In this document: positions 1 through 64,000 of the stretch, piece after piece
Layout: the number at the start of each line of letters is the position of its first letter
Numbering within the stretch: position 1 is the first letter of the stretch
Assembly (NCBI RefSeq): GCF_003752365.1
Contig: NZ_RJUO01000005.1
Span: 248,001 to 312,000, forward strand
DNA length: 64,000 bases
Direction: 5' to 3'
Origin: Frondihabitans sp. PhB188
GTDB taxonomy: Bacteria > Actinomycetota > Actinomycetes > Actinomycetales > Microbacteriaceae
Made by a program: the position numbers and the translations under genes
The notes under the pieces: model-generated
The model's database searches: none
What the model was told of the DNA's origin: nothing
Seen by the model: only the letters and a program-made list of their open reading frames with translations

Positions 1-2089
1 CCTCCTTGCCCGAGTCGGGGTTGAGGCCGAGCACGCGGTCGCCGATCACCGGGGCGTCGATGAGCTCGCGCGCTTTGGCGGGGGTGAGCTCGTCGGGCGC
101 CAGGTCTTCGGGCACGTTGACGCGGCGAGGCGTCTCGGGGTCGTCGCCCGGCGTCTCGAGGTATGGCCCGTAGCGGCCGATGCGAAGGGTCATGCCCTCG
201 CCGAGGTCGATCGAGTTGATGTCGCGCGCGTCGATCTCGCCGAGGTTGTCGACGACCTTGCGGAGGCCGCGGTGCGACTCGTTGCCGAAGTAGAAGCCGT
301 TCAGCCACTCGACCCGATCGGCCTCGCCGCCGGCGATGAGGTCGAGGTCGTCTTCCATCGACGCGGTGAAGTCGTACTCGACGAGATCGCCGAAGTAGTC
401 CTCGAGCAGGCGTACCACCGAGAAGGCGATCCAGTTCGGCACGAGGGCCGTGCCGCGCGGCGTGACGTAGCCGCGGTCGACGATGGTTGACATGATCGCG
501 GCGTAGGTCGAGGGGCGCCCGATCCCGAGCTCTTCGAGCGTCTTGACGAGGCTCGCCTCGGTGTAGCGCGGCGGAGCGGAGGTGTCGTGCCCCTTGGCCT
601 CGACGTCGTCGATGACGAGCGCCTGGCCCTCCTTGAGCACGGGGAGCTTGGCATCGTCGGCCGGAGCGGAGTCGGACGAATGGCGCTCTTCGTCCTGGCC
701 CTCCTCGTAGGCGGCGAGGAATCCGCGGAAGGTGATGACGGTACCGGTCGCGACGAACTCGGCGACGGTGCTCGAGGCACCGTCCTTCGCGATCCCGGTG
801 ACGGGCGACGCCGTGGTGGCCGCGACGACGACGGACGCCGTGGAGCCCTTGGCGTCGGCCATCTGCGAGGCGACGGTGCGCTTCCAGATCAGGTCGTAGA
901 GCTTCCAGTCGTTGCCGCGGAGCGTGCTCTGCAGCTCGGTCGGCGTCTTGAAGGTGTCGCCCGACGGACGGATCGCCTCGTGCGCCTCCTGGGCGTTCTT
1001 GCTCTTGCCCGTGTAGACGCGGACCTTCTCGGGCACGGTGTCGGAGCCGTAGAGCTTCGCGGCCTGGGTGCGGGCCGCGGTGATCGCCTGCTGCGACAGC
1101 GACGGCGAGTCGGTTCGCATGTAGGTGATGTGGCCGTTCTCGTAGAGCGACTGCGCCACGCTCATCGTCTGGCGGGCCGAGAAGCGGAGCTTGCGCGCCG
1201 CCTCCTGCTGAAGCGTCGAGGTCGTGAACGGGGCGGCGGGCCGGCGCGTGTAGGGCTTGGACTCCACCGACTGCACGACCACGCCGACACCGGGCGCGTA
1301 GAGCGCTGCGGCGAGCGCCTGCGCCGACTCGGCGTCCAGCGCGGTGACGTCGCCTTTGATCTGGCCGCGGTCGTCGTAGTCGCGACCGGAGGCGACGCGG
1401 CTGCCGTCGACGCGGACGAGGCGCGCCGCGAAGGGAGAGCGCTCCGGCGTGGGCGAGAAGATGCCCGAGAGGTCCCAGTAGTTGGCGGAGACGAACGCGA
1501 GGCGCTCGCGCTCCCGGTCGACGACGAGGCGGGTCGCGGCCGACTGCACGCGGCCGGCGGACAGGCCGGGACCGACCTTGCGCCAGAGCACGGGCGAGAC
1601 CTCGTAGCCGTAGAGGCGGTCGAGGATGCGGCGGGTCTCCTGGGCGTCGACGAGAGCCGTGTCGAGCTCGCGGGTGTTCTCCTGGGCCTTCTGGATGGCG
1701 TCTTTGGTGATCTCGTGGAAGACCATTCGCTTGACGGGCACCTTGGGCTTGAGCTCCTGCAGGAGGTGCCACGCGATGGCCTCGCCCTCGCGGTCCTCAT
1801 CAGTGGCGAGGTAGAGCTCGTCGGCGTTCTTCAGCGCGCGCTTCAGATCGGCGACCGTCTTCTTCTTGGCGTCCGACACGACGTAGTAGGGCTCGAAGCC
1901 GTTCTCGACGTCGACCGAGAACTTGCCGAGCGAGCCCGTCTTCTTGTCGGCCGGGAGGTTCTTGGGCTCGACGAGGTCGCGGATGTGCCCGACCGAGGCG
2001 AGCACCTCGTATCCGCTGCCCAGATACTGGCCGATCGTCTTCGCCTTCGCGGGCGACTCGACGATGACCAGCTTCTTCGTGTCTGCCAC
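1..2089 (-). CDS. topA: DNA topoisomerase I (partial, 3' end outside window)
   Basis: Relaxes negatively supercoiled DNA through a transient 5'-phosphotyrosine cleavage of one strand. About 696 N-terminal residues are present; the C-terminal part lies beyond base 1. The TOPRIM domain opens with VIVESPAKAKT and carries the acidic motif DEDREGEAIAWHL. The catalytic tyrosine sits in GHITYMRTDS at about residue 322. The start is GTG at 2089: an AAGGAG ribosome-binding site lies at 2094-2100 on this strand and the family N-terminus begins there. The frame stays open upstream for another 208 codons through a TadE-like ORF with no stop, so a longer fused product cannot be excluded from sequence alone. 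Confidence 0.97.
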   Translation of the reverse strand, partial: MADTKKLVIVESPAKAKTIGQYLGSGYEVLASVGHIRDLVEPKNLPADKKTGSLGKFSVDVENGFEPYYVVSDAKKKTVADLKRALKNADELYLATDEDREGEAIAWHLLQELKPKVPVKRMVFHEITKDAIQKAQENTRELDTALVDAQETRRILDRLYGYEVSPVLWRKVGPGLSAGRVQSAATRLVVDRERERLAFVSANYWDLSGIFSPTPERSPFAARLVRVDGSRVASGRDYDDRGQIKGDVTALDAESAQALAAALYAPGVGVVVQSVESKPYTRRPAAPFTTSTLQQEAARKLRFSARQTMSVAQSLYENGHITYMRTDSPSLSQQAITAARTQAAKLYGSDTVPEKVRVYTGKSKNAQEAHEAIRPSGDTFKTPTELQSTLRGNDWKLYDLIWKRTVASQMADAKGSTASVVVAATTASPVTGIAKDGASSTVAEFVATGTVITFRGFLAAYEEGQDEERHSSDSAPADDAKLPVLKEGQALVIDDVEAKGHDTSAPPRYTEASLVKTLEELGIGRPSTYAAIMSTIVDRGYVTPRGTALVPNWIAFSVVRLLEDYFGDLVEYDFTASMEDDLDLIAGGEADRVEWLNGFYFGNESHRGLRKVVDNLGEIDARDINSIDLGEGMTLRIGRYGPYLETPGDDPETPRRVNVPEDLAPDELTPAKARELIDAPVIGDRVLGLNPDSGKE

Positions 2090-2713
2090 GGGACTCCTTG
2101 GATGGTGGAAAAGACTGTCTGCGAATCGCGCAGACGGCTTGGTTGCGACGAGCTCGTGTCTCTGTCTTATAGAGGAGAGCGTGCGCCGGCCCGGATGCTC
2201 GACGGCATCATCGCCAGGCGATCGGTGCGTCGCCGTGTCGGTGCATCCGACAGGCACACCATACACACACAGCGCCCGGGTCTCGCCGTTCATTCCTCTG
2301 CGCCGACAGAGAGCGGGCCGTGGACCGGTGCGCAGCCGGCCGACCGCTCGGCCTGGCGGGGAACCCGGAGGCCCCGCAGTCGCCGTAGCCGTCAGATCGC
2401 CGAGTGCCCCCGCCCGGACGACGCGGACGGTCGCCACGACCCCTTCTATTGCGCAGGCATCGACGCGAGCCCGGTTGGCACTCGCCAGGCGCTCGGCCGC
2501 CGCGCAGGGAACACCCGGCGAACGTCCGGATGCCACATCAGCCGCGGCCAGGGCGGAGGCATCGGCCGCAGCGGCGAGGGCGTGACCGTCGATGAGCCGA
2601 GCGGCCACCGAGACCCCTGCGGCGGTCAGAACGGCCACGGAGGCGACGACGGCGACCAACGCGATCGACGCCGACCCGGTGTCCCCGACCACCGCCGAGA
2701 CGCCCCGGGTCAC
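2090..2713 (-). CDS. TadE-type secretion/DNA-translocation-related protein, no stop before topA
   Basis: The GTG at 2713 overlaps the stop of the preceding tadE by four bases (GTGA), the usual coupling in this operon. The first ~115 codons give a hydrophobic N-terminal segment (SIALVAVVASVAVLTAAGV) followed by ALAAAADASALAAADV and a two-cysteine region. This matches the small Rv3654c-type proteins that close actinobacterial Tad loci. Such proteins normally end just after an Ala-Gly-Pro stretch. Here that stretch (TATATAGPPG) is reached, but no stop follows and the frame continues into topA at 2089 in the same phase. The other two frames do contain stops, so a single indel could have removed the original terminus. 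The last ~90 codons resemble translated intergenic DNA. Confidence 0.5.
2166..2171 (-). promoter_or_regulatory. possible topA -10 element (TATAAG)
   Basis: TATAAG stands about 75 bases before the topA GTG in a locally less GC-rich stretch. No convincing -35 hexamer was found, so this is only a candidate. If real, topA is transcribed separately from the Tad genes upstream. Confidence 0.25.
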
Positions 2714-3048
2714 TCGCCTCCGCCCGCCGCGCAGCTGCGGGCCTCCAACGGGACGAGCGCGCCGAGCAGCGGCAGCGGCGCCGTTCGCGACAGCCGGACG
2801 CACACCGGGTCGTCGCCGCTCACCTCCACCCGGGCGTCGGGCACGAGTCGCGCAACGGCGGACGCCGCGGCGACCTCGTCTCCTCTGCCCTCGGCCCGCG
2901 CGACCACGCCGGCCGCATCGGCGAGCGCGACGGCCCCGGCCAGCACGCCGAGCACGCTCGCCGCCCCGCCCAGCAGGAGCACGACAGCGGGTGCCACGAG
3001 AGCGAACTCGACGGTGACCGACCCGTCGTCACGCCACGGTGAGAGCAC
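2710..3048 (-). CDS. TadE family pilus assembly protein
   Basis: A 112-residue minor pseudopilin-like protein. It has the TadE signature DDGSVTVEFALVAPAVVLLL at residues ~7-26, where a polar, Glu-containing segment leads into a single hydrophobic helix, then a small Ala/Val-rich exported domain. TadE proteins are thought to help assemble or prime the Flp/Tad pilus in the membrane. The GTG start at 3048 lies 20 bases inside the upstream pilin gene, so the two are translationally coupled. Position and size match Rv3655c of mycobacteria. The assignment rests on the N-terminal signature and gene order; the rest is poorly conserved. Confidence 0.75.
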   Translation of the reverse strand: MLSPWRDDGSVTVEFALVAPAVVLLLGGAASVLGVLAGAVALADAAGVVARAEGRGDEVAAASAVARLVPDARVEVSGDDPVCVRLSRTAPLPLLGALVPLEARSCAAGGGE

Positions 3049-3232
3049 GCTGCACCAGATCGAGGAGGACCTGCTTCACCTGGCCCGAACGCAGGATCGT
3101 GACGAGCGTGCCGGCGAGCGCCACGGCGGCCATGATGACGATCGCGTACTCGACGGTCACCGCGCCGGTGTCGTCGCGGACGAACAGGCGAAGGCGGGTG
3201 CGGAGGCGAGAACGAGAACGGGAGAGAGTCAT
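3029..3232 (-). CDS. Flp-like pilin (DUF4244 family)
   Basis: A 67-residue protein with an Arg-rich N-terminus (TLSRSRSRLRTRLRLFVRDD) and the pilin-like segment TGAVTVEYAIVIMAAVALAG, in which Glu and Tyr precede the hydrophobic helix as in Flp-type pilins. It is the likely major subunit of the Tad pilus. The ATG at 3232 was chosen because GAAAGGA lies eight bases upstream; the frame is open further upstream but without pilin-like sequence. It corresponds in place to Rv3656c. A prepilin peptidase would be needed to process it, and none is present in the window. Confidence 0.8.
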   Translation of the reverse strand: MTLSRSRSRLRTRLRLFVRDDTGAVTVEYAIVIMAAVALAGTLVTILRSGQVKQVLLDLVQRALTVA

Positions 3233-3317
3233 GCGATTCCTTTCACTGGGGAGATCCCAGCCTCGCCACCCGAGCGATGCCGCGGGTCCCGGGCGCCGCA
3301 TCTGTGGACAACCCGCC

Positions 3318-4283
3318 TCACGCCCCGCCCCTGAGGAGAGCGATCCCCAGGGGGACCACCCCGACCAGCACGAACGCCGGCAGCACGCAGATGCCGAGCG
3401 GCAGCATCAGCCGCACGCCGAGCCGCTCGACGTCCGCGGCTGCCCGAGCGCGAGCCTCGCGCCGCAGCTCGTCGGCGGCACCCCGCAGCAGCGCCGCCCC
3501 CGGCACGCCGGCCCCGACCGACAGCGCCTCGATGTCGTCCAGCGCGGAGGCGGCCGCCAGCACCGAGGCAGCAGGTGCAGCTGACGCAGACCCCGGACAG
3601 AAGGCCTCCAGCGCCGACGCGGCGCAGGCCCGCGCCCTTCCCCACCCGCCGCCGCCCGACAGGCCGATCGCGACGAGGTCGAGCTCGAGCCCCGGGATGC
3701 CGTCGGGCGGGGCCGCGGCCCGGAAGAGCCTGGCGTTCCAGGCCCGGGCGGCGCCGACGAGCAGGCCCGCGCCGACGAGGCAGATCCACCCGGCCGGCGT
3801 GGCGAACAGCACCCGCGGCGCGTCGACACCCATGAGCACGGCGAGCAGCACTCCCACGGCCGGCAGTGCGAGCACGATTCGCGCCGTGACGCGAGGGCCG
3901 GCCGCCGCGACCGACGCCTCCCGCCGCGCCTGGGCGAGGTCGCGGGCGGCTTCGGCGCCGGCGCGGAGCGTGGCCGCCAGGGGTGCTCCGGTGGCCTCGG
4001 CGACGTGCCACGCCGCCGCGACCTGAAGCCACTCGGCGCGGGCGACCGCCTCGGCAGGCGCGCTCGCGACCGCCCGGGCGAGAGCCGACGCCCCGGAGCC
4101 TCCCGCGGCGGTCGCCTCGGCGGTGGCGGCCAGCATGCGGAGTTCCTGCGCCCCTCTCGCCCTGTCGGCCAGATGGCGCCACGCGACCGCGGGAGCCACG
4201 CCCGCCTCGAGCAGAGCGGCCAGCCGAGACATCGCCGGGCCGGCCGACAGGGCCTCGGGCGCAGGAACTCGGCGCCACCTCAC
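3318..4283 (-). CDS. fused TadB/TadC-like inner-membrane platform protein (T2SS F family)
   Basis: A 321-residue protein. An N-terminal helical T2SSF-like half (LLEAGVAPAVAWRHLADRA) is followed by two membrane segments (RIVLALPAVGVLLAVLMGV and ICLVGAGLLVGAARAW). A second helical half (LELDLVAIGLSGGGGWGRA) ends in a C-terminal membrane segment (LMLPLGICVLPAFVLVGVV). Mycobacterial loci encode TadB and TadC separately; here both modules seem to be one reduced polypeptide. The start is GTG at 4283, overlapping the tadA stop by four bases, with GAGAGGAGG just upstream. It would anchor the TadA ATPase and drive pilin polymerisation. The gene holds two copies of the 14-mer GGGCGCAGGAACTC. Confidence 0.8.
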   Translation of the reverse strand: MRWRRVPAPEALSAGPAMSRLAALLEAGVAPAVAWRHLADRARGAQELRMLAATAEATAAGGSGASALARAVASAPAEAVARAEWLQVAAAWHVAEATGAPLAATLRAGAEAARDLAQARREASVAAAGPRVTARIVLALPAVGVLLAVLMGVDAPRVLFATPAGWICLVGAGLLVGAARAWNARLFRAAAPPDGIPGLELDLVAIGLSGGGGWGRARACAASALEAFCPGSASAAPAASVLAAASALDDIEALSVGAGVPGAALLRGAADELRREARARAAADVERLGVRLMLPLGICVLPAFVLVGVVPLGIALLRGGA

Positions 4284-5365
4284 CGATCCCTCCTCTCGCG
4301 CCGCGCCACCAGCCGTCCGCGCCCGTCGAGCTCGAGCGTCGCCGTGGCCTCGACCCGCCGCCCCTCGGCCGTCGCGGCGACGTGCACGACGACGTCGAAG
4401 GCCTCGACCGCCTGCCGTGCCAGGGCCTCGGGGTCGAGGCCCGCGAGCGCCCCGAGCGACTCGAGTCGGGCGGCGACCGCCTCCACCCCGCTGGCGTGGA
4501 GGGTTCCGGCGCCGCCGTCGTGCCCGGTCGTGAGGGCCGACAGCATCTCGCGCAGCTCGGCTCCGCGGCACTCCCCCACGATCAGGCGGTCGGGCCGCAT
4601 GCGCAGGGCCTCGCGGACGAGCTGAGCGAGGTCGATGCGCCCGGCCCCCTCGACGTTCGCCTGGCGGGCCTCCAGCGAGACGACGTGCGAATGCGCGATC
4701 CGGAGCTCCGCCACATCTTCGATCGTGACCAGCCGGTCGGTCGGCGGCGCCTGGGCGAGCAGCGCGCCGAGCAGGGTCGTCTTGCCGCTGCCGGTGGCCC
4801 CCGTGATCAGCAGATTCGACCGCCTCCGCACATGGTCGGCCAGCTCGGCGCGCGGCACGATGTCGAAGAAGCCGCCGCGCTCGAGGTCGTCGAGGCCGAG
4901 CCGCGCCGTCGCCGGGACGCGGATCGAGAGCAGGGCGCCGCCGGGCGACACGGGCGGCAGGACGGCGTGGACCCGGATACCGTCGGCGAGTCGGACGTCG
5001 GCGAAGGGCGAGCTGTCGTCGACATGGCGCCCGCCGAGCCCGATCAGCGTGGTGGCGAGGCGCCTCACCTCGGCCGGGTCGAGGTCGGCCGCGCGAACCC
5101 GTGCGGCCCCGGAGTCGCCCGTCGTCCAGACCTCGCCGCCGGCATTCACGAAGACGTCGGTGACACCCTCGGCAGCCACCAGCGGGGTCAGCGCACCGAA
5201 CTGACGGGGTACAGCACGACGTACCCCGAACCGTACCCCGATCTGATCGGTCGTCCCCCGAAGCACGGAGGCCGCATCGGCGGGTGAGGGCACGAATCGA
5301 ACGGGTGACCCGTCACTCGTCGAGGGTGCGGGATCGTCAGGGGATCGGGGCTGTGCGCTGGCCAT
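4280..5365 (-). CDS. tadA: TadA/CpaF secretion ATPase
   Basis: The cytoplasmic hexameric ATPase that powers Tad pilus assembly, 361 residues. It shows Walker A ITGATGSGKTTLL at ~185-197, the Asp-box ATIEDVAELRI-like segment (VTIEDVAELRI), Walker B region DRLIVGECRG, and the His box TLHASG. These are the marks of type II/IV secretion ATPases of the CpaF branch. The N-terminal ~60 residues are variable. It is the first gene of the Tad block. A TadZ/Ssd-like localisation factor, commonly found upstream in relatives, is missing here; acsA lies divergently instead. Confidence 0.92.
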   Translation of the reverse strand: MASAQPRSPDDPAPSTSDGSPVRFVPSPADAASVLRGTTDQIGVRFGVRRAVPRQFGALTPLVAAEGVTDVFVNAGGEVWTTGDSGAARVRAADLDPAEVRRLATTLIGLGGRHVDDSSPFADVRLADGIRVHAVLPPVSPGGALLSIRVPATARLGLDDLERGGFFDIVPRAELADHVRRRSNLLITGATGSGKTTLLGALLAQAPPTDRLVTIEDVAELRIAHSHVVSLEARQANVEGAGRIDLAQLVREALRMRPDRLIVGECRGAELREMLSALTTGHDGGAGTLHASGVEAVAARLESLGALAGLDPEALARQAVEAFDVVVHVAATAEGRRVEATATLELDGRGRLVARRERRDR

Positions 5366-5540
5366 AGCCGACCGTAGGTCGGCGGAGCGGCCACGGCGGC
5401 GTCATCCCCAGGCGCCACCGCGAATCCGCGGGGATCTCGGGCCTGTGGAGAGGAAGACGGCTGAGTGGTCGTCCAGCCAATTCGCCGACATCCGGAGACG
5501 ACCGAGCAGGACGCCGAACGGGTGAGGGACGAAAACCATC

Positions 5541-5588
5541 GGGTTAAAAAGAGAGGGGCGGCACCAGTTGGGGGGAACGGGTGCCGCC
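5541..5588 (-). terminator. hairpin with T-run, minus orientation
   Basis: GGCGGCACC at 5557-5565 pairs perfectly with GGTGCCGCC at 5580-5588, leaving a 14-base loop. Read on the minus strand the stem is followed within six bases by TTTTT. It would stop transcription running toward tadA, for instance antisense reads from the acsA side. No gene lies just upstream on that strand, so a regulatory hairpin is an alternative. Confidence 0.4.
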
Positions 5589-5626
5589 ACGGCAGCGCGC
5601 GATTGGGGGGAATCGGTAGCGCCGCC
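5567..5626 (+). repeat. two imperfect direct repeats, TTGGGGGGAA then CGG and GCCGCC
   Basis: The motif TTGGGGGGAA occurs at 5568-5577 and again at 5603-5612, exactly 35 bases apart. Each copy is followed by CGG and a GCCGCC tail. Two spaced copies upstream of acsA look like binding sites for a regulator on one DNA face, but no known operator was recognised. Confidence 0.5.
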
Positions 5627-5822
5627 AGCCGGAACGAATCCGACTGCATTGAGTGTACCCCAAACCGTCCTGCACGCAAGCGACATTCTCGACCGCCGTC
5701 CGCCCGGCACGGCGACCGCTTTCCGCGCGCCCCGGCGAGGTCGCAACTGAACGCATCCAGAGCCGGAGTAGCGTCATCCGGAGCACGCCGATCAGACCTC
5801 GCAATGATGCGAAAGGACGCCC

Positions 5823-7784
<1,962 letters not shown>

Positions 7785-7850
7785 CGTCGTCCCGAGCCGC
7801 TGTCCTTCAGCGCGGCGACGCGCTCCAGCGTCGTCCCGAGCCGCCACCGA

Positions 7851-8312
7851 TCACTCGATCTCGAGGATGATCTCCACTTCGACGGGAGAGTCCAGGGGCA
7901 GCACCGCGACGCCGACCGCGCTGCGCGCGTGCCTGCCCGCATCGCCGAAGATCTCGCCGAGCACGTTCGAGGCGCCGTTGATGACGCCGGGCTGGCCCGT
8001 GAAGGCGGGGTCGGAGGCGACGAACCCGGTCACCTTGACGATCTGCGTGACGCGGTCGAGGTCGCCGATCACGCTCCTGGCCGCAGCGAGCGCGTTCAGG
8101 ACGGCCTGGCGCGCGTAGCCGTGTGCGTCCTCCGCGTCGACCTCGGCACCGACCTTGCCGGTGGCGGGCAGGGCCCCGTCGACGAAGGGCAGCTGGCCCG
8201 CCGTGTAGACGGTCGTGCCCACCAGGATCGCCGGAACGTAGGCGCCCGCCGGGGCGGCGACGTCGGGGATGGTGATGCCGAGCTCGGCCAGGCGATCGTC
8301 GATCGCGCCCAT
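7851..8312 (-). CDS. RidA family protein (YjgF/YER057c/UK114)
   Basis: A 153-residue protein of the RidA superfamily, which includes enamine/imine deaminases that protect PLP enzymes from reactive 2-aminoacrylate. Supporting motifs are TVYTAGQLPFVDG in the N-terminal half and the C-terminal ARSAVGVAVLPLDSPVEVEI, which retains the arginine typical of active members. The insert between sheet and helix makes it longer than classical ~130-residue RidA, as in the actinobacterial YjgF-like subgroup. Its ATG overlaps the stop of the upstream DUF4177 gene (TGATG). The true substrate cannot be read from sequence. Confidence 0.88.
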   Translation of the reverse strand: MGAIDDRLAELGITIPDVAAPAGAYVPAILVGTTVYTAGQLPFVDGALPATGKVGAEVDAEDAHGYARQAVLNALAAARSVIGDLDRVTQIVKVTGFVASDPAFTGQPGVINGASNVLGEIFGDAGRHARSAVGVAVLPLDSPVEVEIILEIE

Positions 8313-8470
8313 CAGGCGGCCTGCACGGGGCGCTTGAGATAGGCGACGAGGCCACCCTCGGGTGTCTGGAGAACCTGGACGAGCTCCCATCCCTCCGACC
8401 CGAAGTTGTTCAGGATGGCTGTCGTGTTGTGCACGATGAGGGGGGCTGTGAAGTACTCCCAGAGGACCAT
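8312..8470 (-). CDS. small DUF4177-type protein
   Basis: A 52-residue protein, too short for many gene finders: MVLWEYFTAPL at the start, then FGSEGWELVQVL and GLVAYLKRP. The WEY...GWELV pattern is that of DUF4177-like small proteins of unknown function. It overlaps ridA by one base (TGATG) and starts only 51 bases from the divergent PBP gene. This DUF4177-RidA pair beside a class A PBP recurs in Actinobacteria as I know them, which supports the gene being real. The start is chosen at the ATG directly before LWEY; the ribosome-binding site is weak. Confidence 0.82.
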   Translation of the reverse strand: MVLWEYFTAPLIVHNTTAILNNFGSEGWELVQVLQTPEGGLVAYLKRPVQAA

Positions 8471-8521
8471 ATTGGGTGTCCGTTCAGTCAGTTGTGTCGG
8501 TCGATCACTTACCCTGATCCT

Positions 8522-11107
8522 ATGTCTGCCCAAAAAAAGAGGCCCACGTCTGTCGTCGGAGCCGTGTTCGGCTTCGTCGGTTTCAGCGCCCTCGCCGGCC
8601 TCCTCGTCACCATCGGAGTGACGCCGGCCCTCGCGGTCTCGAGCGTGACGGCGTCGTCGTCGATCGGGATCTTCGAAAGCCTCCCCGAGTACATCTCCAT
8701 CGGCCAGCTGCAGCAGCGCAACACGCTGTACGGCGAGTCCGGCGGCAAGCAGGTGCCGTTCGCGACCATCTACTCGCAGAACCGCGTCAACCTCAAGTGG
8801 GATGAAGTGTCGCCGAACCTGAAGCACGCGGTCGTCGCCGGCGAGGACAAGCGCTTCTACCAGCACGGCGGCGTCGACCTCACCAGCATCGTGCGCGCGG
8901 GCGTCGGCTCGCTCAGCGGCGGACTCGGCGAGTCGGGCGGTGGCTCGACCCTGACGATGCAGCTCGTCCGCAACATCCGTCTCGCCCAGGCGCAGGACAT
9001 CAAGGACCCCAAGAAGCAGGCCGCCGCCATCAAGGACGCCAAAGAGGTTACCGTCTCGCGCAAGCTCCAGGAGATGAAGTACGCGATCGGGCTCGAGAAG
9101 AAGTACTCCAAAGACGAGATCCTCCTCGCCTACCTGAACATCGCCTACTTCGGCGATCAGACGTACGGCGTTCAGGCCGCGGCTCAGCACTACTACAACA
9201 AGAGCGCCAAGAGCCTGACGCCGACGCAGGCGGCCAGCCTGATCGCGATCGTGCAGTACCCCGAGAGCCGCGATCTGTCGACGCCGAAGAACTACAAGAA
9301 CAACGTCGCGCGCCGCAACGTGATCCTGAAGGCCATGGAGGCCCAGGGCTACATCACGGCCGACACGCTCAAGCGCGGCCTCGAGACCAAGGTCGGCGAC
9401 TCGGTCAAGCTGACGCCGGCCGTCCAGGGGTGCGCCGCGGTCACCGCCGGCGGCGCCCAGCAGTTCTGCGACTACGTCACCTCCCCCGAGATGATCAAGT
9501 CGTACGCGTTCCTCGGCGGCTCGGACGCCGCCCGCACCAAGAACTGGAACACCGGCGGCTACAAGGTCCACACGACGATCAACCTCGATCTGACGGCGAA
9601 CGCCAAGGGCCAGATCGACCAGTGGGCCCCCGCCACGTTCTCGCAGTTCCCGCTCGGCGGCGTCGTCGACTCGGTCGAGCCGGGCACCGGCCGCGTGGTC
9701 GTCATGACCCAGAACAAGAACCTCACGACCGACGCCAGCGCCTCGCTGACGGGCCCCAACACCTACCTGAACTACTCGGTCGACACGAAGTACGGGTCGT
9801 CGCAGGGCTTCCAGGTCGGATCCACGTACAAGATGTTCACGCTGCTCGACTGGCTCGAGAAGGGGCACGGCGTCAACGAGCTCGTCGACGCCACTCCGCG
9901 CACGTTCCCGACGATGACCGTCGACGGCGGAACCTACTCGACCGTCGACGGCGAGTTCCCGCAGGGCTACAAGCCGAAGAACGACGAGGGCTACATCTCC
10001 GGCTACATGACGGTCAAGACCGCCACGGCCGCCTCGGTCAACGTCGCGTACGCCAGCATGGCGCAGCAGCTCGACCTCGCCGACATCCGCGACGTCGCCC
10101 AGAAGCTCGGCGTGCACACGGCCACCGGCGCCGAGCTGAAAGACAACACGTCGTCGTTCCTCGGCACGAACAACATCGCACCGCTCACGATGGCCACCGC
10201 GTACGCGGCCATCGCCAACAAGGGCGTCTACTGCCCGTCGATCGTCGTCGACAAGGTGACGACGCCCGACGGCAAGTCGGTCGCCGGCCAGAAGAGCGAC
10301 TGCCAGCAGGTCGTCGACCCCGACGTCGCAGCCACCGCCATCTCGGCGATGCAGGGCGTCTTCCAGGGCGGCGGCACGGCCTCGGGTGCACTCCCCGACG
10401 CCACCCCCGAGTTCGGCAAGACGGGCACCACCGACGACGCCGACCAGATCTGGCTGAACGGCTCGACCACGGCTCTGACCACGGTCACCTGGATGGGCGA
10501 CACATCCGGCCAGCGCCACAGCCTGCGCCAGTACTCCAGCCCGGTCTACGGCCAGGGCACGCTGGCGACGAGCCGAAGCGGCCTCTTCAAGGCCGTCCAG
10601 GGTCTCAACAACACCGTCTACCCGGGCACGGCCTTCCCGATTCCGTCGGGCAACCTCGCGACCGGCAACGGCGTCAAGGTGCCCGCTCTGACGGGAAACA
10701 GCGTCGACGCGGCGAAGAACCTCCTGAGCGGCGTCGGCCTGAACTACGTCGACGGCGGCACCCAGGCGTCGAGCCAGCCCGAGGGCCAGGTCGCAGGAAC
10801 GAGCCCGGGCGAAGGCAGCCTCGTGCCGAACGGCGGCAACGTCACCGTCTACACCAGCGACGGATCTCAGGCGGCCACCGTGCCCGAGCTCAGCGGCAAG
10901 AGCCTGAAGGACGCCCTCGGCGACCTCGAGGACGCCGGGTTCGACACCTCCAAGGTGACCACCGGGTTCGCCAAGAGCGACGACGACCAGAAGTGCGACG
11001 TCGTGTCGTCGAACCCCGGCGACGGCGCCTCAGCCGCGAAGGACTCCGCGATCGCACTGACCGTGGGCGGCGGCAAGAGCGGCAGAGACCCCGGGAACTG
11101 CTCGTGA
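8522..11107 (+). CDS. class A penicillin-binding protein with PASTA domains
   Basis: A bifunctional peptidoglycan glycosyltransferase/transpeptidase, 861 residues, with one N-terminal membrane anchor (FGFVGFSALAGLLVTIGVTP). The GT51 domain shows EDKRFYQHGG at ~107 and GGSTLTMQLVRN at ~141. The transpeptidase domain shows the SxxK serine in GSTYKM at ~433, SVN at ~505 and KTGTTDD at ~633. Two PASTA repeats follow (VPALTGNSVDAAKNLL and VPELSGKSLKDALGDL), likely sensing muropeptide or cross-link state. A mid-length frame start further upstream exists, but the ATG at 8522 begins the usual short cytoplasmic tail. It overlaps the next gene by four bases. Confidence 0.95.
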   Translation: MSAQKKRPTSVVGAVFGFVGFSALAGLLVTIGVTPALAVSSVTASSSIGIFESLPEYISIGQLQQRNTLYGESGGKQVPFATIYSQNRVNLKWDEVSPNLKHAVVAGEDKRFYQHGGVDLTSIVRAGVGSLSGGLGESGGGSTLTMQLVRNIRLAQAQDIKDPKKQAAAIKDAKEVTVSRKLQEMKYAIGLEKKYSKDEILLAYLNIAYFGDQTYGVQAAAQHYYNKSAKSLTPTQAASLIAIVQYPESRDLSTPKNYKNNVARRNVILKAMEAQGYITADTLKRGLETKVGDSVKLTPAVQGCAAVTAGGAQQFCDYVTSPEMIKSYAFLGGSDAARTKNWNTGGYKVHTTINLDLTANAKGQIDQWAPATFSQFPLGGVVDSVEPGTGRVVVMTQNKNLTTDASASLTGPNTYLNYSVDTKYGSSQGFQVGSTYKMFTLLDWLEKGHGVNELVDATPRTFPTMTVDGGTYSTVDGEFPQGYKPKNDEGYISGYMTVKTATAASVNVAYASMAQQLDLADIRDVAQKLGVHTATGAELKDNTSSFLGTNNIAPLTMATAYAAIANKGVYCPSIVVDKVTTPDGKSVAGQKSDCQQVVDPDVAATAISAMQGVFQGGGTASGALPDATPEFGKTGTTDDADQIWLNGSTTALTTVTWMGDTSGQRHSLRQYSSPVYGQGTLATSRSGLFKAVQGLNNTVYPGTAFPIPSGNLATGNGVKVPALTGNSVDAAKNLLSGVGLNYVDGGTQASSQPEGQVAGTSPGEGSLVPNGGNVTVYTSDGSQAATVPELSGKSLKDALGDLEDAGFDTSKVTTGFAKSDDDQKCDVVSSNPGDGASAAKDSAIALTVGGGKSGRDPGNCS

Positions 11108-12063
11108 GCCGCGCCCGCACGGCCGACCTCTCGCTGTCGGCGGCGACCCTCGCCGCCGTCGGGGCGGCCGGCGCCTTCGCCTACGGGGCCCTCGTGGAGC
11201 GCAACCGCTACGCCGTGCGTCGCGAGGTGCTGCCGATCCTGCCCGCAGGATCACGGCCCCTCGCCGTCCTGCACCTCTCCGACATCCACATGGCGCCGTG
11301 GCAGACCGACAAGCAGGAGTGGATTCGAGGCCTCGCGGGCCTCGAGCCCGACCTGATCGTCAACACCGGCGACAACCTCGGCCACGTCGACGCGTACGAC
11401 GCCGTCGAGTACGCGCTCGAGCCGTTCCGTGACGTGCCCGGCGTGTTCGTGCACGGCTCGAACGACTACATCGCACCGAAGTTCAAGAGCCCGCTGACCT
11501 ACTTCGGCGGGCCCAGCCGCGCCGGCGCCAAGCCGGTCGCCCTCGACAACGAGCGCCTCACGGGCTTCTTCGAATCGCTCGGCTGGCTCGACCTCGACAA
11601 CACCGCGCGCGCCCTCGAGGTGAAGGGCAACCGCCTCGAGCTGTTCGGCGTGAACGACGCCCACCGCGACTGGGACCACCTCGAGCGCATCCCCGGAGCC
11701 CTCGACGACCTCCGCGAGAACGTCGGCTGGCAGGATGAAGACGGCCCGGCGCCGTTCACCATCGGCCTCACCCACGCCCCCTACCAGCGCGTGCTCAACT
11801 CGTTCGTCACCAACGGCGCCGAGCTGATCTTCGCCGGGCACACCCACGGCGGCCAGGTCTGCGTGCCCGGCTACGGCGCGCTCGTCACCAACTGCGACAT
11901 CCCGCGCAAGCAGGTCGCCGGCCTCAGCACGTGGACGCACGCGTTCAAGACCGCCCAGCTGGAGGTCTCGGCCGGCATCGGGACCTCGATCTACGCGCCG
12001 TTCCGCTTCGCCTGCGCCCCCGAGGCGGTCCTCGTGACATTGACGCCTCCGAACATGGGCTAA
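11104..12063 (+). CDS. metallophosphoesterase (YkuE/YaeI-like)
   Basis: A 319-residue calcineurin-like phosphoesterase. Metal-binding motifs appear in order: LSDIH (~58), NTGDN (~88), GSND (~119, in place of the common GNH(D/E)) and GHTHGG (~244). An N-terminal hydrophobic stretch suggests membrane association with the catalytic domain outside or at the membrane. The GTG start overlaps the PBP stop (GTGA), so the two are coupled. This PBP-metallophosphoesterase pair is widely conserved in Actinobacteria and implies an envelope role, though the substrate is unknown. The end of the gene overlaps the likely tRNA-Pro promoter. Confidence 0.9.
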   Translation: MSRARTADLSLSAATLAAVGAAGAFAYGALVERNRYAVRREVLPILPAGSRPLAVLHLSDIHMAPWQTDKQEWIRGLAGLEPDLIVNTGDNLGHVDAYDAVEYALEPFRDVPGVFVHGSNDYIAPKFKSPLTYFGGPSRAGAKPVALDNERLTGFFESLGWLDLDNTARALEVKGNRLELFGVNDAHRDWDHLERIPGALDDLRENVGWQDEDGPAPFTIGLTHAPYQRVLNSFVTNGAELIFAGHTHGGQVCVPGYGALVTNCDIPRKQVAGLSTWTHAFKTAQLEVSAGIGTSIYAPFRFACAPEAVLVTLTPPNMG

Positions 12064-12068
12064 AGTAG
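12040..12068 (+). promoter_or_regulatory. putative tRNA-Pro promoter
   Basis: TTGACG at 12040-12045 is followed by TAAAGTAG at 12061-12068. The same TAAAGTAG string stands in front of the SRP RNA gene in this window, which supports it as a -10 region. The spacing is slightly short unless the -10 is read as AAGTAG. Confidence 0.45.
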
Positions 12069-12113
12069 TGGAGTCCCTCGGGCCCCCGGGTTCTGAAGGG
12101 CGACACACACCAT

Positions 12114-12187
12114 CGGGGTGTGGCGCAGCTTGGTAGCGCGCCTCGTTCGGGACGAGGAGGTCGTGGGTTCGAATCCCGCTACCCCGA
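12114..12187 (+). tRNA. tRNA-Pro (anticodon CGG)
   Basis: A 74-base cloverleaf. Acceptor arm CGGGGTG pairs with TACCCCG (one G-T wobble), and the discriminator is A at 12187. The D arm carries AGCTTGGTA. The anticodon stem is CCTCG/CGAGG with loop TTCGGGA, giving anticodon CGG. The T arm is GTGGGTTCGAATCCCGC. CCA is not encoded. A strong terminator follows at once. Confidence 0.97.
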
Positions 12188-12199
12188 CGAAACAAAAAT

Positions 12200-12229
12200 G
12201 GCTAGACCCTTGGGTCTAGCCGTTTTTGT
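12200..12229 (+). terminator. intrinsic terminator of tRNA-Pro
   Basis: GGCTAGACC pairs perfectly with GGTCTAGCC around a four-base loop and is followed by GTTTTTGTTT. It is a textbook Rho-independent terminator placed 12 bases after the tRNA. Confidence 0.93.
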
Positions 12230-12231
12230 TT

Positions 12232-12408
12232 CGGTGCTTGTCTGGCGCCTCTCGGCGCATGCCGTTGCTCGCTGGCGCTCGCTCCGGCCCATGGCGGTCA
12301 TTCTCGGTGCCCTTCGGGCGGCGCGCCCGGGATTTCGCGCGGTGCTTGGCTGGCGCCTCTCGGCGCATGCCGTTGCTCGCTGGCCGCTCGCTCCGGCCCA
12401 TGGCGGTC
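12232..12408 (+). repeat. 68-bp non-coding direct repeat, two copies
   Basis: Copy one (12232-12299) and copy two (12340-12408) differ by one inserted C and one base change. Both run from GGTGCTTG to CATGGCGGTC and are separated by about 40 bases. The stretch from 12231 to 12574 otherwise holds no gene that I can support. The copies lie directly after the tRNA-Pro terminator and may be members of a dispersed intergenic repeat family. Confidence 0.8.
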
Positions 12409-12574
12409 CTCACCGTCGCACGCGTGCTTTGCCCGCCGGCGCGTGGCGGTCGTGCCCGCGGAGCAGGTGGCCCCCGGACGCGGGCGACCCGGAGTGGGTC
12501 TGGGGCCGACGGCTGCCAGATGGTGGAGTAGGCGGGTTGCCCTGAGACGCGGGGCCGATCCGAAAGAGCCCGCC

Positions 12575-14605
12575 TTGCCTGCACGCCGCCGCCCCGCCAC
12601 TCTGCTCGCCGTCCTCTGCGCGGGGGCCGTGGCGCTGGGCGCGATCGGCGCGGGGACGCCGGGCCCGGCGGCGTACGCCGCGACGACGGCGACCCCGACG
12701 CACACGGTCGACCTGTCGAACGACGAAGTGACCGTTCCGGCAGTTCCTGCGTCCCGTCTGAGCACGCCCAGGTCGACGACGCACAGCACCACGGACAGCA
12801 CCAGCACCGGTGTCACCGTCGAGACCGTCTACGTCAGCCGACTCGCGGTGACCACCTCGACCAAGGACGACACGAACGGCGACGACGAGGTCGACGACGC
12901 CACCATCAAGGCGGCCGTGGCGTCGATGCACGACTACTGGTGGGAGCAGTCGTCGCACACCGTCGACATCCAGCTCGGCGGCATCGAGGACGACTCGCTC
13001 GGCCTCTCGACGTGCTCCGACCCGGGCGCCGCCCTCGACGGCGTCGCGAAGACCGCGTTCAAGGGCGCCTTCGCGAACTACAGCTGGCAGGGCACGCACA
13101 AGCACCTGATCGCCCTCAGCAAGGAGGCGTGCGGAACGCAGGCATTCGGCACGGTCGGCGGCCTCGGCGGCGAGATCTTCAGCGGCAACGGCGGCGATCA
13201 GACGTACGGGGTTCCTGTGCTGCTGCACGAGTTCGGCCACAACCTCGGCTTCAAGCACTCGGGTTCGGCGATCTGCCGATCCTCGACGGAGTTCGACGGC
13301 CTCGGCAGCGACTTCGCCTACGCCGACGAGAAGAACGACTCGGTGCTCTGCCCGGTGCTCGAGTACGGCGACTACTCCGACATCATGGGCTACTCGCTCA
13401 AGGGCGCCCGGCCCGGGCTCTCGAGCGTCCAGCGCTCGCTCGCGGGCTATCTCTCCGACGTGGAGGCCGACGACACCGCCGGCAGCACGCAGACCTTCAC
13501 GGTGGCTCCGCTCAGCGGCTCGTCCGGCAGCCGGTCGCTGCAGGTCACCGACCCCGTGACCGGCGCCGTCTACTACGTCGAGTACCGCACGAAGGCGGGC
13601 GGCGACTCGACCGACGCCGAGTTCGGCGGCTACCTGCAGAACTGCGACAAGGCCTACGGCGGATACACGAAGTGCTCGCTCGGCAGCAGCGCGTCGACCG
13701 GCATCGTGCGGATCATGCGGACCCTCGACGGGTCGGCCCAGTCGGGCACGTACCCGGCGACGTTCGTCCTCGCCACCTCGCCCGACACCGCGAGCGACCC
13801 GAGCAGGCGCGACACGCGCCTCTACGCCGGCCAGAGCTTCACCGACTACGGCTCCGGCGTCACCATCGCCGTGAAGTCGCTGACGCCCGCGTCGGGTGCT
13901 GTCGTGACCGTCAGCATCGCGGCGCCGGAGATGCCGGGCGACGAGCCGGCTCCGGCAGACAAGACCTCCGCCCCCTCGGGCAGGCCGGGAGTCGCCGGCG
14001 TCGCGACCACGACGACACTGGCACTGAACCGCGCCTCGCAGACGTACGGGTCGACCACGACGGCGACGGCCACCGCGGCCGCGACGCTCGCAGACGGCAG
14101 CGGTGACGCCGCCCATGGCGCAGTGACCTTCTCCCGCAACGGCAGGACCGTGTCGACCGTGGCCCTCGACGCCTACGGACGCGCCTCGTACCGCCTCCCC
14201 TCGACCACTTCCGCCGGCACCCAGAAGGTGACCGCCTCGTTCACGCCTGCCGACGCCAGTGCGGAGACGTCGTCGAGCTCGGGATCGACGACCGTCACGG
14301 TGAAGAAGGCCGCGCCCAGCGTGCGATCGAGCCTGGCCGCGACGAAGGTCAGCCGCTCGACGACGCCGAAGCTGACGGTCGCCGTCTCCGCGACCGGTGT
14401 CTCCGCGCCGACCGGCACGCTCACCGTGAAGGCAGGCGGCAAGACGATCAAGACCTACACGCTGCCGTCGTCGAAGAAGGGACGGGTGATCCTGACCCTG
14501 CCGAAGTTCGCGAAAACCGGCCGCTACTCGATCAAGGCGTCGTACGCGGGCACGTCGAACATCTCGTCCGGGACGGCGAAAAGCCTGGTCCTGACCGTGA
14601 AGTGA
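12575..14605 (+). CDS. secreted zinc metalloprotease (M11/gametolysin-like) with C-terminal Ig-like repeats
   Basis: A 676-residue exported protein. The signal peptide is Arg-rich, then ATLLAVLCAGAVALGA, with likely cleavage after AYA (~38). The zinc motif HEFGHNLGFKH (HExxHxxGxxH) lies at ~217 with a Met-turn SDIMGYS near 268, placing it among metzincins of the gametolysin-like type. The C-terminal third has two bacterial Ig-like modules (TTTLALNRASQTYGSTTTAT and VRSSLAATKVSRSTTPKLTV) ending in SLVLTVK, suiting wall or polymer binding. The TTG start at 12575 was preferred because it begins a normal signal peptide and follows GAAAGAG; the frame is open 44 codons upstream. The substrate is unknown. 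Confidence 0.85.
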   Translation: MPARRRPATLLAVLCAGAVALGAIGAGTPGPAAYAATTATPTHTVDLSNDEVTVPAVPASRLSTPRSTTHSTTDSTSTGVTVETVYVSRLAVTTSTKDDTNGDDEVDDATIKAAVASMHDYWWEQSSHTVDIQLGGIEDDSLGLSTCSDPGAALDGVAKTAFKGAFANYSWQGTHKHLIALSKEACGTQAFGTVGGLGGEIFSGNGGDQTYGVPVLLHEFGHNLGFKHSGSAICRSSTEFDGLGSDFAYADEKNDSVLCPVLEYGDYSDIMGYSLKGARPGLSSVQRSLAGYLSDVEADDTAGSTQTFTVAPLSGSSGSRSLQVTDPVTGAVYYVEYRTKAGGDSTDAEFGGYLQNCDKAYGGYTKCSLGSSASTGIVRIMRTLDGSAQSGTYPATFVLATSPDTASDPSRRDTRLYAGQSFTDYGSGVTIAVKSLTPASGAVVTVSIAAPEMPGDEPAPADKTSAPSGRPGVAGVATTTTLALNRASQTYGSTTTATATAAATLADGSGDAAHGAVTFSRNGRTVSTVALDAYGRASYRLPSTTSAGTQKVTASFTPADASAETSSSSGSTTVTVKKAAPSVRSSLAATKVSRSTTPKLTVAVSATGVSAPTGTLTVKAGGKTIKTYTLPSSKKGRVILTLPKFAKTGRYSIKASYAGTSNISSGTAKSLVLTVK

Positions 14606-14690
14606 CCGCCGTCACGACACCAGGACTGGGGATGCCCGAGGCTCCCTCCCGCTCCCTACTCTGGTCAGACACACATCTCTGGGGGATCAA

Positions 14691-15899
14691 GTGACCGACA
14701 CGACGACGACCGCTCCGCGGGCCGGCTGGTACGCCGATCCGAGCGCGGCCGCGGCCTACCGCTGGTGGGACGGCGCGCAGTGGACCGCCCAGACCCTGGA
14801 CGCCGCACCGACCGCCTCGGCCCCGACCCCCGCTCCCGCATCGACCCCGGCGTCGGCCGAGGTCGAGGAGCACGCGGCCGCCGAACGGGAAGCGGCAGAG
14901 CGCGCCGCCGCGCAGCGCGCCACCACCCAGCCGCGCCCGCAGTCGCCTGCCCTCCCCAGCCGTCGCAGCCTCCGCAACCTCCCCTCGGTCGCCGTGGGCA
15001 CTCCCCCGGCCGGGTCCGTCGAGCCGACGGTCGCCGCACCGGCCGCCGCCGCATCATCGCCCTACGTGCCGCTGAACCCGCTGGCCACCACCGCCACACC
15101 TCCCGCGTCGCCGAGCGACGGCTGGCACACGCCGGCCGCGTGGATCGCCAACGCGCCGGCCTCGCCGGAGCACGCCGTGTACGGCACGGGATCCCCTTTC
15201 GGAGCCTCCCGCCCCGGCGCCTTCACCCTCCAGCCCCGCAACAAGCCCGCGCGCCTCGCGCTGACGTTCATGCTGATCACGCTGATCACCGACGGCGTGT
15301 CGATAGCACTCACGACTCAGCGACTGCTCACCTCCCCCATCGCAGTCCTGGCGCAGCTGGGAGTCGGCGTCGTGGTGATCGGCCTCGTCATCGCAGCCGT
15401 CCCGCTGTCGATCGTGGGTCTCGTCCGTGCTTCGCAGATGAAGTCCTCCGGACTCACCCCGGTCGGCCGGCCCCACGCGGTAGCGGCCCTCATCCTCGCG
15501 CTGCTCTTCCTGGCGCTGTTCGGCCTGGCCCTCTCGGTGGGCGTCCTCGCCGGTCTGGAGCGCGCCGGGTCGCACACCACGACCTCGAGCACGACGGGCG
15601 CAGGAACGAGCACCTCCGCCATCGCCCACAGCGCCACCGGGGCCCCCACCCCGGTCATCGGCACGCCCCAGGCCGACGGAACCCTCCTCTACTCGCAGGC
15701 CCAGGCTCAGGCGGCGCTCACGGCCGCAATCAAGGGCGACACGAGTATCGCCGCCACGGTCGGATGCCCGGCCACCGTCGCCCTCTCGGTGGGAGCGTCG
15801 TTCGAGTGCCGTGTCACGCTGCCGGGCGGCAGCGCCACGGCGCACGTGAGCGTGCTCGACTCCACGGGGCGCTCCGAGATCCAGATCAGCACCCCGTAG
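14691..15899 (+). CDS. DUF2510/DUF4333-type membrane protein
   Basis: A 402-residue protein of unknown function. Residues ~10-35 form a DUF2510 module (GWYADPS...YRWWDGAQWT). A Pro/Ala-rich linker follows, then three membrane segments (LALTFMLITLITDGVSIAL, VGVVVIGLVIAAVPLSIVGL, ALILALLFLALFGLALSVGV), as in DUF4190-like proteins. The C-terminal ~80 residues carry a DUF4333-like domain with two conserved cysteines (VGCPATVALSVGASFECRV), probably outside the cell. The start is GTG with GGGGGATC ahead. Such modular proteins are common in Actinobacteria, often near envelope genes. Confidence 0.85.
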   Translation: MTDTTTTAPRAGWYADPSAAAAYRWWDGAQWTAQTLDAAPTASAPTPAPASTPASAEVEEHAAAEREAAERAAAQRATTQPRPQSPALPSRRSLRNLPSVAVGTPPAGSVEPTVAAPAAAASSPYVPLNPLATTATPPASPSDGWHTPAAWIANAPASPEHAVYGTGSPFGASRPGAFTLQPRNKPARLALTFMLITLITDGVSIALTTQRLLTSPIAVLAQLGVGVVVIGLVIAAVPLSIVGLVRASQMKSSGLTPVGRPHAVAALILALLFLALFGLALSVGVLAGLERAGSHTTTSSTTGAGTSTSAIAHSATGAPTPVIGTPQADGTLLYSQAQAQAALTAAIKGDTSIAATVGCPATVALSVGASFECRVTLPGGSATAHVSVLDSTGRSEIQISTP

Positions 15900-15909
15900 C
15901 GCACGCGAC

Positions 15910-16515
15910 TCAGGCCAGGCGCCCGCCGGACTCCTCGAGGTAGCACGAGCCGCACAGCGGCTCGTACGCGACCGTCGCGCCGTCGATGGCGACCTGGTCG
16001 CCGTCGAAGACGTACGCCCCGTCGATCAGCCGGGCGTTGAACATGGCCTTGCGCCCGCAGCGGCAGATCGTCTTGAGCTCCTCGAGCGAGTGCGACACCT
16101 CGAAGAGCCGCGCGGCGCCGTCGAAGGCCCGCGTCTGGAAGTCGGTGCGGATGCCGTACGCCAGCACGGGGATGTCGTCGAGCACGGCGATGCGCAGCAG
16201 GTCGTCGACCTGGGCGGCGGAGAGGAACTGCGCCTCGTCGACCAGGAGGCAGGCGAGTTCCTGCCCCGTCTCATCGCGGACGCCCTGTCTCGCGGCGCTG
16301 AACACGGCCGCCAGGTCGTCGCCGGCCCCGACCAGGAAGTCGGTGCGCCGGGTCACGCCGAGACGCGAAACGATCTGATCATCGCCGCGCGTGTCGGTGT
16401 CGGGCTTGGCGAGGAGCACGCGCTGACCGCGCTCCTCGTAGTTGTAGGCCGCCTGCAGGAGCGCGGTGCTCTTGCCGGAGTTCATGGCTCCGTAGCGGAA
16501 GTAGAGTTTTGCCAC
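15910..16515 (-). CDS. tdk: thymidine kinase
   Basis: Phosphorylates thymidine to dTMP in pyrimidine salvage. 201 residues, type II family. The P-loop GAMNSGKST lies at 9-17, the Walker B-like segment ACLLVDEAQFL at ~88, and a zinc ribbon is formed by CRCG (~152) and CGSCY (~189). The lasso region AYGIRTDFQTRAFDGA is intact. The ATG start directly precedes the family N-terminus AKLYFRYG. It is convergent with the DUF2510 gene, with only ten bases between the stops. Confidence 0.96.
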   Translation of the reverse strand: MAKLYFRYGAMNSGKSTALLQAAYNYEERGQRVLLAKPDTDTRGDDQIVSRLGVTRRTDFLVGAGDDLAAVFSAARQGVRDETGQELACLLVDEAQFLSAAQVDDLLRIAVLDDIPVLAYGIRTDFQTRAFDGAARLFEVSHSLEELKTICRCGRKAMFNARLIDGAYVFDGDQVAIDGATVAYEPLCGSCYLEESGGRLA

Positions 16516-16549
16516 TCCGAAAGCGTAGCCGGACCGACGCGGTCGGCTG

Positions 16550-17293
16550 CTACTGGAGGTAGCCGTCTTCGGCCGCTCGCCTGATCAGCTCGGCCTTCTT
16601 CGACGCGGGGCGGTTCGCCTTCGCGTACTTCTCGCGGACGCGGCGCAGGTAGGTCTTGGCGGTCTCGTACTGCACGTTCATCTGCTGGGCGACCTCGTTG
16701 GTCGAGAAGCCCGACACGTACAGGCGGAAGGCCTCGGCCTCGCCGGCGCTGAGCTTGGGGCGGCTCTGGTTGGCCGCACCCACCGGGAGCGGGCGCCAGT
16801 CGCGCTGCGGGGCGTTGTCGCGGGCGACGCCCATGACCTGGCGGGCGGCGTCCATGACCTCGCGCATCGGCAGCGCCTTGCTGAGGAAGGCCGAGGCCCC
16901 GGCGTCGAGGGCGCGCTCGCGCGACTCGCGGGTGTCGAGGCTGGACAGCACGACGACCTTGGCTCCGGCGGCACGGCAGGTGCGCACTCGGGCCTCGATC
17001 GACACCGGCTCCTTGAGCTGGAAGTCGAGGAAGACCAGGTCGGTCGGGAAGTTGTCGCTGTGCACCAGCTGGAGCCAGGTGTGAGCCGTCAGCACGAGGT
17101 CGAAGTCGTACGCGTTGACGTTGATCCAGCTCGACAGGCTGTCGAGGAGCACCTCGTGGTCGTCGAGGATGGCCAGTCGCACTCGACGCTGCGAGGGCGC
17201 TTCGGGGGCGAGCGAGTTCCAGGAGGCGACGGGGAGGGGCCGCGACGAACTCGACCGGAGAGTGTTGCTGCCCGTCGGGTCAGTGCTGGTCAT
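16550..17293 (-). CDS. LuxR-family response regulator
   Basis: A 247-residue two-component regulator. The receiver domain starts at ~38 (VRLAILDDHEVLLDSL), with the phospho-acceptor Asp in DLVFLDFQL (~86) and a conserved switch region (VVVLSSLD) and lysine (AFLSKALP). The DNA-binding domain has KLSAGEAEAFRLYVSGFSTN and MNVQYETAKTYLRRVREKYA, a LuxR-type helix-turn-helix that departs somewhat from the usual LTPRE opening. Its start lies 14 bases inside the preceding membrane protein gene. It is the output of the three-gene operon 16550-19675. Confidence 0.92.
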   Translation of the reverse strand: MTSTDPTGSNTLRSSSSRPLPVASWNSLAPEAPSQRRVRLAILDDHEVLLDSLSSWINVNAYDFDLVLTAHTWLQLVHSDNFPTDLVFLDFQLKEPVSIEARVRTCRAAGAKVVVLSSLDTRESRERALDAGASAFLSKALPMREVMDAARQVMGVARDNAPQRDWRPLPVGAANQSRPKLSAGEAEAFRLYVSGFSTNEVAQQMNVQYETAKTYLRRVREKYAKANRPASKKAELIRRAAEDGYLQ

Positions 17294-18425
17294 AGGAGAA
17301 CCTTAATGTGAGGAAGGAGCCGTTCACATCGACCTGGAGGTCGCGGAACAGGATGCGGAGGACGGCGAAGTAGGGGGCGAAGTGCTGCCTGGCGGCAGCG
17401 TCCGTCGAGGTGCTCTCCACGCGGAGGAGCGCCCGGACGAGAGGGGCGTCGTCGTGGAGGACGATCCCCAGGCTGGAGGTGCGAGTGGCGTCGTCGACGG
17501 ACATCGCGTTCACGATCGCGCGGACGGCTGTCCGCTGGTCGGTGGTCATGTGGTCGGCGAGCCGGGAGCGATCGACGACAGTGCCCGCCTCGCCGTTGGG
17601 GCAGACGTCGAGGAGGGCCTGCTCGAGCCAGCTGCGGTCGGCGTCGGCCACGATCCGCTCTCGGATCAGCGTGGCCACCTCGCCGGCGCGGCGGGTGTCG
17701 GCGTCGGTGACCTCGCCGCGCTCCACCAGAGACGTGAAGAACGGGACGACGTCGCGGTTGAGACCGGTGACGCGATCCTGCTGGACAGAACGGGCGATGC
17801 CCGAGCGCACCTCGGAGGCGCGCTCGGCGGTCAGGGACTCGGCGCGGTCGGTCCACTGGCTGACCTGCCGCACGAAGTTGGCCGAGTAGACGGCGCTGCC
17901 GACGCCGAGCGCGACGACCGGCGTGACGCCGACGGCGACGAAGACGAGGGCGGGCGCCTGCGTGGCGAAGGTCGGCGCCTCGAGGAGCACGACGATGCCG
18001 ACGGCGACGGCCGAGACGACCGTGGCGACGAGCAGATCGCGGCCGGGGCGGTACGGGGCGCACGCCAGGATGAGGAGGCCGATGACGGTGCTCCCCCAGT
18101 CGTCGCGCACCATGACGTCGTGGCCCGCCGTGGCCACCGCGGCGAGCAGCATGCCGAGCACGCCGCAGGCGACGACGGCCACGAAGCGCGTGCGGCGGAG
18201 CGGGGCTCGGAGGGGGCTCGACGCGACGATGAGGGTCGCGGCTGCGATGACGACGAAGACGATCGACATGATCGAGAAGCCATCGCGCATGACCTCGTCG
18301 ACCTGAGCCAGAGTGCGGCCTATCGCGAGGGCGACGGCGAACAGGGCGATGACGACCGTCACCGGACGCATGTTCAGGGCGCCCAGCGGATCGACCTGCT
18401 GGGCGGTGGCCTCGCGATCGCTCAT
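17280..18425 (-). CDS. membrane protein resembling a degenerate sensor kinase
   Basis: A 381-residue protein with about six membrane segments in residues 15-170 (VTVVIALFAVALAIGRTL, IMSIVFVVIAAATLIVASS and others), then a cytoplasmic region of ~200 residues. That region sits where a histidine kinase DHp/ATPase module would be (ERASEVRSGIARSVQQDRVT; LTLRFSYDQH at the end) but shows neither a phospho-accepting histidine box nor N and G boxes. It overlaps the kinase gene by four bases (ATGA) and the regulator by 14, so the three products are made together. I infer a partner or pseudokinase role; no family was recognised with certainty. Confidence 0.7.
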   Translation of the reverse strand: MSDREATAQQVDPLGALNMRPVTVVIALFAVALAIGRTLAQVDEVMRDGFSIMSIVFVVIAAATLIVASSPLRAPLRRTRFVAVVACGVLGMLLAAVATAGHDVMVRDDWGSTVIGLLILACAPYRPGRDLLVATVVSAVAVGIVVLLEAPTFATQAPALVFVAVGVTPVVALGVGSAVYSANFVRQVSQWTDRAESLTAERASEVRSGIARSVQQDRVTGLNRDVVPFFTSLVERGEVTDADTRRAGEVATLIRERIVADADRSWLEQALLDVCPNGEAGTVVDRSRLADHMTTDQRTAVRAIVNAMSVDDATRTSSLGIVLHDDAPLVRALLRVESTSTDAAARQHFAPYFAVLRILFRDLQVDVNGSFLTLRFSYDQH

Positions 18426-19675
18426 GCGGCGTCCTCCGCCGAGCGGGCGATGATCGGGACGTCGCCGCTCGGCGCGGTGTCGGATGCCGCGGCGGGCTCG
18501 GCCGGGAGGTCGATCATGACCGAGGTGCCGCTGCCGGGAGACGACCAGATCTGGACGACCCCGCCGACGCGCTCGATGCGCGCGCGGATGGAGTTCTTGA
18601 CGCCGAGGCGGTCGCGGGGCGTCTCGCTCTCGGTGAAGCCCACGCCGTTGTCGATGACCATGACCGAGACGTCGGAGCCCGAGCCGAAGACGACGACCTC
18701 GGCCCTGTCGGTGCCGGAGTGCTTCTGCACGTTGGCCAGGCACTGCGCGACTGCCAGCGCGAGGGCACGGCCCCGGACAGAGTTCAGGCGGGCCACGGCC
18801 AGCACGTCGCCGGTGACGGCGACGTCGAGACCGGCGTCGATCGACTTGCCGATCGCCGAGTAGAGCTCTGTCGCCTCCCAGTCCACCTGGGAGGAGGTGA
18901 GGCCGGCAGCGGCCTCGTTGAGCCACTCCTGACCGATGAGGACCTCGAGGTCGTGCTCCATCGCGGAGACGAGCTCGGGGTCGAGCCGGCCGGGCTTCGC
19001 CAGCGAGAGCGCGGCCAGGTGGCTCAGGACCGTGTCATGCACGAGAGCCGACGCCTGCTGCTCGATCTCGAAGCGGACCCCCGACATCTGCACGTCGCGG
19101 GCCGCGCGGTGGAGGTTCGGCTGCACCCGCTTTGCGCGCTCTCGGGCGACGAGGCTTCCGCCCATCGTCGCGACGATGAGGATGTAGCCGAGCAGGGTCG
19201 TGACGTCGACCTTCGGCTGGGCGTGCGTCTGCATCGTCGCGACCTGCGTGGCGATCTCGCCGGCGACCAGGCCGAACGTCGCCCAGAGCGGGCCGCGGCT
19301 GGCATAGAGGCCGCTGCCGCCGACCATGACGAGGGCGAGCTTGGGCAGCGAGAGGCTGAACGCGTCGGACGATTGGACGCTCGCGATCTGCGAGAGCACC
19401 GCGACAGCGTAGACGTAGACCGAGGCGCCGCCGATCACGAGGTACGCGACGGTCGACGCCGTCGACCGGACCTTCTCGATGAGCAGGATCAACGCGAACA
19501 TCGGCGCCAGCGCCAGGAGCGCCGGCCACAGGATCAAGGCGGGCCGGGACAGCTGCACGGCACTCAGGACGACCGCCGCCGCGATGAGCAGCATCATGGC
19601 GATGGCGTGACAGGAGCGTGCGATTGCGCGACCCGAACTCTGAGGAGCGAGATGACTGGGTAGCCCGAGCAGCAC
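18422..19675 (-). CDS. sensor histidine kinase (NarL-type partner)
   Basis: A 417-residue kinase. Several N-terminal membrane segments (MLLIAAAVVLSAVQLSRPA, LVIGGASVYVYAVAVLSQI and others) are followed by the H box ASALVHDTVLSHLAAL at ~220. The ATPase domain has an N box CLANVQKHSG, the G1 box VMVIDNGVGF and the G2 region GSGTSVMIDL. This architecture fits HisKA_3-like kinases that signal to LuxR-type regulators. GTG at 19675 was chosen because AAGGAGG lies seven bases upstream; the open frame before it has no kinase-like sequence. The signal is unknown. Confidence 0.9.
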   Translation of the reverse strand: MLLGLPSHLAPQSSGRAIARSCHAIAMMLLIAAAVVLSAVQLSRPALILWPALLALAPMFALILLIEKVRSTASTVAYLVIGGASVYVYAVAVLSQIASVQSSDAFSLSLPKLALVMVGGSGLYASRGPLWATFGLVAGEIATQVATMQTHAQPKVDVTTLLGYILIVATMGGSLVARERAKRVQPNLHRAARDVQMSGVRFEIEQQASALVHDTVLSHLAALSLAKPGRLDPELVSAMEHDLEVLIGQEWLNEAAAGLTSSQVDWEATELYSAIGKSIDAGLDVAVTGDVLAVARLNSVRGRALALAVAQCLANVQKHSGTDRAEVVVFGSGSDVSVMVIDNGVGFTESETPRDRLGVKNSIRARIERVGGVVQIWSSPGSGTSVMIDLPAEPAAASDTAPSGDVPIIARSAEDAA

Positions 19676-19804
19676 GCATCCTCCTTCGTTCCGGCCCGCG
19701 TCAGCATGTCTGTGGACTGCAGGGGCCGCAGCGAGATCTGCGGCTATTCGAAGTATCGCAAAAGACGGCGGCTCCGTGTACCCCGGTTTCAGGGGACATA
19801 ACGC

Positions 19805-19839
19805 GGGTGGACCACCCATACGGGGCTATTTGTGCCCCG
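19805..19839 (-). terminator. two adjacent hairpins after mqo
   Basis: GGGTGG-A-CCACCC (19805-19817) and CGGGGC/GCCCCG with a seven-base loop (19821-19839) lie 70-105 bases beyond the mqo stop. Neither has a clear T-run, so termination is likely but unproven; the first could also be an operator for the kinase operon downstream. Confidence 0.35.
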
Positions 19840-19910
19840 AATGCGGTCCACGCAGATCATACTGCCGACGGGCGACACATGACGCCAACCCGGGCCGGTA
19901 CAGACGGGGG

Positions 19911-21392
19911 TCAGGCGTGGATGCCCAGCGACTTCGCGGTCGACTCCATGGTGGCCGCGGCCTTCTTCTCGTCGTCGGCCAGCTGCTCGCCCACCGTCGG
20001 GATCATGGCGCGCAGTTTCGGCGCCCACTCGGCCTTCTTCGACGGGAAGCACCGGTCGAGCACGGTGAGCATGATCGGGACGGCCGTCGAGGCGCCAGGC
20101 GAGGCACCCAGCAGGCCGGCGATCGAGCCGTCGGCCGCCGAGACGACCTCCGTGCCGAACTGCAGCACGCCGCCCTTCTTGGCGTCCTTCTTGATGACCT
20201 GCACTCGCTGGCCCGCCGTGATCCGGTACCAGTCCTTCGGGTCGGCGTCGGGCATGAACTCGAGCAGTGCGTCGAACTTCGTCTTCTTCGACGCGGCCAG
20301 CTGGCTCACGAGGTACTTCAGCAGGTCGAAGTTCGACAGCGCGACCCGGATCATCGGGTACAGGTTGTGCAGCCGGATCGACTTGAACAGGTCGAGGTAC
20401 GAGCCCGACTTCAAGAACTTGGGGCTGAAGCCCGCGTACGGCCCGAACATCAGGCTCGCGGTGCCGTCGACCACGCGGGTGTCGAGGTGCGGCACCGACA
20501 TGGGCGGCGAGCCGACGGCGGCCTTGCCGTACACCTTGGCCTGGTGCTTCGCGACCACCTCGGGATTGTCGGTGCGCAGGAACTCGCCGCTCACCGGGAA
20601 GCCGCCGAATCCGGCGATCTCGGGGATCCCCGACTTCTGCAGGAGGCCGAGCGCCCCTCCGCCGGCGCCGACGAAGACGAATCGCGCCCGGACCCGGGTC
20701 GTCTCGGCGGTAGCGCCGCTCACCACGGTCAGCCCCCAGCCGGTGCCGGGCAGGCGGGTGAGGTCGGTGACCCGGTGGCCGAGCAGCAGCTCGGTGCCGG
20801 TCGAGGTGAGGTGGTCGAACAGGTTGCGGGTCAGCGCCCCGAAGTCGACGTCGGTGCCGGCCAGGATGTGCGTCGCCGCGACGGGCTCTCCCGCGGAGCG
20901 ACCGGCCATGAGGGCAGGGGCCCACTCCGCGATCGTGCCGGGGTCGTCGCTGAACTCCATGCCGGCGAACAGCGGGTGCCCTTCGAGCGCCTCGTTGCGC
21001 TTGCGGAGGTACTCGACGTTCGCCGCACCCCAGACGAAGCTCATGTGCGGCGTCGAGTTGATGAAGCGGTCGGGCTCGGGGAGCGCCCCGGCGCCGATGA
21101 GGAACGACCAGAACTGGCGTGAGACCTGGAACTGCTCGTTGACCTTGACCGCGCTCGTGATGTCGATCGAGCCGTCGGCCTTCTGGGGCGTGTAGTTCAG
21201 CTCGCAGAGGGCCGAGTGACCGGTGCCCGCGTTGTTCCACGGGTTGCTGCTCTCCTGCGCGACGTCGTTCAACGACTCGTAGACCCGGATCGTCCACTCG
21301 GGCTGGAGCTCGTGAAGGAGCGTGCCGAGGGTCGCGGACATGATTCCGCCGCCGATGAGGGCGACGTCGATGGGCTCCGTTGCAGCAGTCAC
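19911..21392 (-). CDS. mqo: malate:quinone oxidoreductase
   Basis: A peripheral membrane FAD enzyme that oxidises malate to oxaloacetate and passes electrons to the quinone pool, the main malate oxidation route in many Actinobacteria. It has 493 residues. The FAD-binding motif DVALIGGGIMSATLGTLL starts at residue 9, and the family blocks SSNPWNNAGTGHSALCELNY and STPHMSFVWG follow. Near the C-terminus are LLGASPGASTAVPIML and the family end region. The start is GTG at 21392; the ribosome-binding site is weak. It lies downstream of asd on the same strand, 63 bases away. Confidence 0.97.
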   Translation of the reverse strand: MTAATEPIDVALIGGGIMSATLGTLLHELQPEWTIRVYESLNDVAQESSNPWNNAGTGHSALCELNYTPQKADGSIDITSAVKVNEQFQVSRQFWSFLIGAGALPEPDRFINSTPHMSFVWGAANVEYLRKRNEALEGHPLFAGMEFSDDPGTIAEWAPALMAGRSAGEPVAATHILAGTDVDFGALTRNLFDHLTSTGTELLLGHRVTDLTRLPGTGWGLTVVSGATAETTRVRARFVFVGAGGGALGLLQKSGIPEIAGFGGFPVSGEFLRTDNPEVVAKHQAKVYGKAAVGSPPMSVPHLDTRVVDGTASLMFGPYAGFSPKFLKSGSYLDLFKSIRLHNLYPMIRVALSNFDLLKYLVSQLAASKKTKFDALLEFMPDADPKDWYRITAGQRVQVIKKDAKKGGVLQFGTEVVSAADGSIAGLLGASPGASTAVPIMLTVLDRCFPSKKAEWAPKLRAMIPTVGEQLADDEKKAAATMESTAKSLGIHA

Positions 21393-21455
21393 CCGTCGAG
21401 TCTATGGCTCGACGAGCGTCCGCGTTCTCGGGTAACGCTCGATGCCGAGCGAGAC

Positions 21456-23828
<2,373 letters not shown>

Positions 23829-24051
23829 CGGGTCACTCCATTCACAGCGGGCGGTCGATCGCCGCGCTTGACCCACGATTCTATGGGACGTTTCGAGCGG
23901 GTTACGGCGGGGGCGCCGCCCGCTGGCGTCCTTACGAGAGGAACGTGTGCGCGCTCATAAGGATTTGCGCCCCGATCTACGCACCCTGCAAGGAAACAGG
24001 GTCTCGCATGCAGGACTGACAAGGACGTCTACTGCAGGAGTCCTTGCGAGA

Positions 24052-24651
24052 TCACTCGCTGACGAGCCGCCGGCCCTCGAACGCGCGCCCGAGCGTCACC
24101 TCGTCGGCGTACTCGAGGTCGCCGCCGACCGGGAGGCCCGATGCGAGGCGCGTGACACGCAGCCCGAAGGGCGCGAGCATGCGCGACAGGTAGGTCGCCG
24201 TCGCCTCGCCCTCGAGGTTGGGGTCGGTGGCGATGATGACCTCGGTGACGGTGTCGTCGGCGAGGCGCTGCACGAGCTGGCGGATGCGGAGGTCGTCGGG
24301 GCCGATGCCGTCGATCGGGCTGATCGCGCCGCCGAGCACGTGGTACAGGCCGCGGAACTCGCGCGTCCGCTCGATCGCCTGCACGTCTTTCGCCTCTTCG
24401 ACGACGCAGATCGTGGCCGGCGACCGCCGCGGGTCGCGGCAGATCGAGCACGTGGTCTCTTCGGTGACGTTGCCGCAGATCTCGCAGAAGCGCACCTTGG
24501 TCTTCACGTCGACGAGCAGCTCGGCGAGCCGCGACGTGTCGAAGTTCTCGGTCTGCAGGATGTGGAACGCGATGCGCTGAGCCGACTTGGGCCCGATGCC
24601 GGGAAGCCGGCCGAACTCGTCGATCAGGTCTTGGACGATGCCCTCGTACAT
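24052..24651 (-). CDS. recR: recombination protein RecR
   Basis: A gap-repair protein of the RecFOR pathway that helps load RecA. The 199-residue length is typical. It has a helix-hairpin-helix ([20 protein letters not shown]), a four-cysteine zinc finger [16 protein letters not shown] at ~57-72, and a TOPRIM domain ([33 protein letters not shown]). Its ATG stands two bases after the dnaX stop, the conserved dnaX-recR pairing. A 7-bp hairpin at 24020-24046 just beyond the stop may end the transcript. Confidence 0.97.
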
Positions 24652-24653
24652 GC

Positions 24654-27155
24654 TCAGCTGCTCCCGTCGGCCGGCGGCCCGCTCTGCGGTGTGACACGCG
24701 GCGCGACGGTCTCTTCGTGGATGAACTGCGCGTTCAGGATCTCGCGCACGACGGCCTCGCCGTACCGCGAGTTCTGCGGCACGCCGCGGCTCGGTGCGGG
24801 TGTGCGCGGTGCCGACTGGGCCGAGGGCGCCGAGTGGGCGGGCGCCGCGGACCGGGTGGCAGCAGGTGCAGCAGCAGACGCGGCCGGGGTCGAGGCGGGG
24901 GCCGCGGGGCGGGCGTCGACCGGAGGCTCGACGTCGACCGGCGGGACTCCCCCGGGCGGCTCCGTCGAGATGTGCTCGGGCAGGTCCGGGCCGGGCTCGT
25001 CGGGGCCGAGCTCGTCGGGGCCGGGCCGGTCGGCCTCCGGCGGAGCCGACTGCGGGATCGGCGCGACGTCCCAGCCGGTGGTGGGCGCCGACGAGGCGGA
25101 CGCAGGGCGTGCTGGCGCAGGGCGTGCCGGCGCAGGAACGTGCCCGCCCGCCGCCGGGCTCGACGCTGCCGTCGCCGCCGCGACCGTCGGCGTCGGGGTC
25201 GGCGCCGCCGCCGGTGCGGCCGGGCCCGCCACGGCCTCCGGAGCCGTCGGGCTCGGCGCCGCGGGCATCGTCGCCGCCGGTGCCGCCGAACCGCCCTCGT
25301 CGGGACGCTCCACCCTCGCGATGTACTTCACCCGCACGCCGAGCACCTGCACGATCGCGCGACGCAGGTGCTCGCTGACGCCCTCGCCGGAGGCTCCGGC
25401 AGGGCGCTTGAACTGCTCCACGTCGTTGACGCTGGGGAAGGTGAGCGTGAGGACCTCGTCGGCGAAGTCGCGGACCGTCGCGGTCATGGCGACCATCCAG
25501 GCCGAGAGCTTGTCGCGCTCGACGACCTCGAGCACTTCGGGCCAGCTGTCGCGGAGCTGCTGCAGCGTGACGGCGCCGACCGGCGCGGCCGGAGGCGGCG
25601 ACGACGCGGCCGGAGAAGAAGTGGACGATGGCGTCGATGGTGCGGCCGGCGAGGGAGCTGACGGAGTCGTCGTGGCGGACGACACCGGCTCGTCCGGCGC
25701 CGGAGCGGCAGCGGGAGCCTGCGTGGGCGGGGCGGCCGGCGCTCCTGGCGCGACAGCGGCCCACGCATCGGCGGCGGCGGCGGGCGACGACGAGGCGGGC
25801 GCGGCGGCAGACGCGCCGGACGCGGCCGGCGAGGCACCGCGCGCAGCATCGCCCTGCGCGGCACCGCGCGGCGGCATTGCGGACGGAGCGGTGCCGCCCG
25901 AAGAACCGCCAGCCTGCGCAGCAGCACCCTGCCCCGCACCACCCTGCCCCGCAACGCCGTGATCTGCACCGCCCTGATCGACGCCGACCCGACGCTCGAG
26001 CCGCTCGACGCGGGCGAGAGCACCACGGCCGGTCTCGTCGCTCTCGGGCACGAGCACGCGGGCGATCATCAGCTCGAGGTGGAGGCGCGGCGACGTCGCG
26101 CCGGTCATGTCGGTCAGGGCGCGGTTGACGACGTCGGCCGAGCGCGAGAGCTCGGCGGCGCCGAACGCGTGCGCCTGGCGGCCGAGGTGCTCGAGCTCCT
26201 CGGGCGTGATGCCGCGCAGCACCGCGCCGGCGCCCTCGTTGGTCGCCCCGACGACGATGAGGTCGCGGAGCCGCTCGAGGAGGTCTTCGACGAACCGTCG
26301 CGGGTCTTGCCCCGTCTGGATCACGCGGTCGACGCTGGCGAACGCCGCCGAGCCGTCGTGGGCTCCGAGGGCGTCGACGACGGCGTCGAGCAGCGAGGCG
26401 TGCGTGTAGCCGAGCAGGGCGACGGCGCGCTCGTACTCGACGGTCACGCTGCCGGAGGCGTCGCCCTCCGACCCGGCGATGAGCTGGTCGAGCAGCGAGA
26501 GGGTGTCGCGCACCGAGCCGCCTCCGGCGCGCACGACGAGCGGCAGGACTCCGGGCGCGGCCTGGACGCCCTCCGTCTCGCAGAGGTGCTGCACGTAGTC
26601 GAGCATCTGCGCGGGAGGCACGAGGCGGAAGGGGTAGTGGTGCGTGCGCGATCGGATCGTGCCGATGACCTTGTCGGGCTCGGTCGTCGCGAAGATGAAC
26701 TTGACGTGCTCCGGCGGCTCTTCGACGATCTTGAGCAGCGCGTTGAAGCCCTGCGGCGTCACCATGTGCGCCTCGTCGAGGATGAAGATCTTGTAGCGGT
26801 CGCGGGCCGGGGCGAAGATCGCGCGGTCGCGCAGGTCGCGAGCGTCGTCGACGCCGTTGTGGCTGGCCGCGTCGATCTCGATCACGTCGAGCGAGCCGGA
26901 GCCGTCGCGCGACAGCTCGACGCAGCTCGGGCAGACGCCGCACGGGGTGTCGGTCGGGCCCTCCGCGCAGTTGAGGCAGCGCGCCAGGATCCGGGCCGAC
27001 GTCGTCTTGCCGCAGCCGCGCGGGCCGCTGAACAGGTAGGCGTGGTTGACCCGGTTCGTGCGCAGGGCGGTGCGCAGAGGATCGGTCACCTGAGACTGTC
27101 CGATGAGCTCGGCGAAGTTCTCGGGCCGATAACGGCGATACAGAGCGGTGACCAC
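24654..27155 (-). CDS. dnaX: DNA polymerase III subunits gamma/tau
   Basis: The clamp-loader ATPase of the replisome. The start is GTG at 27155, giving 833 residues that open [16 protein letters not shown], the family N-terminus. Walker A is [12 protein letters not shown] (~45). A zinc module [19 protein letters not shown] (~64-82), DEAHMV and the SRT sensor follow. After domain III (~residue 380) comes a long Ala/Pro/Gly-rich linker with a tau-like globular segment in the middle ([20 protein letters not shown]). There is no clear ribosome-binding site, so leaderless initiation is possible. recR follows at once. Confidence 0.95.
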
Positions 27156-27355
27156 AGAGAAAGAGTAGTCGGAGCCGCCGACACTCGCCGCCGGGGTGGG
27201 GCCTCGCCCGCGAGTCCCCCGGACGGGGGCGATCTGACACTGGTCGAACCGGATTGTCTGGAGTACCCTCGAACGCACACGGACCGCCCGGCTCACCACC
27301 GGCGGAGGCCCAACCAGCTTCCCTCGCAGTCCTCGGATCAGGATCAGGAGACTCC

Positions 27356-27973
27356 ATGTCGACCCAGTTGCCGACCCCGCACGCCCCCGCACCTCGAAAG
27401 AGGGGCCTCTCCCGCTCGGGCAGGGTCCGAGCGGTCCTCGCCCTCGGGGCCGTCGTCGGCCTCGGCACGGTCGCGACGCTCGCCGCGTGGTCCGACACCG
27501 GAGCCGCGACCGGCACGTTCAGCACCGGATCGCTCGACCTCAAGCTCCAGGGCCAGGACGGCACGGTCGCCGTCACGTCGCTCAGCATGGCGAATGCCGT
27601 GCCCGGCACGGTCGTCTACGCGAACCTCCCCGTGAGCAACGCCGGCACGGTGCCGTTCACGTACGGCTTCACGGTCGGGTCGACGAACGGCGCCGACGCC
27701 ACCCCCCTCAACGCGAACCTCAACTGGGGCATCGTGTCGAACGGAACGTCGGCGACCTGCAACGCGACCACCTACACGTCGGCCGCCGGCGTGACCGCGA
27801 CGAACATCTCGCCGACGACGACCCTGAGCGCCGCCCCGGCCGTCACCGGTCGCCCCCTGGCCGTGGGTGCCGTCGAGAACCTCTGCTTCCGAGTCGAGCT
27901 GCCGTCGAGCGCCCCCACCGGCGCCCAAGGCAGGTCGACGGTCGCGACGGTGTCGTTCACTGCCAACCAGTAG
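27356..27973 (+). CDS. SipW-dependent-type exported protein (TasA/camelysin-like), first of two
   Basis: A 205-residue protein with the alternate signal region seen in SipW substrates. A basic stretch ([12 protein letters not shown]) is followed by the hydrophobic core [20 protein letters not shown] and [19 protein letters not shown], the hallmark start of the mature domain. TasA and camelysin of Bacilli, which form fibres or act at the surface, have the same layout. Two cysteines ([17 protein letters not shown]) could form a disulfide. ATG is preceded by CAGGAG. The signal peptidase gene follows 130 bases downstream on the same strand. Function is unproven. Confidence 0.85.
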
Positions 27974-28103
27974 TCTTTCGACCTTCTCCAGGTCACTCCG
28001 GTCCCGGCCGAGTCGGGACGAGCGGGCGGTGGTTCGACCGGTTCCATTCGGGTGGACCGTGCGACCATCGCCCGCTTCTCTTCCCCACGATCGAGCAGAG
28101 CCG

Positions 28104-28841
28104 ATGACATCAGCCCCAGCGACCGCCAGCCGCGGATTCCGCGCGGCCGTGGCGATCCGCGAGGTGATCCTCTGGATCGGCTCCGTGATCGGCGTGCTCT
28201 GCCTGCTCGTGGCGGCGGCCGCGCTGCTGTTCGGCGTGACGCCGCTGGTGTTCCGCACCGGCTCGATGTCGCCGCAGATCCCGACGGGGGCCCTCGCGCT
28301 GTCGAAGACGGTGCCGGCGGCCGAGCTGCAGCCCGGCGACGTGGTGAGCGTGATCCGCGGCGACGGCGAGCGCGTCACGCACCGCCTGGTGTCGAAGGCC
28401 GAGCGCCCGGACGGCGCCTGGTCGCTGGTCATCAAGGGCGACGCGAACGCCGAGGCCGACCCCGATCCGATCGTGACGAGGAGCGCCGACCGCGTCTTCT
28501 GGTCGACGCCGGGCCTCGGCTTCGTTCTGTCGGCCGTCTCGAAGCCGCAGGTCGTGTTCCCGGTCGGCGCGCTCTTCGGCATGCTCGCCGTGATCGGCTT
28601 CCGCCCGCCGCTCGACAAGCGCCTGCTGCGCGATCCCGAGGAGCTCGAGTCCCGCGACGACAAGCTCGAGGGCGCAGGAACTCGCCCCCCGCCACCGGCG
28701 TCGCCCTCCGACGCGACTGCTCCCTCGCCGCACCCCCGCCACCTGGCGGAATCCGACGCCGACCCCGCGCTCACCACCGCCTCCTTCTCCGACGCCTACG
28801 ACGCCCGCCGGCACGCGAGCGCCGCGCACCACGCCCGCTGA
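28104..28841 (+). CDS. signal peptidase I, SipW/ER type
   Basis: A 245-residue membrane protease. An N-terminal anchor (VILWIGSVIGVLCLLVAAAA) is followed by the catalytic serine in FRTGSMSPQIPTG (~55) and, instead of the usual lysine, a histidine in GERVTHRLVSK (~95). That Ser-His dyad is the mark of the SipW/ER-archaeal branch. A second membrane segment lies at ~155-170 (VVFPVGALFGMLAVIGF), and a Pro/Ser-rich tail follows. It most likely processes the two SipW-type substrates encoded at 27356 and 30411. The tail region carries one GGGCGCAGGAACTC motif. Confidence 0.9.
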   Translation: MTSAPATASRGFRAAVAIREVILWIGSVIGVLCLLVAAAALLFGVTPLVFRTGSMSPQIPTGALALSKTVPAAELQPGDVVSVIRGDGERVTHRLVSKAERPDGAWSLVIKGDANAEADPDPIVTRSADRVFWSTPGLGFVLSAVSKPQVVFPVGALFGMLAVIGFRPPLDKRLLRDPEELESRDDKLEGAGTRPPPPASPSDATAPSPHPRHLAESDADPALTTASFSDAYDARRHASAAHHAR

Positions 28842-28882
28842 GCACCCGCCGATCCACCCGAGGGGCCGCGAGCGAGGATGCG

Positions 28883-29761
28883 CTAGGAGCGCGGGGTGCG
28901 CCGGCGCGCCAGCATCACGACGGCGCCGATGCCGACGAGCGAGGCGCCGAGCAGGCCGGCCCCGGCGATCGTCGTGCCCGTCCAGGCGAGTCTCCGGTCA
29001 CGGGGGTCGCTCCCGCGCGCGCTCGGGTCGGACCGCTCGGAAGACCCGGCCGCGGACTCGCTGCCATCACGGCCGTCGGAGCCGTCGAGAGCGGTCGAGC
29101 CGGAACCCGACGCCGACCCGGAGCCCGAGGCCGATCCTGCCCCTGATCCCGCTCCCGAGCCCGCCCCGGGCGACTGCCCGCCGCCGCTGGCCCCGCCGGC
29201 GCCGGATCCCGAGAGCGTGATGCCCGACGCCGTGACCTTCAGGTCGGCGCTCCCGGCCAGACCCATCAGAGAGTCGTCCGTGCGCGCGGCCGGCGTGTCG
29301 GCCATCTCGAAGACCAGCTGCACGTGCACGGTCGTGCCCGCTGCCACTCGGCCGAGCACGATGCCGTCGTCGAAGACGGGGTCGCTCAGCGGTGTCGTCG
29401 CCAGCACGGTCGTCTTCCGGGCGCAGGAACTCGAGGCGGTCCAGGAATCCCGACACGTCGCCACCGACAGTGCGAGCCCGTCGTCGACCGAGGTGAGGCC
29501 TCCGGCGGGCGCGACCCGCAGCTCCAGCCTCGCGTCGCTGCCCGGCGTCGCGTCGAGGCGCCACGTCTCCGCGTACCCGGGGCTGAAGCCGGCGAACTGG
29601 GGCTGGAGGCCCCGGTCGGCGCTGACGGCCACCGTCTCGCGCGCGGGAGCGGCCCCCTCGACGAGCGTGACGTCGACGGCGAGGACGACGATGGAGGCGA
29701 GGGTGGCCGCCGCCGCCGCGACCGCGACGATGCCCCAGCCTCGTAGACGGTGGCCGGTCAC
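28883..29761 (-). CDS. exported surface protein with LAWTG sortase signal
   Basis: A 292-residue protein. An N-terminal hydrophobic segment (GIVAVAAAAATLASIVVLAV) leads to a ~150-residue extracellular domain with two cysteines, then a long Ser/Gly linker. The protein ends LAWTGTTIAGAGLLGA, hydrophobic, then ARRRTPRS: a complete sortase sorting signal of the LAxTG kind recognised by class E sortases. No sortase gene lies in the window. The GTG start overlaps the stop of the upstream SipW-type gene (GTGA), so the two are co-translated. It could anchor or cap structures made by the SipW substrates; that is inference. Confidence 0.82.
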   Translation of the reverse strand: MTGHRLRGWGIVAVAAAAATLASIVVLAVDVTLVEGAAPARETVAVSADRGLQPQFAGFSPGYAETWRLDATPGSDARLELRVAPAGGLTSVDDGLALSVATCRDSWTASSSCARKTTVLATTPLSDPVFDDGIVLGRVAAGTTVHVQLVFEMADTPAARTDDSLMGLAGSADLKVTASGITLSGSGAGGASGGGQSPGAGSGAGSGAGSASGSGSASGSGSTALDGSDGRDGSESAAGSSERSDPSARGSDPRDRRLAWTGTTIAGAGLLGASLVGIGAVVMLARRRTPRS

Positions 29762-30411
29762 GCCGTGCTCACGGCCTGCAGGGCCCAGGTGGCGGTGGTC
29801 TGGGCGGCGGCGGGGAGTTCCTGCGCCCCGGGATCGAGGCCGACCTCGAAGCAGAGCAGGACCGCGTCGCCGGAATCGGCCGCGAGGGAGACCGGGCCGG
29901 ACGCGGGGACGCTCGCCAGGGTTCCGTCGGCGAGCTGCTGCCCGCTGGCGATGGTCGCGGCCGAGCAGCCGGCGCCCGGGGCGAGGGCGGCGATGCGGAC
30001 GTGGAGGCGTTTCCAGAGAGCGCTCGAGTCGGGGCCGGCGGCGCCCTCCGGCACAGGAGCCGCGACGGCGACCCGGCCTGCGAGCGAGCCGGCGCGGGTG
30101 CGGACCTCGAGCGCGGCGTAGACTGGGGCTCCGGCCTCGAGCACCTCGCCGGTGAACGGCAGGGCGGTGAGCGGGTCGGCCGCTCCGCCGCCCGTCCACT
30201 CCCCCGTGGTGCCATCGGTCGCCACCGCTCGCTGCTCGAAGCCGAACGAGGTCGAGACCAGGTCGCCGCCGTCGGGGCCCCGGGGGCCCAGGGAGAGGGA
30301 GTCGGTCCACTCGGCCGAGGTCGCGACGGTCCAGGATGCCAGGGCGGCGACGCCGGCCGCGAGCACGGCGAGGCGCACTCGCCCCGTCGGTCGTGCCGTC
30401 GTCGCCGTCAT
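29758..30411 (-). CDS. SipW-dependent-type exported protein, second of two
   Basis: A 217-residue protein that begins with a basic region (TARPTGRVR), the hydrophobic core LAVLAAGVAALASWTVATSA and then EWTDSLSLGP. This matches the AxWSDS-type junction of alternate signal-mediated exported proteins. Two late cysteines (GAGCSAATI, VLLCFEVGL) parallel those of the gene at 27356, so the two are probably paralogues. It is coupled by a four-base overlap to the LAWTG gene. No sorting signal of its own is present. Confidence 0.8.
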   Translation of the reverse strand: MTATTARPTGRVRLAVLAAGVAALASWTVATSAEWTDSLSLGPRGPDGGDLVSTSFGFEQRAVATDGTTGEWTGGGAADPLTALPFTGEVLEAGAPVYAALEVRTRAGSLAGRVAVAAPVPEGAAGPDSSALWKRLHVRIAALAPGAGCSAATIASGQQLADGTLASVPASGPVSLAADSGDAVLLCFEVGLDPGAQELPAAAQTTATWALQAVSTA

Positions 30412-30449
30412 GGAGTCGCCGATCTCGCTCAGTCGATTGAGAGGAGAAG

Positions 30450-30489
30450 GGAGGCGACCCTCTCACACCCGAAGGAGAGGGTCGCCTCC
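30450..30489 (-). terminator. 15-bp hairpin after the repeat adhesin
   Basis: GGAGGCGACCCTCTC pairs without mismatch with GAGAGGGTCGCCTCC around a ten-base loop, five bases after the adhesin stop. The following bases are C/T-rich (CTTCTCCTCTC) rather than a pure T-run, but the stem is very stable. It separates the adhesin from the SipW-type gene at 30411. Confidence 0.8.
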
Positions 30490-30493
30490 GGCG

Positions 30494-33400
30494 CTAGCGT
30501 TTCCTCGCCCTGATCCTGCTCAGTCCGCGGGATGCACCCAACATCCCGAGACCCAGCGCGAGGATGCCTGCGCCCACGGCCGCCCAGGGAAGGACGACCG
30601 AGCCTGTGTAGGCCAGTCCGCGTTCGACCAGGGAGGTCGGGGCGGAGCTGGTCGTGCCGCCGTTGCCGGCGGGAGCGATGGTGCCGGAGCCGGTTCCCGA
30701 GCCGGTACCGCTGCCGCTGCCCGGGCCCCCGCCGGAGCCAGTGCCGCCGCCGGTGCCGCCGCCGTTCGTGCTTCCCCCGCTGCCGGCGGCCGGATCGCGC
30801 ATCACGGTGAACGTGGTGGAGACCGGGTCGGACGTCATGCCCATGATCGACTGCGTCACGGTGTAGGTGTGCGCACCCGGTGCCACTCCCGCGAACGCGA
30901 CGCTCCAGTTGCCGTCGGCATCGGCCACGACCGTCTTGGTGTCGCCGTTGTCGAGCATCACCGTCACCGACGCCCCCGGCTCGGCCGTCCCCATGATCGG
31001 GACGGTCGCCGTGCCGTCGCTGCCGGCCATGTAGGTCGAGCCCGGCGCCGGCGAGTTCACCTTCAGCGGGTCGAGCGCCATCAGGGTGAACGACTGCTGG
31101 GGAGCACTGGTCGACACGCCGGCCACCGTCTGCGAGGCGATGAAGGTGTGGTCGCCGTCGAGCACCAGCGGGAAGGTCACGCTCCATGTGCCGTCCGCGA
31201 GGACGGTCGTGGTCAGGATCGTGCCGTTGTCGAGATCGACCGTCACCAGCGCACCCGGGGTGCCGATTCCGCTGATCGGCACGACGTGGTGTCCGTCCCG
31301 GTCGAAGTCGGGGATCAGTGCGTTGTCTGACGGCTTCAGCACCGTGATGCCGCCGGTCGTCGTGACTGGGACGACCGTGAATGCCACGGACACGGGTGCC
31401 GAGGTGGCCACTCCGACCGTCTCGGTCGCCGTCACGGTGTGGCTGCCGGTCGCAAGCCCCGTCAGCGAGACCGACCAGGCGCCGTCGGCGTCGGCTGTGA
31501 CCGTCTGCGCGGTGCCTCCGTCGAGGCGGACCCTCACGGTGGCGCCCGGCTCTGCGGTGCCCGTGACCGTCGTGGCCCCCGTGCCGCCGAGGCCGGCGGG
31601 CACGTTCTGCCCGGCCGTCGGGGCGGTGATCGCGATCGGGGCCGCCTTCGTGCCGGTCACCGTCACCGCGGTGGAGCCGGTGACGACGCTGCCGGTCTTC
31701 TGGGTGACCTGGATGGTCGCCTGCCCGTCGGGCACGGCTGTGACCGTGACCGACCAGGTGCCGTCTGCGCCGACCGTCGTCGTGCGGGTGAGGCCGTCGC
31801 CCAGGTCGACCGTGATGGTCGATCGAGGCTCGCCCGTGCCCGTCACCGGGACGTCGAAGAAGCCGTCGCCGTCGTCGTCGCGGACGATCTGTCCCGCGGA
31901 CGGGCTCGTGATCGTCGGAGCGGCGACCGGATTCGCCTTCTCGACGACGGTGAAGGTGACCTTCGCGGGATCGCCGGCGACGCCGCCGACCGTCTGGGTC
32001 GCGGTGACGCTGCGGCTGCCGGGGTCGACCGCCGTGAACGTCGTGGTCCAGGTGCCCTGGGCCGTGACGGTCGCCGTCTGCGGGTCGACGCCGTTCAGCA
32101 CGACCTTGACCTTCGCGCCGGGCTCGCCCGTGCCGGTCACCACGACGTTCGTCGCGGAGCCCGTCTGGACCTGGATCTGCTGGCCCGTCTGCGGAGCGGT
32201 GATCGCCACGGAGTTCGCCACGCGGACCGTCACGTCGGCGGTGACCGCGTCGGTGGGGCCGTCGGCGAGTTCCTGCGTCACCGAGATCTCATGGTCTCCT
32301 GCGGCGACGGTCGGGAACGTCACGGCCCACGTCCCGTCGGTGCCGGCAGTCACGACCTTCGGCGTGCCGCCGTCGAGCGAGACCGAGACCTGCTCGCCGG
32401 CCTGGGCCGTGCCAGTGACTGGCAGCGAGCCGCCCGCCGTGGGCTGCGTGACAGTGGTGCCGTCGGCCGGGGTCGCGATCCTCACCGGGTCGGCGACGTC
32501 GACCGACACCTTCGAGGTCACCGCCGGGAGGATCGCGCCGTCGCTGGTCTCGACGACCGAGACCGTGTGGTCGCCGACGGGGACGCCGTCGACCGTGGCA
32601 CTCCACTTGCCGTTCGAGCCGATCGTGGCGGTGGCGGTGAGGCCGCCGCCGAGGTCGATCGCGATTGAAGCGCCCGGCTCGCCGGTGCCGGAGACCAGGA
32701 GGTCGGTGGTCGCGCCGTCGTCCGAGACGAAGACCGTGGAGCCGTCGACGGGGGCCGTGATGACAGCCGGGGCGACCGTGTCGGCCGTCACCGTGGCGCT
32801 GTCGGAGCTCGTCACCGTGCCGTTCGAGCTCTGAGTGACCACGATCGTGATCGGACCGACGGGGACGTCGGTGACCGTGACGGTCCAGGTGCCGCCGTCG
32901 CCGACGGTCGTGGTCGCCGTGTGGCCGTCGCCGAGGTCGACCGTGATGGTCGATCCGGGCTGGCCGGTTCCGGAGACCGGCACGTCGACCGTGCCGTCGC
33001 CGTCGGCGTCAGGCAGCACGTCACCCGCGGTGGGCGAGGTGATCTCGACGGGGGCCGCCGGGTTCAGGCTCGTGACCACCGAGAACGTGACGTCTCTCGG
33101 CGCCTGCGCGGTGCCGGCGACCGTCTGGACGGCTTCGATCTCGTGAGTCGCGGGCAGCGTGCCGACGCCGGGGAACGACACCGACCAGGTCCCGTTCGCC
33201 GCGACCGTGGTGGTCTTCGGCTGGAGGCCGTCGAGGGTGGCGGTCACCGAGGCTCCGGGCAGGCCTGTTCCCGAGACCGGCACCGTGGTGGTCTCGGTGC
33301 CCAGGGGAAGCTGGAACTGCTGTCCCGCCTGCGGGGTGGAAATGGTCAGGGCCTGTGCGACGCCGACCGAGAACGCCACCACGACCGGCGTCGTGGGCCC

Positions 33401-33874
33401 GTTGTCGAGGACCTCCACGACGCTGACGCTGTGGTCGTCCACGCCGACGCCGGTGAAGGTCGTCGACCAGGCGCCGTCGCCGTCGCTCGTGACGACCGCG
33501 GGGGTGCCGCCGTCGAGCGAGACCCGCACGGCCGTGTTCGGCTCGGCGGTGCCGGAGACCGGGACGCTCGTCGTGCTGCCGGCGGTCGCGACGGGGATGA
33601 TCGCGCCGGAGGCCGGAGCGCTGACGACCACGCGGTCGGCCACGCTGACGACGAGGTCGCGCGTCACCGGATCGGCGTCGAAGCCGCCGATGGTCTGCAC
33701 GACCGAGATCGTGTGGTCGCCGACCGGGACGTCCTGCACGGTGACCGACCATTTTCCGTCGTCGCCCGCCGTGGTAGTCGCGGTGAGGCCGCCGCCGAGG
33801 TCGACGGTGATGTCGGCTCCCGGCTCGGCGACACCCGAGACCGGCACGTCGACGGTCTCGCCGATGGTGGCGAC
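30494..33874 (-). pseudogene. C-terminal part of repeat adhesin, beyond an in-frame UAG
   Basis: In frame with the large gene at 33875-39508 but separated from it by a single TAG at 33877-33875. It holds repeats 15 (rest) to 25 of the Ig-like array, three DxDxDG-type loops, a Gly/Ser linker and a sortase signal LAYTG followed by a hydrophobic stretch and RIRARKR. Without the upstream part it lacks a signal peptide, so it could not be exported as an independent protein. A GTG at 33847 is in frame but has no persuasive ribosome-binding site. It is best read as the severed anchor half of one protein, unless the amber codon is read through or is an assembly error. Confidence 0.75.
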
Positions 33875-36800
33875 CTAGAGGTCGGTGCCGACGACCGGAG
33901 TCGTGATCGTGACCGCGTCCGCCGTGCCGACGGTGATCTTCACCGTGGCGGGCTCGACCGACGTGGTCCCGTCGATCGTCTGGGTGACCGAGATCGTGTG
34001 CGGACCGGTCGGCACGTCGCGGAGGGTCAGCGTGTAGGTGCCGTCGCCGTTGGCGGTCGTGGTCGCGGCGATGCCGTCGGCGAGCTCGGCCGTGACCGTG
34101 GCTTGGGCCTCGGCCGTGCCGGTGACCTTCACGTCGGTCGTCGCCGAGTCGCTGGCGACGACGTACGCGTCGCCGTCGTCGGGCGTGGTGATCGTGACGA
34201 GGTCGCCCGCCTCGACGGTGACGTCACTCGTCACGGCCGCCGACGTCGTGCCGTTCACGGTCTGGGTCGCCGCGATGGTGTGCGGGTCGACGTCGACCGC
34301 GACGCCGGTGAAGCTCGTCGACCAGTTGCCCGAGTTGTCGGCCGTGACCGTCTTCGGCGTGCCGCCGTCGAGCGTCACGCGGACGCTGGCCCCGGCCTGG
34401 GCCGTGCCGGTCACGGGGATCGTCGCCGTCGCCACGGCATCCGCCACGGTCACGGTCGAGCCGTCGGCCGGCGTCGTGATGGCGACGGGGTCGCCCGCTG
34501 TGATCTTCACGGTCGCGGTGACTGCCGCCGAGACGGTGTCGCCGATGGTCTGAGTGACCGAGATGGTCGCGGTGCCCGTCCCGACGTCCGGGATGGTCGT
34601 CGACCAGGCCCCGGTGCCGCTGGCGGTGACCTCGCGTGTCGTCGTGCCGATGGTCACGTCGACCGTCGCGTTCGGAGACGCCGTCCCGGCGACCGGGACG
34701 CTCGTGGTCGAGTCGTCGTCGGCGACCGTGATGGTCGTGCCGGCGGCCGGCGTCGTGATGACCACCGCCGGGGCGGCTGCGACCTGGAAGGTCGAGGTGA
34801 TCGGCGTCGACGTGGTGCCGTTGACCGTCTGAGCGGCGCCCACGGTGTAGGTGCCGGTCCCGAGCTGGCCGAGGTCGGCCGTCCAGGTGCCGCCGGCGGT
34901 CGCCGTCGTGTCGACGCTCGTCGAGCCGACCGTGACGGTCACGGGGGCGTTCGGCGCCGCGGTTCCGGTCGCGGTGACGTCGGTCGTCGAACCCGCTCCG
35001 GCGACCAGGATGGTCGAGCCGGACTCCGGGGCCACGACGGTGACGGCCGGGGCGGCCTTCACCGTGATCGTCCGGCTGATCGGGCCGGCGGTCGTCGAGC
35101 CGACGGTCTCGACCGACACGAAGGTCTGGTCACCGGTGCCGACTCCCGGGAAGGAGGTCGACCAGGTGCCGTTCATGCCGACCGTGACGGTCTTGGCGAC
35201 GCCGGCGTGAGTGACTGCCACGGACGCGCCGACCTGGCCGGCGCCCGAGACCGGCACGGTGACCGTGCTGGCATCGTCGGCGACCGGGACGATGGAGCCG
35301 TCGAGGGGGGCAGCCACCGTGAAGGGGGTTCCGGCCGAGACCGTGAAGTCGGTCGTGGCCGGCAGCGTCGACGTGGTGCCGCCGACGGTCTGGGTGGCGC
35401 TCACCGGGTAGTCGCCGATGCCCAGGCCCGATCCGGTCCCGTTCGCCGTGCCGTCGAGCACGAGCGACCAGCGGCCGGCAGCCGAGGCGGTGACGTCGAC
35501 GGTGCGGCCGTCGGCCGTGACGTGGACCACGGCATTCGCCTGCGCGGAGCCGGTGACGGTCACGGGGACCGTCTGCCCGGCGGCTGCCACCGTGTAGTCG
35601 GTGCCGGCGGCGGGCGAGGTGATCGTGACGGGGTCGCCCACCGCGATCGTGAAGCTCGTGCTGATGGCGGGGGACGACACGGCCCCGACGGTCTGGCTCG
35701 CCCCGACGGTGTAGGTGCGCGGCGTCAGGTTCGGGAACGAGACGCTCCACGTGCCGGAGCTGCTCGCCGTGGTCGACAGCGACTGGCCCGAGTCGAGGGT
35801 GACAGTGACGGCGGCCCCGTCGTCGGCGACACCGGAGACGACGGTCGACGGCCGGGTCGAGCCGGCATCGGCCACGGCGAAGACCGTGCCGCTCGCCGGC
35901 GTCTGGATGACGATGCCGTCGCCCTCGATGACCGAGAACGCCTGTGACGCGGACGCGGCACTCGAGCCGTTGATCGTCTGGGTGGCCGACAGCGAGTAGT
36001 CGCCGACCGCGACGTTCGGGATCGAGACCGTCCAGGCCCCCGAGGCGGAGGCCGTCGTCGCCGCGTTCAGCCCGGCTCCGAAGCCGGCCACCACTCGGGC
36101 GCCGGCCTGGGCGGTCCCGGAGACCACGACAGTGGTCGTGCCGCCAGCGCCGAAGACGGTGACGCTGTCGCCCGCGTTCGGCGCCGTGATGGCGACCGGG
36201 TCGCCGATCGCGACGGTCAGGGTCTGCGTGACGGCGGGCGACGTCGTGCCGCCCACGGTCTCGGCGACGCTGATGGTGTGCGTGCCGATGGCGACGCCCG
36301 AGAAGGCGTTCGTCCAGACGCCGGAGGCGCTGGCCGTGACCGTCGCGGTCTGGCCGCCGAGGTCGATCGTCACGCTGGCGTTCGGCTGGGCCGTGCCGCT
36401 GACCCTGACGTTCGCGCTGGTGCCGGCGCCGGCGACCAGGACCGTTGCCCCGGGAGCCGGAGCGGTGATGACGACGGGTGCGCCGGCGACGATCGAGTAC
36501 GGGCGGGTGACCGGCACGGAGCTCGTTCCGTTCACCGTCTGCGCGGCCGTGATGGCGTAGTCGCCGACTCCGACGCCGGTGAACGTGGTCGTCCACGCGC
36601 CGGAGCCGTTCGCGGTGACCGTCGCGGTGTGCGTCGCGTCCAGGACGACGGCCACTGAGGCGTTGGGCTGGGCGGTGCCCGAGACCGTGACGCTGCGGGT
36701 CGACGTCGAATCGGCCACCGTCGAGACGGTGCCGGCAGCCGGGGCCGTGATGACGACATCGGCTCCGGCGACGACCGAGAAGGCGCGGGTGACGGCGGGT

Positions 36801-37890
36801 GAGGTCGCCCCGGCGACGGTCTGCGTCGCGCTGGCCGTGTAGTCGCCGACCGGGACGGCCGGGAAGGTCGTGCTCCACGCGCCGTTCGAGCCGGCGGTGA
36901 CGGTCGCCGTGACGCCGGTCATGAGCTGCACGGTGACGGAGGCATTCGGCTGCGCCGTGCCGGAGACGGTGACCGGAGTGGTCGAGTTCGGGCCCGCGAC
37001 CGAGATCTGCGCTCCCGCGGCAGGTGCCTGGATGACGACCGGCGACGCCGCGACGACAGTGATGTCGCGTGTGATGGCAGCGGACTGGGTGCCGGCCACG
37101 GTCTGGCGGACGCCGACCGTGTACGGCCCCGTGCCGACGCCCGAGATCGGGATGCTGTACGTGCCGTCGGCGGCCGCGGTGTCCGTGCCGGTGAGGCCCG
37201 AGCCGAGCGACGCGGTCACAGTCGCCCCGGGCTGCGCGGTACCGGTGACGGTGACGGTGGTCGTCGACGTGGCGCTCGGGACGACGATCCGGGTGCCGTC
37301 AGCGGGTGTCGCGACGGTGAGCGGGGCGCCCGCGGCGACCGAGAAGGAGCGGGTGACGGCTGCGGACGTCGTGCCGCCGATGGTCTGCGTGGCCGAGGCC
37401 GTGTACGGACCGACCGCGAGCGAGGGAATCGTCGCCGACCAGGTGCCGTCGGCCTGTGCCGTGGTGGTGCCGGTGATGCCCGAGCCGAGGTCGAGGGCGA
37501 TAGCGGCACCCGGCGTCGAGGTGCCGGTGATGGTGACGGGCGTCGTGGCCGAGTTCGAGACGACGGTGAAGGTACGGCCGGCGGTCGGGCTCGTGATGGT
37601 CAGCGGAGCCTGGGCCACGACGGTGAAGGCGCGGGTGACCGGGCTGCCGGCGACGCCGCCGAAGGTCTGCGTGACGCTGGCGGTGACGGAGCCCACCCCC
37701 ACGCCCGGGATCGTGGACGACCAGGTGCCGTCGGCTGCGACCGTGGCGGTGCCGGTGCGGCCGCCGCCGAGGTCGACTGCCACGCCGGCGCCGGGCTCGC
37801 CGGTGCCGCTGACGGTGATGGATCGGGTGGCGGTCGGGGTGGCGACGGTGAACTGCTGGCCGACCGTCGGCGCCGTGATGGCGACGGGTG
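30796..37890 (-). repeat. array of about 25 Ig-like repeats, 90-100 codons each
   Basis: Each unit follows the pattern xVxITxPxxGxxxxV, then VxVSGTAxPxAxVxVxLxxG, TVTAxxxGxWSxxF, and HTVxxTQTVxGxxSxPVT. I count about 25 units across 7.1 kb, averaging near 95 residues. The units are diverged at DNA level but share period and key Trp, Gly and Pro positions. This fits bacterial Ig-like domains of the kind found in large surface adhesins. Three units near the C-terminus contain aspartate-rich loops (DADGDGTVD, DDDGDGFFD, DFDRDGHH). Confidence 0.88.
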
Positions 37891-39508
37891 CGATCGGCGT
37901 CGCGTTGACGGTCGAGGTGGCGAGGTTGACGGTCGCCGCGTTGAGGGCCGGCAGCACCGTCAGTCGGAGGGCGGAGACCGACTGGGAGCCCGCGTCGTCG
38001 CCGCGGGAGTCCCGGAATCCCGTCGTCGAGTCCTGCGCGTTCACGGTGATCGTCACCAGCTGGTTCAGGATGCCGGTGAGCGGCGCGAGGGTCGTGTTCA
38101 CGAGACCGGTCGTGGCGGCGAGAGTAGAGGTGATCGTGCCGACGGTCGGGGCGACGAGACCGCGCAGCAGGGGCGCGACTGTTCCGTCCACGAGCGGCTG
38201 GAGCAACGGGTTGAGCACGGCGCTCGAGATGTTCAGCCCCAGGGCGCCGATCGCGGTCGCGCTGGCTGTCACCGTGAGGGGAGCGCGACCGGTCGTCTTG
38301 AGGAGGTTCGCGAGCGACGTCGTCATGTTCACGGTGAGGTTGGAGACGTTGCCGCCGAGCAGGCTGATCTTCGCGGTCAGGGTCGCGTTCAGCGTCGCGT
38401 TGCCGATCGCGGTCACGACGGCCGTGTTCAGCGCGGTCGGGATCTGCGTGACGAGGATGTCCTGGATCGCGGCGGTGACGATGCTCTGGAGGGCCGGCGT
38501 CGACAGCAGCTTCGTGTTCGGATCCTGGCCGTTCAGCGCCTGCAGCGTGTTCAGGTCGATGACGATCTGGCCCGTCGACGGGTTGATCGTCACCGGGCCC
38601 GACGTGTAGGTCTGCGCGAGAACCGGCGCCGTGACACCGGCGAGGTTGAGGCCGGTGATGTTCGCGGTGAGGGCCGTGCCGTTCAGGCTGAGCACGCCGA
38701 GGCCGAGCGTGTTGAGGGCCGACGTCAGGCCTCCCGAGGTGCCCGACACCACCGAGTTGAGCGCGGCCGGATCGGCCACCGCGTTGTTCAGGCTCGAGCC
38801 GACGCCGTTGACCGTCGTCTGCAGCGAGGTGTTGAGACCCGCCACCGCAGGGCTCGTGAGCTGGAACTTGGCGCCGGCGATTCCGTAGCCGGTCGTCGCC
38901 GCGCCCGTGGTCCGCTGCGCCTGGATGCGCGAGGCGAGGGCGCCGAGGTCGAGCTCGGCGCTGGACGCGACGGCCGAGGCCGCGCCGACGCGGCTCAGGA
39001 GCGGCGTGAGGTTGAGAGTCGACGGGGTGCCCGGAGTTCCTGCGCCCACTGCGATCGTGCCGTCGGAGCCGACGAGACCGGCCGCCGCCGTCGAGGTGGT
39101 CGCCGTCGTGGCGGCGTACTGGCCGGCCACGCCGAGCTGGAGGATCCCGTTCGCGCCGAGCAGCTGCACGCCGTTGCCGAGGTTCACGCCCAGCGCGTTG
39201 ACGGCGGTGAGGTCGAGGGGGTTCGCGACGGTGCCGGCCGACGTCGTCGCATTCGTCGACGAGTAGGCGCCCTTCAGCTGGGCGATGGTGTCGAGGTTGA
39301 CGATCCCGGACCCGGAGAGCAGCACGCCCTCGGCCTCGGAGACGTCGCCGGTCGCGGCCTGCGCGGGCACGACGGCCGACGCGGCGATGACCGCGCCGAC
39401 GATGGTCGCGGCCGCGGCCTTGACGAGAGCACCCCTGGTGAAGTGGCGAGAGGTCGTGCGCGGGAGGCGGCCGAGGAGGGTGCGGCCGGGGGTCCTCTGG
39501 GAGTCCAT
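33875..39508 (-). CDS. giant repeat adhesin, N-terminal part (choice-of-anchor G type)
   Basis: 1877 residues to the UAG, of about 3,000 if read through. A long signal peptide with a basic start (RTLLGRLPRTTSRHFTRG) and hydrophobic core (AAAATIVGAVIAASAVVPAQA) is cut near AQA. Residues ~50-530 form a domain (EGVLLSGSGIVNLDTIAQLK; ALGVNLGNGVQLLGANG) matching what I know as the choice-of-anchor G family. About 14.5 Ig-like repeats follow. The ATG at 39508 has GGAAGAG upstream. The frame ends at TAG inside repeat 15, where the normal repeat length is kept exactly, so this is a substitution, not an indel. One GGGCGCAGGAACTC copy lies at 39034. Confidence 0.85.
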   Translation of the reverse strand: MDSQRTPGRTLLGRLPRTTSRHFTRGALVKAAAATIVGAVIAASAVVPAQAATGDVSEAEGVLLSGSGIVNLDTIAQLKGAYSSTNATTSAGTVANPLDLTAVNALGVNLGNGVQLLGANGILQLGVAGQYAATTATTSTAAAGLVGSDGTIAVGAGTPGTPSTLNLTPLLSRVGAASAVASSAELDLGALASRIQAQRTTGAATTGYGIAGAKFQLTSPAVAGLNTSLQTTVNGVGSSLNNAVADPAALNSVVSGTSGGLTSALNTLGLGVLSLNGTALTANITGLNLAGVTAPVLAQTYTSGPVTINPSTGQIVIDLNTLQALNGQDPNTKLLSTPALQSIVTAAIQDILVTQIPTALNTAVVTAIGNATLNATLTAKISLLGGNVSNLTVNMTTSLANLLKTTGRAPLTVTASATAIGALGLNISSAVLNPLLQPLVDGTVAPLLRGLVAPTVGTITSTLAATTGLVNTTLAPLTGILNQLVTITVNAQDSTTGFRDSRGDDAGSQSVSALRLTVLPALNAATVNLATSTVNATPIAPVAITAPTVGQQFTVATPTATRSITVSGTGEPGAGVAVDLGGGRTGTATVAADGTWSSTIPGVGVGSVTASVTQTFGGVAGSPVTRAFTVVAQAPLTITSPTAGRTFTVVSNSATTPVTITGTSTPGAAIALDLGSGITGTTTAQADGTWSATIPSLAVGPYTASATQTIGGTTSAAVTRSFSVAAGAPLTVATPADGTRIVVPSATSTTTVTVTGTAQPGATVTASLGSGLTGTDTAAADGTYSIPISGVGTGPYTVGVRQTVAGTQSAAITRDITVVAASPVVIQAPAAGAQISVAGPNSTTPVTVSGTAQPNASVTVQLMTGVTATVTAGSNGAWSTTFPAVPVGDYTASATQTVAGATSPAVTRAFSVVAGADVVITAPAAGTVSTVADSTSTRSVTVSGTAQPNASVAVVLDATHTATVTANGSGAWTTTFTGVGVGDYAITAAQTVNGTSSVPVTRPYSIVAGAPVVITAPAPGATVLVAGAGTSANVRVSGTAQPNASVTIDLGGQTATVTASASGVWTNAFSGVAIGTHTISVAETVGGTTSPAVTQTLTVAIGDPVAITAPNAGDSVTVFGAGGTTTVVVSGTAQAGARVVAGFGAGLNAATTASASGAWTVSIPNVAVGDYSLSATQTINGSSAASASQAFSVIEGDGIVIQTPASGTVFAVADAGSTRPSTVVSGVADDGAAVTVTLDSGQSLSTTASSSGTWSVSFPNLTPRTYTVGASQTVGAVSSPAISTSFTIAVGDPVTITSPAAGTDYTVAAAGQTVPVTVTGSAQANAVVHVTADGRTVDVTASAAGRWSLVLDGTANGTGSGLGIGDYPVSATQTVGGTTSTLPATTDFTVSAGTPFTVAAPLDGSIVPVADDASTVTVPVSGAGQVGASVAVTHAGVAKTVTVGMNGTWSTSFPGVGTGDQTFVSVETVGSTTAGPISRTITVKAAPAVTVVAPESGSTILVAGAGSTTDVTATGTAAPNAPVTVTVGSTSVDTTATAGGTWTADLGQLGTGTYTVGAAQTVNGTTSTPITSTFQVAAAPAVVITTPAAGTTITVADDDSTTSVPVAGTASPNATVDVTIGTTTREVTASGTGAWSTTIPDVGTGTATISVTQTIGDTVSAAVTATVKITAGDPVAITTPADGSTVTVADAVATATIPVTGTAQAGASVRVTLDGGTPKTVTADNSGNWSTSFTGVAVDVDPHTIAATQTVNGTTSAAVTSDVTVEAGDLVTITTPDDGDAYVVASDSATTDVKVTGTAEAQATVTAELADGIAATTTANGDGTYTLTLRDVPTGPHTISVTQTIDGTTSVEPATVKITVGTADAVTITTPVVGTDL

Positions 39509-40072
39509 GAGGTGTCTCTTCCTGACGGTGGGTGCCGTCACTGATCCGGAAACCCTCCGATGGTGGGGCGGAGGGGTGGTGCCGATGGTGCCGTGGAGCG
39601 GGTGGAGCCCGTGGTGCCTGCGGGTGCTTCGGCCCGTGGTGAGAGGGCCGGCGGTGCTGGTGAGGCTGCAGGTGGTGCGGTGAGGCTGGTGCTCGCGTCG
39701 TTGCGAGGGCGGGATGCGCGGTGGTGGGGCGCGCATCCCACCGGAGGTGGAGCGGGGCCGTGCTGGTCGACGCCTGATCGTCGATCGGTGGTGCACGACC
39801 TCTAGGGTCTGTGCGGCCTGCTTCGAGCGGCGCCACGGTGAAGCACGACCGAAGTCGTGGAGAGCCTGATCCTGGTGTGCGACGTCACGGTCGCGTCCTT
39901 CCGTGAGGGATGGAGTGCCGATGCCCTGGTGAGGGGCGACGGTGTTTCTGCGGCCATCATAAGCAGGTTGCGACGAACCGAACCGACTGGACGGTCTGGT
40001 TCGACCCCCCAGTTCGAGGGTATTCGACAGATGGAGGACAAAGGTGTCCTCCACAGTGCGGACACGCCGCTG

Positions 40073-40313
40073 CGTCGTCGCGCCGCGCCCGCCAGTGCGC
40101 GAAATGGCCCGCGTCGTCGCCTCGCCCCGCCCGGACCGACGGCGAGAGCCAGCTCGGCGGGCCCCAGTCCGTGATCCTCCGCGACTCGCATCGGGACCCA
40201 CCTTCGTCCAGCCCACCCGCCGCGCTCCCGCGGGCCCCCACGTCGTCGCGCCGCGCCCGCCAGCGCGCGAAATGGCCCGCGTCGTCGCCTCGCCCCGCCC
40301 GGACCGACGGCGA
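40073..40313. repeat. 73-bp direct repeat, two copies 168 bp apart
   Basis: Copies at 40073-40145 and 40241-40313 differ at one base (GCCAGTGCGC against GCCAGCGCGC). Both contain GAAATGGCCCGCGTCGTCGC. Near-identity in non-coding DNA suggests recent duplication or a dispersed repeat family. Confidence 0.85.
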
Positions 40314-40408
40314 TGGCCACGTCGCCGTCGCCGAGCCGCGGTACGCCCCCGCCACGTCAGGATGCGAAGCATCCTGACCAACGAGCACTGTCTGCCGGGT
40401 GCGCCGAG

Positions 40409-40430
40409 GTTTTCTGCGCCAGCAGAAAAC
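40409..40430 (-). terminator. hairpin after the SRP RNA
   Basis: GTTTTCTGC (40409-40417) pairs with GCAGAAAAC (40422-40430), loop of four. It directly follows the T-rich 3' flank TTTCGTTTTC of the SRP RNA gene and probably ends that transcript. Confidence 0.6.
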
Positions 40431-40434
40431 GAAA

Positions 40435-40522
40435 GACCCCCCACGCACCCGCCAGAGCCCGGTTACCCTTGCTGCATTTCTGCCCTGGGGGAGTTGGCCT
40501 GGATGGCGCCACGTGGGGAGCC
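40435..40522 (-). ncRNA. ffs: signal recognition particle RNA (4.5S/SRP small RNA)
   Basis: The conserved SRP domain IV is visible on the minus strand: CCAGG, then stem GCA, tetraloop GAAA, stem TGC, then AGCAA, matching the Ffh-binding pattern (E. coli: CAGG, UCC, GGAA, GGA, AGCAG). The ends GGCTCCCCAC and GTGGGGGGTC pair over ten positions, and an inner helix CGCCA/TGGCG supports one long hairpin of 88 bases. TAAAGT at 40530-40535 fits a -10 seven bases before the 5' end, and a T-rich stretch follows the 3' end. It is not near dnaX, where many relatives keep it. Confidence 0.88.
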
Positions 40523-40529
40523 GTCGACT

Positions 40530-40535
40530 ACTTTA
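40530..40535 (-). promoter_or_regulatory. SRP RNA -10 element TAAAGT
   Basis: TAAAGT ends seven bases before the inferred 5' end of the SRP RNA. The same TAAAGTAG string stands before tRNA-Pro. No strong -35 was found. Confidence 0.5.
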
Positions 40536-40579
40536 CCTGCTGTGACGCGTCTTGCAGGACACCCGGGTTGGATGGACTC

Positions 40580-41257
40580 ATGAGAATCGTCATCGCCGGT
40601 GGTCACGGCAAGATCGCCCTGCTCCTCGAACGCCTCCTGTCCGACGCCGGCCACGACCCGGTCGGGATCGTCCGCAACCCCGACCACGTCGCCGAGCTCG
40701 AGTCCGCCGGAGCCCGCGCCATCGTGCTCGACCTCGAGAGCGCCGACGTCGACACGCTCGCCGGCCACCTCGACGGCGCCGACGCCGTGGTCTTCGCGGC
40801 GGGTGGCGGCGGAGCCAGCGGCGCCGAGCGCAAGCTGACGATCGACCGCGACGGCGCGATCCTGCTCGCTGATGCGGCCGAGCGCGCCGGCGTCTCGCGG
40901 TACGTGCTGGTGTCGGCCATCCACACTGACGACTTCGACGCCGAGCGCGCAAAGCTCCCCGCGGCCGACGACGACGTGTTCCAGGTCTACCTGCGCGCGA
41001 AGAGCGAGGCCGACGCCGACATCCGCGCGCGCGATGGCCTCGACTGGACGATCGTGCGCCCCGGTACCCTCACCGACGATTCCCCCACCGGAGCCGTCGC
41101 GGTCGGCGCTCGCCTCGAGAACGCCTCGATCCCCCGCGCCGACGTGGCCGCTGTGGTCGCGACGGCCATCATCGAAGGCACGGCCGTCAAGACGCAGTTC
41201 GAGTTGACGAGCGGCGAGCTCGACATCAGCGATGCCCTGGCGGCCATCAAGTACTGA
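40580..41257 (+). CDS. NAD(P)-binding atypical short-chain dehydrogenase
   Basis: A 225-residue protein with an N-terminal Rossmann motif, RIVIAGGHGKIALLLERLL, and the layout of NAD(P)H-binding sugar-epimerase/NmrA-like proteins (YwnB type): VVFAAGGGGA at ~75, RYVLVSAIHTDD at ~113, and LDWTIVRPGTLTDD at ~155. Such proteins often act as redox sensors or flavin/NAD(P)H-linked reductases, but the substrate is not predictable. The ATG start is at the motif. It is divergent from the SRP RNA and convergent with ackA. Confidence 0.88.
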   Translation: MRIVIAGGHGKIALLLERLLSDAGHDPVGIVRNPDHVAELESAGARAIVLDLESADVDTLAGHLDGADAVVFAAGGGGASGAERKLTIDRDGAILLADAAERAGVSRYVLVSAIHTDDFDAERAKLPAADDDVFQVYLRAKSEADADIRARDGLDWTIVRPGTLTDDSPTGAVAVGARLENASIPRADVAAVVATAIIEGTAVKTQFELTSGELDISDALAAIKY

Positions 41258-41364
41258 GTCCCTGTGGCACGACGGCCGCCGCGCCGGCCCGGCTGAGTCC
41301 TTTCGGCGATGCGGCAAGGCGTGAGCCGGCGGCGGCGGGGTGCGACCCGGCGGCGGCGGGCCGC

Positions 41365-42558
41365 TCACACGATGGCGGCGGCCTGACGCGCGATCTCGAG
41401 CTCTTCATCGGTGGGGACGACGAGCACGGCGACCGGCGCGCCCTCCTTCGAGATGAAGCGGGCCTCGCGGGAGCCCAGCTCGTTGCGATCGTCGTCGATG
41501 GTGATCCCCAAGAAGTCGAGGCCCAGCAGCGTGCGGCGCCGCAGCAGGGCGTTGTTCTCGCCGACCCCGGCGGTGAAGACGACCGCATCGAGCCCGCCGA
41601 GCTGGGCGATGTAGGCGCCGACGTAGTGGCGGATCCGGTGCCGGTACACCGCGAGCGCCGCCTCGGCCGTCTCGTCTCCGCGCGAGGCCGCGTCTTGCAC
41701 GTCGCGCATGTCGCCGTTGCCGGTGAGCCCGAGCAGGCCGCTGCGCTTGTTGAGCATCGTCTCGAGCTCCTCGAACGACAGTCCCTCCTCGCGGTGCAGG
41801 TGGAACACCACGGCCGGATCGACGTCGCCCGAGCGCGTGCCCATCACGAGGCCCTCCAGAGGCGTGAGTCCCATCGACGTCTCGATGCTGCGTCCGCGGT
41901 CGATCGCCGTCGCCGAGGCGCCGTTGCCGATGTGCAGCACGATCATCTTCAACTCGCCGAGCGGGCGGCGCAGGAACTTCGCAGCTTGCTCCGACACGTA
42001 CTTGTGGCTGGTGCCGTGGAACCCGTACCGCCTCACCGCGTGCTTCTTCGCCAGCGCGTCGTCGATGGCGTACGTGTAGGCCGCCGGGGCCAGCGTCTGG
42101 TGGAACGCCGTGTCGAAGACGGCGACCTGAGGCGAGTCGGGGAAGGCCTTGCGCGCAGCCCGGATGCCCTGCAGGTTGGCGGGGTTGTGGAGGGGCGCCA
42201 GCGCCGAGAGCCGGTCGATCGCCTTCTCGACCTCGGGCGTGACGACCGTGGCGGTCGCGAACTCCGAGCCGCCGTGAACGACGCGGTGTCCGACGGCAAT
42301 CAGCGGGTGCTCGTCGAACGAGGGGCCGTGCTGCTCGAAGGCGCGGAGCATCGCCGCGAAGCCGGCCGCGTGGTCGGGGATCGGCGTCGAGTCGTTCGAC
42401 GTCTCGTCGCCGGTCAGCACGTTCTTGTGCGTGGTGGCGCCGACCTCCTCGCCGATGCGCTCGACGAGCCCGGAGGCGAGGGTGCGCTCCCCGTCGAGCT
42501 CGATCAGCTGGTACTTGAACGACGACGAACCGGAGTTGACGACGAGGACTGCGCTCAC
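41365..42558 (-). CDS. ackA: acetate kinase
   Basis: Interconverts acetyl phosphate and ADP with acetate and ATP, the second step of overflow acetate formation. It has 397 residues. Family motifs: VLVVNSGSSSFKYQL at the start, VGHRVVHGG (~88), HNPANLQGI (~118), FHGTSHKYV (~180), MIVLHIGNGAS (~204) and VFTAGVGENN (~320). The start is GTG at 42558, giving MSAVLVVNSG. It follows pta by 53 bases on the same strand. Confidence 0.97.
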   Translation of the reverse strand: MSAVLVVNSGSSSFKYQLIELDGERTLASGLVERIGEEVGATTHKNVLTGDETSNDSTPIPDHAAGFAAMLRAFEQHGPSFDEHPLIAVGHRVVHGGSEFATATVVTPEVEKAIDRLSALAPLHNPANLQGIRAARKAFPDSPQVAVFDTAFHQTLAPAAYTYAIDDALAKKHAVRRYGFHGTSHKYVSEQAAKFLRRPLGELKMIVLHIGNGASATAIDRGRSIETSMGLTPLEGLVMGTRSGDVDPAVVFHLHREEGLSFEELETMLNKRSGLLGLTGNGDMRDVQDAASRGDETAEAALAVYRHRIRHYVGAYIAQLGGLDAVVFTAGVGENNALLRRRTLLGLDFLGITIDDDRNELGSREARFISKEGAPVAVLVVPTDEELEIARQAAAIV

Positions 42559-42611
42559 GTGGGGTGCTTTCTGTTGAAGAGAGGGGGTGCAGGAACGGAG
42601 GCGGCCGCGGC

Positions 42612-44702
42612 CTACGCCTCCGTCCCGGCCTGGATCGCGGTGATGGCGACCGTGTTCACGATGTCGCTGACCAGGGCGCCGCGCGAGAGGTCGTTGATCG
42701 GCTTGTTGAGCCCCTGCAGGATCGGCCCGATGGCGACGGCGCCGGCGCTGCGCTGGACGGCCTTGTAGGTGTTGTTGCCGGTGTTCAGGTCGGGGAAGAT
42801 GAACACCGTCGCGCGGCCGGCGACCGCCGAGTCGGGCATCTTCGTCGCGGCGACGGTCGGGTCGGCCGCGGCGTCGTACTGGATCGGCCCCTCGACGAGC
42901 AGGTCGGGGCGGCGCTCGCGGACCAGCTCGGTCGCTAAGCGCACCTTCTCGACGTCGGCGCCGGAGCCCGAGGTGCCGGTGGAGTAGCTCAGCATGGCGA
43001 TCCGCGGCTCGATGCCGAACTGCACGGCCGTCTCGGCCGACGAGATCGCGATGTCGGCGAGCTGCTCGGAGGTCGGGTCGGGGATGACGGCGCAGTCGCC
43101 GTAGACGAGCACGCGGTCGGCGAGCGCCATCAGGAAGACGCTCGACACGACGTTGACGCCCGGCTTGGTCTTGATGACCTCGAACGACGGGCGGATCGTG
43201 TGCGCGGTGGTGTGCTTCGCGCCCGAGACCATTCCGTCGGCGAGGCCCATCTTGACCATCATCGTACCGAAGTACGAGACGTCGGTGACGGTGTCCATCG
43301 CCATGTCCATGGTCGTGCCCTTGTGGGCGCGGAGCGCGGCGTACTCGGTGGCGAACCGCGTCTGGAGCTTCGGATCGAAGGGGTCGAGCACCGTCGCGTC
43401 GGCGAGGTCGAGGCCCAGCTCGGCTCCCCGGGAGCGAACGCTGGACTCGTTGCCGAGCAGGGTCAGCCGGGCGACGCCGCGCTGCAGGAGCGACGAGGCC
43501 GCCTTGAGGATCCGGTCGTCGTCGCCCTCGGGAAGCACGATGTGCTTCTTGCTGCTGCGGGCGCGGTCGAGCAGCTGGTACTCGAACATGAGGGGCGTGA
43601 CGACCTGCGAGGGCCCGACCTGCAGCAGGCGGAGCAGCTCGGCCCCGTCGACGCCGTTCTCGAACAGCGACAGGGCGAGGTCGTACTTGCGCGGCGACTC
43701 GGCGGCCAGCCGGCCGCGGGTCTGCGTGATGCGGAGGGCGGTGTCGTAGGTGCCGAGCTCCGACCACAGGATGGGCAGCGGGCTGTCGAGGCCGCCGATG
43801 AGGCGGACGACCTGGGGCGCGAGGTCGAAGCCGCCGTTGAGGACGATGCCGGAGAGCGACGGGAAGGTGTCGGACGCGTGGGCGAGCACGGTCGCCACCA
43901 GCACGTCGGACCGGTCGCCGGGGACGACCACGACGGCACCCTCGGTCAGGCGGGGCAGGACGTTCTCCATCGACATGGCGGCGACGACGACTCCGACGGC
44001 CTCACGGTCGAGCAGGGCGTCGTCGCCCTGGAGCAGGCGGGCCCGAGCCGCGGACATGACTGCGCGGAGCGTGGGGCTGACGAGGACGCGGTCCTCGGGG
44101 AGCGCCCACACGGGCACGGCCCCCTCGATCGCCTCGGTGATGCCGGACGTGACCTCGTCGATCAGGTCGGGCTCGACGCGGTTCGCCACGATCGCGAGCA
44201 GGCCGGCGTGCTCGGAGCGGAGCTCGAGGGTCGTGAGCTCGGCCACCTGGCGCATGTCGGCGCCGGTGCGCGGGCGGTCGCCGTCGGCGGTCCGGCCGCC
44301 GAGCACGAGCAGCACGGGGGCGCCGAGGTTGGCGGCGATGCGGGCGTTGAACGAGAGCTCGGTCGGGCTCCCGACGTCGGTGAAGTCGGAGCCGACGATG
44401 ACGACGGCGTCGCACTGGCGCTCGACGGCGGCGAAGCGGCCGACGATGGTGGCGAGGGCGGCGTCGGGGTCGGCGTGCACGTCGTCGTAGGTGACGCCGA
44501 TGCAGTCCTCGTAGGGGAGGTCGACGCTGTCGTGGGCCAGAAGCAGCTCGAGCACGTAGTCGGGCTCGCTGGTGGAGCGCGCGACGGGGCGGAAGACGCC
44601 CACGCGTCCGAGCTCGTGGCTCAGCGTGTCGAGAACGCCGAGCGCGACGGTGGACTTGCCGGTGTGGCCTTCAGCAGACGTGATGTAGATGCGTGTCGAC
44701 AC
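42612..44702 (-). CDS. pta: phosphate acetyltransferase (long form)
   Basis: Converts acetyl-CoA and phosphate to acetyl phosphate. The 696-residue long form has three parts: an N-terminal BioD-like P-loop domain (SAEGHTGKSTVALGVLD at ~9), a DRTGG-like middle domain (~210-320), and the catalytic PTA_PTB domain (~370-690) with LPEGDDDRILKA and LPDSAVAGRATVFIFPDLN-type blocks. The start is GTG at 44702. Together with ackA it forms the reversible acetate pathway, complementing acsA at 5823. Confidence 0.96.
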   Translation of the reverse strand: MSTRIYITSAEGHTGKSTVALGVLDTLSHELGRVGVFRPVARSTSEPDYVLELLLAHDSVDLPYEDCIGVTYDDVHADPDAALATIVGRFAAVERQCDAVVIVGSDFTDVGSPTELSFNARIAANLGAPVLLVLGGRTADGDRPRTGADMRQVAELTTLELRSEHAGLLAIVANRVEPDLIDEVTSGITEAIEGAVPVWALPEDRVLVSPTLRAVMSAARARLLQGDDALLDREAVGVVVAAMSMENVLPRLTEGAVVVVPGDRSDVLVATVLAHASDTFPSLSGIVLNGGFDLAPQVVRLIGGLDSPLPILWSELGTYDTALRITQTRGRLAAESPRKYDLALSLFENGVDGAELLRLLQVGPSQVVTPLMFEYQLLDRARSSKKHIVLPEGDDDRILKAASSLLQRGVARLTLLGNESSVRSRGAELGLDLADATVLDPFDPKLQTRFATEYAALRAHKGTTMDMAMDTVTDVSYFGTMMVKMGLADGMVSGAKHTTAHTIRPSFEVIKTKPGVNVVSSVFLMALADRVLVYGDCAVIPDPTSEQLADIAISSAETAVQFGIEPRIAMLSYSTGTSGSGADVEKVRLATELVRERRPDLLVEGPIQYDAAADPTVAATKMPDSAVAGRATVFIFPDLNTGNNTYKAVQRSAGAVAIGPILQGLNKPINDLSRGALVSDIVNTVAITAIQAGTEA

Positions 44703-44789
44703 GATCCAACCCTAGAGGCGTCGCCTCCGAACCCGCCGTGTCGAGCGCTGCGGGCTCGCCGCGGAGCGAGAGCGACCCGGCGAGCACGC

Positions 44790-44824
44790 GAGAAACGGGA
44801 GAGCCCGGCCCCGAAGGACCGGGC
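44790..44824 (-). terminator. terminator of tRNA-Ser
   Basis: GCCCGGTCC pairs with GGGCCGGGC (one G-T) around a TTCG loop at 44803-44824 and is followed by TCTCCCGTTTCTC. It lies 20 bases after the tRNA 3' end. Confidence 0.8.
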
Positions 44825-44843
44825 ACGATCAACCCAAATGGAG

Positions 44844-44928
44844 CGGAGAATGGGGGATTCGAACCCCCGAGGGCGTAAACCCAACACGCTTTCCAAGCGT
44901 GCGCCATAGGCCACTAGGCGAATTCTCC
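44844..44928 (-). tRNA. tRNA-Ser (anticodon GGA)
   Basis: An 85-base class II tRNA. Acceptor GGAGAAT pairs with ATTCTCC; discriminator G. The D arm carries GCCTAGTGGCCTA, the anticodon stem CACGC/GCGTG has loop TTGGAAA (anticodon GGA), and there is a long variable arm. The T arm is GGGGGTTCGAATCCCCC. CCA is not encoded. The extra arm and GGA identify it as serine. Confidence 0.97.
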
Positions 44929-45022
44929 AGTGATCGGAACCATGAGGTGCCGTTCGACCTAGAGAACTCTACCGGGTTCGGGGACGGGTGACGAACCGTC
45001 CCCGTCGCCGTAGGCTCGGAGG

Positions 45023-45436
45023 ATGGATTCGCCGGCCAGCGCACGGGTGGACGTCTGGTTGTGGGCGGTCCGTCTCTACAAGACCCGGTCGGCCGCCACG
45101 TCGGCCTGCCGAGCGGGTCACGTGCGCGTCAACGGCGAGCGCGTGAAGGCAGCTCACGCGATCCGCGTGGGCGACGAGGTCCGCAGCCGGTTGGAGGGAT
45201 TCGACCGGATCGTGAAGGTCAAGGGCATCCTGCTGAAGCGCGTCGGGGCCCCGATCGCCGCGGAGGCCGTGATCGATCTGACTCCGCCGCCGCCTCCGCG
45301 AGCCGAGCTCGCCTACCTGCCCGTCCGCGACCGGGGTGCCGGGCGGCCGACGAAGCGCGATCGGCGGGAGATCGATCGGCTTCGGGGCCAGTTCCTGGGC
45401 GATGAGATCGTCTGGGAGGACGACCCCGACGCCTGA
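45023..45436 (+). CDS. S4-domain RNA-binding protein (Hsp15-like)
   Basis: A 137-residue basic protein. The S4 domain lies at ~8-70 (RVDVWLWAVRLYKTRSAATS; GHVRVNGERVKAAHAIRVGD), followed by a charged tail (GRPTKRDRREIDRL). Hsp15 binds free 50S subunits with blocked nascent chains and helps recycle them; actinobacterial members are assumed to act likewise. ATG follows CGGAGG at a good distance. It is divergent from tRNA-Ser. Confidence 0.93.
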   Translation: MDSPASARVDVWLWAVRLYKTRSAATSACRAGHVRVNGERVKAAHAIRVGDEVRSRLEGFDRIVKVKGILLKRVGAPIAAEAVIDLTPPPPPRAELAYLPVRDRGAGRPTKRDRREIDRLRGQFLGDEIVWEDDPDA

Positions 45437-45601
45437 CTGCGGGCCACCGCGTCAGGCTCCCGCGAAACATACCTGCGAGTCGGTTACCACCCGAACTGGG
45501 CGGTACGAATGTCGCCGGCCTCGGCTATCGTCTTGTCTGCGCGGCCGGTTCTTCAGGGGTGGAGGGCCTGCGGCGTCCTGAGGTTCTAGGGGGAACACAC
45601 G

Positions 45602-46294
45602 ATGTACAGCGAAATGACGCGGCCTGTGGGGGCCGCTCGAACAGCTCGCGAGAAGTGCCGCGAGTCGGTGGCCGACGTCCGCTCCGGCTCACCCGATGCG
45701 TCCCGCGCGTTCGTCCGGCCGCTGCCGGCGCTCGGCCGCACGGCCCTGGTGTCGGGTGCCTTCAGCCTCCTGCCCGTCTTCGCGGCGATCCTGTGGCTGA
45801 CGCACGGCTCCTGGCTGCAGCCCGTCGCGGTCTTCGCCGAGGTCGTCGTCACGGCCGTCTTCTTCGTCGTCTACATCCGCTTCCGGCTCGTCTTCACGTC
45901 GGTCACCGCCACGCACTTCGTCAAGCAGCGCATGGTGCTCCCCACGACCGCCGTCGACCTGTCGCTCATCGACCGCGTCCTCGTGAACCGCGTCTACCGC
46001 GGCGGCTCGACCGAGGCCCTCACGCAGATGCTCGCCGTCGACGCGATGGGCCGGCGCCTGTTCGCTATGAACGCGCTGTTCTGGAGCGACGCCGACATCA
46101 CGACGATCTCCGACGCCCTCGACGGGCAGACCACCGTCGACCTGTCGCCGATGTCGCGGAGGGAGTACTTCCGGGAGTTCCCGATGGCTCGAGGCTGGTA
46201 CCTGAGCCGTGCGGCGATGATCACCTACGTCGTCAGCGCCTGCGTCGTCATCACGGCCGCCGTCGTGGCGCTCCGGGCCGCCTTCGGGGACTGA
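45602..46294 (+). CDS. hypothetical membrane protein
   Basis: A 230-residue protein with no family I recognise. Two membrane segments lie at ~48-66 (LVSGAFSLLPVFAAILWL) and ~75-92 (AVFAEVVVTAVFFVVYI), followed by a ~100-residue cytoplasmic-type domain resembling bacterial PH-like folds in its alternating pattern (FTSVTATHFVKQRMVLPTTA). A final membrane segment lies at ~205-225 (MITYVVSACVVITAAVVAL). A strong GGGGGAA ribosome-binding site precedes the ATG. The layout suggests a small envelope protein. It stands alone between the S4 gene and the convergent HerA-like gene. Confidence 0.75.
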   Translation: MYSEMTRPVGAARTAREKCRESVADVRSGSPDASRAFVRPLPALGRTALVSGAFSLLPVFAAILWLTHGSWLQPVAVFAEVVVTAVFFVVYIRFRLVFTSVTATHFVKQRMVLPTTAVDLSLIDRVLVNRVYRGGSTEALTQMLAVDAMGRRLFAMNALFWSDADITTISDALDGQTTVDLSPMSRREYFREFPMARGWYLSRAAMITYVVSACVVITAAVVALRAAFGD

Positions 46295-46360
46295 GCGACC
46301 AGGCTCGGCGCGCTCCGCACCGTGTCCGGGAGTGGCTGCCGCAGACCCCGCCGCACCGCG

Positions 46361-48343
46361 TCAGCGTCGCCGCAGTGTCCCGAAGATCCCCTTGACGACC
46401 TCGCCCATGATCTTCTGACTGCTCTTCGATCCGAGCAGCTCCCCCAGCAGGTCCGTCGACTGCTGGGCTCTCGGGCGCGCCCGGCTGCCCGTCGTCGACT
46501 TCGCGCGCCGCGCCCGGTCGGCCTTCTCGAACTCGCGCTGCTGCCGCTCGTACTCGGCCTGCGCCTTGGCCCGCTCCCGCTCGGCGCGCGCGGCCTCCGT
46601 CGCGGCGGCCTTGGCGGTCGCGGCCTGCTCCTTCGCGGCTGACGCGGCCGCGGCCGCGGCGGCCTTCGCAGTCGCCGCGTCGGCGACCGCCTTCGCCTCG
46701 GCGTCGGCGCGGGCGGCAGCCGCGACGGCTGCCCCCTCGAGCTTCGCCGTCAGGATCTCGCGGGCCGACTCGCGGTCGATGGCCGTGCCGTACTTCGCGA
46801 TGAGCGGGCTGGCCGCGACGGCCGCCTCCATGTCGGGCGTCGGCGTGGGCGACATCGAGCCGCGGGGTGCCCGCAGGCGGGTCCAGGCGACCGGCGACGG
46901 CGCACCCTTCTCGTTCATGACCGTGACGACGGCCTCGCCGGTGGCCAGCGTGGTGAGCACCGCGCCCAGGTCGTAGCCGCTCGACGGATAGGTCGACACG
47001 GTGGCCTTCAGCGCTTTGGCGTCGTCGGGCGTGAAGGCGCGGAGCTGGTGCTGCACGCGCGAGCCGAGCTGGGCCAGCACCTCCGACGGGACGTCCTTCG
47101 GCGTCTGCGTCACGAACACGATGCCGACGCCCTTCGACCTGATGAGGCGGACGGTCTGCGTGATCTGCGCGAGGAAGTCCTTCGATGCGTCCTTGAACAG
47201 CAGGTGGGCCTCGTCGAAGAAGAACACCAGCTTCGGCTTCTCGAGGTCGCCGACCTCGGGCAGGTCGTTGTACAGGTCGGCGAGCATCCACATCAGGAAC
47301 GTCGAGAACAGCGCCGGCTGAGTCGCGACCCCGGGCAGCTCGAGCAGGCTGACGATGCCGCGTCCGTCCGGAGCGAGTCGCAGAAACTCGGCCGTGTCGA
47401 TCTCGGACTCCCCGAAGAACAGGTCGGCGCCCTGGTCGGCGAACGTGATCAGCTCGCGCAGGATCACCCCGACCGTCTGCGAGCTCAGCCCGCCGAGGTC
47501 GGTGAGCTCGGCCTTGCCGTCGTCGCTGATCAGGTACGTGAGCACGCTTCTCAGGTCGGAGAGGTCGAGGAGTGGAAGCCCCGCCTTCTCGGCGTAGTGG
47601 AAGACCAGCCCGAGGCTCGACTCCTGGGTGTCGTTCAGGCCGAGGACCTTGCTGAGCAGCAGGGGCCCGAAGCCTGAGACCGTCGCGCGCACGGGCACGC
47701 CGATCCCTTTGCCGCCGAGGGCGAAGTACTCCGTCGGCGCCGCCAGCGGAGACCAGTCCTGGCCGATGCCCCTCGTGCGGTCGAGCAGCTTCTCTGACGA
47801 CTCCCCCGGGCTCGCGATGCCCGACAGGTCGCCCTTCACGTCGGCAGCGAAGACCGGCACGCCGGCGGCCGACAGCTGCTCCGCCAGCACCTGCAGGGTC
47901 TTCGTCTTGCCAGTGCCGGTGGCTCCGGCGACGAGACCGTGACGGTTCATCATCGCCAGCGGGATGCGCACCGGCACGTCGGCCCGGGCATCCCCGTTGA
48001 CGAGGGCGCCCATCTCGAGCGCGGCTCCGGAGAACGCGTAGCCGGCGCGGATGGCGTCGACGTCGGTCTCTCCCAGAGGTCCTGGTGTCGCGATCGCGGG
48101 CGCAGGAACTTCCGACCCCGCTGCCGGAGCCGCCGCCGCGGGGGCCGTTGCCGCCTGCGCCGCCGCCTCGCCCGCCGCCTGAGCGTCGGCCGCCGTCTGC
48201 GCCTGCGCCGTCGCTGCCGCCGCGGCCTGAGCCGCGAGTTCCTGCGCCTTGGCCATCGCGGCCTCTGCCTCGGCCTGCGCCTTCGCGGCGGCGGCGACGA
48301 GCGCCTCGGCGTTCTGACGGGCGGTCTCCACTGCGTCGCTCAT
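46361..48343 (-). CDS. HerA-like ATPase/helicase (DUF853)
   Basis: A 660-residue P-loop ATPase of the FtsK/HerA superfamily. An Ala-rich, probably coiled N-terminal region (~1-75) precedes Walker A GLVAGATGTGKTKTLQ (~137-152), an arginine-rich core and Walker B KLVFFFDEAHLLF (~350). The Ala/Arg/Glu-rich C-terminal region (~530-640) again looks like a coiled coil. DUF853 proteins are widespread and presumed to move or unwind nucleic acid, but their cellular role is undefined. The PAP2 gene lies 65 bases upstream on the same strand. Two GCAGGAAC motifs fall in the N-terminal region. Confidence 0.9.
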   Translation of the reverse strand: MSDAVETARQNAEALVAAAAKAQAEAEAAMAKAQELAAQAAAAATAQAQTAADAQAAGEAAAQAATAPAAAAPAAGSEVPAPAIATPGPLGETDVDAIRAGYAFSGAALEMGALVNGDARADVPVRIPLAMMNRHGLVAGATGTGKTKTLQVLAEQLSAAGVPVFAADVKGDLSGIASPGESSEKLLDRTRGIGQDWSPLAAPTEYFALGGKGIGVPVRATVSGFGPLLLSKVLGLNDTQESSLGLVFHYAEKAGLPLLDLSDLRSVLTYLISDDGKAELTDLGGLSSQTVGVILRELITFADQGADLFFGESEIDTAEFLRLAPDGRGIVSLLELPGVATQPALFSTFLMWMLADLYNDLPEVGDLEKPKLVFFFDEAHLLFKDASKDFLAQITQTVRLIRSKGVGIVFVTQTPKDVPSEVLAQLGSRVQHQLRAFTPDDAKALKATVSTYPSSGYDLGAVLTTLATGEAVVTVMNEKGAPSPVAWTRLRAPRGSMSPTPTPDMEAAVAASPLIAKYGTAIDRESAREILTAKLEGAAVAAAARADAEAKAVADAATAKAAAAAAASAAKEQAATAKAAATEAARAERERAKAQAEYERQQREFEKADRARRAKSTTGSRARPRAQQSTDLLGELLGSKSSQKIMGEVVKGIFGTLRRR

Positions 48344-48408
48344 GGGGTCAGCCTAAGAGCCGGTGCCGCCGTCGGGAAGACCCGGCCGACGCCGCCTGGA
48401 CACAGGGT

Positions 48409-49116
48409 CTACGCGCCAGCCGACGCCGATCGCCGCCGCTCCCGCAGCAGCCGCAGCGCGAACGGGGCCCACAGCACGACGGCCACTCCCCCGCCGACGA
48501 GGAGGCCGCCCACCGTGTCGGTGAGCCAGTGCGCTCCGAGGTAGGTGCGGCTCACCAGCATCACGACGGCGTACACGGCGCCGCCGATCCAGACCCGCCG
48601 CATCCCGAAGATGACGCCGAGGGCGACGGCCATGGTCGCGGCGTTCGCCACGTGCCCCGACGGGAACGACCCGAAGTCGCTCGTCACCAGGATGTCGGCG
48701 GGTCGCGCGCGCCCGAACGTGTGCTTGAGCGCCTGGACGACGCCGGCGCTGAGGATGGTCGCCATCACGAAGTAGAGGGCGCCCGCCCGGTGCCGCGTGA
48801 TCAGCAGCCAGACGACGATGCCGATCGGAACGGCGAACACACCGAACCAGCCGCCACCGATGAAGTTCATGACGAGCGCCGGACCCTGCCAGATCGGAGA
48901 CCGGTGCTCGACAATCTCCTCCATCCACTCGGCGTCGAGGAGGTCGGCGGTGCTCCGCACCGTGACGAGCCAGCCGATCAGAAGGGCGAGCCCGACGGCT
49001 CCGAGGGCGCTGATGACGGGCCAGCGGCGGCTGACTCCGAGCGCGACCCGGCGCTCGGTGGGGCCGGGCTCACCCGGTCGGGGTTCGGCGGCGCGGGGCT
49101 CGGTCGGCGTCGGCAT
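48409..49116 (-). CDS. PAP2-family phosphatase
   Basis: A 235-residue integral membrane phosphatase. The three PAP2 signature motifs are present: KHTFGRARP (~131), PSGH (~151) and SRTYLGAHWLTD (~191), with the two catalytic histidines intact. Five or six membrane segments surround them. Substrates of this family include undecaprenyl diphosphate and lipid phosphates; an undecaprenyl role is possible but not shown. The gene is co-directional with the HerA-like ATPase. Confidence 0.92.
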   Translation of the reverse strand: MPTPTEPRAAEPRPGEPGPTERRVALGVSRRWPVISALGAVGLALLIGWLVTVRSTADLLDAEWMEEIVEHRSPIWQGPALVMNFIGGGWFGVFAVPIGIVVWLLITRHRAGALYFVMATILSAGVVQALKHTFGRARPADILVTSDFGSFPSGHVANAATMAVALGVIFGMRRVWIGGAVYAVVMLVSRTYLGAHWLTDTVGGLLVGGGVAVVLWAPFALRLLRERRRSASAGA

Positions 49117-49153
49117 CCATCCACGCTACCCACGCCACGCTGATAGACCCGCG

Positions 49154-50383
49154 TCAGTGCCCCAGCGGCGGCACCGTCCGCGGCCGCACCAGGATCCACA
49201 GGCTCAGGATCGCCACGGCGCTCGTGCACGCCATGACGGCGCCCATCGGAGCTGCGGTCGAGATGCCAATGACTCCGACGATGGGCGAGATGAGGCCGGC
49301 GAGCCCGAAGTTGAGGGCGCCGAGGAGGGAGGCGGCAGTTCCTGCCTCTTTGCCGTGGTTCGCCAGAGCGAGCACCTGCACCTGCGGGAAGGAGAAGCCG
49401 CACGACGCGATGAAGATCCACAGGGGCACGAGCACGCCGAGCAGGCCGACCTGGAGGGTGTCGAGAATGACGATAGTGAGGGCGGCGACCAGCATGGTGG
49501 CGGTGGAGCACGCGAGGATCCACTGCGGCCCGAAGCGCTGGGCCAGGCGCGCACTGATCTGCACGCCGACCACGATGCCGAGCGAGTTGACGGCGAACAG
49601 CAGGCCGTACTCCTGCGCCGAGAATCCGTACAGCGACTGGAACAGGAACGACGACGACGAGAGGTACGCGAACAGCCCCGAGAAGATCATGGCGCCCATG
49701 AGCGCGACGCCGACGAAGATGCGGTCGTGGAAGAGGATCCGGTACCGCTGCCGGAGCGTCGAGTGCCCCTGCTCGGCGCGGCGCTCCTTCGGCAGGGTCT
49801 CGACGATGAAGAAGACCGCCGCCACCACCACGAGCACCCCGTAGGCCGCGAGCACCGCGAAGATGCCGCGCCAGCTCGTGAAGCGCAGCAGCTGCGAGCC
49901 GATCACCGGCGCGAGGATCGGCGCCAGGCCGTTCACCAGTGCCAGGCGCGACAGCATGCGCACCAGCGGCTTGCCGCCGAAGAGGTCGCGCACCAGGGCC
50001 ATGGCGACGACACCGCCCGCCGCCGCTCCCATCCCCTGCAGAACCCGGAAGAGGCCCAGGAACTCGATGTTCGCCGCCGTGGCCGCCCCCACGCTCGCGC
50101 ACACGTGGAGCGAGCTCGCCACGATCAGGGGCAGCCGCCGCCCGACCTTGTCGCTCCACGGCCCGACCAGCAGCTGCCCGAGGCCGAACCCGATGGTCGT
50201 CGCAGTCAGCGTGAGCTGGACCGTCGCCGTCGTCACGCTGAAGTCGGACTCCAGCGCCGGAAACGCGGGCAGGTAGAGGTCGATCGTCGCCGGCCCCAGC
50301 GCCGTGAGGGCGCCGAGCACGACGATGTAGACCAGGCGCTGTCGCCGGGAGAGGGCGTCTCCCGGGTGCACGACGATTGTCAC
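49154..50383 (-). CDS. Bcr/CflA-type MFS multidrug efflux protein
   Basis: A 409-residue, 12-segment major facilitator. N-terminal LTALGPATIDLYLPAFPAL and the motif A region VGPWSDKVGRRLPL are typical of the Bcr/CflA drug:H+ antiporter branch. GTG at 50383 was chosen because AAAGGAG lies directly upstream; the frame continues 18 codons further without membrane-protein character. It is divergent from a TetR-type gene with a perfect 14-bp palindrome between them, the classic arrangement of a pump and its repressor. The substrate is unknown. Confidence 0.92.
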   Translation of the reverse strand: MTIVVHPGDALSRRQRLVYIVVLGALTALGPATIDLYLPAFPALESDFSVTTATVQLTLTATTIGFGLGQLLVGPWSDKVGRRLPLIVASSLHVCASVGAATAANIEFLGLFRVLQGMGAAAGGVVAMALVRDLFGGKPLVRMLSRLALVNGLAPILAPVIGSQLLRFTSWRGIFAVLAAYGVLVVVAAVFFIVETLPKERRAEQGHSTLRQRYRILFHDRIFVGVALMGAMIFSGLFAYLSSSSFLFQSLYGFSAQEYGLLFAVNSLGIVVGVQISARLAQRFGPQWILACSTATMLVAALTIVILDTLQVGLLGVLVPLWIFIASCGFSFPQVQVLALANHGKEAGTAASLLGALNFGLAGLISPIVGVIGISTAAPMGAVMACTSAVAILSLWILVRPRTVPPLGH

Positions 50384-50528
50384 GGAGCTCCTTTGCGCGG
50401 GCGGCGGTACTCGGCCGCGGAGAAGGGCCGGACGCACGGCAGGACGTCGCGGACCGCTCCTGGATCAGCGGGAGAAAGATGGGGGTGATCGGCGACAACT
50501 CGACGGTCGTCGTCCATCCAGAGTAGTG

Positions 50529-50542
50529 GCGATCCGGATCGC
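50529..50542. promoter_or_regulatory. candidate TetR operator GCGATCCGGATCGC
   Basis: A perfect 14-bp palindrome midway in the 246-bp space between the MFS and TetR genes. Its length and placement fit a homodimer binding site controlling both divergent promoters. TAGGCT at 50592-50597 may be the -10 of the regulator gene. Confidence 0.55.
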
Positions 50543-50629
50543 ACGACAGATGTCGGCGGGCGATCCTGCGTTAATTCTCGGCACCCGGCGTCTAGGCTCA
50601 GGGCCACCATAAAGCACCTGGAGGATCAC

Positions 50630-51196
50630 ATGGTTGATGCGAGAATCGTGCAGACGACGAAGTCATTGCACGCCGCCATCATCGAGCTTGCATCGGCTGC
50701 TCCCGTGTCGACGATCACCGTCGCCGACGTCACCCGCGCGGCGGGCATCAACCGGGCCACCTTCTACAGCCACGCGACTTCGCCCGGCGGGCTCCTCGCC
50801 GACGTGCTCACGCCCGAGCTCGACGCCATCCGCGAGAGCGACCTCGCCCTGCGCGAGGTCGGTGGACACTCGCCGGAGGAGATCTCGCGGAAGGGCATGG
50901 AGCGCGTCGTCGATCACGTGGTGAAGTACCGCGACATCTACCGGCTCGCGCTGCCCGACAACCTCGACGCGTCGACGCACCGGGTACTGGCTCGCCACTT
51001 CGAGGTGTCGTCGCTCCTGCACTTCGAGAACCGCATCTCGGACAGCCTGCCCGAAGCGATCTCCCCGCCCTTGGCGGCCGGCTTCATCGCTCACGGGCTC
51101 GTCGGCGTGATCGAGAACTGGCTCACCGGCAAGCGCACCAGCCGCAAGGTGCTCGTCGACAACATCATCCTGCTCCTGCCCGAATGGTGGGACTGA
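50630..51196 (+). CDS. TetR-family transcriptional regulator
   Basis: A 188-residue regulator. The N-terminal helix-turn-helix spans ~26-47 (STITVADVTRAAGINRATFY), and the remaining helices form a TetR_C-like ligand-binding domain. It probably represses the divergent MFS pump and itself, releasing DNA on binding a drug-like ligand. ATG follows CTGGAGG. It is convergent with the LCP gene, with nine bases between the stops. Confidence 0.92.
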   Translation: MVDARIVQTTKSLHAAIIELASAAPVSTITVADVTRAAGINRATFYSHATSPGGLLADVLTPELDAIRESDLALREVGGHSPEEISRKGMERVVDHVVKYRDIYRLALPDNLDASTHRVLARHFEVSSLLHFENRISDSLPEAISPPLAAGFIAHGLVGVIENWLTGKRTSRKVLVDNIILLLPEWWD

Positions 51197-51205
51197 CCGC
51201 AGGCG

Positions 51206-52285
51206 TCACTCGGCGAGACCACGGGCGTAGTCGGCCAGGGTGTCGGCCGCGAGCGCGGCTCGCACCTTCGACGTCGCCGCCGGATCGACCTTGACGATGG
51301 ACTGCGTGCCCACCATGCCGGTGCCGCCCGTCGGCAGCGTGAAGAAGTCGAAGTTCTTCAGGTCGGCTCCGCGCAGGCTGTAGGCCAGCGCTCCGGACTC
51401 GCGGAGCGTGAACCCGGCATCGACCGTCACGGTGCGCGAGGTCTCCCGGACGAACTCGACCAGGCTGGCAGGATCAGCCAGCACGTCCCGGCTCAGCGCC
51501 CGGCTCACGATGCCCTGCAGGAGAAGCTGCTGGTTCGTGACCCGCTGGTAGTCGCCGGTCGAGAAGGCGTAGCGCTCGCGCGCGAACGTGAGGGCTCGCT
51601 CGCCCTCGAGAGTGATCGGGCCGGCGGCGAAGAACCGGTCGTCGCCGCGGCTCGCCGTGAACGGCGTCGGGTTGTCGACTACCACGCCTCCTAGAGCCGT
51701 CGTCATGGCGGACAGCCCGGCGAAGTCGATGATCGCGACATGGTCGATGCGCGCGCCGAGGAGGTCTTCGAGCGTCTCGATGAGCAGGGCCGTGCCGCCG
51801 TGCGCGAGGGCGGCGTTGACCTTGGTCTCACCGTGGCCGGGAACGGGAACCCACAGGTCGCGCAGGATCGACATGACTGCGACATGCTGCCGGTCGGCCG
51901 AGACGTTCAGGAGCATGATCGTGTCGGCGCGCTGATTGCCGGAGCGCCCCTCGAGATCGGGTCGGCGCGAGTCGGAGCCGATGAGCAAAATGTTCTTCGC
52001 CCCGGTCGAGGCGGCAGGCCGCTTGCCCGAGGGGAACGCGGTGTCGTCGGCGATCGTCGTCAGATTGCCGCCGACGACGTCGTGCACGAAGAGCGCGCCG
52101 GCGGCCACGGCACTGCCCAAGAGGGCGACGACGATCAGGAGGGCGACGAGGACCCGGCGACGACGGCGCGAGCGGCGCTTGGTCACGCCGTCGCGACGAC
52201 GGCTGGAGCGGCTGGGGAGGATCTCGACTTCGGCTGTCGTCGGGCTCGGCGGGTTCTGCGGGCTCATCGGGTTCTGCGGGCTCAT
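51206..52285 (-). CDS. LytR-CpsA-Psr (LCP) family cell-wall ligase
   Basis: A 359-residue protein. A basic cytoplasmic N-terminus and one membrane segment (VLVALLIVVALLGSAVAAGA) precede the LCP domain. Conserved arginines and aspartates appear in LLIGSDSRRPDLEGRSGNQRADTIML and SILRDLWVPVPGHG, with the LTFARERY and QLLLQGIV blocks after them. LCP proteins transfer glycopolymers from undecaprenyl carriers to peptidoglycan. The ATG at 52285 lies five bases after the stop of the sugar transferase gene. The N-terminus starts with a tandem MSPQNP repeat, from an 18-bp DNA duplication. Confidence 0.92.
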   Translation of the reverse strand: MSPQNPMSPQNPPSPTTAEVEILPSRSSRRRDGVTKRRSRRRRRVLVALLIVVALLGSAVAAGALFVHDVVGGNLTTIADDTAFPSGKRPAASTGAKNILLIGSDSRRPDLEGRSGNQRADTIMLLNVSADRQHVAVMSILRDLWVPVPGHGETKVNAALAHGGTALLIETLEDLLGARIDHVAIIDFAGLSAMTTALGGVVVDNPTPFTASRGDDRFFAAGPITLEGERALTFARERYAFSTGDYQRVTNQQLLLQGIVSRALSRDVLADPASLVEFVRETSRTVTVDAGFTLRESGALAYSLRGADLKNFDFFTLPTGGTGMVGTQSIVKVDPAATSKVRAALAADTLADYARGLAE

Positions 52286-52290
52286 CGGGG

Positions 52291-52986
52291 TCAGTACGCC
52301 CCCACCGGCAGCACCACGGCTCGCACGGTGCGGGCGAGGATGACGACGTCGTAGCGGAGGTTCCAGTTGTCGACGTAGTGGATGTCGAGGTCGAGCCCGG
52401 CCTCCCATGAGAGGGTGCTGCGCCCGCCGACCTGCCACGCTCCGGTCATGCCCGGAACCGCTTCGAGGCGGCGGACGGCTCGGGCGCAGTACTCGTCGAC
52501 CTCGCACGAGAGGGCCGGTCGGGGCCCGACCAGGCTCATGTCGCCGAGGAGCACATTGACGAGCTGCGGCAGCTCGTCGATCGAGAACCGTCTGAGGACG
52601 CGGCCCACCGGCGTGATGCGAGGGTCGTCGATCATCTTGAAGAGCGGACCCTCGATCGTCGTGCGCTTCTTGAGCTCGTCCAGACGACGATCGGCGTCGG
52701 CGTACATGGTGCGGAACTTGAGGATCTCGAAGGGGCGGCCGTCGAGGCCGATTCGCTCCTGCCGGTAGATGGCCGGACCGCGGCTCGTGAGACGGATGAC
52801 CGCCGCGACGACGAGCATGGGGAGCAGCAGCAAGAGGAGTCCGAAGGCGGAGCCGGCGAGGTCGACGGCGCGCTTGGGCACGGAGTCGCTCGAACGGGAG
52901 GCCCTGTCGACGAAGCTGATCGGTGCGGAAGCGTCAGCAGGAGGGGCGGCGCTGATCGGGCGCGGAGCGCGGGTTGCGAGAGACAC
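52291..52986 (-). CDS. undecaprenyl-phosphate sugar phosphotransferase
   Basis: A 231-residue bacterial sugar transferase (WbaP/EPS initiating family). A single N-terminal membrane helix (LAGSAFGLLLLLLPMLVVAA) precedes the catalytic domain with GLDGRPFEILKFRTM, FSIDELPQLVNVLLGDMSLV and GPRP, and PGMTGAWQVGGRS. It lacks the upstream membrane domain of full-length enzymes. It starts a surface glycopolymer chain on the lipid carrier, and the LCP ligase next to it would attach the finished chain. GTG at 52986 has CGAGG in front; a TTG ten codons upstream is an alternative. Confidence 0.9.
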   Translation of the reverse strand: MSLATRAPRPISAAPPADASAPISFVDRASRSSDSVPKRAVDLAGSAFGLLLLLLPMLVVAAVIRLTSRGPAIYRQERIGLDGRPFEILKFRTMYADADRRLDELKKRTTIEGPLFKMIDDPRITPVGRVLRRFSIDELPQLVNVLLGDMSLVGPRPALSCEVDEYCARAVRRLEAVPGMTGAWQVGGRSTLSWEAGLDLDIHYVDNWNLRYDVVILARTVRAVVLPVGAY

Positions 52987-53074
52987 AGAAACCTCGAATC
53001 GAATGCGAAATATCAAATCCGAGACTAGGCCAATTCGCCCTCGATATCAATACCTGACATGTCGGGTTCGGATA

Positions 53075-53106
53075 CGAAAAAGGGCCCGCTCACGAGGAGC
53101 GGGCCC
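53075..53106 (-). terminator. intrinsic terminator of cbs-metB
   Basis: GGGCCCGCTC pairs perfectly with GAGCGGGCCC (loop of five) at 53082-53106, followed by TTTTT on the minus strand. It lies 20 bases after the metB stop. Confidence 0.95.
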
Positions 53107-53125
53107 AGGGGTGCTGCTGCGGGTC

Positions 53126-54277
53126 TCAGCCGAGGCGGCCGAGCGCCCCGTCGACGTCGGCGAGGAGGTCGTCGATCGACTCGATCCCGACCGAGAGGCG
53201 GATGACGTTCTCGGGGACGGCGAGCTCGGTCCCCTTCACCGATGCGTGGGTCATCTCGGACGGGTAGCCGATGAGCGACTCGACGCCGCCCAGCGACTCG
53301 GCGAGCTGGAACACCTCGGTCGACTCGGCGAAGGTGCGGGCCGCCGCGGGACCGCCGGCCAGCGCGACCGAGAGCATGCCGCCGAAGCGCTTCATCTGAC
53401 GTGAGGCGAGCTCGTGGCCGGGGTGCGTCGCGAGGCCGGGGTAGAAGACGGTCTCGACGGCAGGGTGCTCCACGAGGGCCTCGGCGATGGCCTGCGCGTT
53501 CGACGAGTGGCGGTCCATGCGGACGCCGAGGGTCTTGATGCCGCGGATCGTGAGCCAGGCCTCCATCGGGGCCGAGATGGCGCCGACGCCGAACTGGATG
53601 AAGCCGATCTTCGACGCGAGCTCGTCGTCGTTCACGACGAGGGCGCCGCCGAGGGTGTCGGAGTGGCCGCCGAGGTACTTGGTCGTCGAGTGCACCACGA
53701 CGTCCGCACCGAGGGCGAGGGGCTGCTGCACGTATGGCGACGCGAAGGTGTTGTCGACCACGACGAGAGCGCCGGCGGCGTGGCCGATCTCGGCCAGCCC
53801 CGCGATGTCGGTGATCTTCATCAGCGGGTTGCTGGGCGTCTCGACCCACAGGACGGTGGTCTCGCCGGGGCGGGCGGCGGCACGCACCGCGTCGAGGTCG
53901 CTCATGTCGACGGTCTCGAGCGTGACGCCCCAGGCCGCCCAGACCCGGTTCACGAGACGGTGGGTGCCGCCGTACACGTCGTTGCCCATCACCACTCGTG
54001 AGCCGGGGGCCAGGACGGCCCGCAGCAGGCTGTCCTCGGCGGCGAGGCCCGACGAGAAGCTGAACGCCGCCGAACCGCCCTCGAGGCTCGCGAGGACTGT
54101 CTGGAGCGACTCGCGCGTGGGGTTGGCCGAGCGGCCGTACTCGTAGCCGCCGCGGAAGCCGCCGATGCCGTCCTGGACGAAGGTGGACGTCTGGTAGATC
54201 GGCGGGATGATCGCGCCGGTCGTGGGGTCGAACGCCTGGCCGTCGTGGATGGCGCGGGTCTCGAAGTCGTGGCTCAC
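53126..54277 (-). CDS. metB: cystathionine gamma-synthase/lyase (Cys/Met metabolism PLP enzyme)
   Basis: A 383-residue PLP enzyme. It opens ETRAIHDGQAFDPTTGAIIPPIY, and the PLP-binding lysine lies in HSTTKYLGGHSD (~201). Other fold-type I marks are YGRSANPTRESL, VDNTFASPY and the C-terminal RLSVGIESIDDLLADV. Next to cystathionine beta-synthase it could work as gamma-lyase in reverse transsulfuration (homocysteine to cysteine) or as gamma-synthase in methionine synthesis; sequence alone does not decide. The gene lies 37 bases after cbs and ends at a strong terminator, so the two form an operon. Confidence 0.93.
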   Translation of the reverse strand: MSHDFETRAIHDGQAFDPTTGAIIPPIYQTSTFVQDGIGGFRGGYEYGRSANPTRESLQTVLASLEGGSAAFSFSSGLAAEDSLLRAVLAPGSRVVMGNDVYGGTHRLVNRVWAAWGVTLETVDMSDLDAVRAAARPGETTVLWVETPSNPLMKITDIAGLAEIGHAAGALVVVDNTFASPYVQQPLALGADVVVHSTTKYLGGHSDTLGGALVVNDDELASKIGFIQFGVGAISAPMEAWLTIRGIKTLGVRMDRHSSNAQAIAEALVEHPAVETVFYPGLATHPGHELASRQMKRFGGMLSVALAGGPAAARTFAESTEVFQLAESLGGVESLIGYPSEMTHASVKGTELAVPENVIRLSVGIESIDDLLADVDGALGRLG

Positions 54278-54314
54278 AGGGGTACCTCGGGGTTCGGTCG
54301 AGCAGGAACAGGGA

Positions 54315-55682
54315 TTATTCGGACAGGAAGGCGAGGAGGTCGTGACGCGTCACGACCGCGGCCGGTTTGCCGTCCGTCGTCACGAGCAGGGCGTCGTTCT
54401 TCTCGAGCGCGCGCCGCGCGACCGAGACCGACTCGTTGAGGCCGATCAGGGCGAGCGGCGGCCCGATGAACGTGGCGACCGGGTCGGTCATCTGGGCCTG
54501 GCCCGAGAAGACCTGCTCCAGGAGCGCGCGCTCCTCGACGGCGCCGACGACCTCGCCGATGACGACCGGCGGCTCGGCCGACAGCACCGGCATCTGCGAC
54601 ACACCGTACTTCGACATGATCTGGACGACGTCGCGGACGGTATCGGACGGGTGGGCGTGCACGAGGTCGGGCAGCTCGCCGCTCTTCGAGGCGATGAGGT
54701 CTGAGACGGTGGTCTCGTCGCTCTCTTCGCTGAAGCCGTACGAGCGCATCCAGCGGTCGTTGAAGATCTTGCCGAGGTAGCCGCGGCCCGAGTCGGGCAG
54801 CAGCACGACCACGATGTCGTCGGGTCCGAGCTCGCGGGCCACGTCGAGGGCGGCGGCGACGGCCATGCCGCTCGATCCTCCGACCAGCAGCCCCTCTTCG
54901 CGGGCGAGACGGCGCGTGATGTCGAACGACCGGGCGTCCGACACGGCGATGATCCGGTCGACGACGGAGCCGTCGTAGGCGCCGGGCCAGAAGTCCTCGC
55001 CCACTCCCTCGACCAGGTAGGGGCGACCGGTGCCGCCTGAGTAGACGCTGCCCTCGGGGTCTGCGCCGACGATGGTGATGGCGCCCTCGGAGGCCTCCTT
55101 CAGGAAGCGACCGGTGCCGCTGATCGTGCCGCCGGTGCCGACTCCGGCGACGAAGTGCGTGATGCGCCCGTCGGTGTCGCGCCAGATCTCGGGGCCGGTG
55201 GTCTCGTAGTGGCTGAGCGGGCCGTTCGGGTTCTCGTACTGGTTCGGCTTGAAGGCACCGGGGATCTCGCTCACGAGGCGGTCGGAGACGCTGTAGTACG
55301 ACTCGGGGCTGTCGGGAGCGACGGCGGTCGGCGTGACGATGATCTCGGCACCGTAGGCGGTGAGCACGTTGCGCTTGTCTTCGCCGACCTTGTCGGGCAG
55401 CACGAAGACGCAGCGGTAGCCGCGCTGCTGGGCGACCAGGGCGAGCCCCACACCGGTGTTGCCGCTGGTCGGCTCGACGATCGTGCCACCGGGCTTCAGC
55501 AGTCCGTCTCGCTCGGCGGCGTCGATGATGCGCGTCGCGATGCGGTCTTTCGACGACCCGCCCGGGTTCAGGTACTCGACCTTGACGAGGACGGTGGCGC
55601 TGATGCCCTCCGTCAGCCGATTGAGCTTCACGAGCGGGGTGTTGCCGACGAGGTCGATGACGGAGTCCGCGTACTTCACCAC
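54315..55682 (-). CDS. cbs: cystathionine beta-synthase
   Basis: A 455-residue fold-type II PLP enzyme joining serine and homocysteine. The PLP lysine is in NPGGSSKDRIA (~44), followed by EPTSGNTGVGLALVA (~70) and the phosphate loop GVGTGGTISGTG (~180). Two C-terminal CBS domains (~340-395 and ~400-455) distinguish it from CysK and may bind adenosyl ligands. There are two tandem GTG codons at 55682 and 55679; either could start translation. Operon with metB. Confidence 0.95.
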   Translation of the reverse strand: MVKYADSVIDLVGNTPLVKLNRLTEGISATVLVKVEYLNPGGSSKDRIATRIIDAAERDGLLKPGGTIVEPTSGNTGVGLALVAQQRGYRCVFVLPDKVGEDKRNVLTAYGAEIIVTPTAVAPDSPESYYSVSDRLVSEIPGAFKPNQYENPNGPLSHYETTGPEIWRDTDGRITHFVAGVGTGGTISGTGRFLKEASEGAITIVGADPEGSVYSGGTGRPYLVEGVGEDFWPGAYDGSVVDRIIAVSDARSFDITRRLAREEGLLVGGSSGMAVAAALDVARELGPDDIVVVLLPDSGRGYLGKIFNDRWMRSYGFSEESDETTVSDLIASKSGELPDLVHAHPSDTVRDVVQIMSKYGVSQMPVLSAEPPVVIGEVVGAVEERALLEQVFSGQAQMTDPVATFIGPPLALIGLNESVSVARRALEKNDALLVTTDGKPAAVVTRHDLLAFLSE

Positions 55683-55834
55683 TCGAGTCTACCGAGGGGT
55701 GCCTGTCGGCAGGGGGCTGTTACGCCGACGGACGAATCGCGAGCGTCGGCGCGTCCTCGATCGACGCGACTTCGGCATCGTGCGGTCACGCGAACGGCTC
55801 TCGGCACCACGGAGGACACCCAGCGTCCCGAAGG

Positions 55835-57727
55835 TCAGAGCGGGACGTTCGCCTGCTGCTCGTAGAGCTCCGTGTACAGGCCTCCGAGGGCGACCAGCTC
55901 GTCGTGCGTACCCCGTTCGACGATGCGGCCCGCCCGGACGACGAAGATCACGTCGGCCGCGCGGACGGTCGACAGGCGGTGCGCTATCGAGATCGTGGTG
56001 CGCCCGCGCGAGGCGTTGTCGAGCGCCGCCTGCACGATGCGCTCCGACACCGAGTCGAGCGCGCTGGTCGCCTCGTCGAGCACCAGCACTGCGGGGTCTT
56101 TCAGGAGCACGCGCGCGATGGCCAGCCGCTGCTTCTCGCCGCCCGAGAGCCGGTAGCCGCGCTCCCCCACGAGCGTCTCGTACCCCTCGGGGAAGGAGGC
56201 GATCGTCTCGTGGATGTTCGCCTGGCGCGCTGCGTCCTCGAGCTGCTCCTGAGAGGCGCCCGGCCGCGCGTAGCGGAGGTTCTCGGCGATCGTGGCGTGG
56301 AAGAGGTAGGTCTCCTGGCTGACGATGCCTATGTTCGAGACGAGGTCGTCCTGGCCGAGGTCGCGCACGTCGACTCCGGCGAAGCGCACGCTGCCCCCGG
56401 ACGCCTCGTAGAACCGCGGGATCAGATACGAGACCGTGGTCTTGCCGGCGCCGGAAGGGCCGACGAAGGCGGCGAACTGGCCCGGCTCGATATCGAACGT
56501 GAGTCCGGCGAGGGTCCGGGCTCCGGGCTCGGCGTCCGGGTAGGCGAACGTGACGTCGTCGAACTCGACGCGCCCCAGCTGCGACCGGTCGACCCGCTCG
56601 GGCACAGCAGGCTCGCGGATCGCGGGCGTCAGGTCGAGGTACTCGAAGATCCGGGCGAAGAGGGCGCTTGACGTCTGGATGTCGAGCGCCACCCGCAGCA
56701 GCGCCATGAGCGGGAACGTCAGACGGGCCTGGACGGTGGTGAACGCGACGATCGTCCCGGCAGTCACGTCGACGCCGCCCTGGATCAGGTAGGCGGCGAC
56801 GATGTAGATCACGGCGGGGATGATCGACAGGAAGATCTGCACGGTCGCGAAGAACCCCTGGCCGCTCATCGTCTGCCGCACCTGCAGGCCGATCTGCGTG
56901 CGGTTCTCGTTCGCGTAGCGCTCGACCTCGGTGCGCTGCTGATTGAAGGCCTTCGCGAGCAGGATCCCGGACACGCTGAGCGTCTCCTGCGTGATGGCCG
57001 TCATGTCCGACAGCGACTCCTGCGTCTGAGTGGCGATCCGCGCCCGGACCTGGCCCACGCGCCGCTGCGCGACGACGAGCACCGGCAGCAGGATCACGGC
57101 CACGACGGTCATCTGCCACGACAGCAGCAGCATCGCCACGAACGCCGCGATCACCGTGACCGTGTTGCCGAGGATGCTCGAGACCGTGTTGCTCAGGACA
57201 TTGGCCACGCCGCCCACGTCGTTCTGCAGGCGCGACTGGATGATCCCCGTCTTGGTGCGGGTGAAGAACGCGAGCTCCATGCGCTGCAGGTGTCCGAACA
57301 GGCGGATGCGGAGCGCACCCATCACCTTGTTGCCCACGGTGGCCGTCAGGTAGGTCTGCCAAACGCCGAGACCGGCCGACAGGATCCAGAGGCCGACCAT
57401 GGCGCCGACGAGGCGCATGAGCACGGGGATGTTCGGGCCGCCGGCCGGGAAGAGGCCCCTGTCGAAGGCCTGCTGGGTCAGGAGCGGGGGCAGGACGCTG
57501 ATCGCCGCCGACACGAGCACCAGCACGACTGTCACGATGAGCGCCCGCCGATGCGGCTGGAACAGGCTGCGGATCCGCCGGAACAGGTCGGGGATCTTCG
57601 GGGCGTCCGCATTGGCCGCCTTCTGCGCCCGGGCATCGGCGGCCGATACTCGCCCGGGGCCGCCCGGTCGGCCGCCGCCGCCGCCTCGCATGCCGCCGCC
57701 CGAGGCGATCTGATCCATCCTGCTCAC
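55835..57727 (-). CDS. ABC exporter, fused membrane and ATPase domains
   Basis: A 630-residue half-transporter. After a Gly-rich N-terminus, six membrane segments span ~55-340 (ALIVTVVLVLVSAAISVL; VTVIAAFVAMLLLSWQMTVV). The nucleotide-binding domain has Walker A VGPSGAGKTTVS (~412), signature LSGGEKQRLAIA (~512) and Walker B AVLVLDEATSALD (~533). This is the MsbA/LmrA-like multidrug or lipid exporter type; the substrate is unknown. GTG at 57727 is the annotated start, with an in-frame ATG three codons later. It is divergent from the LuxR-type gene. Confidence 0.93.
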   Translation of the reverse strand: MSRMDQIASGGGMRGGGGGRPGGPGRVSAADARAQKAANADAPKIPDLFRRIRSLFQPHRRALIVTVVLVLVSAAISVLPPLLTQQAFDRGLFPAGGPNIPVLMRLVGAMVGLWILSAGLGVWQTYLTATVGNKVMGALRIRLFGHLQRMELAFFTRTKTGIIQSRLQNDVGGVANVLSNTVSSILGNTVTVIAAFVAMLLLSWQMTVVAVILLPVLVVAQRRVGQVRARIATQTQESLSDMTAITQETLSVSGILLAKAFNQQRTEVERYANENRTQIGLQVRQTMSGQGFFATVQIFLSIIPAVIYIVAAYLIQGGVDVTAGTIVAFTTVQARLTFPLMALLRVALDIQTSSALFARIFEYLDLTPAIREPAVPERVDRSQLGRVEFDDVTFAYPDAEPGARTLAGLTFDIEPGQFAAFVGPSGAGKTTVSYLIPRFYEASGGSVRFAGVDVRDLGQDDLVSNIGIVSQETYLFHATIAENLRYARPGASQEQLEDAARQANIHETIASFPEGYETLVGERGYRLSGGEKQRLAIARVLLKDPAVLVLDEATSALDSVSERIVQAALDNASRGRTTISIAHRLSTVRAADVIFVVRAGRIVERGTHDELVALGGLYTELYEQQANVPL

Positions 57728-57946
57728 CGGCTCACAGTACGCCCGCTGCGATGACCCCAGTTCTGGCCGATGTGCGAAAAGCTCCCGGTGGAAAGAAATC
57801 TCAGTTTATGATGTTGTCGGGCAGTGGCCCGAAGCAGGGGGTAGATCGAGGTCTCTCCCGTCAGGACGATCCGCCCGAAGCACGATCGTCGCCTTCGGAT
57901 CGCGTCCAACGAGCTGCATTCCCCGTCCCGACCGGGGAACTACCCG

Positions 57947-59563
57947 ATGCAGCAGAGGTATTCCGTGAACTCCCGAAACGATACGACCGGCGAACCCGAA
58001 AACTCGACGGCGCTGCAACTCGACGGCCGCAACGCGCTCGACACGATCGAGACAATGTGGCCCCAGATCGCGCCCATCCAGGGTGCCCGGCTTCGCGACG
58101 CCATCCGCAGCATCCCCGAGAAGGAGTGGAGCGACCGCGCCCGCATCCTGCTCGCTCTCGCGGCCAGCTACCGCTCCATCGGCTCGACGTCCCGGAGTGC
58201 CGCGCTGCCCTGGTTCCGCGCCGTCGACAAGAGCATCAGGGCCGATCCGGGCAGTCCGCTCGACGTCCGCGTCGGCTACCTGATCCACTTCGCGGCTACC
58301 ATGCGCACGATGGGCGACATCGAGCGCTCCCGTGAGAACCTCGAGACGGCGCGCACCATGATCGAGAGCGACGAGTCGCTCGACATCAGCCGCCGCATCG
58401 ACCTGAGCGCCTCCTTCTCACTGCAGCTGGGCCTCGCGCGCATCCACACCGGCGCCTTCGACGAGGCCCTGTTCGCGCTGTCGCTGGCCGAGGGGCTCGC
58501 CAACGAGCACCTGTCGACCGCCGAGCGGGTCGAGTGCCACTCGGCGCTCGCCTACGTGGCGTTCCTGCTCGGCGACTTCGCCCTCGCCGACAGCCAGATC
58601 GACCTCGCCGCCCAGCACGCCGACGGAACCGACCTGCTGCGCTCGTCGTTCGGCGCGCTCGCGCAGGTGACGCGCTTCCACCTCCACATCGAGCGTGAGA
58701 GCGGCTCCGAACCGCACGAGGCGCTGCTCCGCGACCTGCGCATCGCCTGCCGCAACACCGACTGGGAGGCGCACTCGCTGTACGTCGAGGCCCTCTCCCG
58801 CTACGACGACGGCGCCTCGATCGAGGCGCTCGATCTGCTCGGCCGCGTCACACGGCTGCTCGCGCACTTCTCGGGCGCGTCGGCGCTCGATTCGGCGACA
58901 CGGATCCTGCGCTCCGAAGCCCTTCGGTCGCTGGGCGAGGCATCGCAGTCACACGACGCCCTCGCCGACATCCCGGTAGGCCAGCACCACGTCAACTGCC
59001 CCGCCAGCATCACCGCACTCGCCTCGTTGACATTGGGCGACCCGCAGCAGGCGCTGGACGCGCTCGAGTCGTGCCTGGCGCTCGGCGACCTGCACTCGAT
59101 GCGGTCGATGGTGCAGATCCACGCGATCGCCGCGGCCGCGCACGACGACCTCGGCAACGCGGTCGCATCGAGCATCGCCTTCGACCGATCGCTGCTCATG
59201 GCGGCCGTGAACGGCGTCGTCTGGCCGTTCGCCACGCTCCCGTCGGAAGTGCTGGAGCGCTTGCTCGGCCGCGCCGCCGGGCGCGTTCAGCCGGCGATCG
59301 TCGTCGCGATGATGGAGCGCCTCCGCACCGCCCCCTCGACGGACTCCGTCGTGCTCGTCGACCCGCTCAGCGAGCGCGAGCTGGTCATCGTGCGGCACCT
59401 GGCGACCGGCGCGACCCTCAGCCAGATCGGCGCCGAGCTCTTCATCTCGGTGAACACGGTCAAGAGCCACGTCCGCAGCATCTACCGCAAGCTCTCGGCG
59501 ACGAACCGCCGCGAGGCGATCGCGCGCGCCGTGCAGCTGGGCCTCGCCGAGCAGGAGCAGTAG
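57947..59563 (+). CDS. LuxR-type regulator with helical-repeat sensor region
   Basis: A 538-residue regulator. Residues ~50-440 are helical, TPR-like pairs (ILLALAASYRSIGSTSRSAA; LGLARIHTGAFDEALFALSL; ALASLTLGDPQQALDALESC), as in the sensor part of MalT-like proteins but without an N-terminal ATPase. The C-terminal LuxR domain begins PLSERELVIVRHLATGATLS and has FISVNTVKSHVRSIYRKL. The ATG at 57947 or a GTG at 57965 (with AGAGG before it) may start translation. TATGAT at 57807-57812 is a possible -10. The gene ends in a CAGTAG repeat giving four in-frame stops. Confidence 0.88.
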   Translation: MQQRYSVNSRNDTTGEPENSTALQLDGRNALDTIETMWPQIAPIQGARLRDAIRSIPEKEWSDRARILLALAASYRSIGSTSRSAALPWFRAVDKSIRADPGSPLDVRVGYLIHFAATMRTMGDIERSRENLETARTMIESDESLDISRRIDLSASFSLQLGLARIHTGAFDEALFALSLAEGLANEHLSTAERVECHSALAYVAFLLGDFALADSQIDLAAQHADGTDLLRSSFGALAQVTRFHLHIERESGSEPHEALLRDLRIACRNTDWEAHSLYVEALSRYDDGASIEALDLLGRVTRLLAHFSGASALDSATRILRSEALRSLGEASQSHDALADIPVGQHHVNCPASITALASLTLGDPQQALDALESCLALGDLHSMRSMVQIHAIAAAAHDDLGNAVASSIAFDRSLLMAAVNGVVWPFATLPSEVLERLLGRAAGRVQPAIVVAMMERLRTAPSTDSVVLVDPLSERELVIVRHLATGATLSQIGAELFISVNTVKSHVRSIYRKLSATNRREAIARAVQLGLAEQEQ

Positions 59564-59581
59564 CAGTAGCAGTAGCAGTAG
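59558..59581 (+). repeat. hexanucleotide repeat CAGTAG x4 at a stop codon
   Basis: Four perfect CAGTAG units overlap the end of the LuxR gene. In the gene's frame they read Gln-stop four times over, after codons GAG CAG GAG CAG. The repeat probably arose from the GAGCAG unit just upstream by a G to T change and slippage. Confidence 0.9.
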
Positions 59582-59611
59582 CGCTGCCCGGCGCAGGCGA
59601 CGCTGGCAGCG

Positions 59612-59645
59612 CGAAAGCCCCGGACCTCTCGGCCCGGGGCTTTCG
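59612..59645. terminator. bidirectional terminator between LuxR gene and rplL
   Basis: CGAAAGCCCCGG pairs perfectly with CCGGGGCTTTCG (12 bp, loop of ten). It lies between two convergent genes and can end transcripts from both sides. Confidence 0.85.
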
Positions 59646-59662
59646 TGTCAGCAGTGGTGAGA

Positions 59663-60046
59663 CTACTTGAGGGTGATCGTGGCGCCGGCGGCCTCGAGCT
59701 GAGCCTTGGCCTTCTCGGCGGTCTCCTTGTTGGCACCCTCGAGGACGGTGCTGGGGGCACCGTCGACGACGGCCTTGGCCTCGCCGAGGCCGAGGCTGGT
59801 GAGCGCGCGAACCTCCTTGATGACCTGGATCTTCTTGTCACCGGCGGCCTCGAGGACGACGTCGAACGAGTCCTTCTCCTCGACCTCTTCGGCCGGGGCG
59901 GCGGGGCCAGCGGCACCGGCAGCGGCGACGGGGGCAGCGGCGGTGACCTCAAAGACCTCTTCGAACTTCTTGACGAAGTCGCTGAGCTCGATGAGCGTGA
60001 GCTCCTTGAAAGCCTCGATCAGTTCGTCCTGGCTGAGCTTTGCCAT
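59663..60046 (-). CDS. rplL: 50S ribosomal protein L7/L12
   Basis: The stalk protein that recruits translation factors. It has 127 residues: N-terminal dimer domain ([20 protein letters not shown]), Ala-rich hinge (~37-55), and a C-terminal domain with [20 protein letters not shown] and VEGAP-type block [22 protein letters not shown] lies upstream of the ATG. It follows rplJ by 57 bases in the usual order. Confidence 0.98.
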
Positions 60047-60103
60047 TTGTTTCTCCTTGTTGGTAGTGCTGAAAGTGTGGGGTGGTGAGTACTGGACGAC
60101 CGC

Positions 60104-60619
60104 TTACGCGGCGTCCTCCTGCTTGGCGCGCAGAGCCTCGACCGTGCGAACGGTCTTCGACAGCGGAGCCTGGAACAGGTAGGCCGCACCGAACAGCGAA
60201 GCCTTGAAGGCGCCGGCCAGCTTGCCCAGCAGCACCTCCCGCGACTCGAGATCGGCGAGCTGGTTGACCTCGGCTGCGCTCAGAGGGTTACCGTCGAAGT
60301 AACCGCCCTTCACGATCAGCTCGGGGTTCGCCTTGGCGAAGTCACGCAGGCTCTTGGCCACGGCGACAGGGTCTCCGTGGACGAAAGCGATCGCGGACGG
60401 GCCGACGAGTTCCTCGTCGAACGACGAGATCCCCGCAGCGTTCGCCGCGATCTTGGTGAGCGTGTTCTTCACGACGGCGTAGGTGGCGTCCTCACGGATA
60501 CCGGTGCGCAGCGCTTTGAGCTGAGCAACGGTGAGGCCGCGGTACTCGGTGAGCAGGACGGCGGTCGAGCTACGGAACGACTCCGTGAGCTCGGCGACCG
60601 AAGCTTCCTTGTTCGCCAT
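60104..60619 (-). CDS. rplJ: 50S ribosomal protein L10
   Basis: Anchors L7/L12 dimers to the ribosome and normally represses its own operon. It has 171 residues: [20 protein letters not shown] at the start, [15 protein letters not shown] (~24) and [15 protein letters not shown] (~49). The ATG at 60619 follows TTAGGAG. A leader of about 190 bases with a hairpin terminator precedes it (separate entries). Confidence 0.98.
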
Positions 60620-60682
60620 GTCGCTCCTAACGTGTGAAAGCTGGCAGCCCCTCGTGACTCTCTCGAGTCCAGTGCTCACACG

Positions 60683-60713
60683 AAAAAAGCTCCGCGCAGA
60701 ATGCACGGAGCTT
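60683..60713 (-). terminator. attenuator hairpin in the rplJ-rplL leader
   Basis: AAGCTCCG pairs with CGGAGCTT, with a small inner GCA/TGC helix, and the stem runs into TTTTTT on the minus strand. It lies within the rplJ leader, between the likely promoter and the L10 start. Premature termination controlled by L10 binding to the upstream leader is the natural reading, as known for L10 leaders elsewhere. Confidence 0.8.
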
Positions 60714-60815
60714 GAGCTTCGAACACCTGCGCGGGACGTCTCTCGGGAGAGAACCTTCGGCCAGCGCTTGCTCTTTCGAGCGGGCACCGACAACCAGCGG
60801 TCTTGGGCTTCGTTC

Positions 60816-60845
60816 ACTATAGGCGACCGGCCCGAGTTCCTGCAA
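60816..60845 (-). promoter_or_regulatory. rplJ-rplL promoter
   Basis: TATAGT (60816-60821) with TTGCAG (60840-60845) 18 bases upstream forms a good sigma-A-type promoter on the minus strand. Transcription would begin near 60809. The -35 overlaps one arm of the large inverted repeat built from the GCAGGAAC motif. Confidence 0.6.
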
Positions 60846-60905
60846 CTCCCGCCGAAGACGCCGGGCATCGGTCACAGGCAGTGTCTGCAGGAACTCGGGG
60901 CGGTC
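60825..60905 (-). repeat. 20-bp inverted repeat made of two GCAGGAACTCGGG copies
   Basis: Arms 60825-60844 and 60886-60905 are complementary at 19 of 20 positions and enclose 41 bases. The hairpin begins directly after the histidine kinase stop codon and may terminate that transcript. Each arm carries the over-represented octamer GCAGGAAC in opposite orientation. Confidence 0.85.
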
Positions 60906-60906
60906 G

Positions 60907-62481
60907 CTACGAGCGCACCGGCTCGGGCGCCGGCAGCGGAACCGGCCGACCCTGCGGTGCGCGCTCGAGCGGCAGCCGCACCGTGAAGACGGCACCGGGG
61001 TCGCCGTTCGTCGCGGTCACCGTGCCCCCGTGCGAGTGCACGACGGCATGGACGATGGCCAGGCCGAGACCGGTCGAGCCGGCCTTGCGCGACCGCGAGC
61101 TGTCGGCCCGGGCGAACCGCTCGAACAGCACCGGCATGACGGCGGGGTCGATCCCCGGACCGTTGTCCGAGACCGTGACGATGGCTTCGTGAGTCGTGTC
61201 GTCGCGCTCCAGGCTGACCCACACCTCGGTGCCGTCGGGCGTGTGGGTGCGGGCGTTGGCCAGGAGGTTCGCGACGACCTGATGCAGGCGCATCGGGTCG
61301 CCGAGCAGCGTGATCGGCACCTCGGGCACCGAGACGTCGTACTGGTGCTCCGTCGCCTGAACGTGCGTGTCGTGCACGGCGTCCAGGACGATGCGCGTGA
61401 GGTCGACCTCCTTCTTGACGAGGTCGGTGCCCTCGTCGAGGCGGGCCAGCAGCAGGAGCTCCTCGACCAGCGACGTCATGCGGACCGACTCGGATTCGAT
61501 TCGGCCCATGGCGTAGACCACGTCTTCGGGGAGGTCCTTGCCCATGCGGCGGGTGAGCTCGGCGTAGCCGCGCACCGAGGCGAGCGGCGTGCGGAGCTCG
61601 TGTGACGCGTCGGCGACGAACTGCCGCACCTTGTTCTCGGACTCCTGGCGGGCCGTGAGCGCATGCGAGACGTGACCGAGCATGCGGTTCATGGCGGCGC
61701 CGACGCGTCCGACCTCGGTGCGGGTGTCGGTGTCCTCCTCGGGCACGCGGGCGTCGAGCGCGACCTCGCCGCGGTCGAGCGGCATCTCGGCGACGCGAGC
61801 CGCGGTCTCGGCCATGCGCTGCAGCGGTCCGAGGGCGTACTTGACGGTGATCATGGCGAAGAAGATCGCGGCGGCGATGCCGGCGGCCGCGATGATCGCG
61901 ATGCCGGCGATGAGCTTGCCGACGGGGCCGGTGACGGAGTCTCGCGGCAGGCCCACGACGACGCGAGCCTGGACGAAGCTGCCGCTGGGAAGCTGCACCG
62001 TGACCGGCACCGCACGCACGAGATAGCTGCCGTAGCTCGAACCGAGCTGGATCTCCTCGCTCTTGTCGCCGGTCGCCACGTTCGAAAGGGCTGTCTTCGT
62101 GGCAGACGACACGGTGCCGACGCGTCCGGACTCGAGCACGAGACCGGAACCGAGCGTGCTGCTCGTGGCAGAGGCTGCGCTGCCCGAGTAGTAGATGGTC
62201 ACGGTGCCCGGTGCCTGGTTGGGTCCGCCCGTGTCGGCACCCGACCCGCCGAAGCCGTTGCGGCCGTCCTGGCCTGAGGCGCGAGCGACGGCGGACGTGA
62301 GCTGCGCGTCAAGTTGGGCCGAGAGGACGCGCTGCAGGACGACCACGCTCAGGGCGCCGATCAGGATCGCCAGCAGAGCCGAGATCGCCACGATGCTCAG
62401 CACGAGGCGCCGGCGGAGCGTGAACGGACCACCGAAGCTCTTCGCCCATCCTCGCGCGACGGCTACGGGGTGGACCGTCAT
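60907..62481 (-). CDS. sensor histidine kinase (OmpR-type partner)
   Basis: A 524-residue membrane kinase. TM1 at ~27-48 (LVLSIVAISALLAILIGALS), an extracellular sensor of ~120 residues, TM2 at ~185-207 (IAGIAIIAAAGIAAAIFFAM), then HAMP. The H box ASHELRTPLASVRGY is at ~290, N box VANLLANARTHT, G1 VSDNGPGID, F box FERFARAD and G2 STGLGLAIV. ATG at 62481 overlaps the regulator stop by four bases (ATGA), so the pair is co-translated. The neighbouring FtsX-like permease suggests envelope or peptide stress; the signal is unknown. Confidence 0.95.
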   Translation of the reverse strand: MTVHPVAVARGWAKSFGGPFTLRRRLVLSIVAISALLAILIGALSVVVLQRVLSAQLDAQLTSAVARASGQDGRNGFGGSGADTGGPNQAPGTVTIYYSGSAASATSSTLGSGLVLESGRVGTVSSATKTALSNVATGDKSEEIQLGSSYGSYLVRAVPVTVQLPSGSFVQARVVVGLPRDSVTGPVGKLIAGIAIIAAAGIAAAIFFAMITVKYALGPLQRMAETAARVAEMPLDRGEVALDARVPEEDTDTRTEVGRVGAAMNRMLGHVSHALTARQESENKVRQFVADASHELRTPLASVRGYAELTRRMGKDLPEDVVYAMGRIESESVRMTSLVEELLLLARLDEGTDLVKKEVDLTRIVLDAVHDTHVQATEHQYDVSVPEVPITLLGDPMRLHQVVANLLANARTHTPDGTEVWVSLERDDTTHEAIVTVSDNGPGIDPAVMPVLFERFARADSSRSRKAGSTGLGLAIVHAVVHSHGGTVTATNGDPGAVFTVRLPLERAPQGRPVPLPAPEPVRS

Positions 62482-63227
62482 GCGACGGGCTTGATCACGT
62501 AACCCACGCCGCGCACGGTGTGGATCATGGGCTCTTCGCCCGCGTCGATCTTCTTGCGGAGGTACGAGATGTAGATCTCGACGACGCTGGACTTGCCGCC
62601 GAAGTCGTACGACCACACGCGGTCGAGGATCTGCGCCTTCGACAGCACACGGCGCGGGTTGCGCATGAGGAAGCGCAGCAGCTCGAACTCAGTGGCGGTG
62701 AGCTCGATCTCGCGACCGGCGCGCGACACCTCGTAGCTCTCCTCGTCGAGCACGAGGTCGCCCACGATGATGCGCGAGTCGCCGCCCTCGGAGACCATCG
62801 CGGCCGAGCGGCGGATGAGGCCGCGGAGACGGGCGACGACCTCTTCGAGGCTGAACGGCTTGGTGACGTAGTCGTCGCCGCCCGCGGTCAGGCCCGTGAC
62901 GCGGTCCTCGACGGCGTCCTTCGCCGTGAGGAAGAGGATGGGGGTGTCGTCGCCGCCGGTGCGGAGGCGGCCGAGCACCTGGAGGCCGTCGATGTCGGGG
63001 AGCATGACGTCGAGGACGATCGCGTCGGGCTTGAACTCGCGGGCGAGCGTCAGAGCGGTCTGTCCGTCCGGTGCGGCCTTGACCTCCCAGCCCTCGTAGC
63101 GGAGCGCCATGGAGAGCAGGTCGGTGAGGCTGTTCTCGTCGTCGACGACGAGCACTCGGAGGGGCGAGCCGTCGGCGCGGGTGAGGCGCGGTGCGGCGGG
63201 GGCGGTGATGGGGGCTGAAGTGGTCAC
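62478..63227 (-). CDS. OmpR/PhoB-family response regulator
   Basis: A 249-residue regulator. The receiver domain runs from LRVLVVDDENSLTDLL (~22) with the phospho-acceptor in AIVLDVMLPDIDG (~70) and the conserved KPFSLEEV (~120). The winged-helix domain has IELTATEFELLRFLMRNPRR and the wing VRGVGYVIKP. GTG at 63227 was chosen since the ~22-residue tail before the receiver is typical; the ribosome-binding site is weak and the transcript may be nearly leaderless. Divergent from the permease gene, which it may control. Confidence 0.95.
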   Translation of the reverse strand: MTTSAPITAPAAPRLTRADGSPLRVLVVDDENSLTDLLSMALRYEGWEVKAAPDGQTALTLAREFKPDAIVLDVMLPDIDGLQVLGRLRTGGDDTPILFLTAKDAVEDRVTGLTAGGDDYVTKPFSLEEVVARLRGLIRRSAAMVSEGGDSRIIVGDLVLDEESYEVSRAGREIELTATEFELLRFLMRNPRRVLSKAQILDRVWSYDFGGKSSVVEIYISYLRKKIDAGEEPMIHTVRGVGYVIKPVA

Positions 63228-63305
63228 GCTCTCAAGTATCTGCCGGTTTCTATGAGCTGCCTGTGACGACCTGATGAGCCCGCCAGGGATTTGCTTCATA
63301 GGAAT

Positions 63306-63335
63306 TTGACAAGGTCGCGATAACCCCGCCATATG
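63306..63335 (+). promoter_or_regulatory. putative promoter of the FtsX-like permease
   Basis: A perfect TTGACA at 63306-63311 is followed after 18 bases by CATATG. It lies about 85 bases before the TTG start of the permease gene, in the divergent space with the two-component system. Confidence 0.5.
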
Positions 63336-63393
63336 CGCCGTCCGTACTGTCGCCATGTTCACAGCACCTTGCCACCACCCCGAGGAGTACCCC

Positions 63394-64000
63394 TTGTTCT
63401 TCACCTACCTGTACCGGGAGCTGAGCAACCGGCGCAAGCAGACGGCGATCATCGCCACCGGCATGGCCCTGGCCATCGCGCTCGTCATCATCGTCAACTC
63501 CGTCGCAGGCGGGGTGAAGGCGGCGCAGTCGACCGTGCTCCAGTCCGTCTACGGCGTCGGCACCGACATCACCATCAGCCAGACCGAGACGCCGTCGTCG
63601 ACCGGCGGTCGGCCGACCTTCACCTTCGGCTCCGGCGGCGGAACGACCAGCGGCAACAGCACGTCGCTGTCGCAGTCCAGCCTGAGCGCTGCACGGGGCA
63701 CGGCCACCTTCGCCGACTCCGCCCTCGCGAAGGTCGAGAAGACGACCGGCGTGAAGAGCGCCGCGGCGACCCTGTCGCTCCAGCTCAACGACTTCTCGGG
63801 CACCACGACGCAGCAGGGCACGTCGGGCACGACCGGAGGCACCGCCCAGCAGCAGGCCCCGACCGGCACGGCCACCGGCGCGCCGACCGGCGGCCAGGGC
63901 GGCGGCGGCTTCGGCGGCGGCTCGTTCAGCTTCGACCAGACGACGGTCTCGGGCGTCAGCGTCACGGCCGACGCCGTGGGCCCCCTCACGAGCGTCTCGC
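63394..64000 (+). CDS. FtsX-like ABC transporter permease (partial, 5' part)
   Basis: About 202 codons before the window ends. It begins LFFTYLYRELSNRRKQ, then a membrane segment AIIATGMALAIALVIIVNSV and an extracellular MacB-like periplasmic region (VYGVGTDITISQTETPSS), with a Gly/Gln-rich insert (GGQGGGGFGGGSFSF). This is the MacB/FtsX permease N-terminus. TTG at 63394 has GAGGAG ten bases ahead and is preferred; an in-frame ATG at 63355 adds 13 residues. An ATPase partner is expected beyond the window. Confidence 0.88.
   Translation, partial: MFFTYLYRELSNRRKQTAIIATGMALAIALVIIVNSVAGGVKAAQSTVLQSVYGVGTDITISQTETPSSTGGRPTFTFGSGGGTTSGNSTSLSQSSLSAARGTATFADSALAKVEKTTGVKSAAATLSLQLNDFSGTTTQQGTSGTTGGTAQQQAPTGTATGAPTGGQGGGGFGGGSFSFDQTTVSGVSVTADAVGPLTSVS

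Follow-up and report, generated by a model that had tools for sequence, protein, structure and literature searches.

The octamer CAGGAACT is strongly over-represented throughout the 3.79-Mb genome of a Frondihabitans species (Microbacteriaceae) and is probably the dialect used by that species of a self tag that resembles DNA-uptake sequences and occurs across the family. Genome-wide, 1,121 copies of CAGGAACT were counted (565 plus, 556 minus), compared with 134 (64 plus, 70 minus) of the reversed word used as a control. The corresponding counts were 646 (320 plus, 326 minus) versus 4 (3 plus, 1 minus) for GCAGGAACTC and 188 (96 plus, 92 minus) versus 0 (0 plus, 0 minus) for the 14-mer GGGCGCAGGAACTC, which confirmed that the over-representation is real and genome-wide. 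A preliminary description of this DNA had likened the word most closely to DNA-uptake sequences, while also allowing for a repair, nucleoid-protein or methylation motif. The uptake-sequence reading is favoured here, short of proof, because of the genome-wide counts, the strand balance, the codon tests and the dialects in relatives.

The word was originally noticed in a single 64-kb stretch of DNA, hereafter called the window, in the form GCAGGAAC. Of the 22 copies first reported there, 21 had exact coordinates, one given at 29818 lies at 29817, and a plus-strand copy at 41970 had been overlooked, so the true number is 23 (13 plus, 10 minus). Compared with the two or so copies originally expected, an order-2 Markov model gave 1.8, and simulating the window 100 times with an order-1 Markov model gave a mean of 1.76 (maximum 5). 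All six exact 14-mers were found where they had been placed. The better core is CAGGAACT, not GCAGGAAC as first proposed, and has 20 copies in the window versus 0.5 expected. The copies are listed below, after a Tad-pilus type locus.

2710-5179, minus strand: Tad-pilus type genes (TadE-like, DUF4244, T2SSF (TadB-like), T2SSE (TadA-like))
4140-4153, minus strand: 14-mer GGGCGCAGGAACTC, core 4141-4148, in the TadB-like gene (3318-4232)
4257-4270, plus strand: 14-mer GGGCGCAGGAACTC, core 4262-4269, in the intergenic gap that separates the TadB-like from the TadA-like gene, opposite in orientation to the copy at 4140
7650-7657, plus strand: core CAGGAACT, within an acetyl-CoA synthetase-like gene (5823-7784)
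10793-10800, plus strand: GCAGGAAC variant without the final T, within a penicillin-binding-protein gene (8564-11107)
12742-12749, minus strand: core CAGGAACT
15600-15607, plus strand: GCAGGAAC variant without the final T
16256-16263, minus strand: core CAGGAACT
20577-20584, plus strand: core CAGGAACT; in three aligned congeners, GAGGAACT (G003) and AAGGAACT (G004 and G005)
21755-21762, plus strand: core CAGGAACT without the preceding G, not listed previously
25132-25139, plus strand: GCAGGAAC variant without the final T
28670-28683, plus strand: 14-mer GGGCGCAGGAACTC, core 28675-28682
29419-29432, plus strand: 14-mer GGGCGCAGGAACTC, core 29424-29431
29815-29828, minus strand: 14-mer GGGCGCAGGAACTC, core 29816-29823
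32268-32275, minus strand: core CAGGAACT
39034-39047, minus strand: 14-mer GGGCGCAGGAACTC, core 39035-39042
41971-41978, plus strand: core CAGGAACT, corresponding to the overlooked GCAGGAAC copy at 41970
42589-42596, plus strand: GCAGGAAC variant without the final T, intergenic
45390-45397, minus strand: core CAGGAACT without the preceding G, not listed previously
48103-48110, plus strand: core CAGGAACT
48237-48244, minus strand: core CAGGAACT
49337-49344, minus strand: core CAGGAACT
50057-50064, plus strand: core CAGGAACT without the preceding G, not listed previously
54302-54309, plus strand: GCAGGAAC variant without the final T, intergenic
58561-58568, minus strand: GCAGGAAC variant without the final T
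60835-60842, minus strand: core CAGGAACT, intergenic, inverted partner of 60888
60888-60895, plus strand: core CAGGAACT, intergenic, inverted partner of 60835

When 844 kb of the genome's high-GC stretches were scanned for the 41,520 octamers expected three or more times, CAGGAACT and its reverse complement had the highest ratio of observed to expected counts (296 versus 7.6, or 39-fold). The enrichment dropped to 2.0-fold for words with one mismatch; three unrelated control words gave 0.9-1.6. The intergenic copies yielded the consensus GGGCG-CAGGAACT-(C/G)(C/G), and the five positions before the core were occupied by G, G, G, C and G in 71, 76, 77, 85 and 97 per cent of 62 intergenic sites, the preference being weaker within genes. 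Past about -5 and +9 the flanks of the 296 copies were close to background composition. The word differs from its own reverse complement and is thus not palindromic.

Both strands were used equally, with 147 plus and 149 minus copies in 40 sampled stretches and no regional heterogeneity among these stretches (chi2 25.8, 39 df, p 0.95), in agreement with the earlier rejection of a strand-polar motif. An apparent genome-wide polarity, in which only plus-strand sites seemed to lie past 138 kb on contig 1, was ruled out when the sampled stretches were found to have sites on both strands. KOPS guide FtsK and are polar towards dif; no regional strand bias of that kind was seen over the 40 stretches, a comparison made independently of the position of dif. 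Sites were spaced more evenly than random (CV 0.83 versus 0.95, with a proportion of 0.001 of 2,000 simulations equally low), and gaps shorter than 300 bp were fewer than expected (20 versus 28.5). Neighbouring pairs less than 200 bp apart numbered 16 among 263 gaps, and 13 of the 16 were inverted. Inverted pairs such as the one first noted after a gene therefore exist but are not the rule, and terminator-like pairs are not frequent. Such pairs at terminators are common in Neisseria and are not essential to uptake sequences.

Site density was about 2.5 times higher in intergenic than in coding DNA (0.74 versus 0.30 per kb; 62 of 296 sites intergenic), a division that rests on gene calls from a simple gene finder. 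Fifteen low-GC or short stretches carried 17 octamers versus 88 expected at the high-GC rate, a five-fold depletion. Uptake sequences would be scarce in recently acquired DNA, for which low GC is here no more than a stand-in, and the cut-off of 67% was set after the stretches had been viewed. Relative to their own Markov expectation, these stretches were enriched 3.5-fold, compared with 39-fold in the high-GC set.

The preliminary description was correct that most copies lie within genes, but its statement that they occupy different reading frames required correction. In the sample, 163 of 228 intragenic sites (71%) fell in two frames of common amino acids, nAG-TTC-CTG (99 sites, n mostly G) and CAG-GAA-CTn (64 sites), with 65 in other frames. 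This bias could point to an origin in protein motifs or in codon context. However, the normally rare GAA codon was used in 64 of 78 Gln-Glu-Leu tripeptides, compared with 1-8% in seven other X-Glu-Leu tripeptides, and both Glu-Phe-Leu (83 versus 38.7 expected) and Gln-Glu-Leu (78 versus 39.5) were in excess. Because of this overuse of GAA and this excess, the codon tests show that selection acts on the DNA itself, and they indicate that the two main frames are tolerated rather than the cause of the enrichment. The sites with the strongest flanks are moreover intergenic, and the octamer is near control level in six congeners. An explanation by chance, by codon context or by a protein motif common to the sites is given almost no weight and is already refuted by the codon tests and the intergenic flanks. 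Just as improbable is an origin as the remnant ends of a mobile element or REP-type repeat that had dispersed. The 14 bp common to 188 copies could suggest such relics, but the flanks fade to background just outside the motif, column frequencies of the 296 copies reveal no longer shared flanks, the majority of copies are intragenic in several frames, and the words of congeners differ and sit elsewhere.

Comparison with relatives revealed dialects of the word. Among 150 family genomes only this one carries CAGGAACT at such density. In all six congeners the octamer was close to control level, and all six carried other dispersed words containing CAGGA (for example CAGGATGCCC and GCGCAGGATC). The candidates AGACTCCA (G003), AGAGTCCC (G006), and CTACAGTA and ATCCCCTTCG (G005) were rejected as dialects and represent local repeat clusters. 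Words with GGATGCC/CATCC were present in five of the seven other genera sampled. One dialect word, CGGATGCC, was at least 5-fold over control (up to 39-fold) in 75 of 150 Microbacteriaceae genomes, including 74 of the 127 family genomes of at least 2 Mb, versus 0 of 74 genomes outside the family. Curtobacterium gave a weak GCAGGACCTC signal (25 versus 3.4) from 21 loci that are mostly orthologous and therefore non-independent, and no dispersed word was found in 60 kb of genus g58. The half of the family below a ratio of 5 (75/150) may be partly explained by other dialects. In genome G132, which lacks CGGATGCC, 60 kb of sequence contained no other strong word. Outside Frondihabitans it is the sole CGGATGCC-poor genome that was sampled de novo, and the remaining ones may therefore conceal further dialects. 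Within the genus, the octamer was kept in the congener in only 1 of 69 site-congener pairs (52 sites), and when 426 dialect words of the congeners were aligned with this genome, the octamer stood in register at two of them and within about 6 bp at three. Judging from these alignments, the sites of this genome are recent gains.

A mechanism consistent with these observations would begin with a putative receptor for DNA, located on the cell surface or on a pilus that serves uptake, that prefers a duplex of about 13-15 bp, GGGCG-CAGGAACT-SS. Bound DNA would be imported by ComEA and ComEC, and motif-bearing alleles would then be fixed by homologous recombination. Through this biased-uptake 'molecular drive', for which we infer a preferential uptake of word-bearing DNA, copies would build up in both orientations where coding constraint permits. 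A shift in receptor specificity would cause the genome to be re-seeded, so that each species would have its own dialect built on a common core, which is CAGGA in Frondihabitans and GGATGCC in other genera.

Several features associated with DUS and USS were found here, namely copy number, no replichore polarity, intergenic preference, dialects with a shared core, and transformation machinery. As described in excerpts of PMC3630211, the DUS dialects of Neisseriaceae are likewise many dispersed short words with an invariant short core and prefer permissive or intergenic DNA. Unlike those, the present words belong to a Gram-positive actinobacterium, are unrelated (core CAGGA or GGATGCC) and form few inverted pairs, and the likeness lies in the genome sequence. 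The sharp drop in over-representation from the exact word to one mismatch resembles the Pasteurellaceae USS, and the spread of USS and DUS has been explained by mutation, biased uptake and recombination (both from excerpts of PMC1939737). The USS differs in word and phylum, and near-complete turnover between congeners was seen here.

The genome encodes ComEA (SLBB + HHH_3) adjoining ComEC, and type IVa pilus genes (PilB, PilT, PilC, pilins, PilD, PilM). ComEC was present in 148 of 150 family genomes, equally in those without CGGATGCC, and therefore does not discriminate between readings. A link between the word and type IVa pili, hinted at by 18 genomes in which the wordless ones lacked PilB/PilT, was reduced to a partial correlation in 150 genomes. 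The median CGGATGCC ratio was 6.7 with PilT (n=78) and 3.2 without it (n=72), phylogeny not being corrected for, and 24 of the 72 PilT-lacking genomes reached a ratio of 5; by co-occurrence a PilT-type pilus is not required. The Tad-type locus at 2710-5179, where the TadE-like match is below the Pfam cut-off, is a possible candidate for a DNA-uptake pilus, as a lead only. In Micrococcus luteus, transformation requires Tad/Flp pili (excerpts of PMC6370729).

Two other functions for the word were considered. It could act as a hotspot of recombination in the manner of Chi, recognised by a helicase-nuclease of the AdnAB type and protecting self DNA at double-strand ends. Like Chi sites as described in part of PMC8022716, it is an over-represented chromosomal octamer, and over-representation with low-GC depletion would fit too. 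All 37 genomes tested encode PDDEXK_1 proteins. In 36 of them there were at least two matches, usually two long frames side by side at a distance of about 3 kb, which, from domain and adjacency, we infer to be AdnAB. RecC was found in 0 of these 37 genomes, which suits an AdnAB-type reader and is a difference from the Chi sites described in that paper. Neither observation separates the readings, and the PDDEXK_1 pair also occurs in wordless genomes, although ComEC does likewise. Leading-strand polarisation serves as a Chi criterion (excerpts of PMC8022716), but none was seen in this genome or in six relatives (strand counts in the relatives of 156/181 before and 104/105 after the contig midpoint, the origin being assumed near the contig start). 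The flank information spanning 13-15 bp and the differing words among species of one genus also make a Chi function unlikely.

A site for a chromosome-organising, methylating or other DNA-binding protein, as a counterpart of cyanobacterial HIP1, is doubtful to a nearly equal, marginally smaller degree. Dispersed, non-polar and evenly spaced copies would suit a structural or methylation mark, and excerpts of PMC4390886 describe HIP1 as a hyperabundant octamer dispersed across a clade, with a possible methyltransferase relation. Unlike the palindromic HIP1, however, the Frondihabitans word is non-palindromic and has species dialects. These dialects and the near-complete turnover would need repeated re-specification of the binding protein, with hundreds of sites rebuilt without drive, and the low-GC depletion is not obviously predicted.

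For the uptake-sequence reading, the balance tips slightly towards a broader proposal, that Microbacteriaceae evolved self-DNA tagging for natural transformation independently of Neisseriaceae and Pasteurellaceae, as the first case in Gram-positives. Tagging would be widespread in larger genomes, dialects would change even between species of one genus and serve as barriers that isolate them sexually, and about a thousand Frondihabitans sites would have been re-seeded since the split from the sampled congeners. In 2013 the uptake-sequence requirement was called unique to Neisseria and Pasteurellaceae (excerpts of PMC3630211). Among the matches listed in the open-licence PMC literature, preprints excluded, no report was found of an uptake sequence from Gram-positives, and for Microbacteriaceae none of a hyperabundant word, a Chi site or an uptake sequence; the open-licence PMC matches listed likewise included no transformation study in this family. 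The excerpted text of an abundant-oligomer survey (PMC2843746) does not mention Leifsonia, Clavibacter or Tropheryma.

Should the word instead prove to be a Chi site read by AdnAB, that enzyme, which to our knowledge has no settled recognition word, would gain a candidate. If the uptake-sequence reading is true, uptake specificity would not be confined to two Gram-negative families and would have arisen also in Actinobacteria. The dialects would then predict which species exchange DNA, which tag makes a strain transformable, and receptor residues that co-vary with the word. Frondihabitans would provide a natural experiment in which a genome rewrote about a thousand sites after a change in specificity, apparently with amino-acid changes.

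The preliminary description had put the number of GCAGGAAC copies in the window at 22, which was nearly right: the window holds 23 (13 plus, 10 minus; about 1.8 expected), a copy at 41970 having been missed, and none of 100 simulated windows held more than five. The exact 14-mer GGGCGCAGGAACTC occurs six times there, and the underlying core, the octamer CAGGAACT, 20 times against 0.5 expected. The words were then counted across the Frondihabitans sp. PhB188 genome (3.79 Mb in 10 contigs, the window being bases 248001-312000 of contig 5), with the same words spelled backwards as reversed controls. Genome-wide counts were 565 + 556 for CAGGAACT (control 64 + 70), 320 + 326 for GCAGGAACTC (control 3 + 1) and 96 + 92 for GGGCGCAGGAACTC (control 0). 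A sample of this genome, consisting of 54 fetched stretches and the window (1,094,929 bases), was used for finer statistics. Among 41,520 octamers with an expectation of at least 3 under an order-2 Markov model, CAGGAACT with its reverse complement ranked first (296 vs 7.6 in the 40 stretches above 67% GC, 844 kb), and the 12-mer GGCGCAGGAACT was found 108 times against 0.1 expected. The excess of CAGGAACT falls sharply with one mismatch, from 39-fold to 2.0-fold. The remaining 15 stretches, low in GC or short (251 kb; one all N), contained 17 octamers, compared with 88 from the high-GC rate and 4.9 from their own Markov expectation; the 67% cut behind this comparison was chosen after the stretches had been seen. 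Words resembling CGTAGTAG and CTACTACG are also strongly over-represented in PhB188 (9.7-fold), and ACTACTAC, of the same kind, is over-represented in the congener G002 and in G012, a genome from another genus.

Outside about -5 to +9, flank composition approaches background, so the copies of CAGGAACT lack the look of a mobile repeat. The 62 intergenic sites give the consensus GGGCG-CAGGAACT-(C/G)(C/G), the five bases preceding the core being G in 71, G in 76, G in 77, C in 85 and G in 97%; the 234 sites within or overlapping genes have the same flanks, more weakly. Density was 0.74 per kb in intergenic and 0.30 per kb in coding DNA, with six gene-edge sites counted in neither and gene edges approximate, as genes were called with a purpose-written simple codon-usage finder. 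Copies are spaced more evenly than by chance (CV 0.83 vs 0.95; 0.001 of 2,000 simulations as low), and close pairs are scarcer than random (20 gaps below 300 bp vs 28.5). Sixteen neighboring pairs lie within 200 bp, 13 of them inverted.

Selection acts on the DNA and not on protein. The 228 intragenic sites are read as nAG-TTC-CTG (n mostly G) in 99 cases, as CAG-GAA-CTn in 64 and in other frames in 65. In the 700 of 791 called genes that were at least 300 nt long and of good score, Gln-Glu-Leu used GAA in 64 of 78 cases, compared with 1-8% for seven other X-Glu-Leu tripeptides. Glu-Phe-Leu (83 vs 38.7) and Gln-Glu-Leu (78 vs 39.5) were about twice as frequent as dipeptide frequencies predict, and tripeptides of the other frames were at or slightly over expectation, for example Ala-Gly-Thr (217 vs 209.9) and Val-Pro-Ala (187 vs 167.5). 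The codon and tripeptide biases therefore indicate that codons are dictated by the word, as apparently are some amino acids.

Seven genomes of the genus were present in the collection, and 160-180 kb was sampled from each of the six congeners. These carry 21 to 36 copies of GCAGGAACTC per genome vs 646 in PhB188. Each congener sample contains other words, enriched and dispersed, all with CAGGA.

Enriched words in the six Frondihabitans congeners (observed vs expected where noted)
G001: GCGCAGGAGC, CGCAGGATCC
G002: CAGGATGCCG, CAGGATCC
G003: CAGGATGCCC, 30 vs 0.45
G004 (Frondihabitans sp. Leaf304): CGCAGGATCC, GCAGGATCCG
G005 (F. sucicola NBRC 108728): CAGGATCACG, CAGGATCTCG
G006: GCGCAGGATC, 56 vs 1.3

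A four-fold excess of GCAGGATC is kept in PhB188 (201 vs 49.6), perhaps as an ancestral remnant. GGATGCC/CATCC words were found in five of seven other family genera sampled (G007, G008, G009, G011 and G012), including CGGATGCCGC in G007 (47 vs 1.6); the signal of this type was weak in Curtobacterium and absent from the 60 kb sampled of G132, from genus g58. Other repeats in the congeners are local. G003 has two iteron-like clusters of GAGACTCCAC (L060 18634-18859 and L061 8263-8691), which are not dispersed. In G006, 14 AGAGTCCC repeats cluster on a smaller contig (L067 14579-16918); most are CGCGAnnAGAGTCCC, both orientations occur, and the cluster may be a replication or partition locus. F. 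sucicola has eight CTACAGTA repeats on its second contig (L064 4333-19600), four adjoining a GCATATGC palindrome.

The word CGGATGCC was counted against its reversed control in 150 Microbacteriaceae genomes (85 genera). A ratio of 5 or more was seen in 75 genomes and of 10 or more in 39; the maximum was 39 (G160) and the top copy number 4,093 (G153). Strand totals were 71,235 and 71,070. In 74 genomes taken from the order's other families, the median was 1.55 and the maximum 3.76, none reaching 5. Since 16 of these 74 also exceed 2, ratios of 2-4 are no evidence. A ratio of 5 is reached by 74 of the 127 family genomes with 2 Mb or more, and a ratio of 2 by 113; the 23 smaller ones include a single genome that reaches 5 and 11 that fall below 2. 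CGGATGCC was less frequent than its control in two genomes of genus g58 (G063, 43 to 115; G132, 44 to 114), unlike in most family members, and no strong alternative word was found in the 60 kb sampled from G132. CAGGAACT itself stands out only in PhB188 (295 copies per Mb, the runner-up among the 150 having 89); the small genome G010 has a higher ratio from few copies (54 to 4).

Turnover of sites was followed in blastn alignments of PhB188 and congener stretches. In 69 site-congener pairs (52 PhB188 sites), the congener also had the octamer in one and its own dialect word in two. Conversely, at 426 aligned congener words, PhB188 had its octamer in register in two and within about 6 bp in three, and kept the congener's word in 71. 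Ungapped aligned cores were unchanged in 1 of 54 (alignments not de-duplicated), compared with 30% of control windows matched in AT content (32,119). Ascertainment explains part of this gap, since a word gained recently is bound to differ from what relatives carry. Frequent congener states, one or two steps off, were GAGGAACT (5), GCGGAACT (3) and AAGGAACT (3). Ascertainment notwithstanding, the alignments show the PhB188 sites to be recent gains.

Several competence and pilus genes were found. ComEC (PF03772) is present in 148 of the 150 family genomes, and in PhB188 it adjoins a protein of ComEA type, with SLBB and HHH_3 domains. In a single case, G107 (C1 343724-344440), the ComEC match begins late in the model (28-267) within a 574-aa frame, and CGGATGCC is not enriched there (75 to 120). 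PhB188 also carries the following pilus clusters.

L039, a fetched stretch: type IVa pilus cluster with PilB, PilT, PilC, three N-methylation pilins, PilD and PilM
Window 2710-5179, next to topA: Tad-type cluster with TadE-like (match under Pfam's cut-off), DUF4244, T2SSF and T2SSE proteins

An inverted 14-mer pair lies at the TadB-TadA junction of the latter. Its proteins share 53-72% identity with those of two congeners, vs 76-91% for the neighboring TopA, Acs and PBP. Micrococcus luteus, also an actinobacterium, uses Tad/Flp pili in transformation and has ComEA/ComEC (PMC6370729). PilT (TIGR01420) was found in 78 of the 150 genomes, and the median CGGATGCC ratio was 6.7 with it vs 3.2 without (p 5.5e-5, phylogeny ignored). 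As the ratio is at least 5 in 24 of 72 genomes lacking PilT, a PilT-type pilus is not required.

The word could be a Chi site read by AdnAB. In a test of 37 genomes RecC turned up in none and PDDEXK_1 proteins in all; from domain and adjacency the latter are read as putative AdnAB. Polarity is a Chi criterion in PMC8022716, and the PhB188 word is not polar: the 40 stretches contain 147 plus and 149 minus copies and show no heterogeneity between regions (chi2 25.8, 39 df, p 0.95), and the words of the six relatives divide 156/181 and 104/105 by contig half, the origin being taken to lie close to the contig start. A role as a nucleoid or methylation word is also possible, but rapid turnover counts against it because such a word lacks a drive that rebuilds sites.

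Compared with the uptake sequences of Neisseriaceae and Pasteurellaceae (DUS/USS), the PhB188 word shares most features that sequence can reveal. It is abundant and non-polar, sits in permissive DNA, drops steeply at one mismatch, and has dialects with a constant core, and competence genes are present in the same genome; it differs in lacking frequent inverted pairs. The uptake-sequence requirement is called unique to Neisseria and Pasteurellaceae in the neisserial dialect paper (PMC3630211). No prior report in Microbacteriaceae was found among the open-licence PMC papers listed by literature searches. Because preferential uptake, the central property, is putative here, the word is best described as DUS-like and is not filed as a member of DUS/USS.
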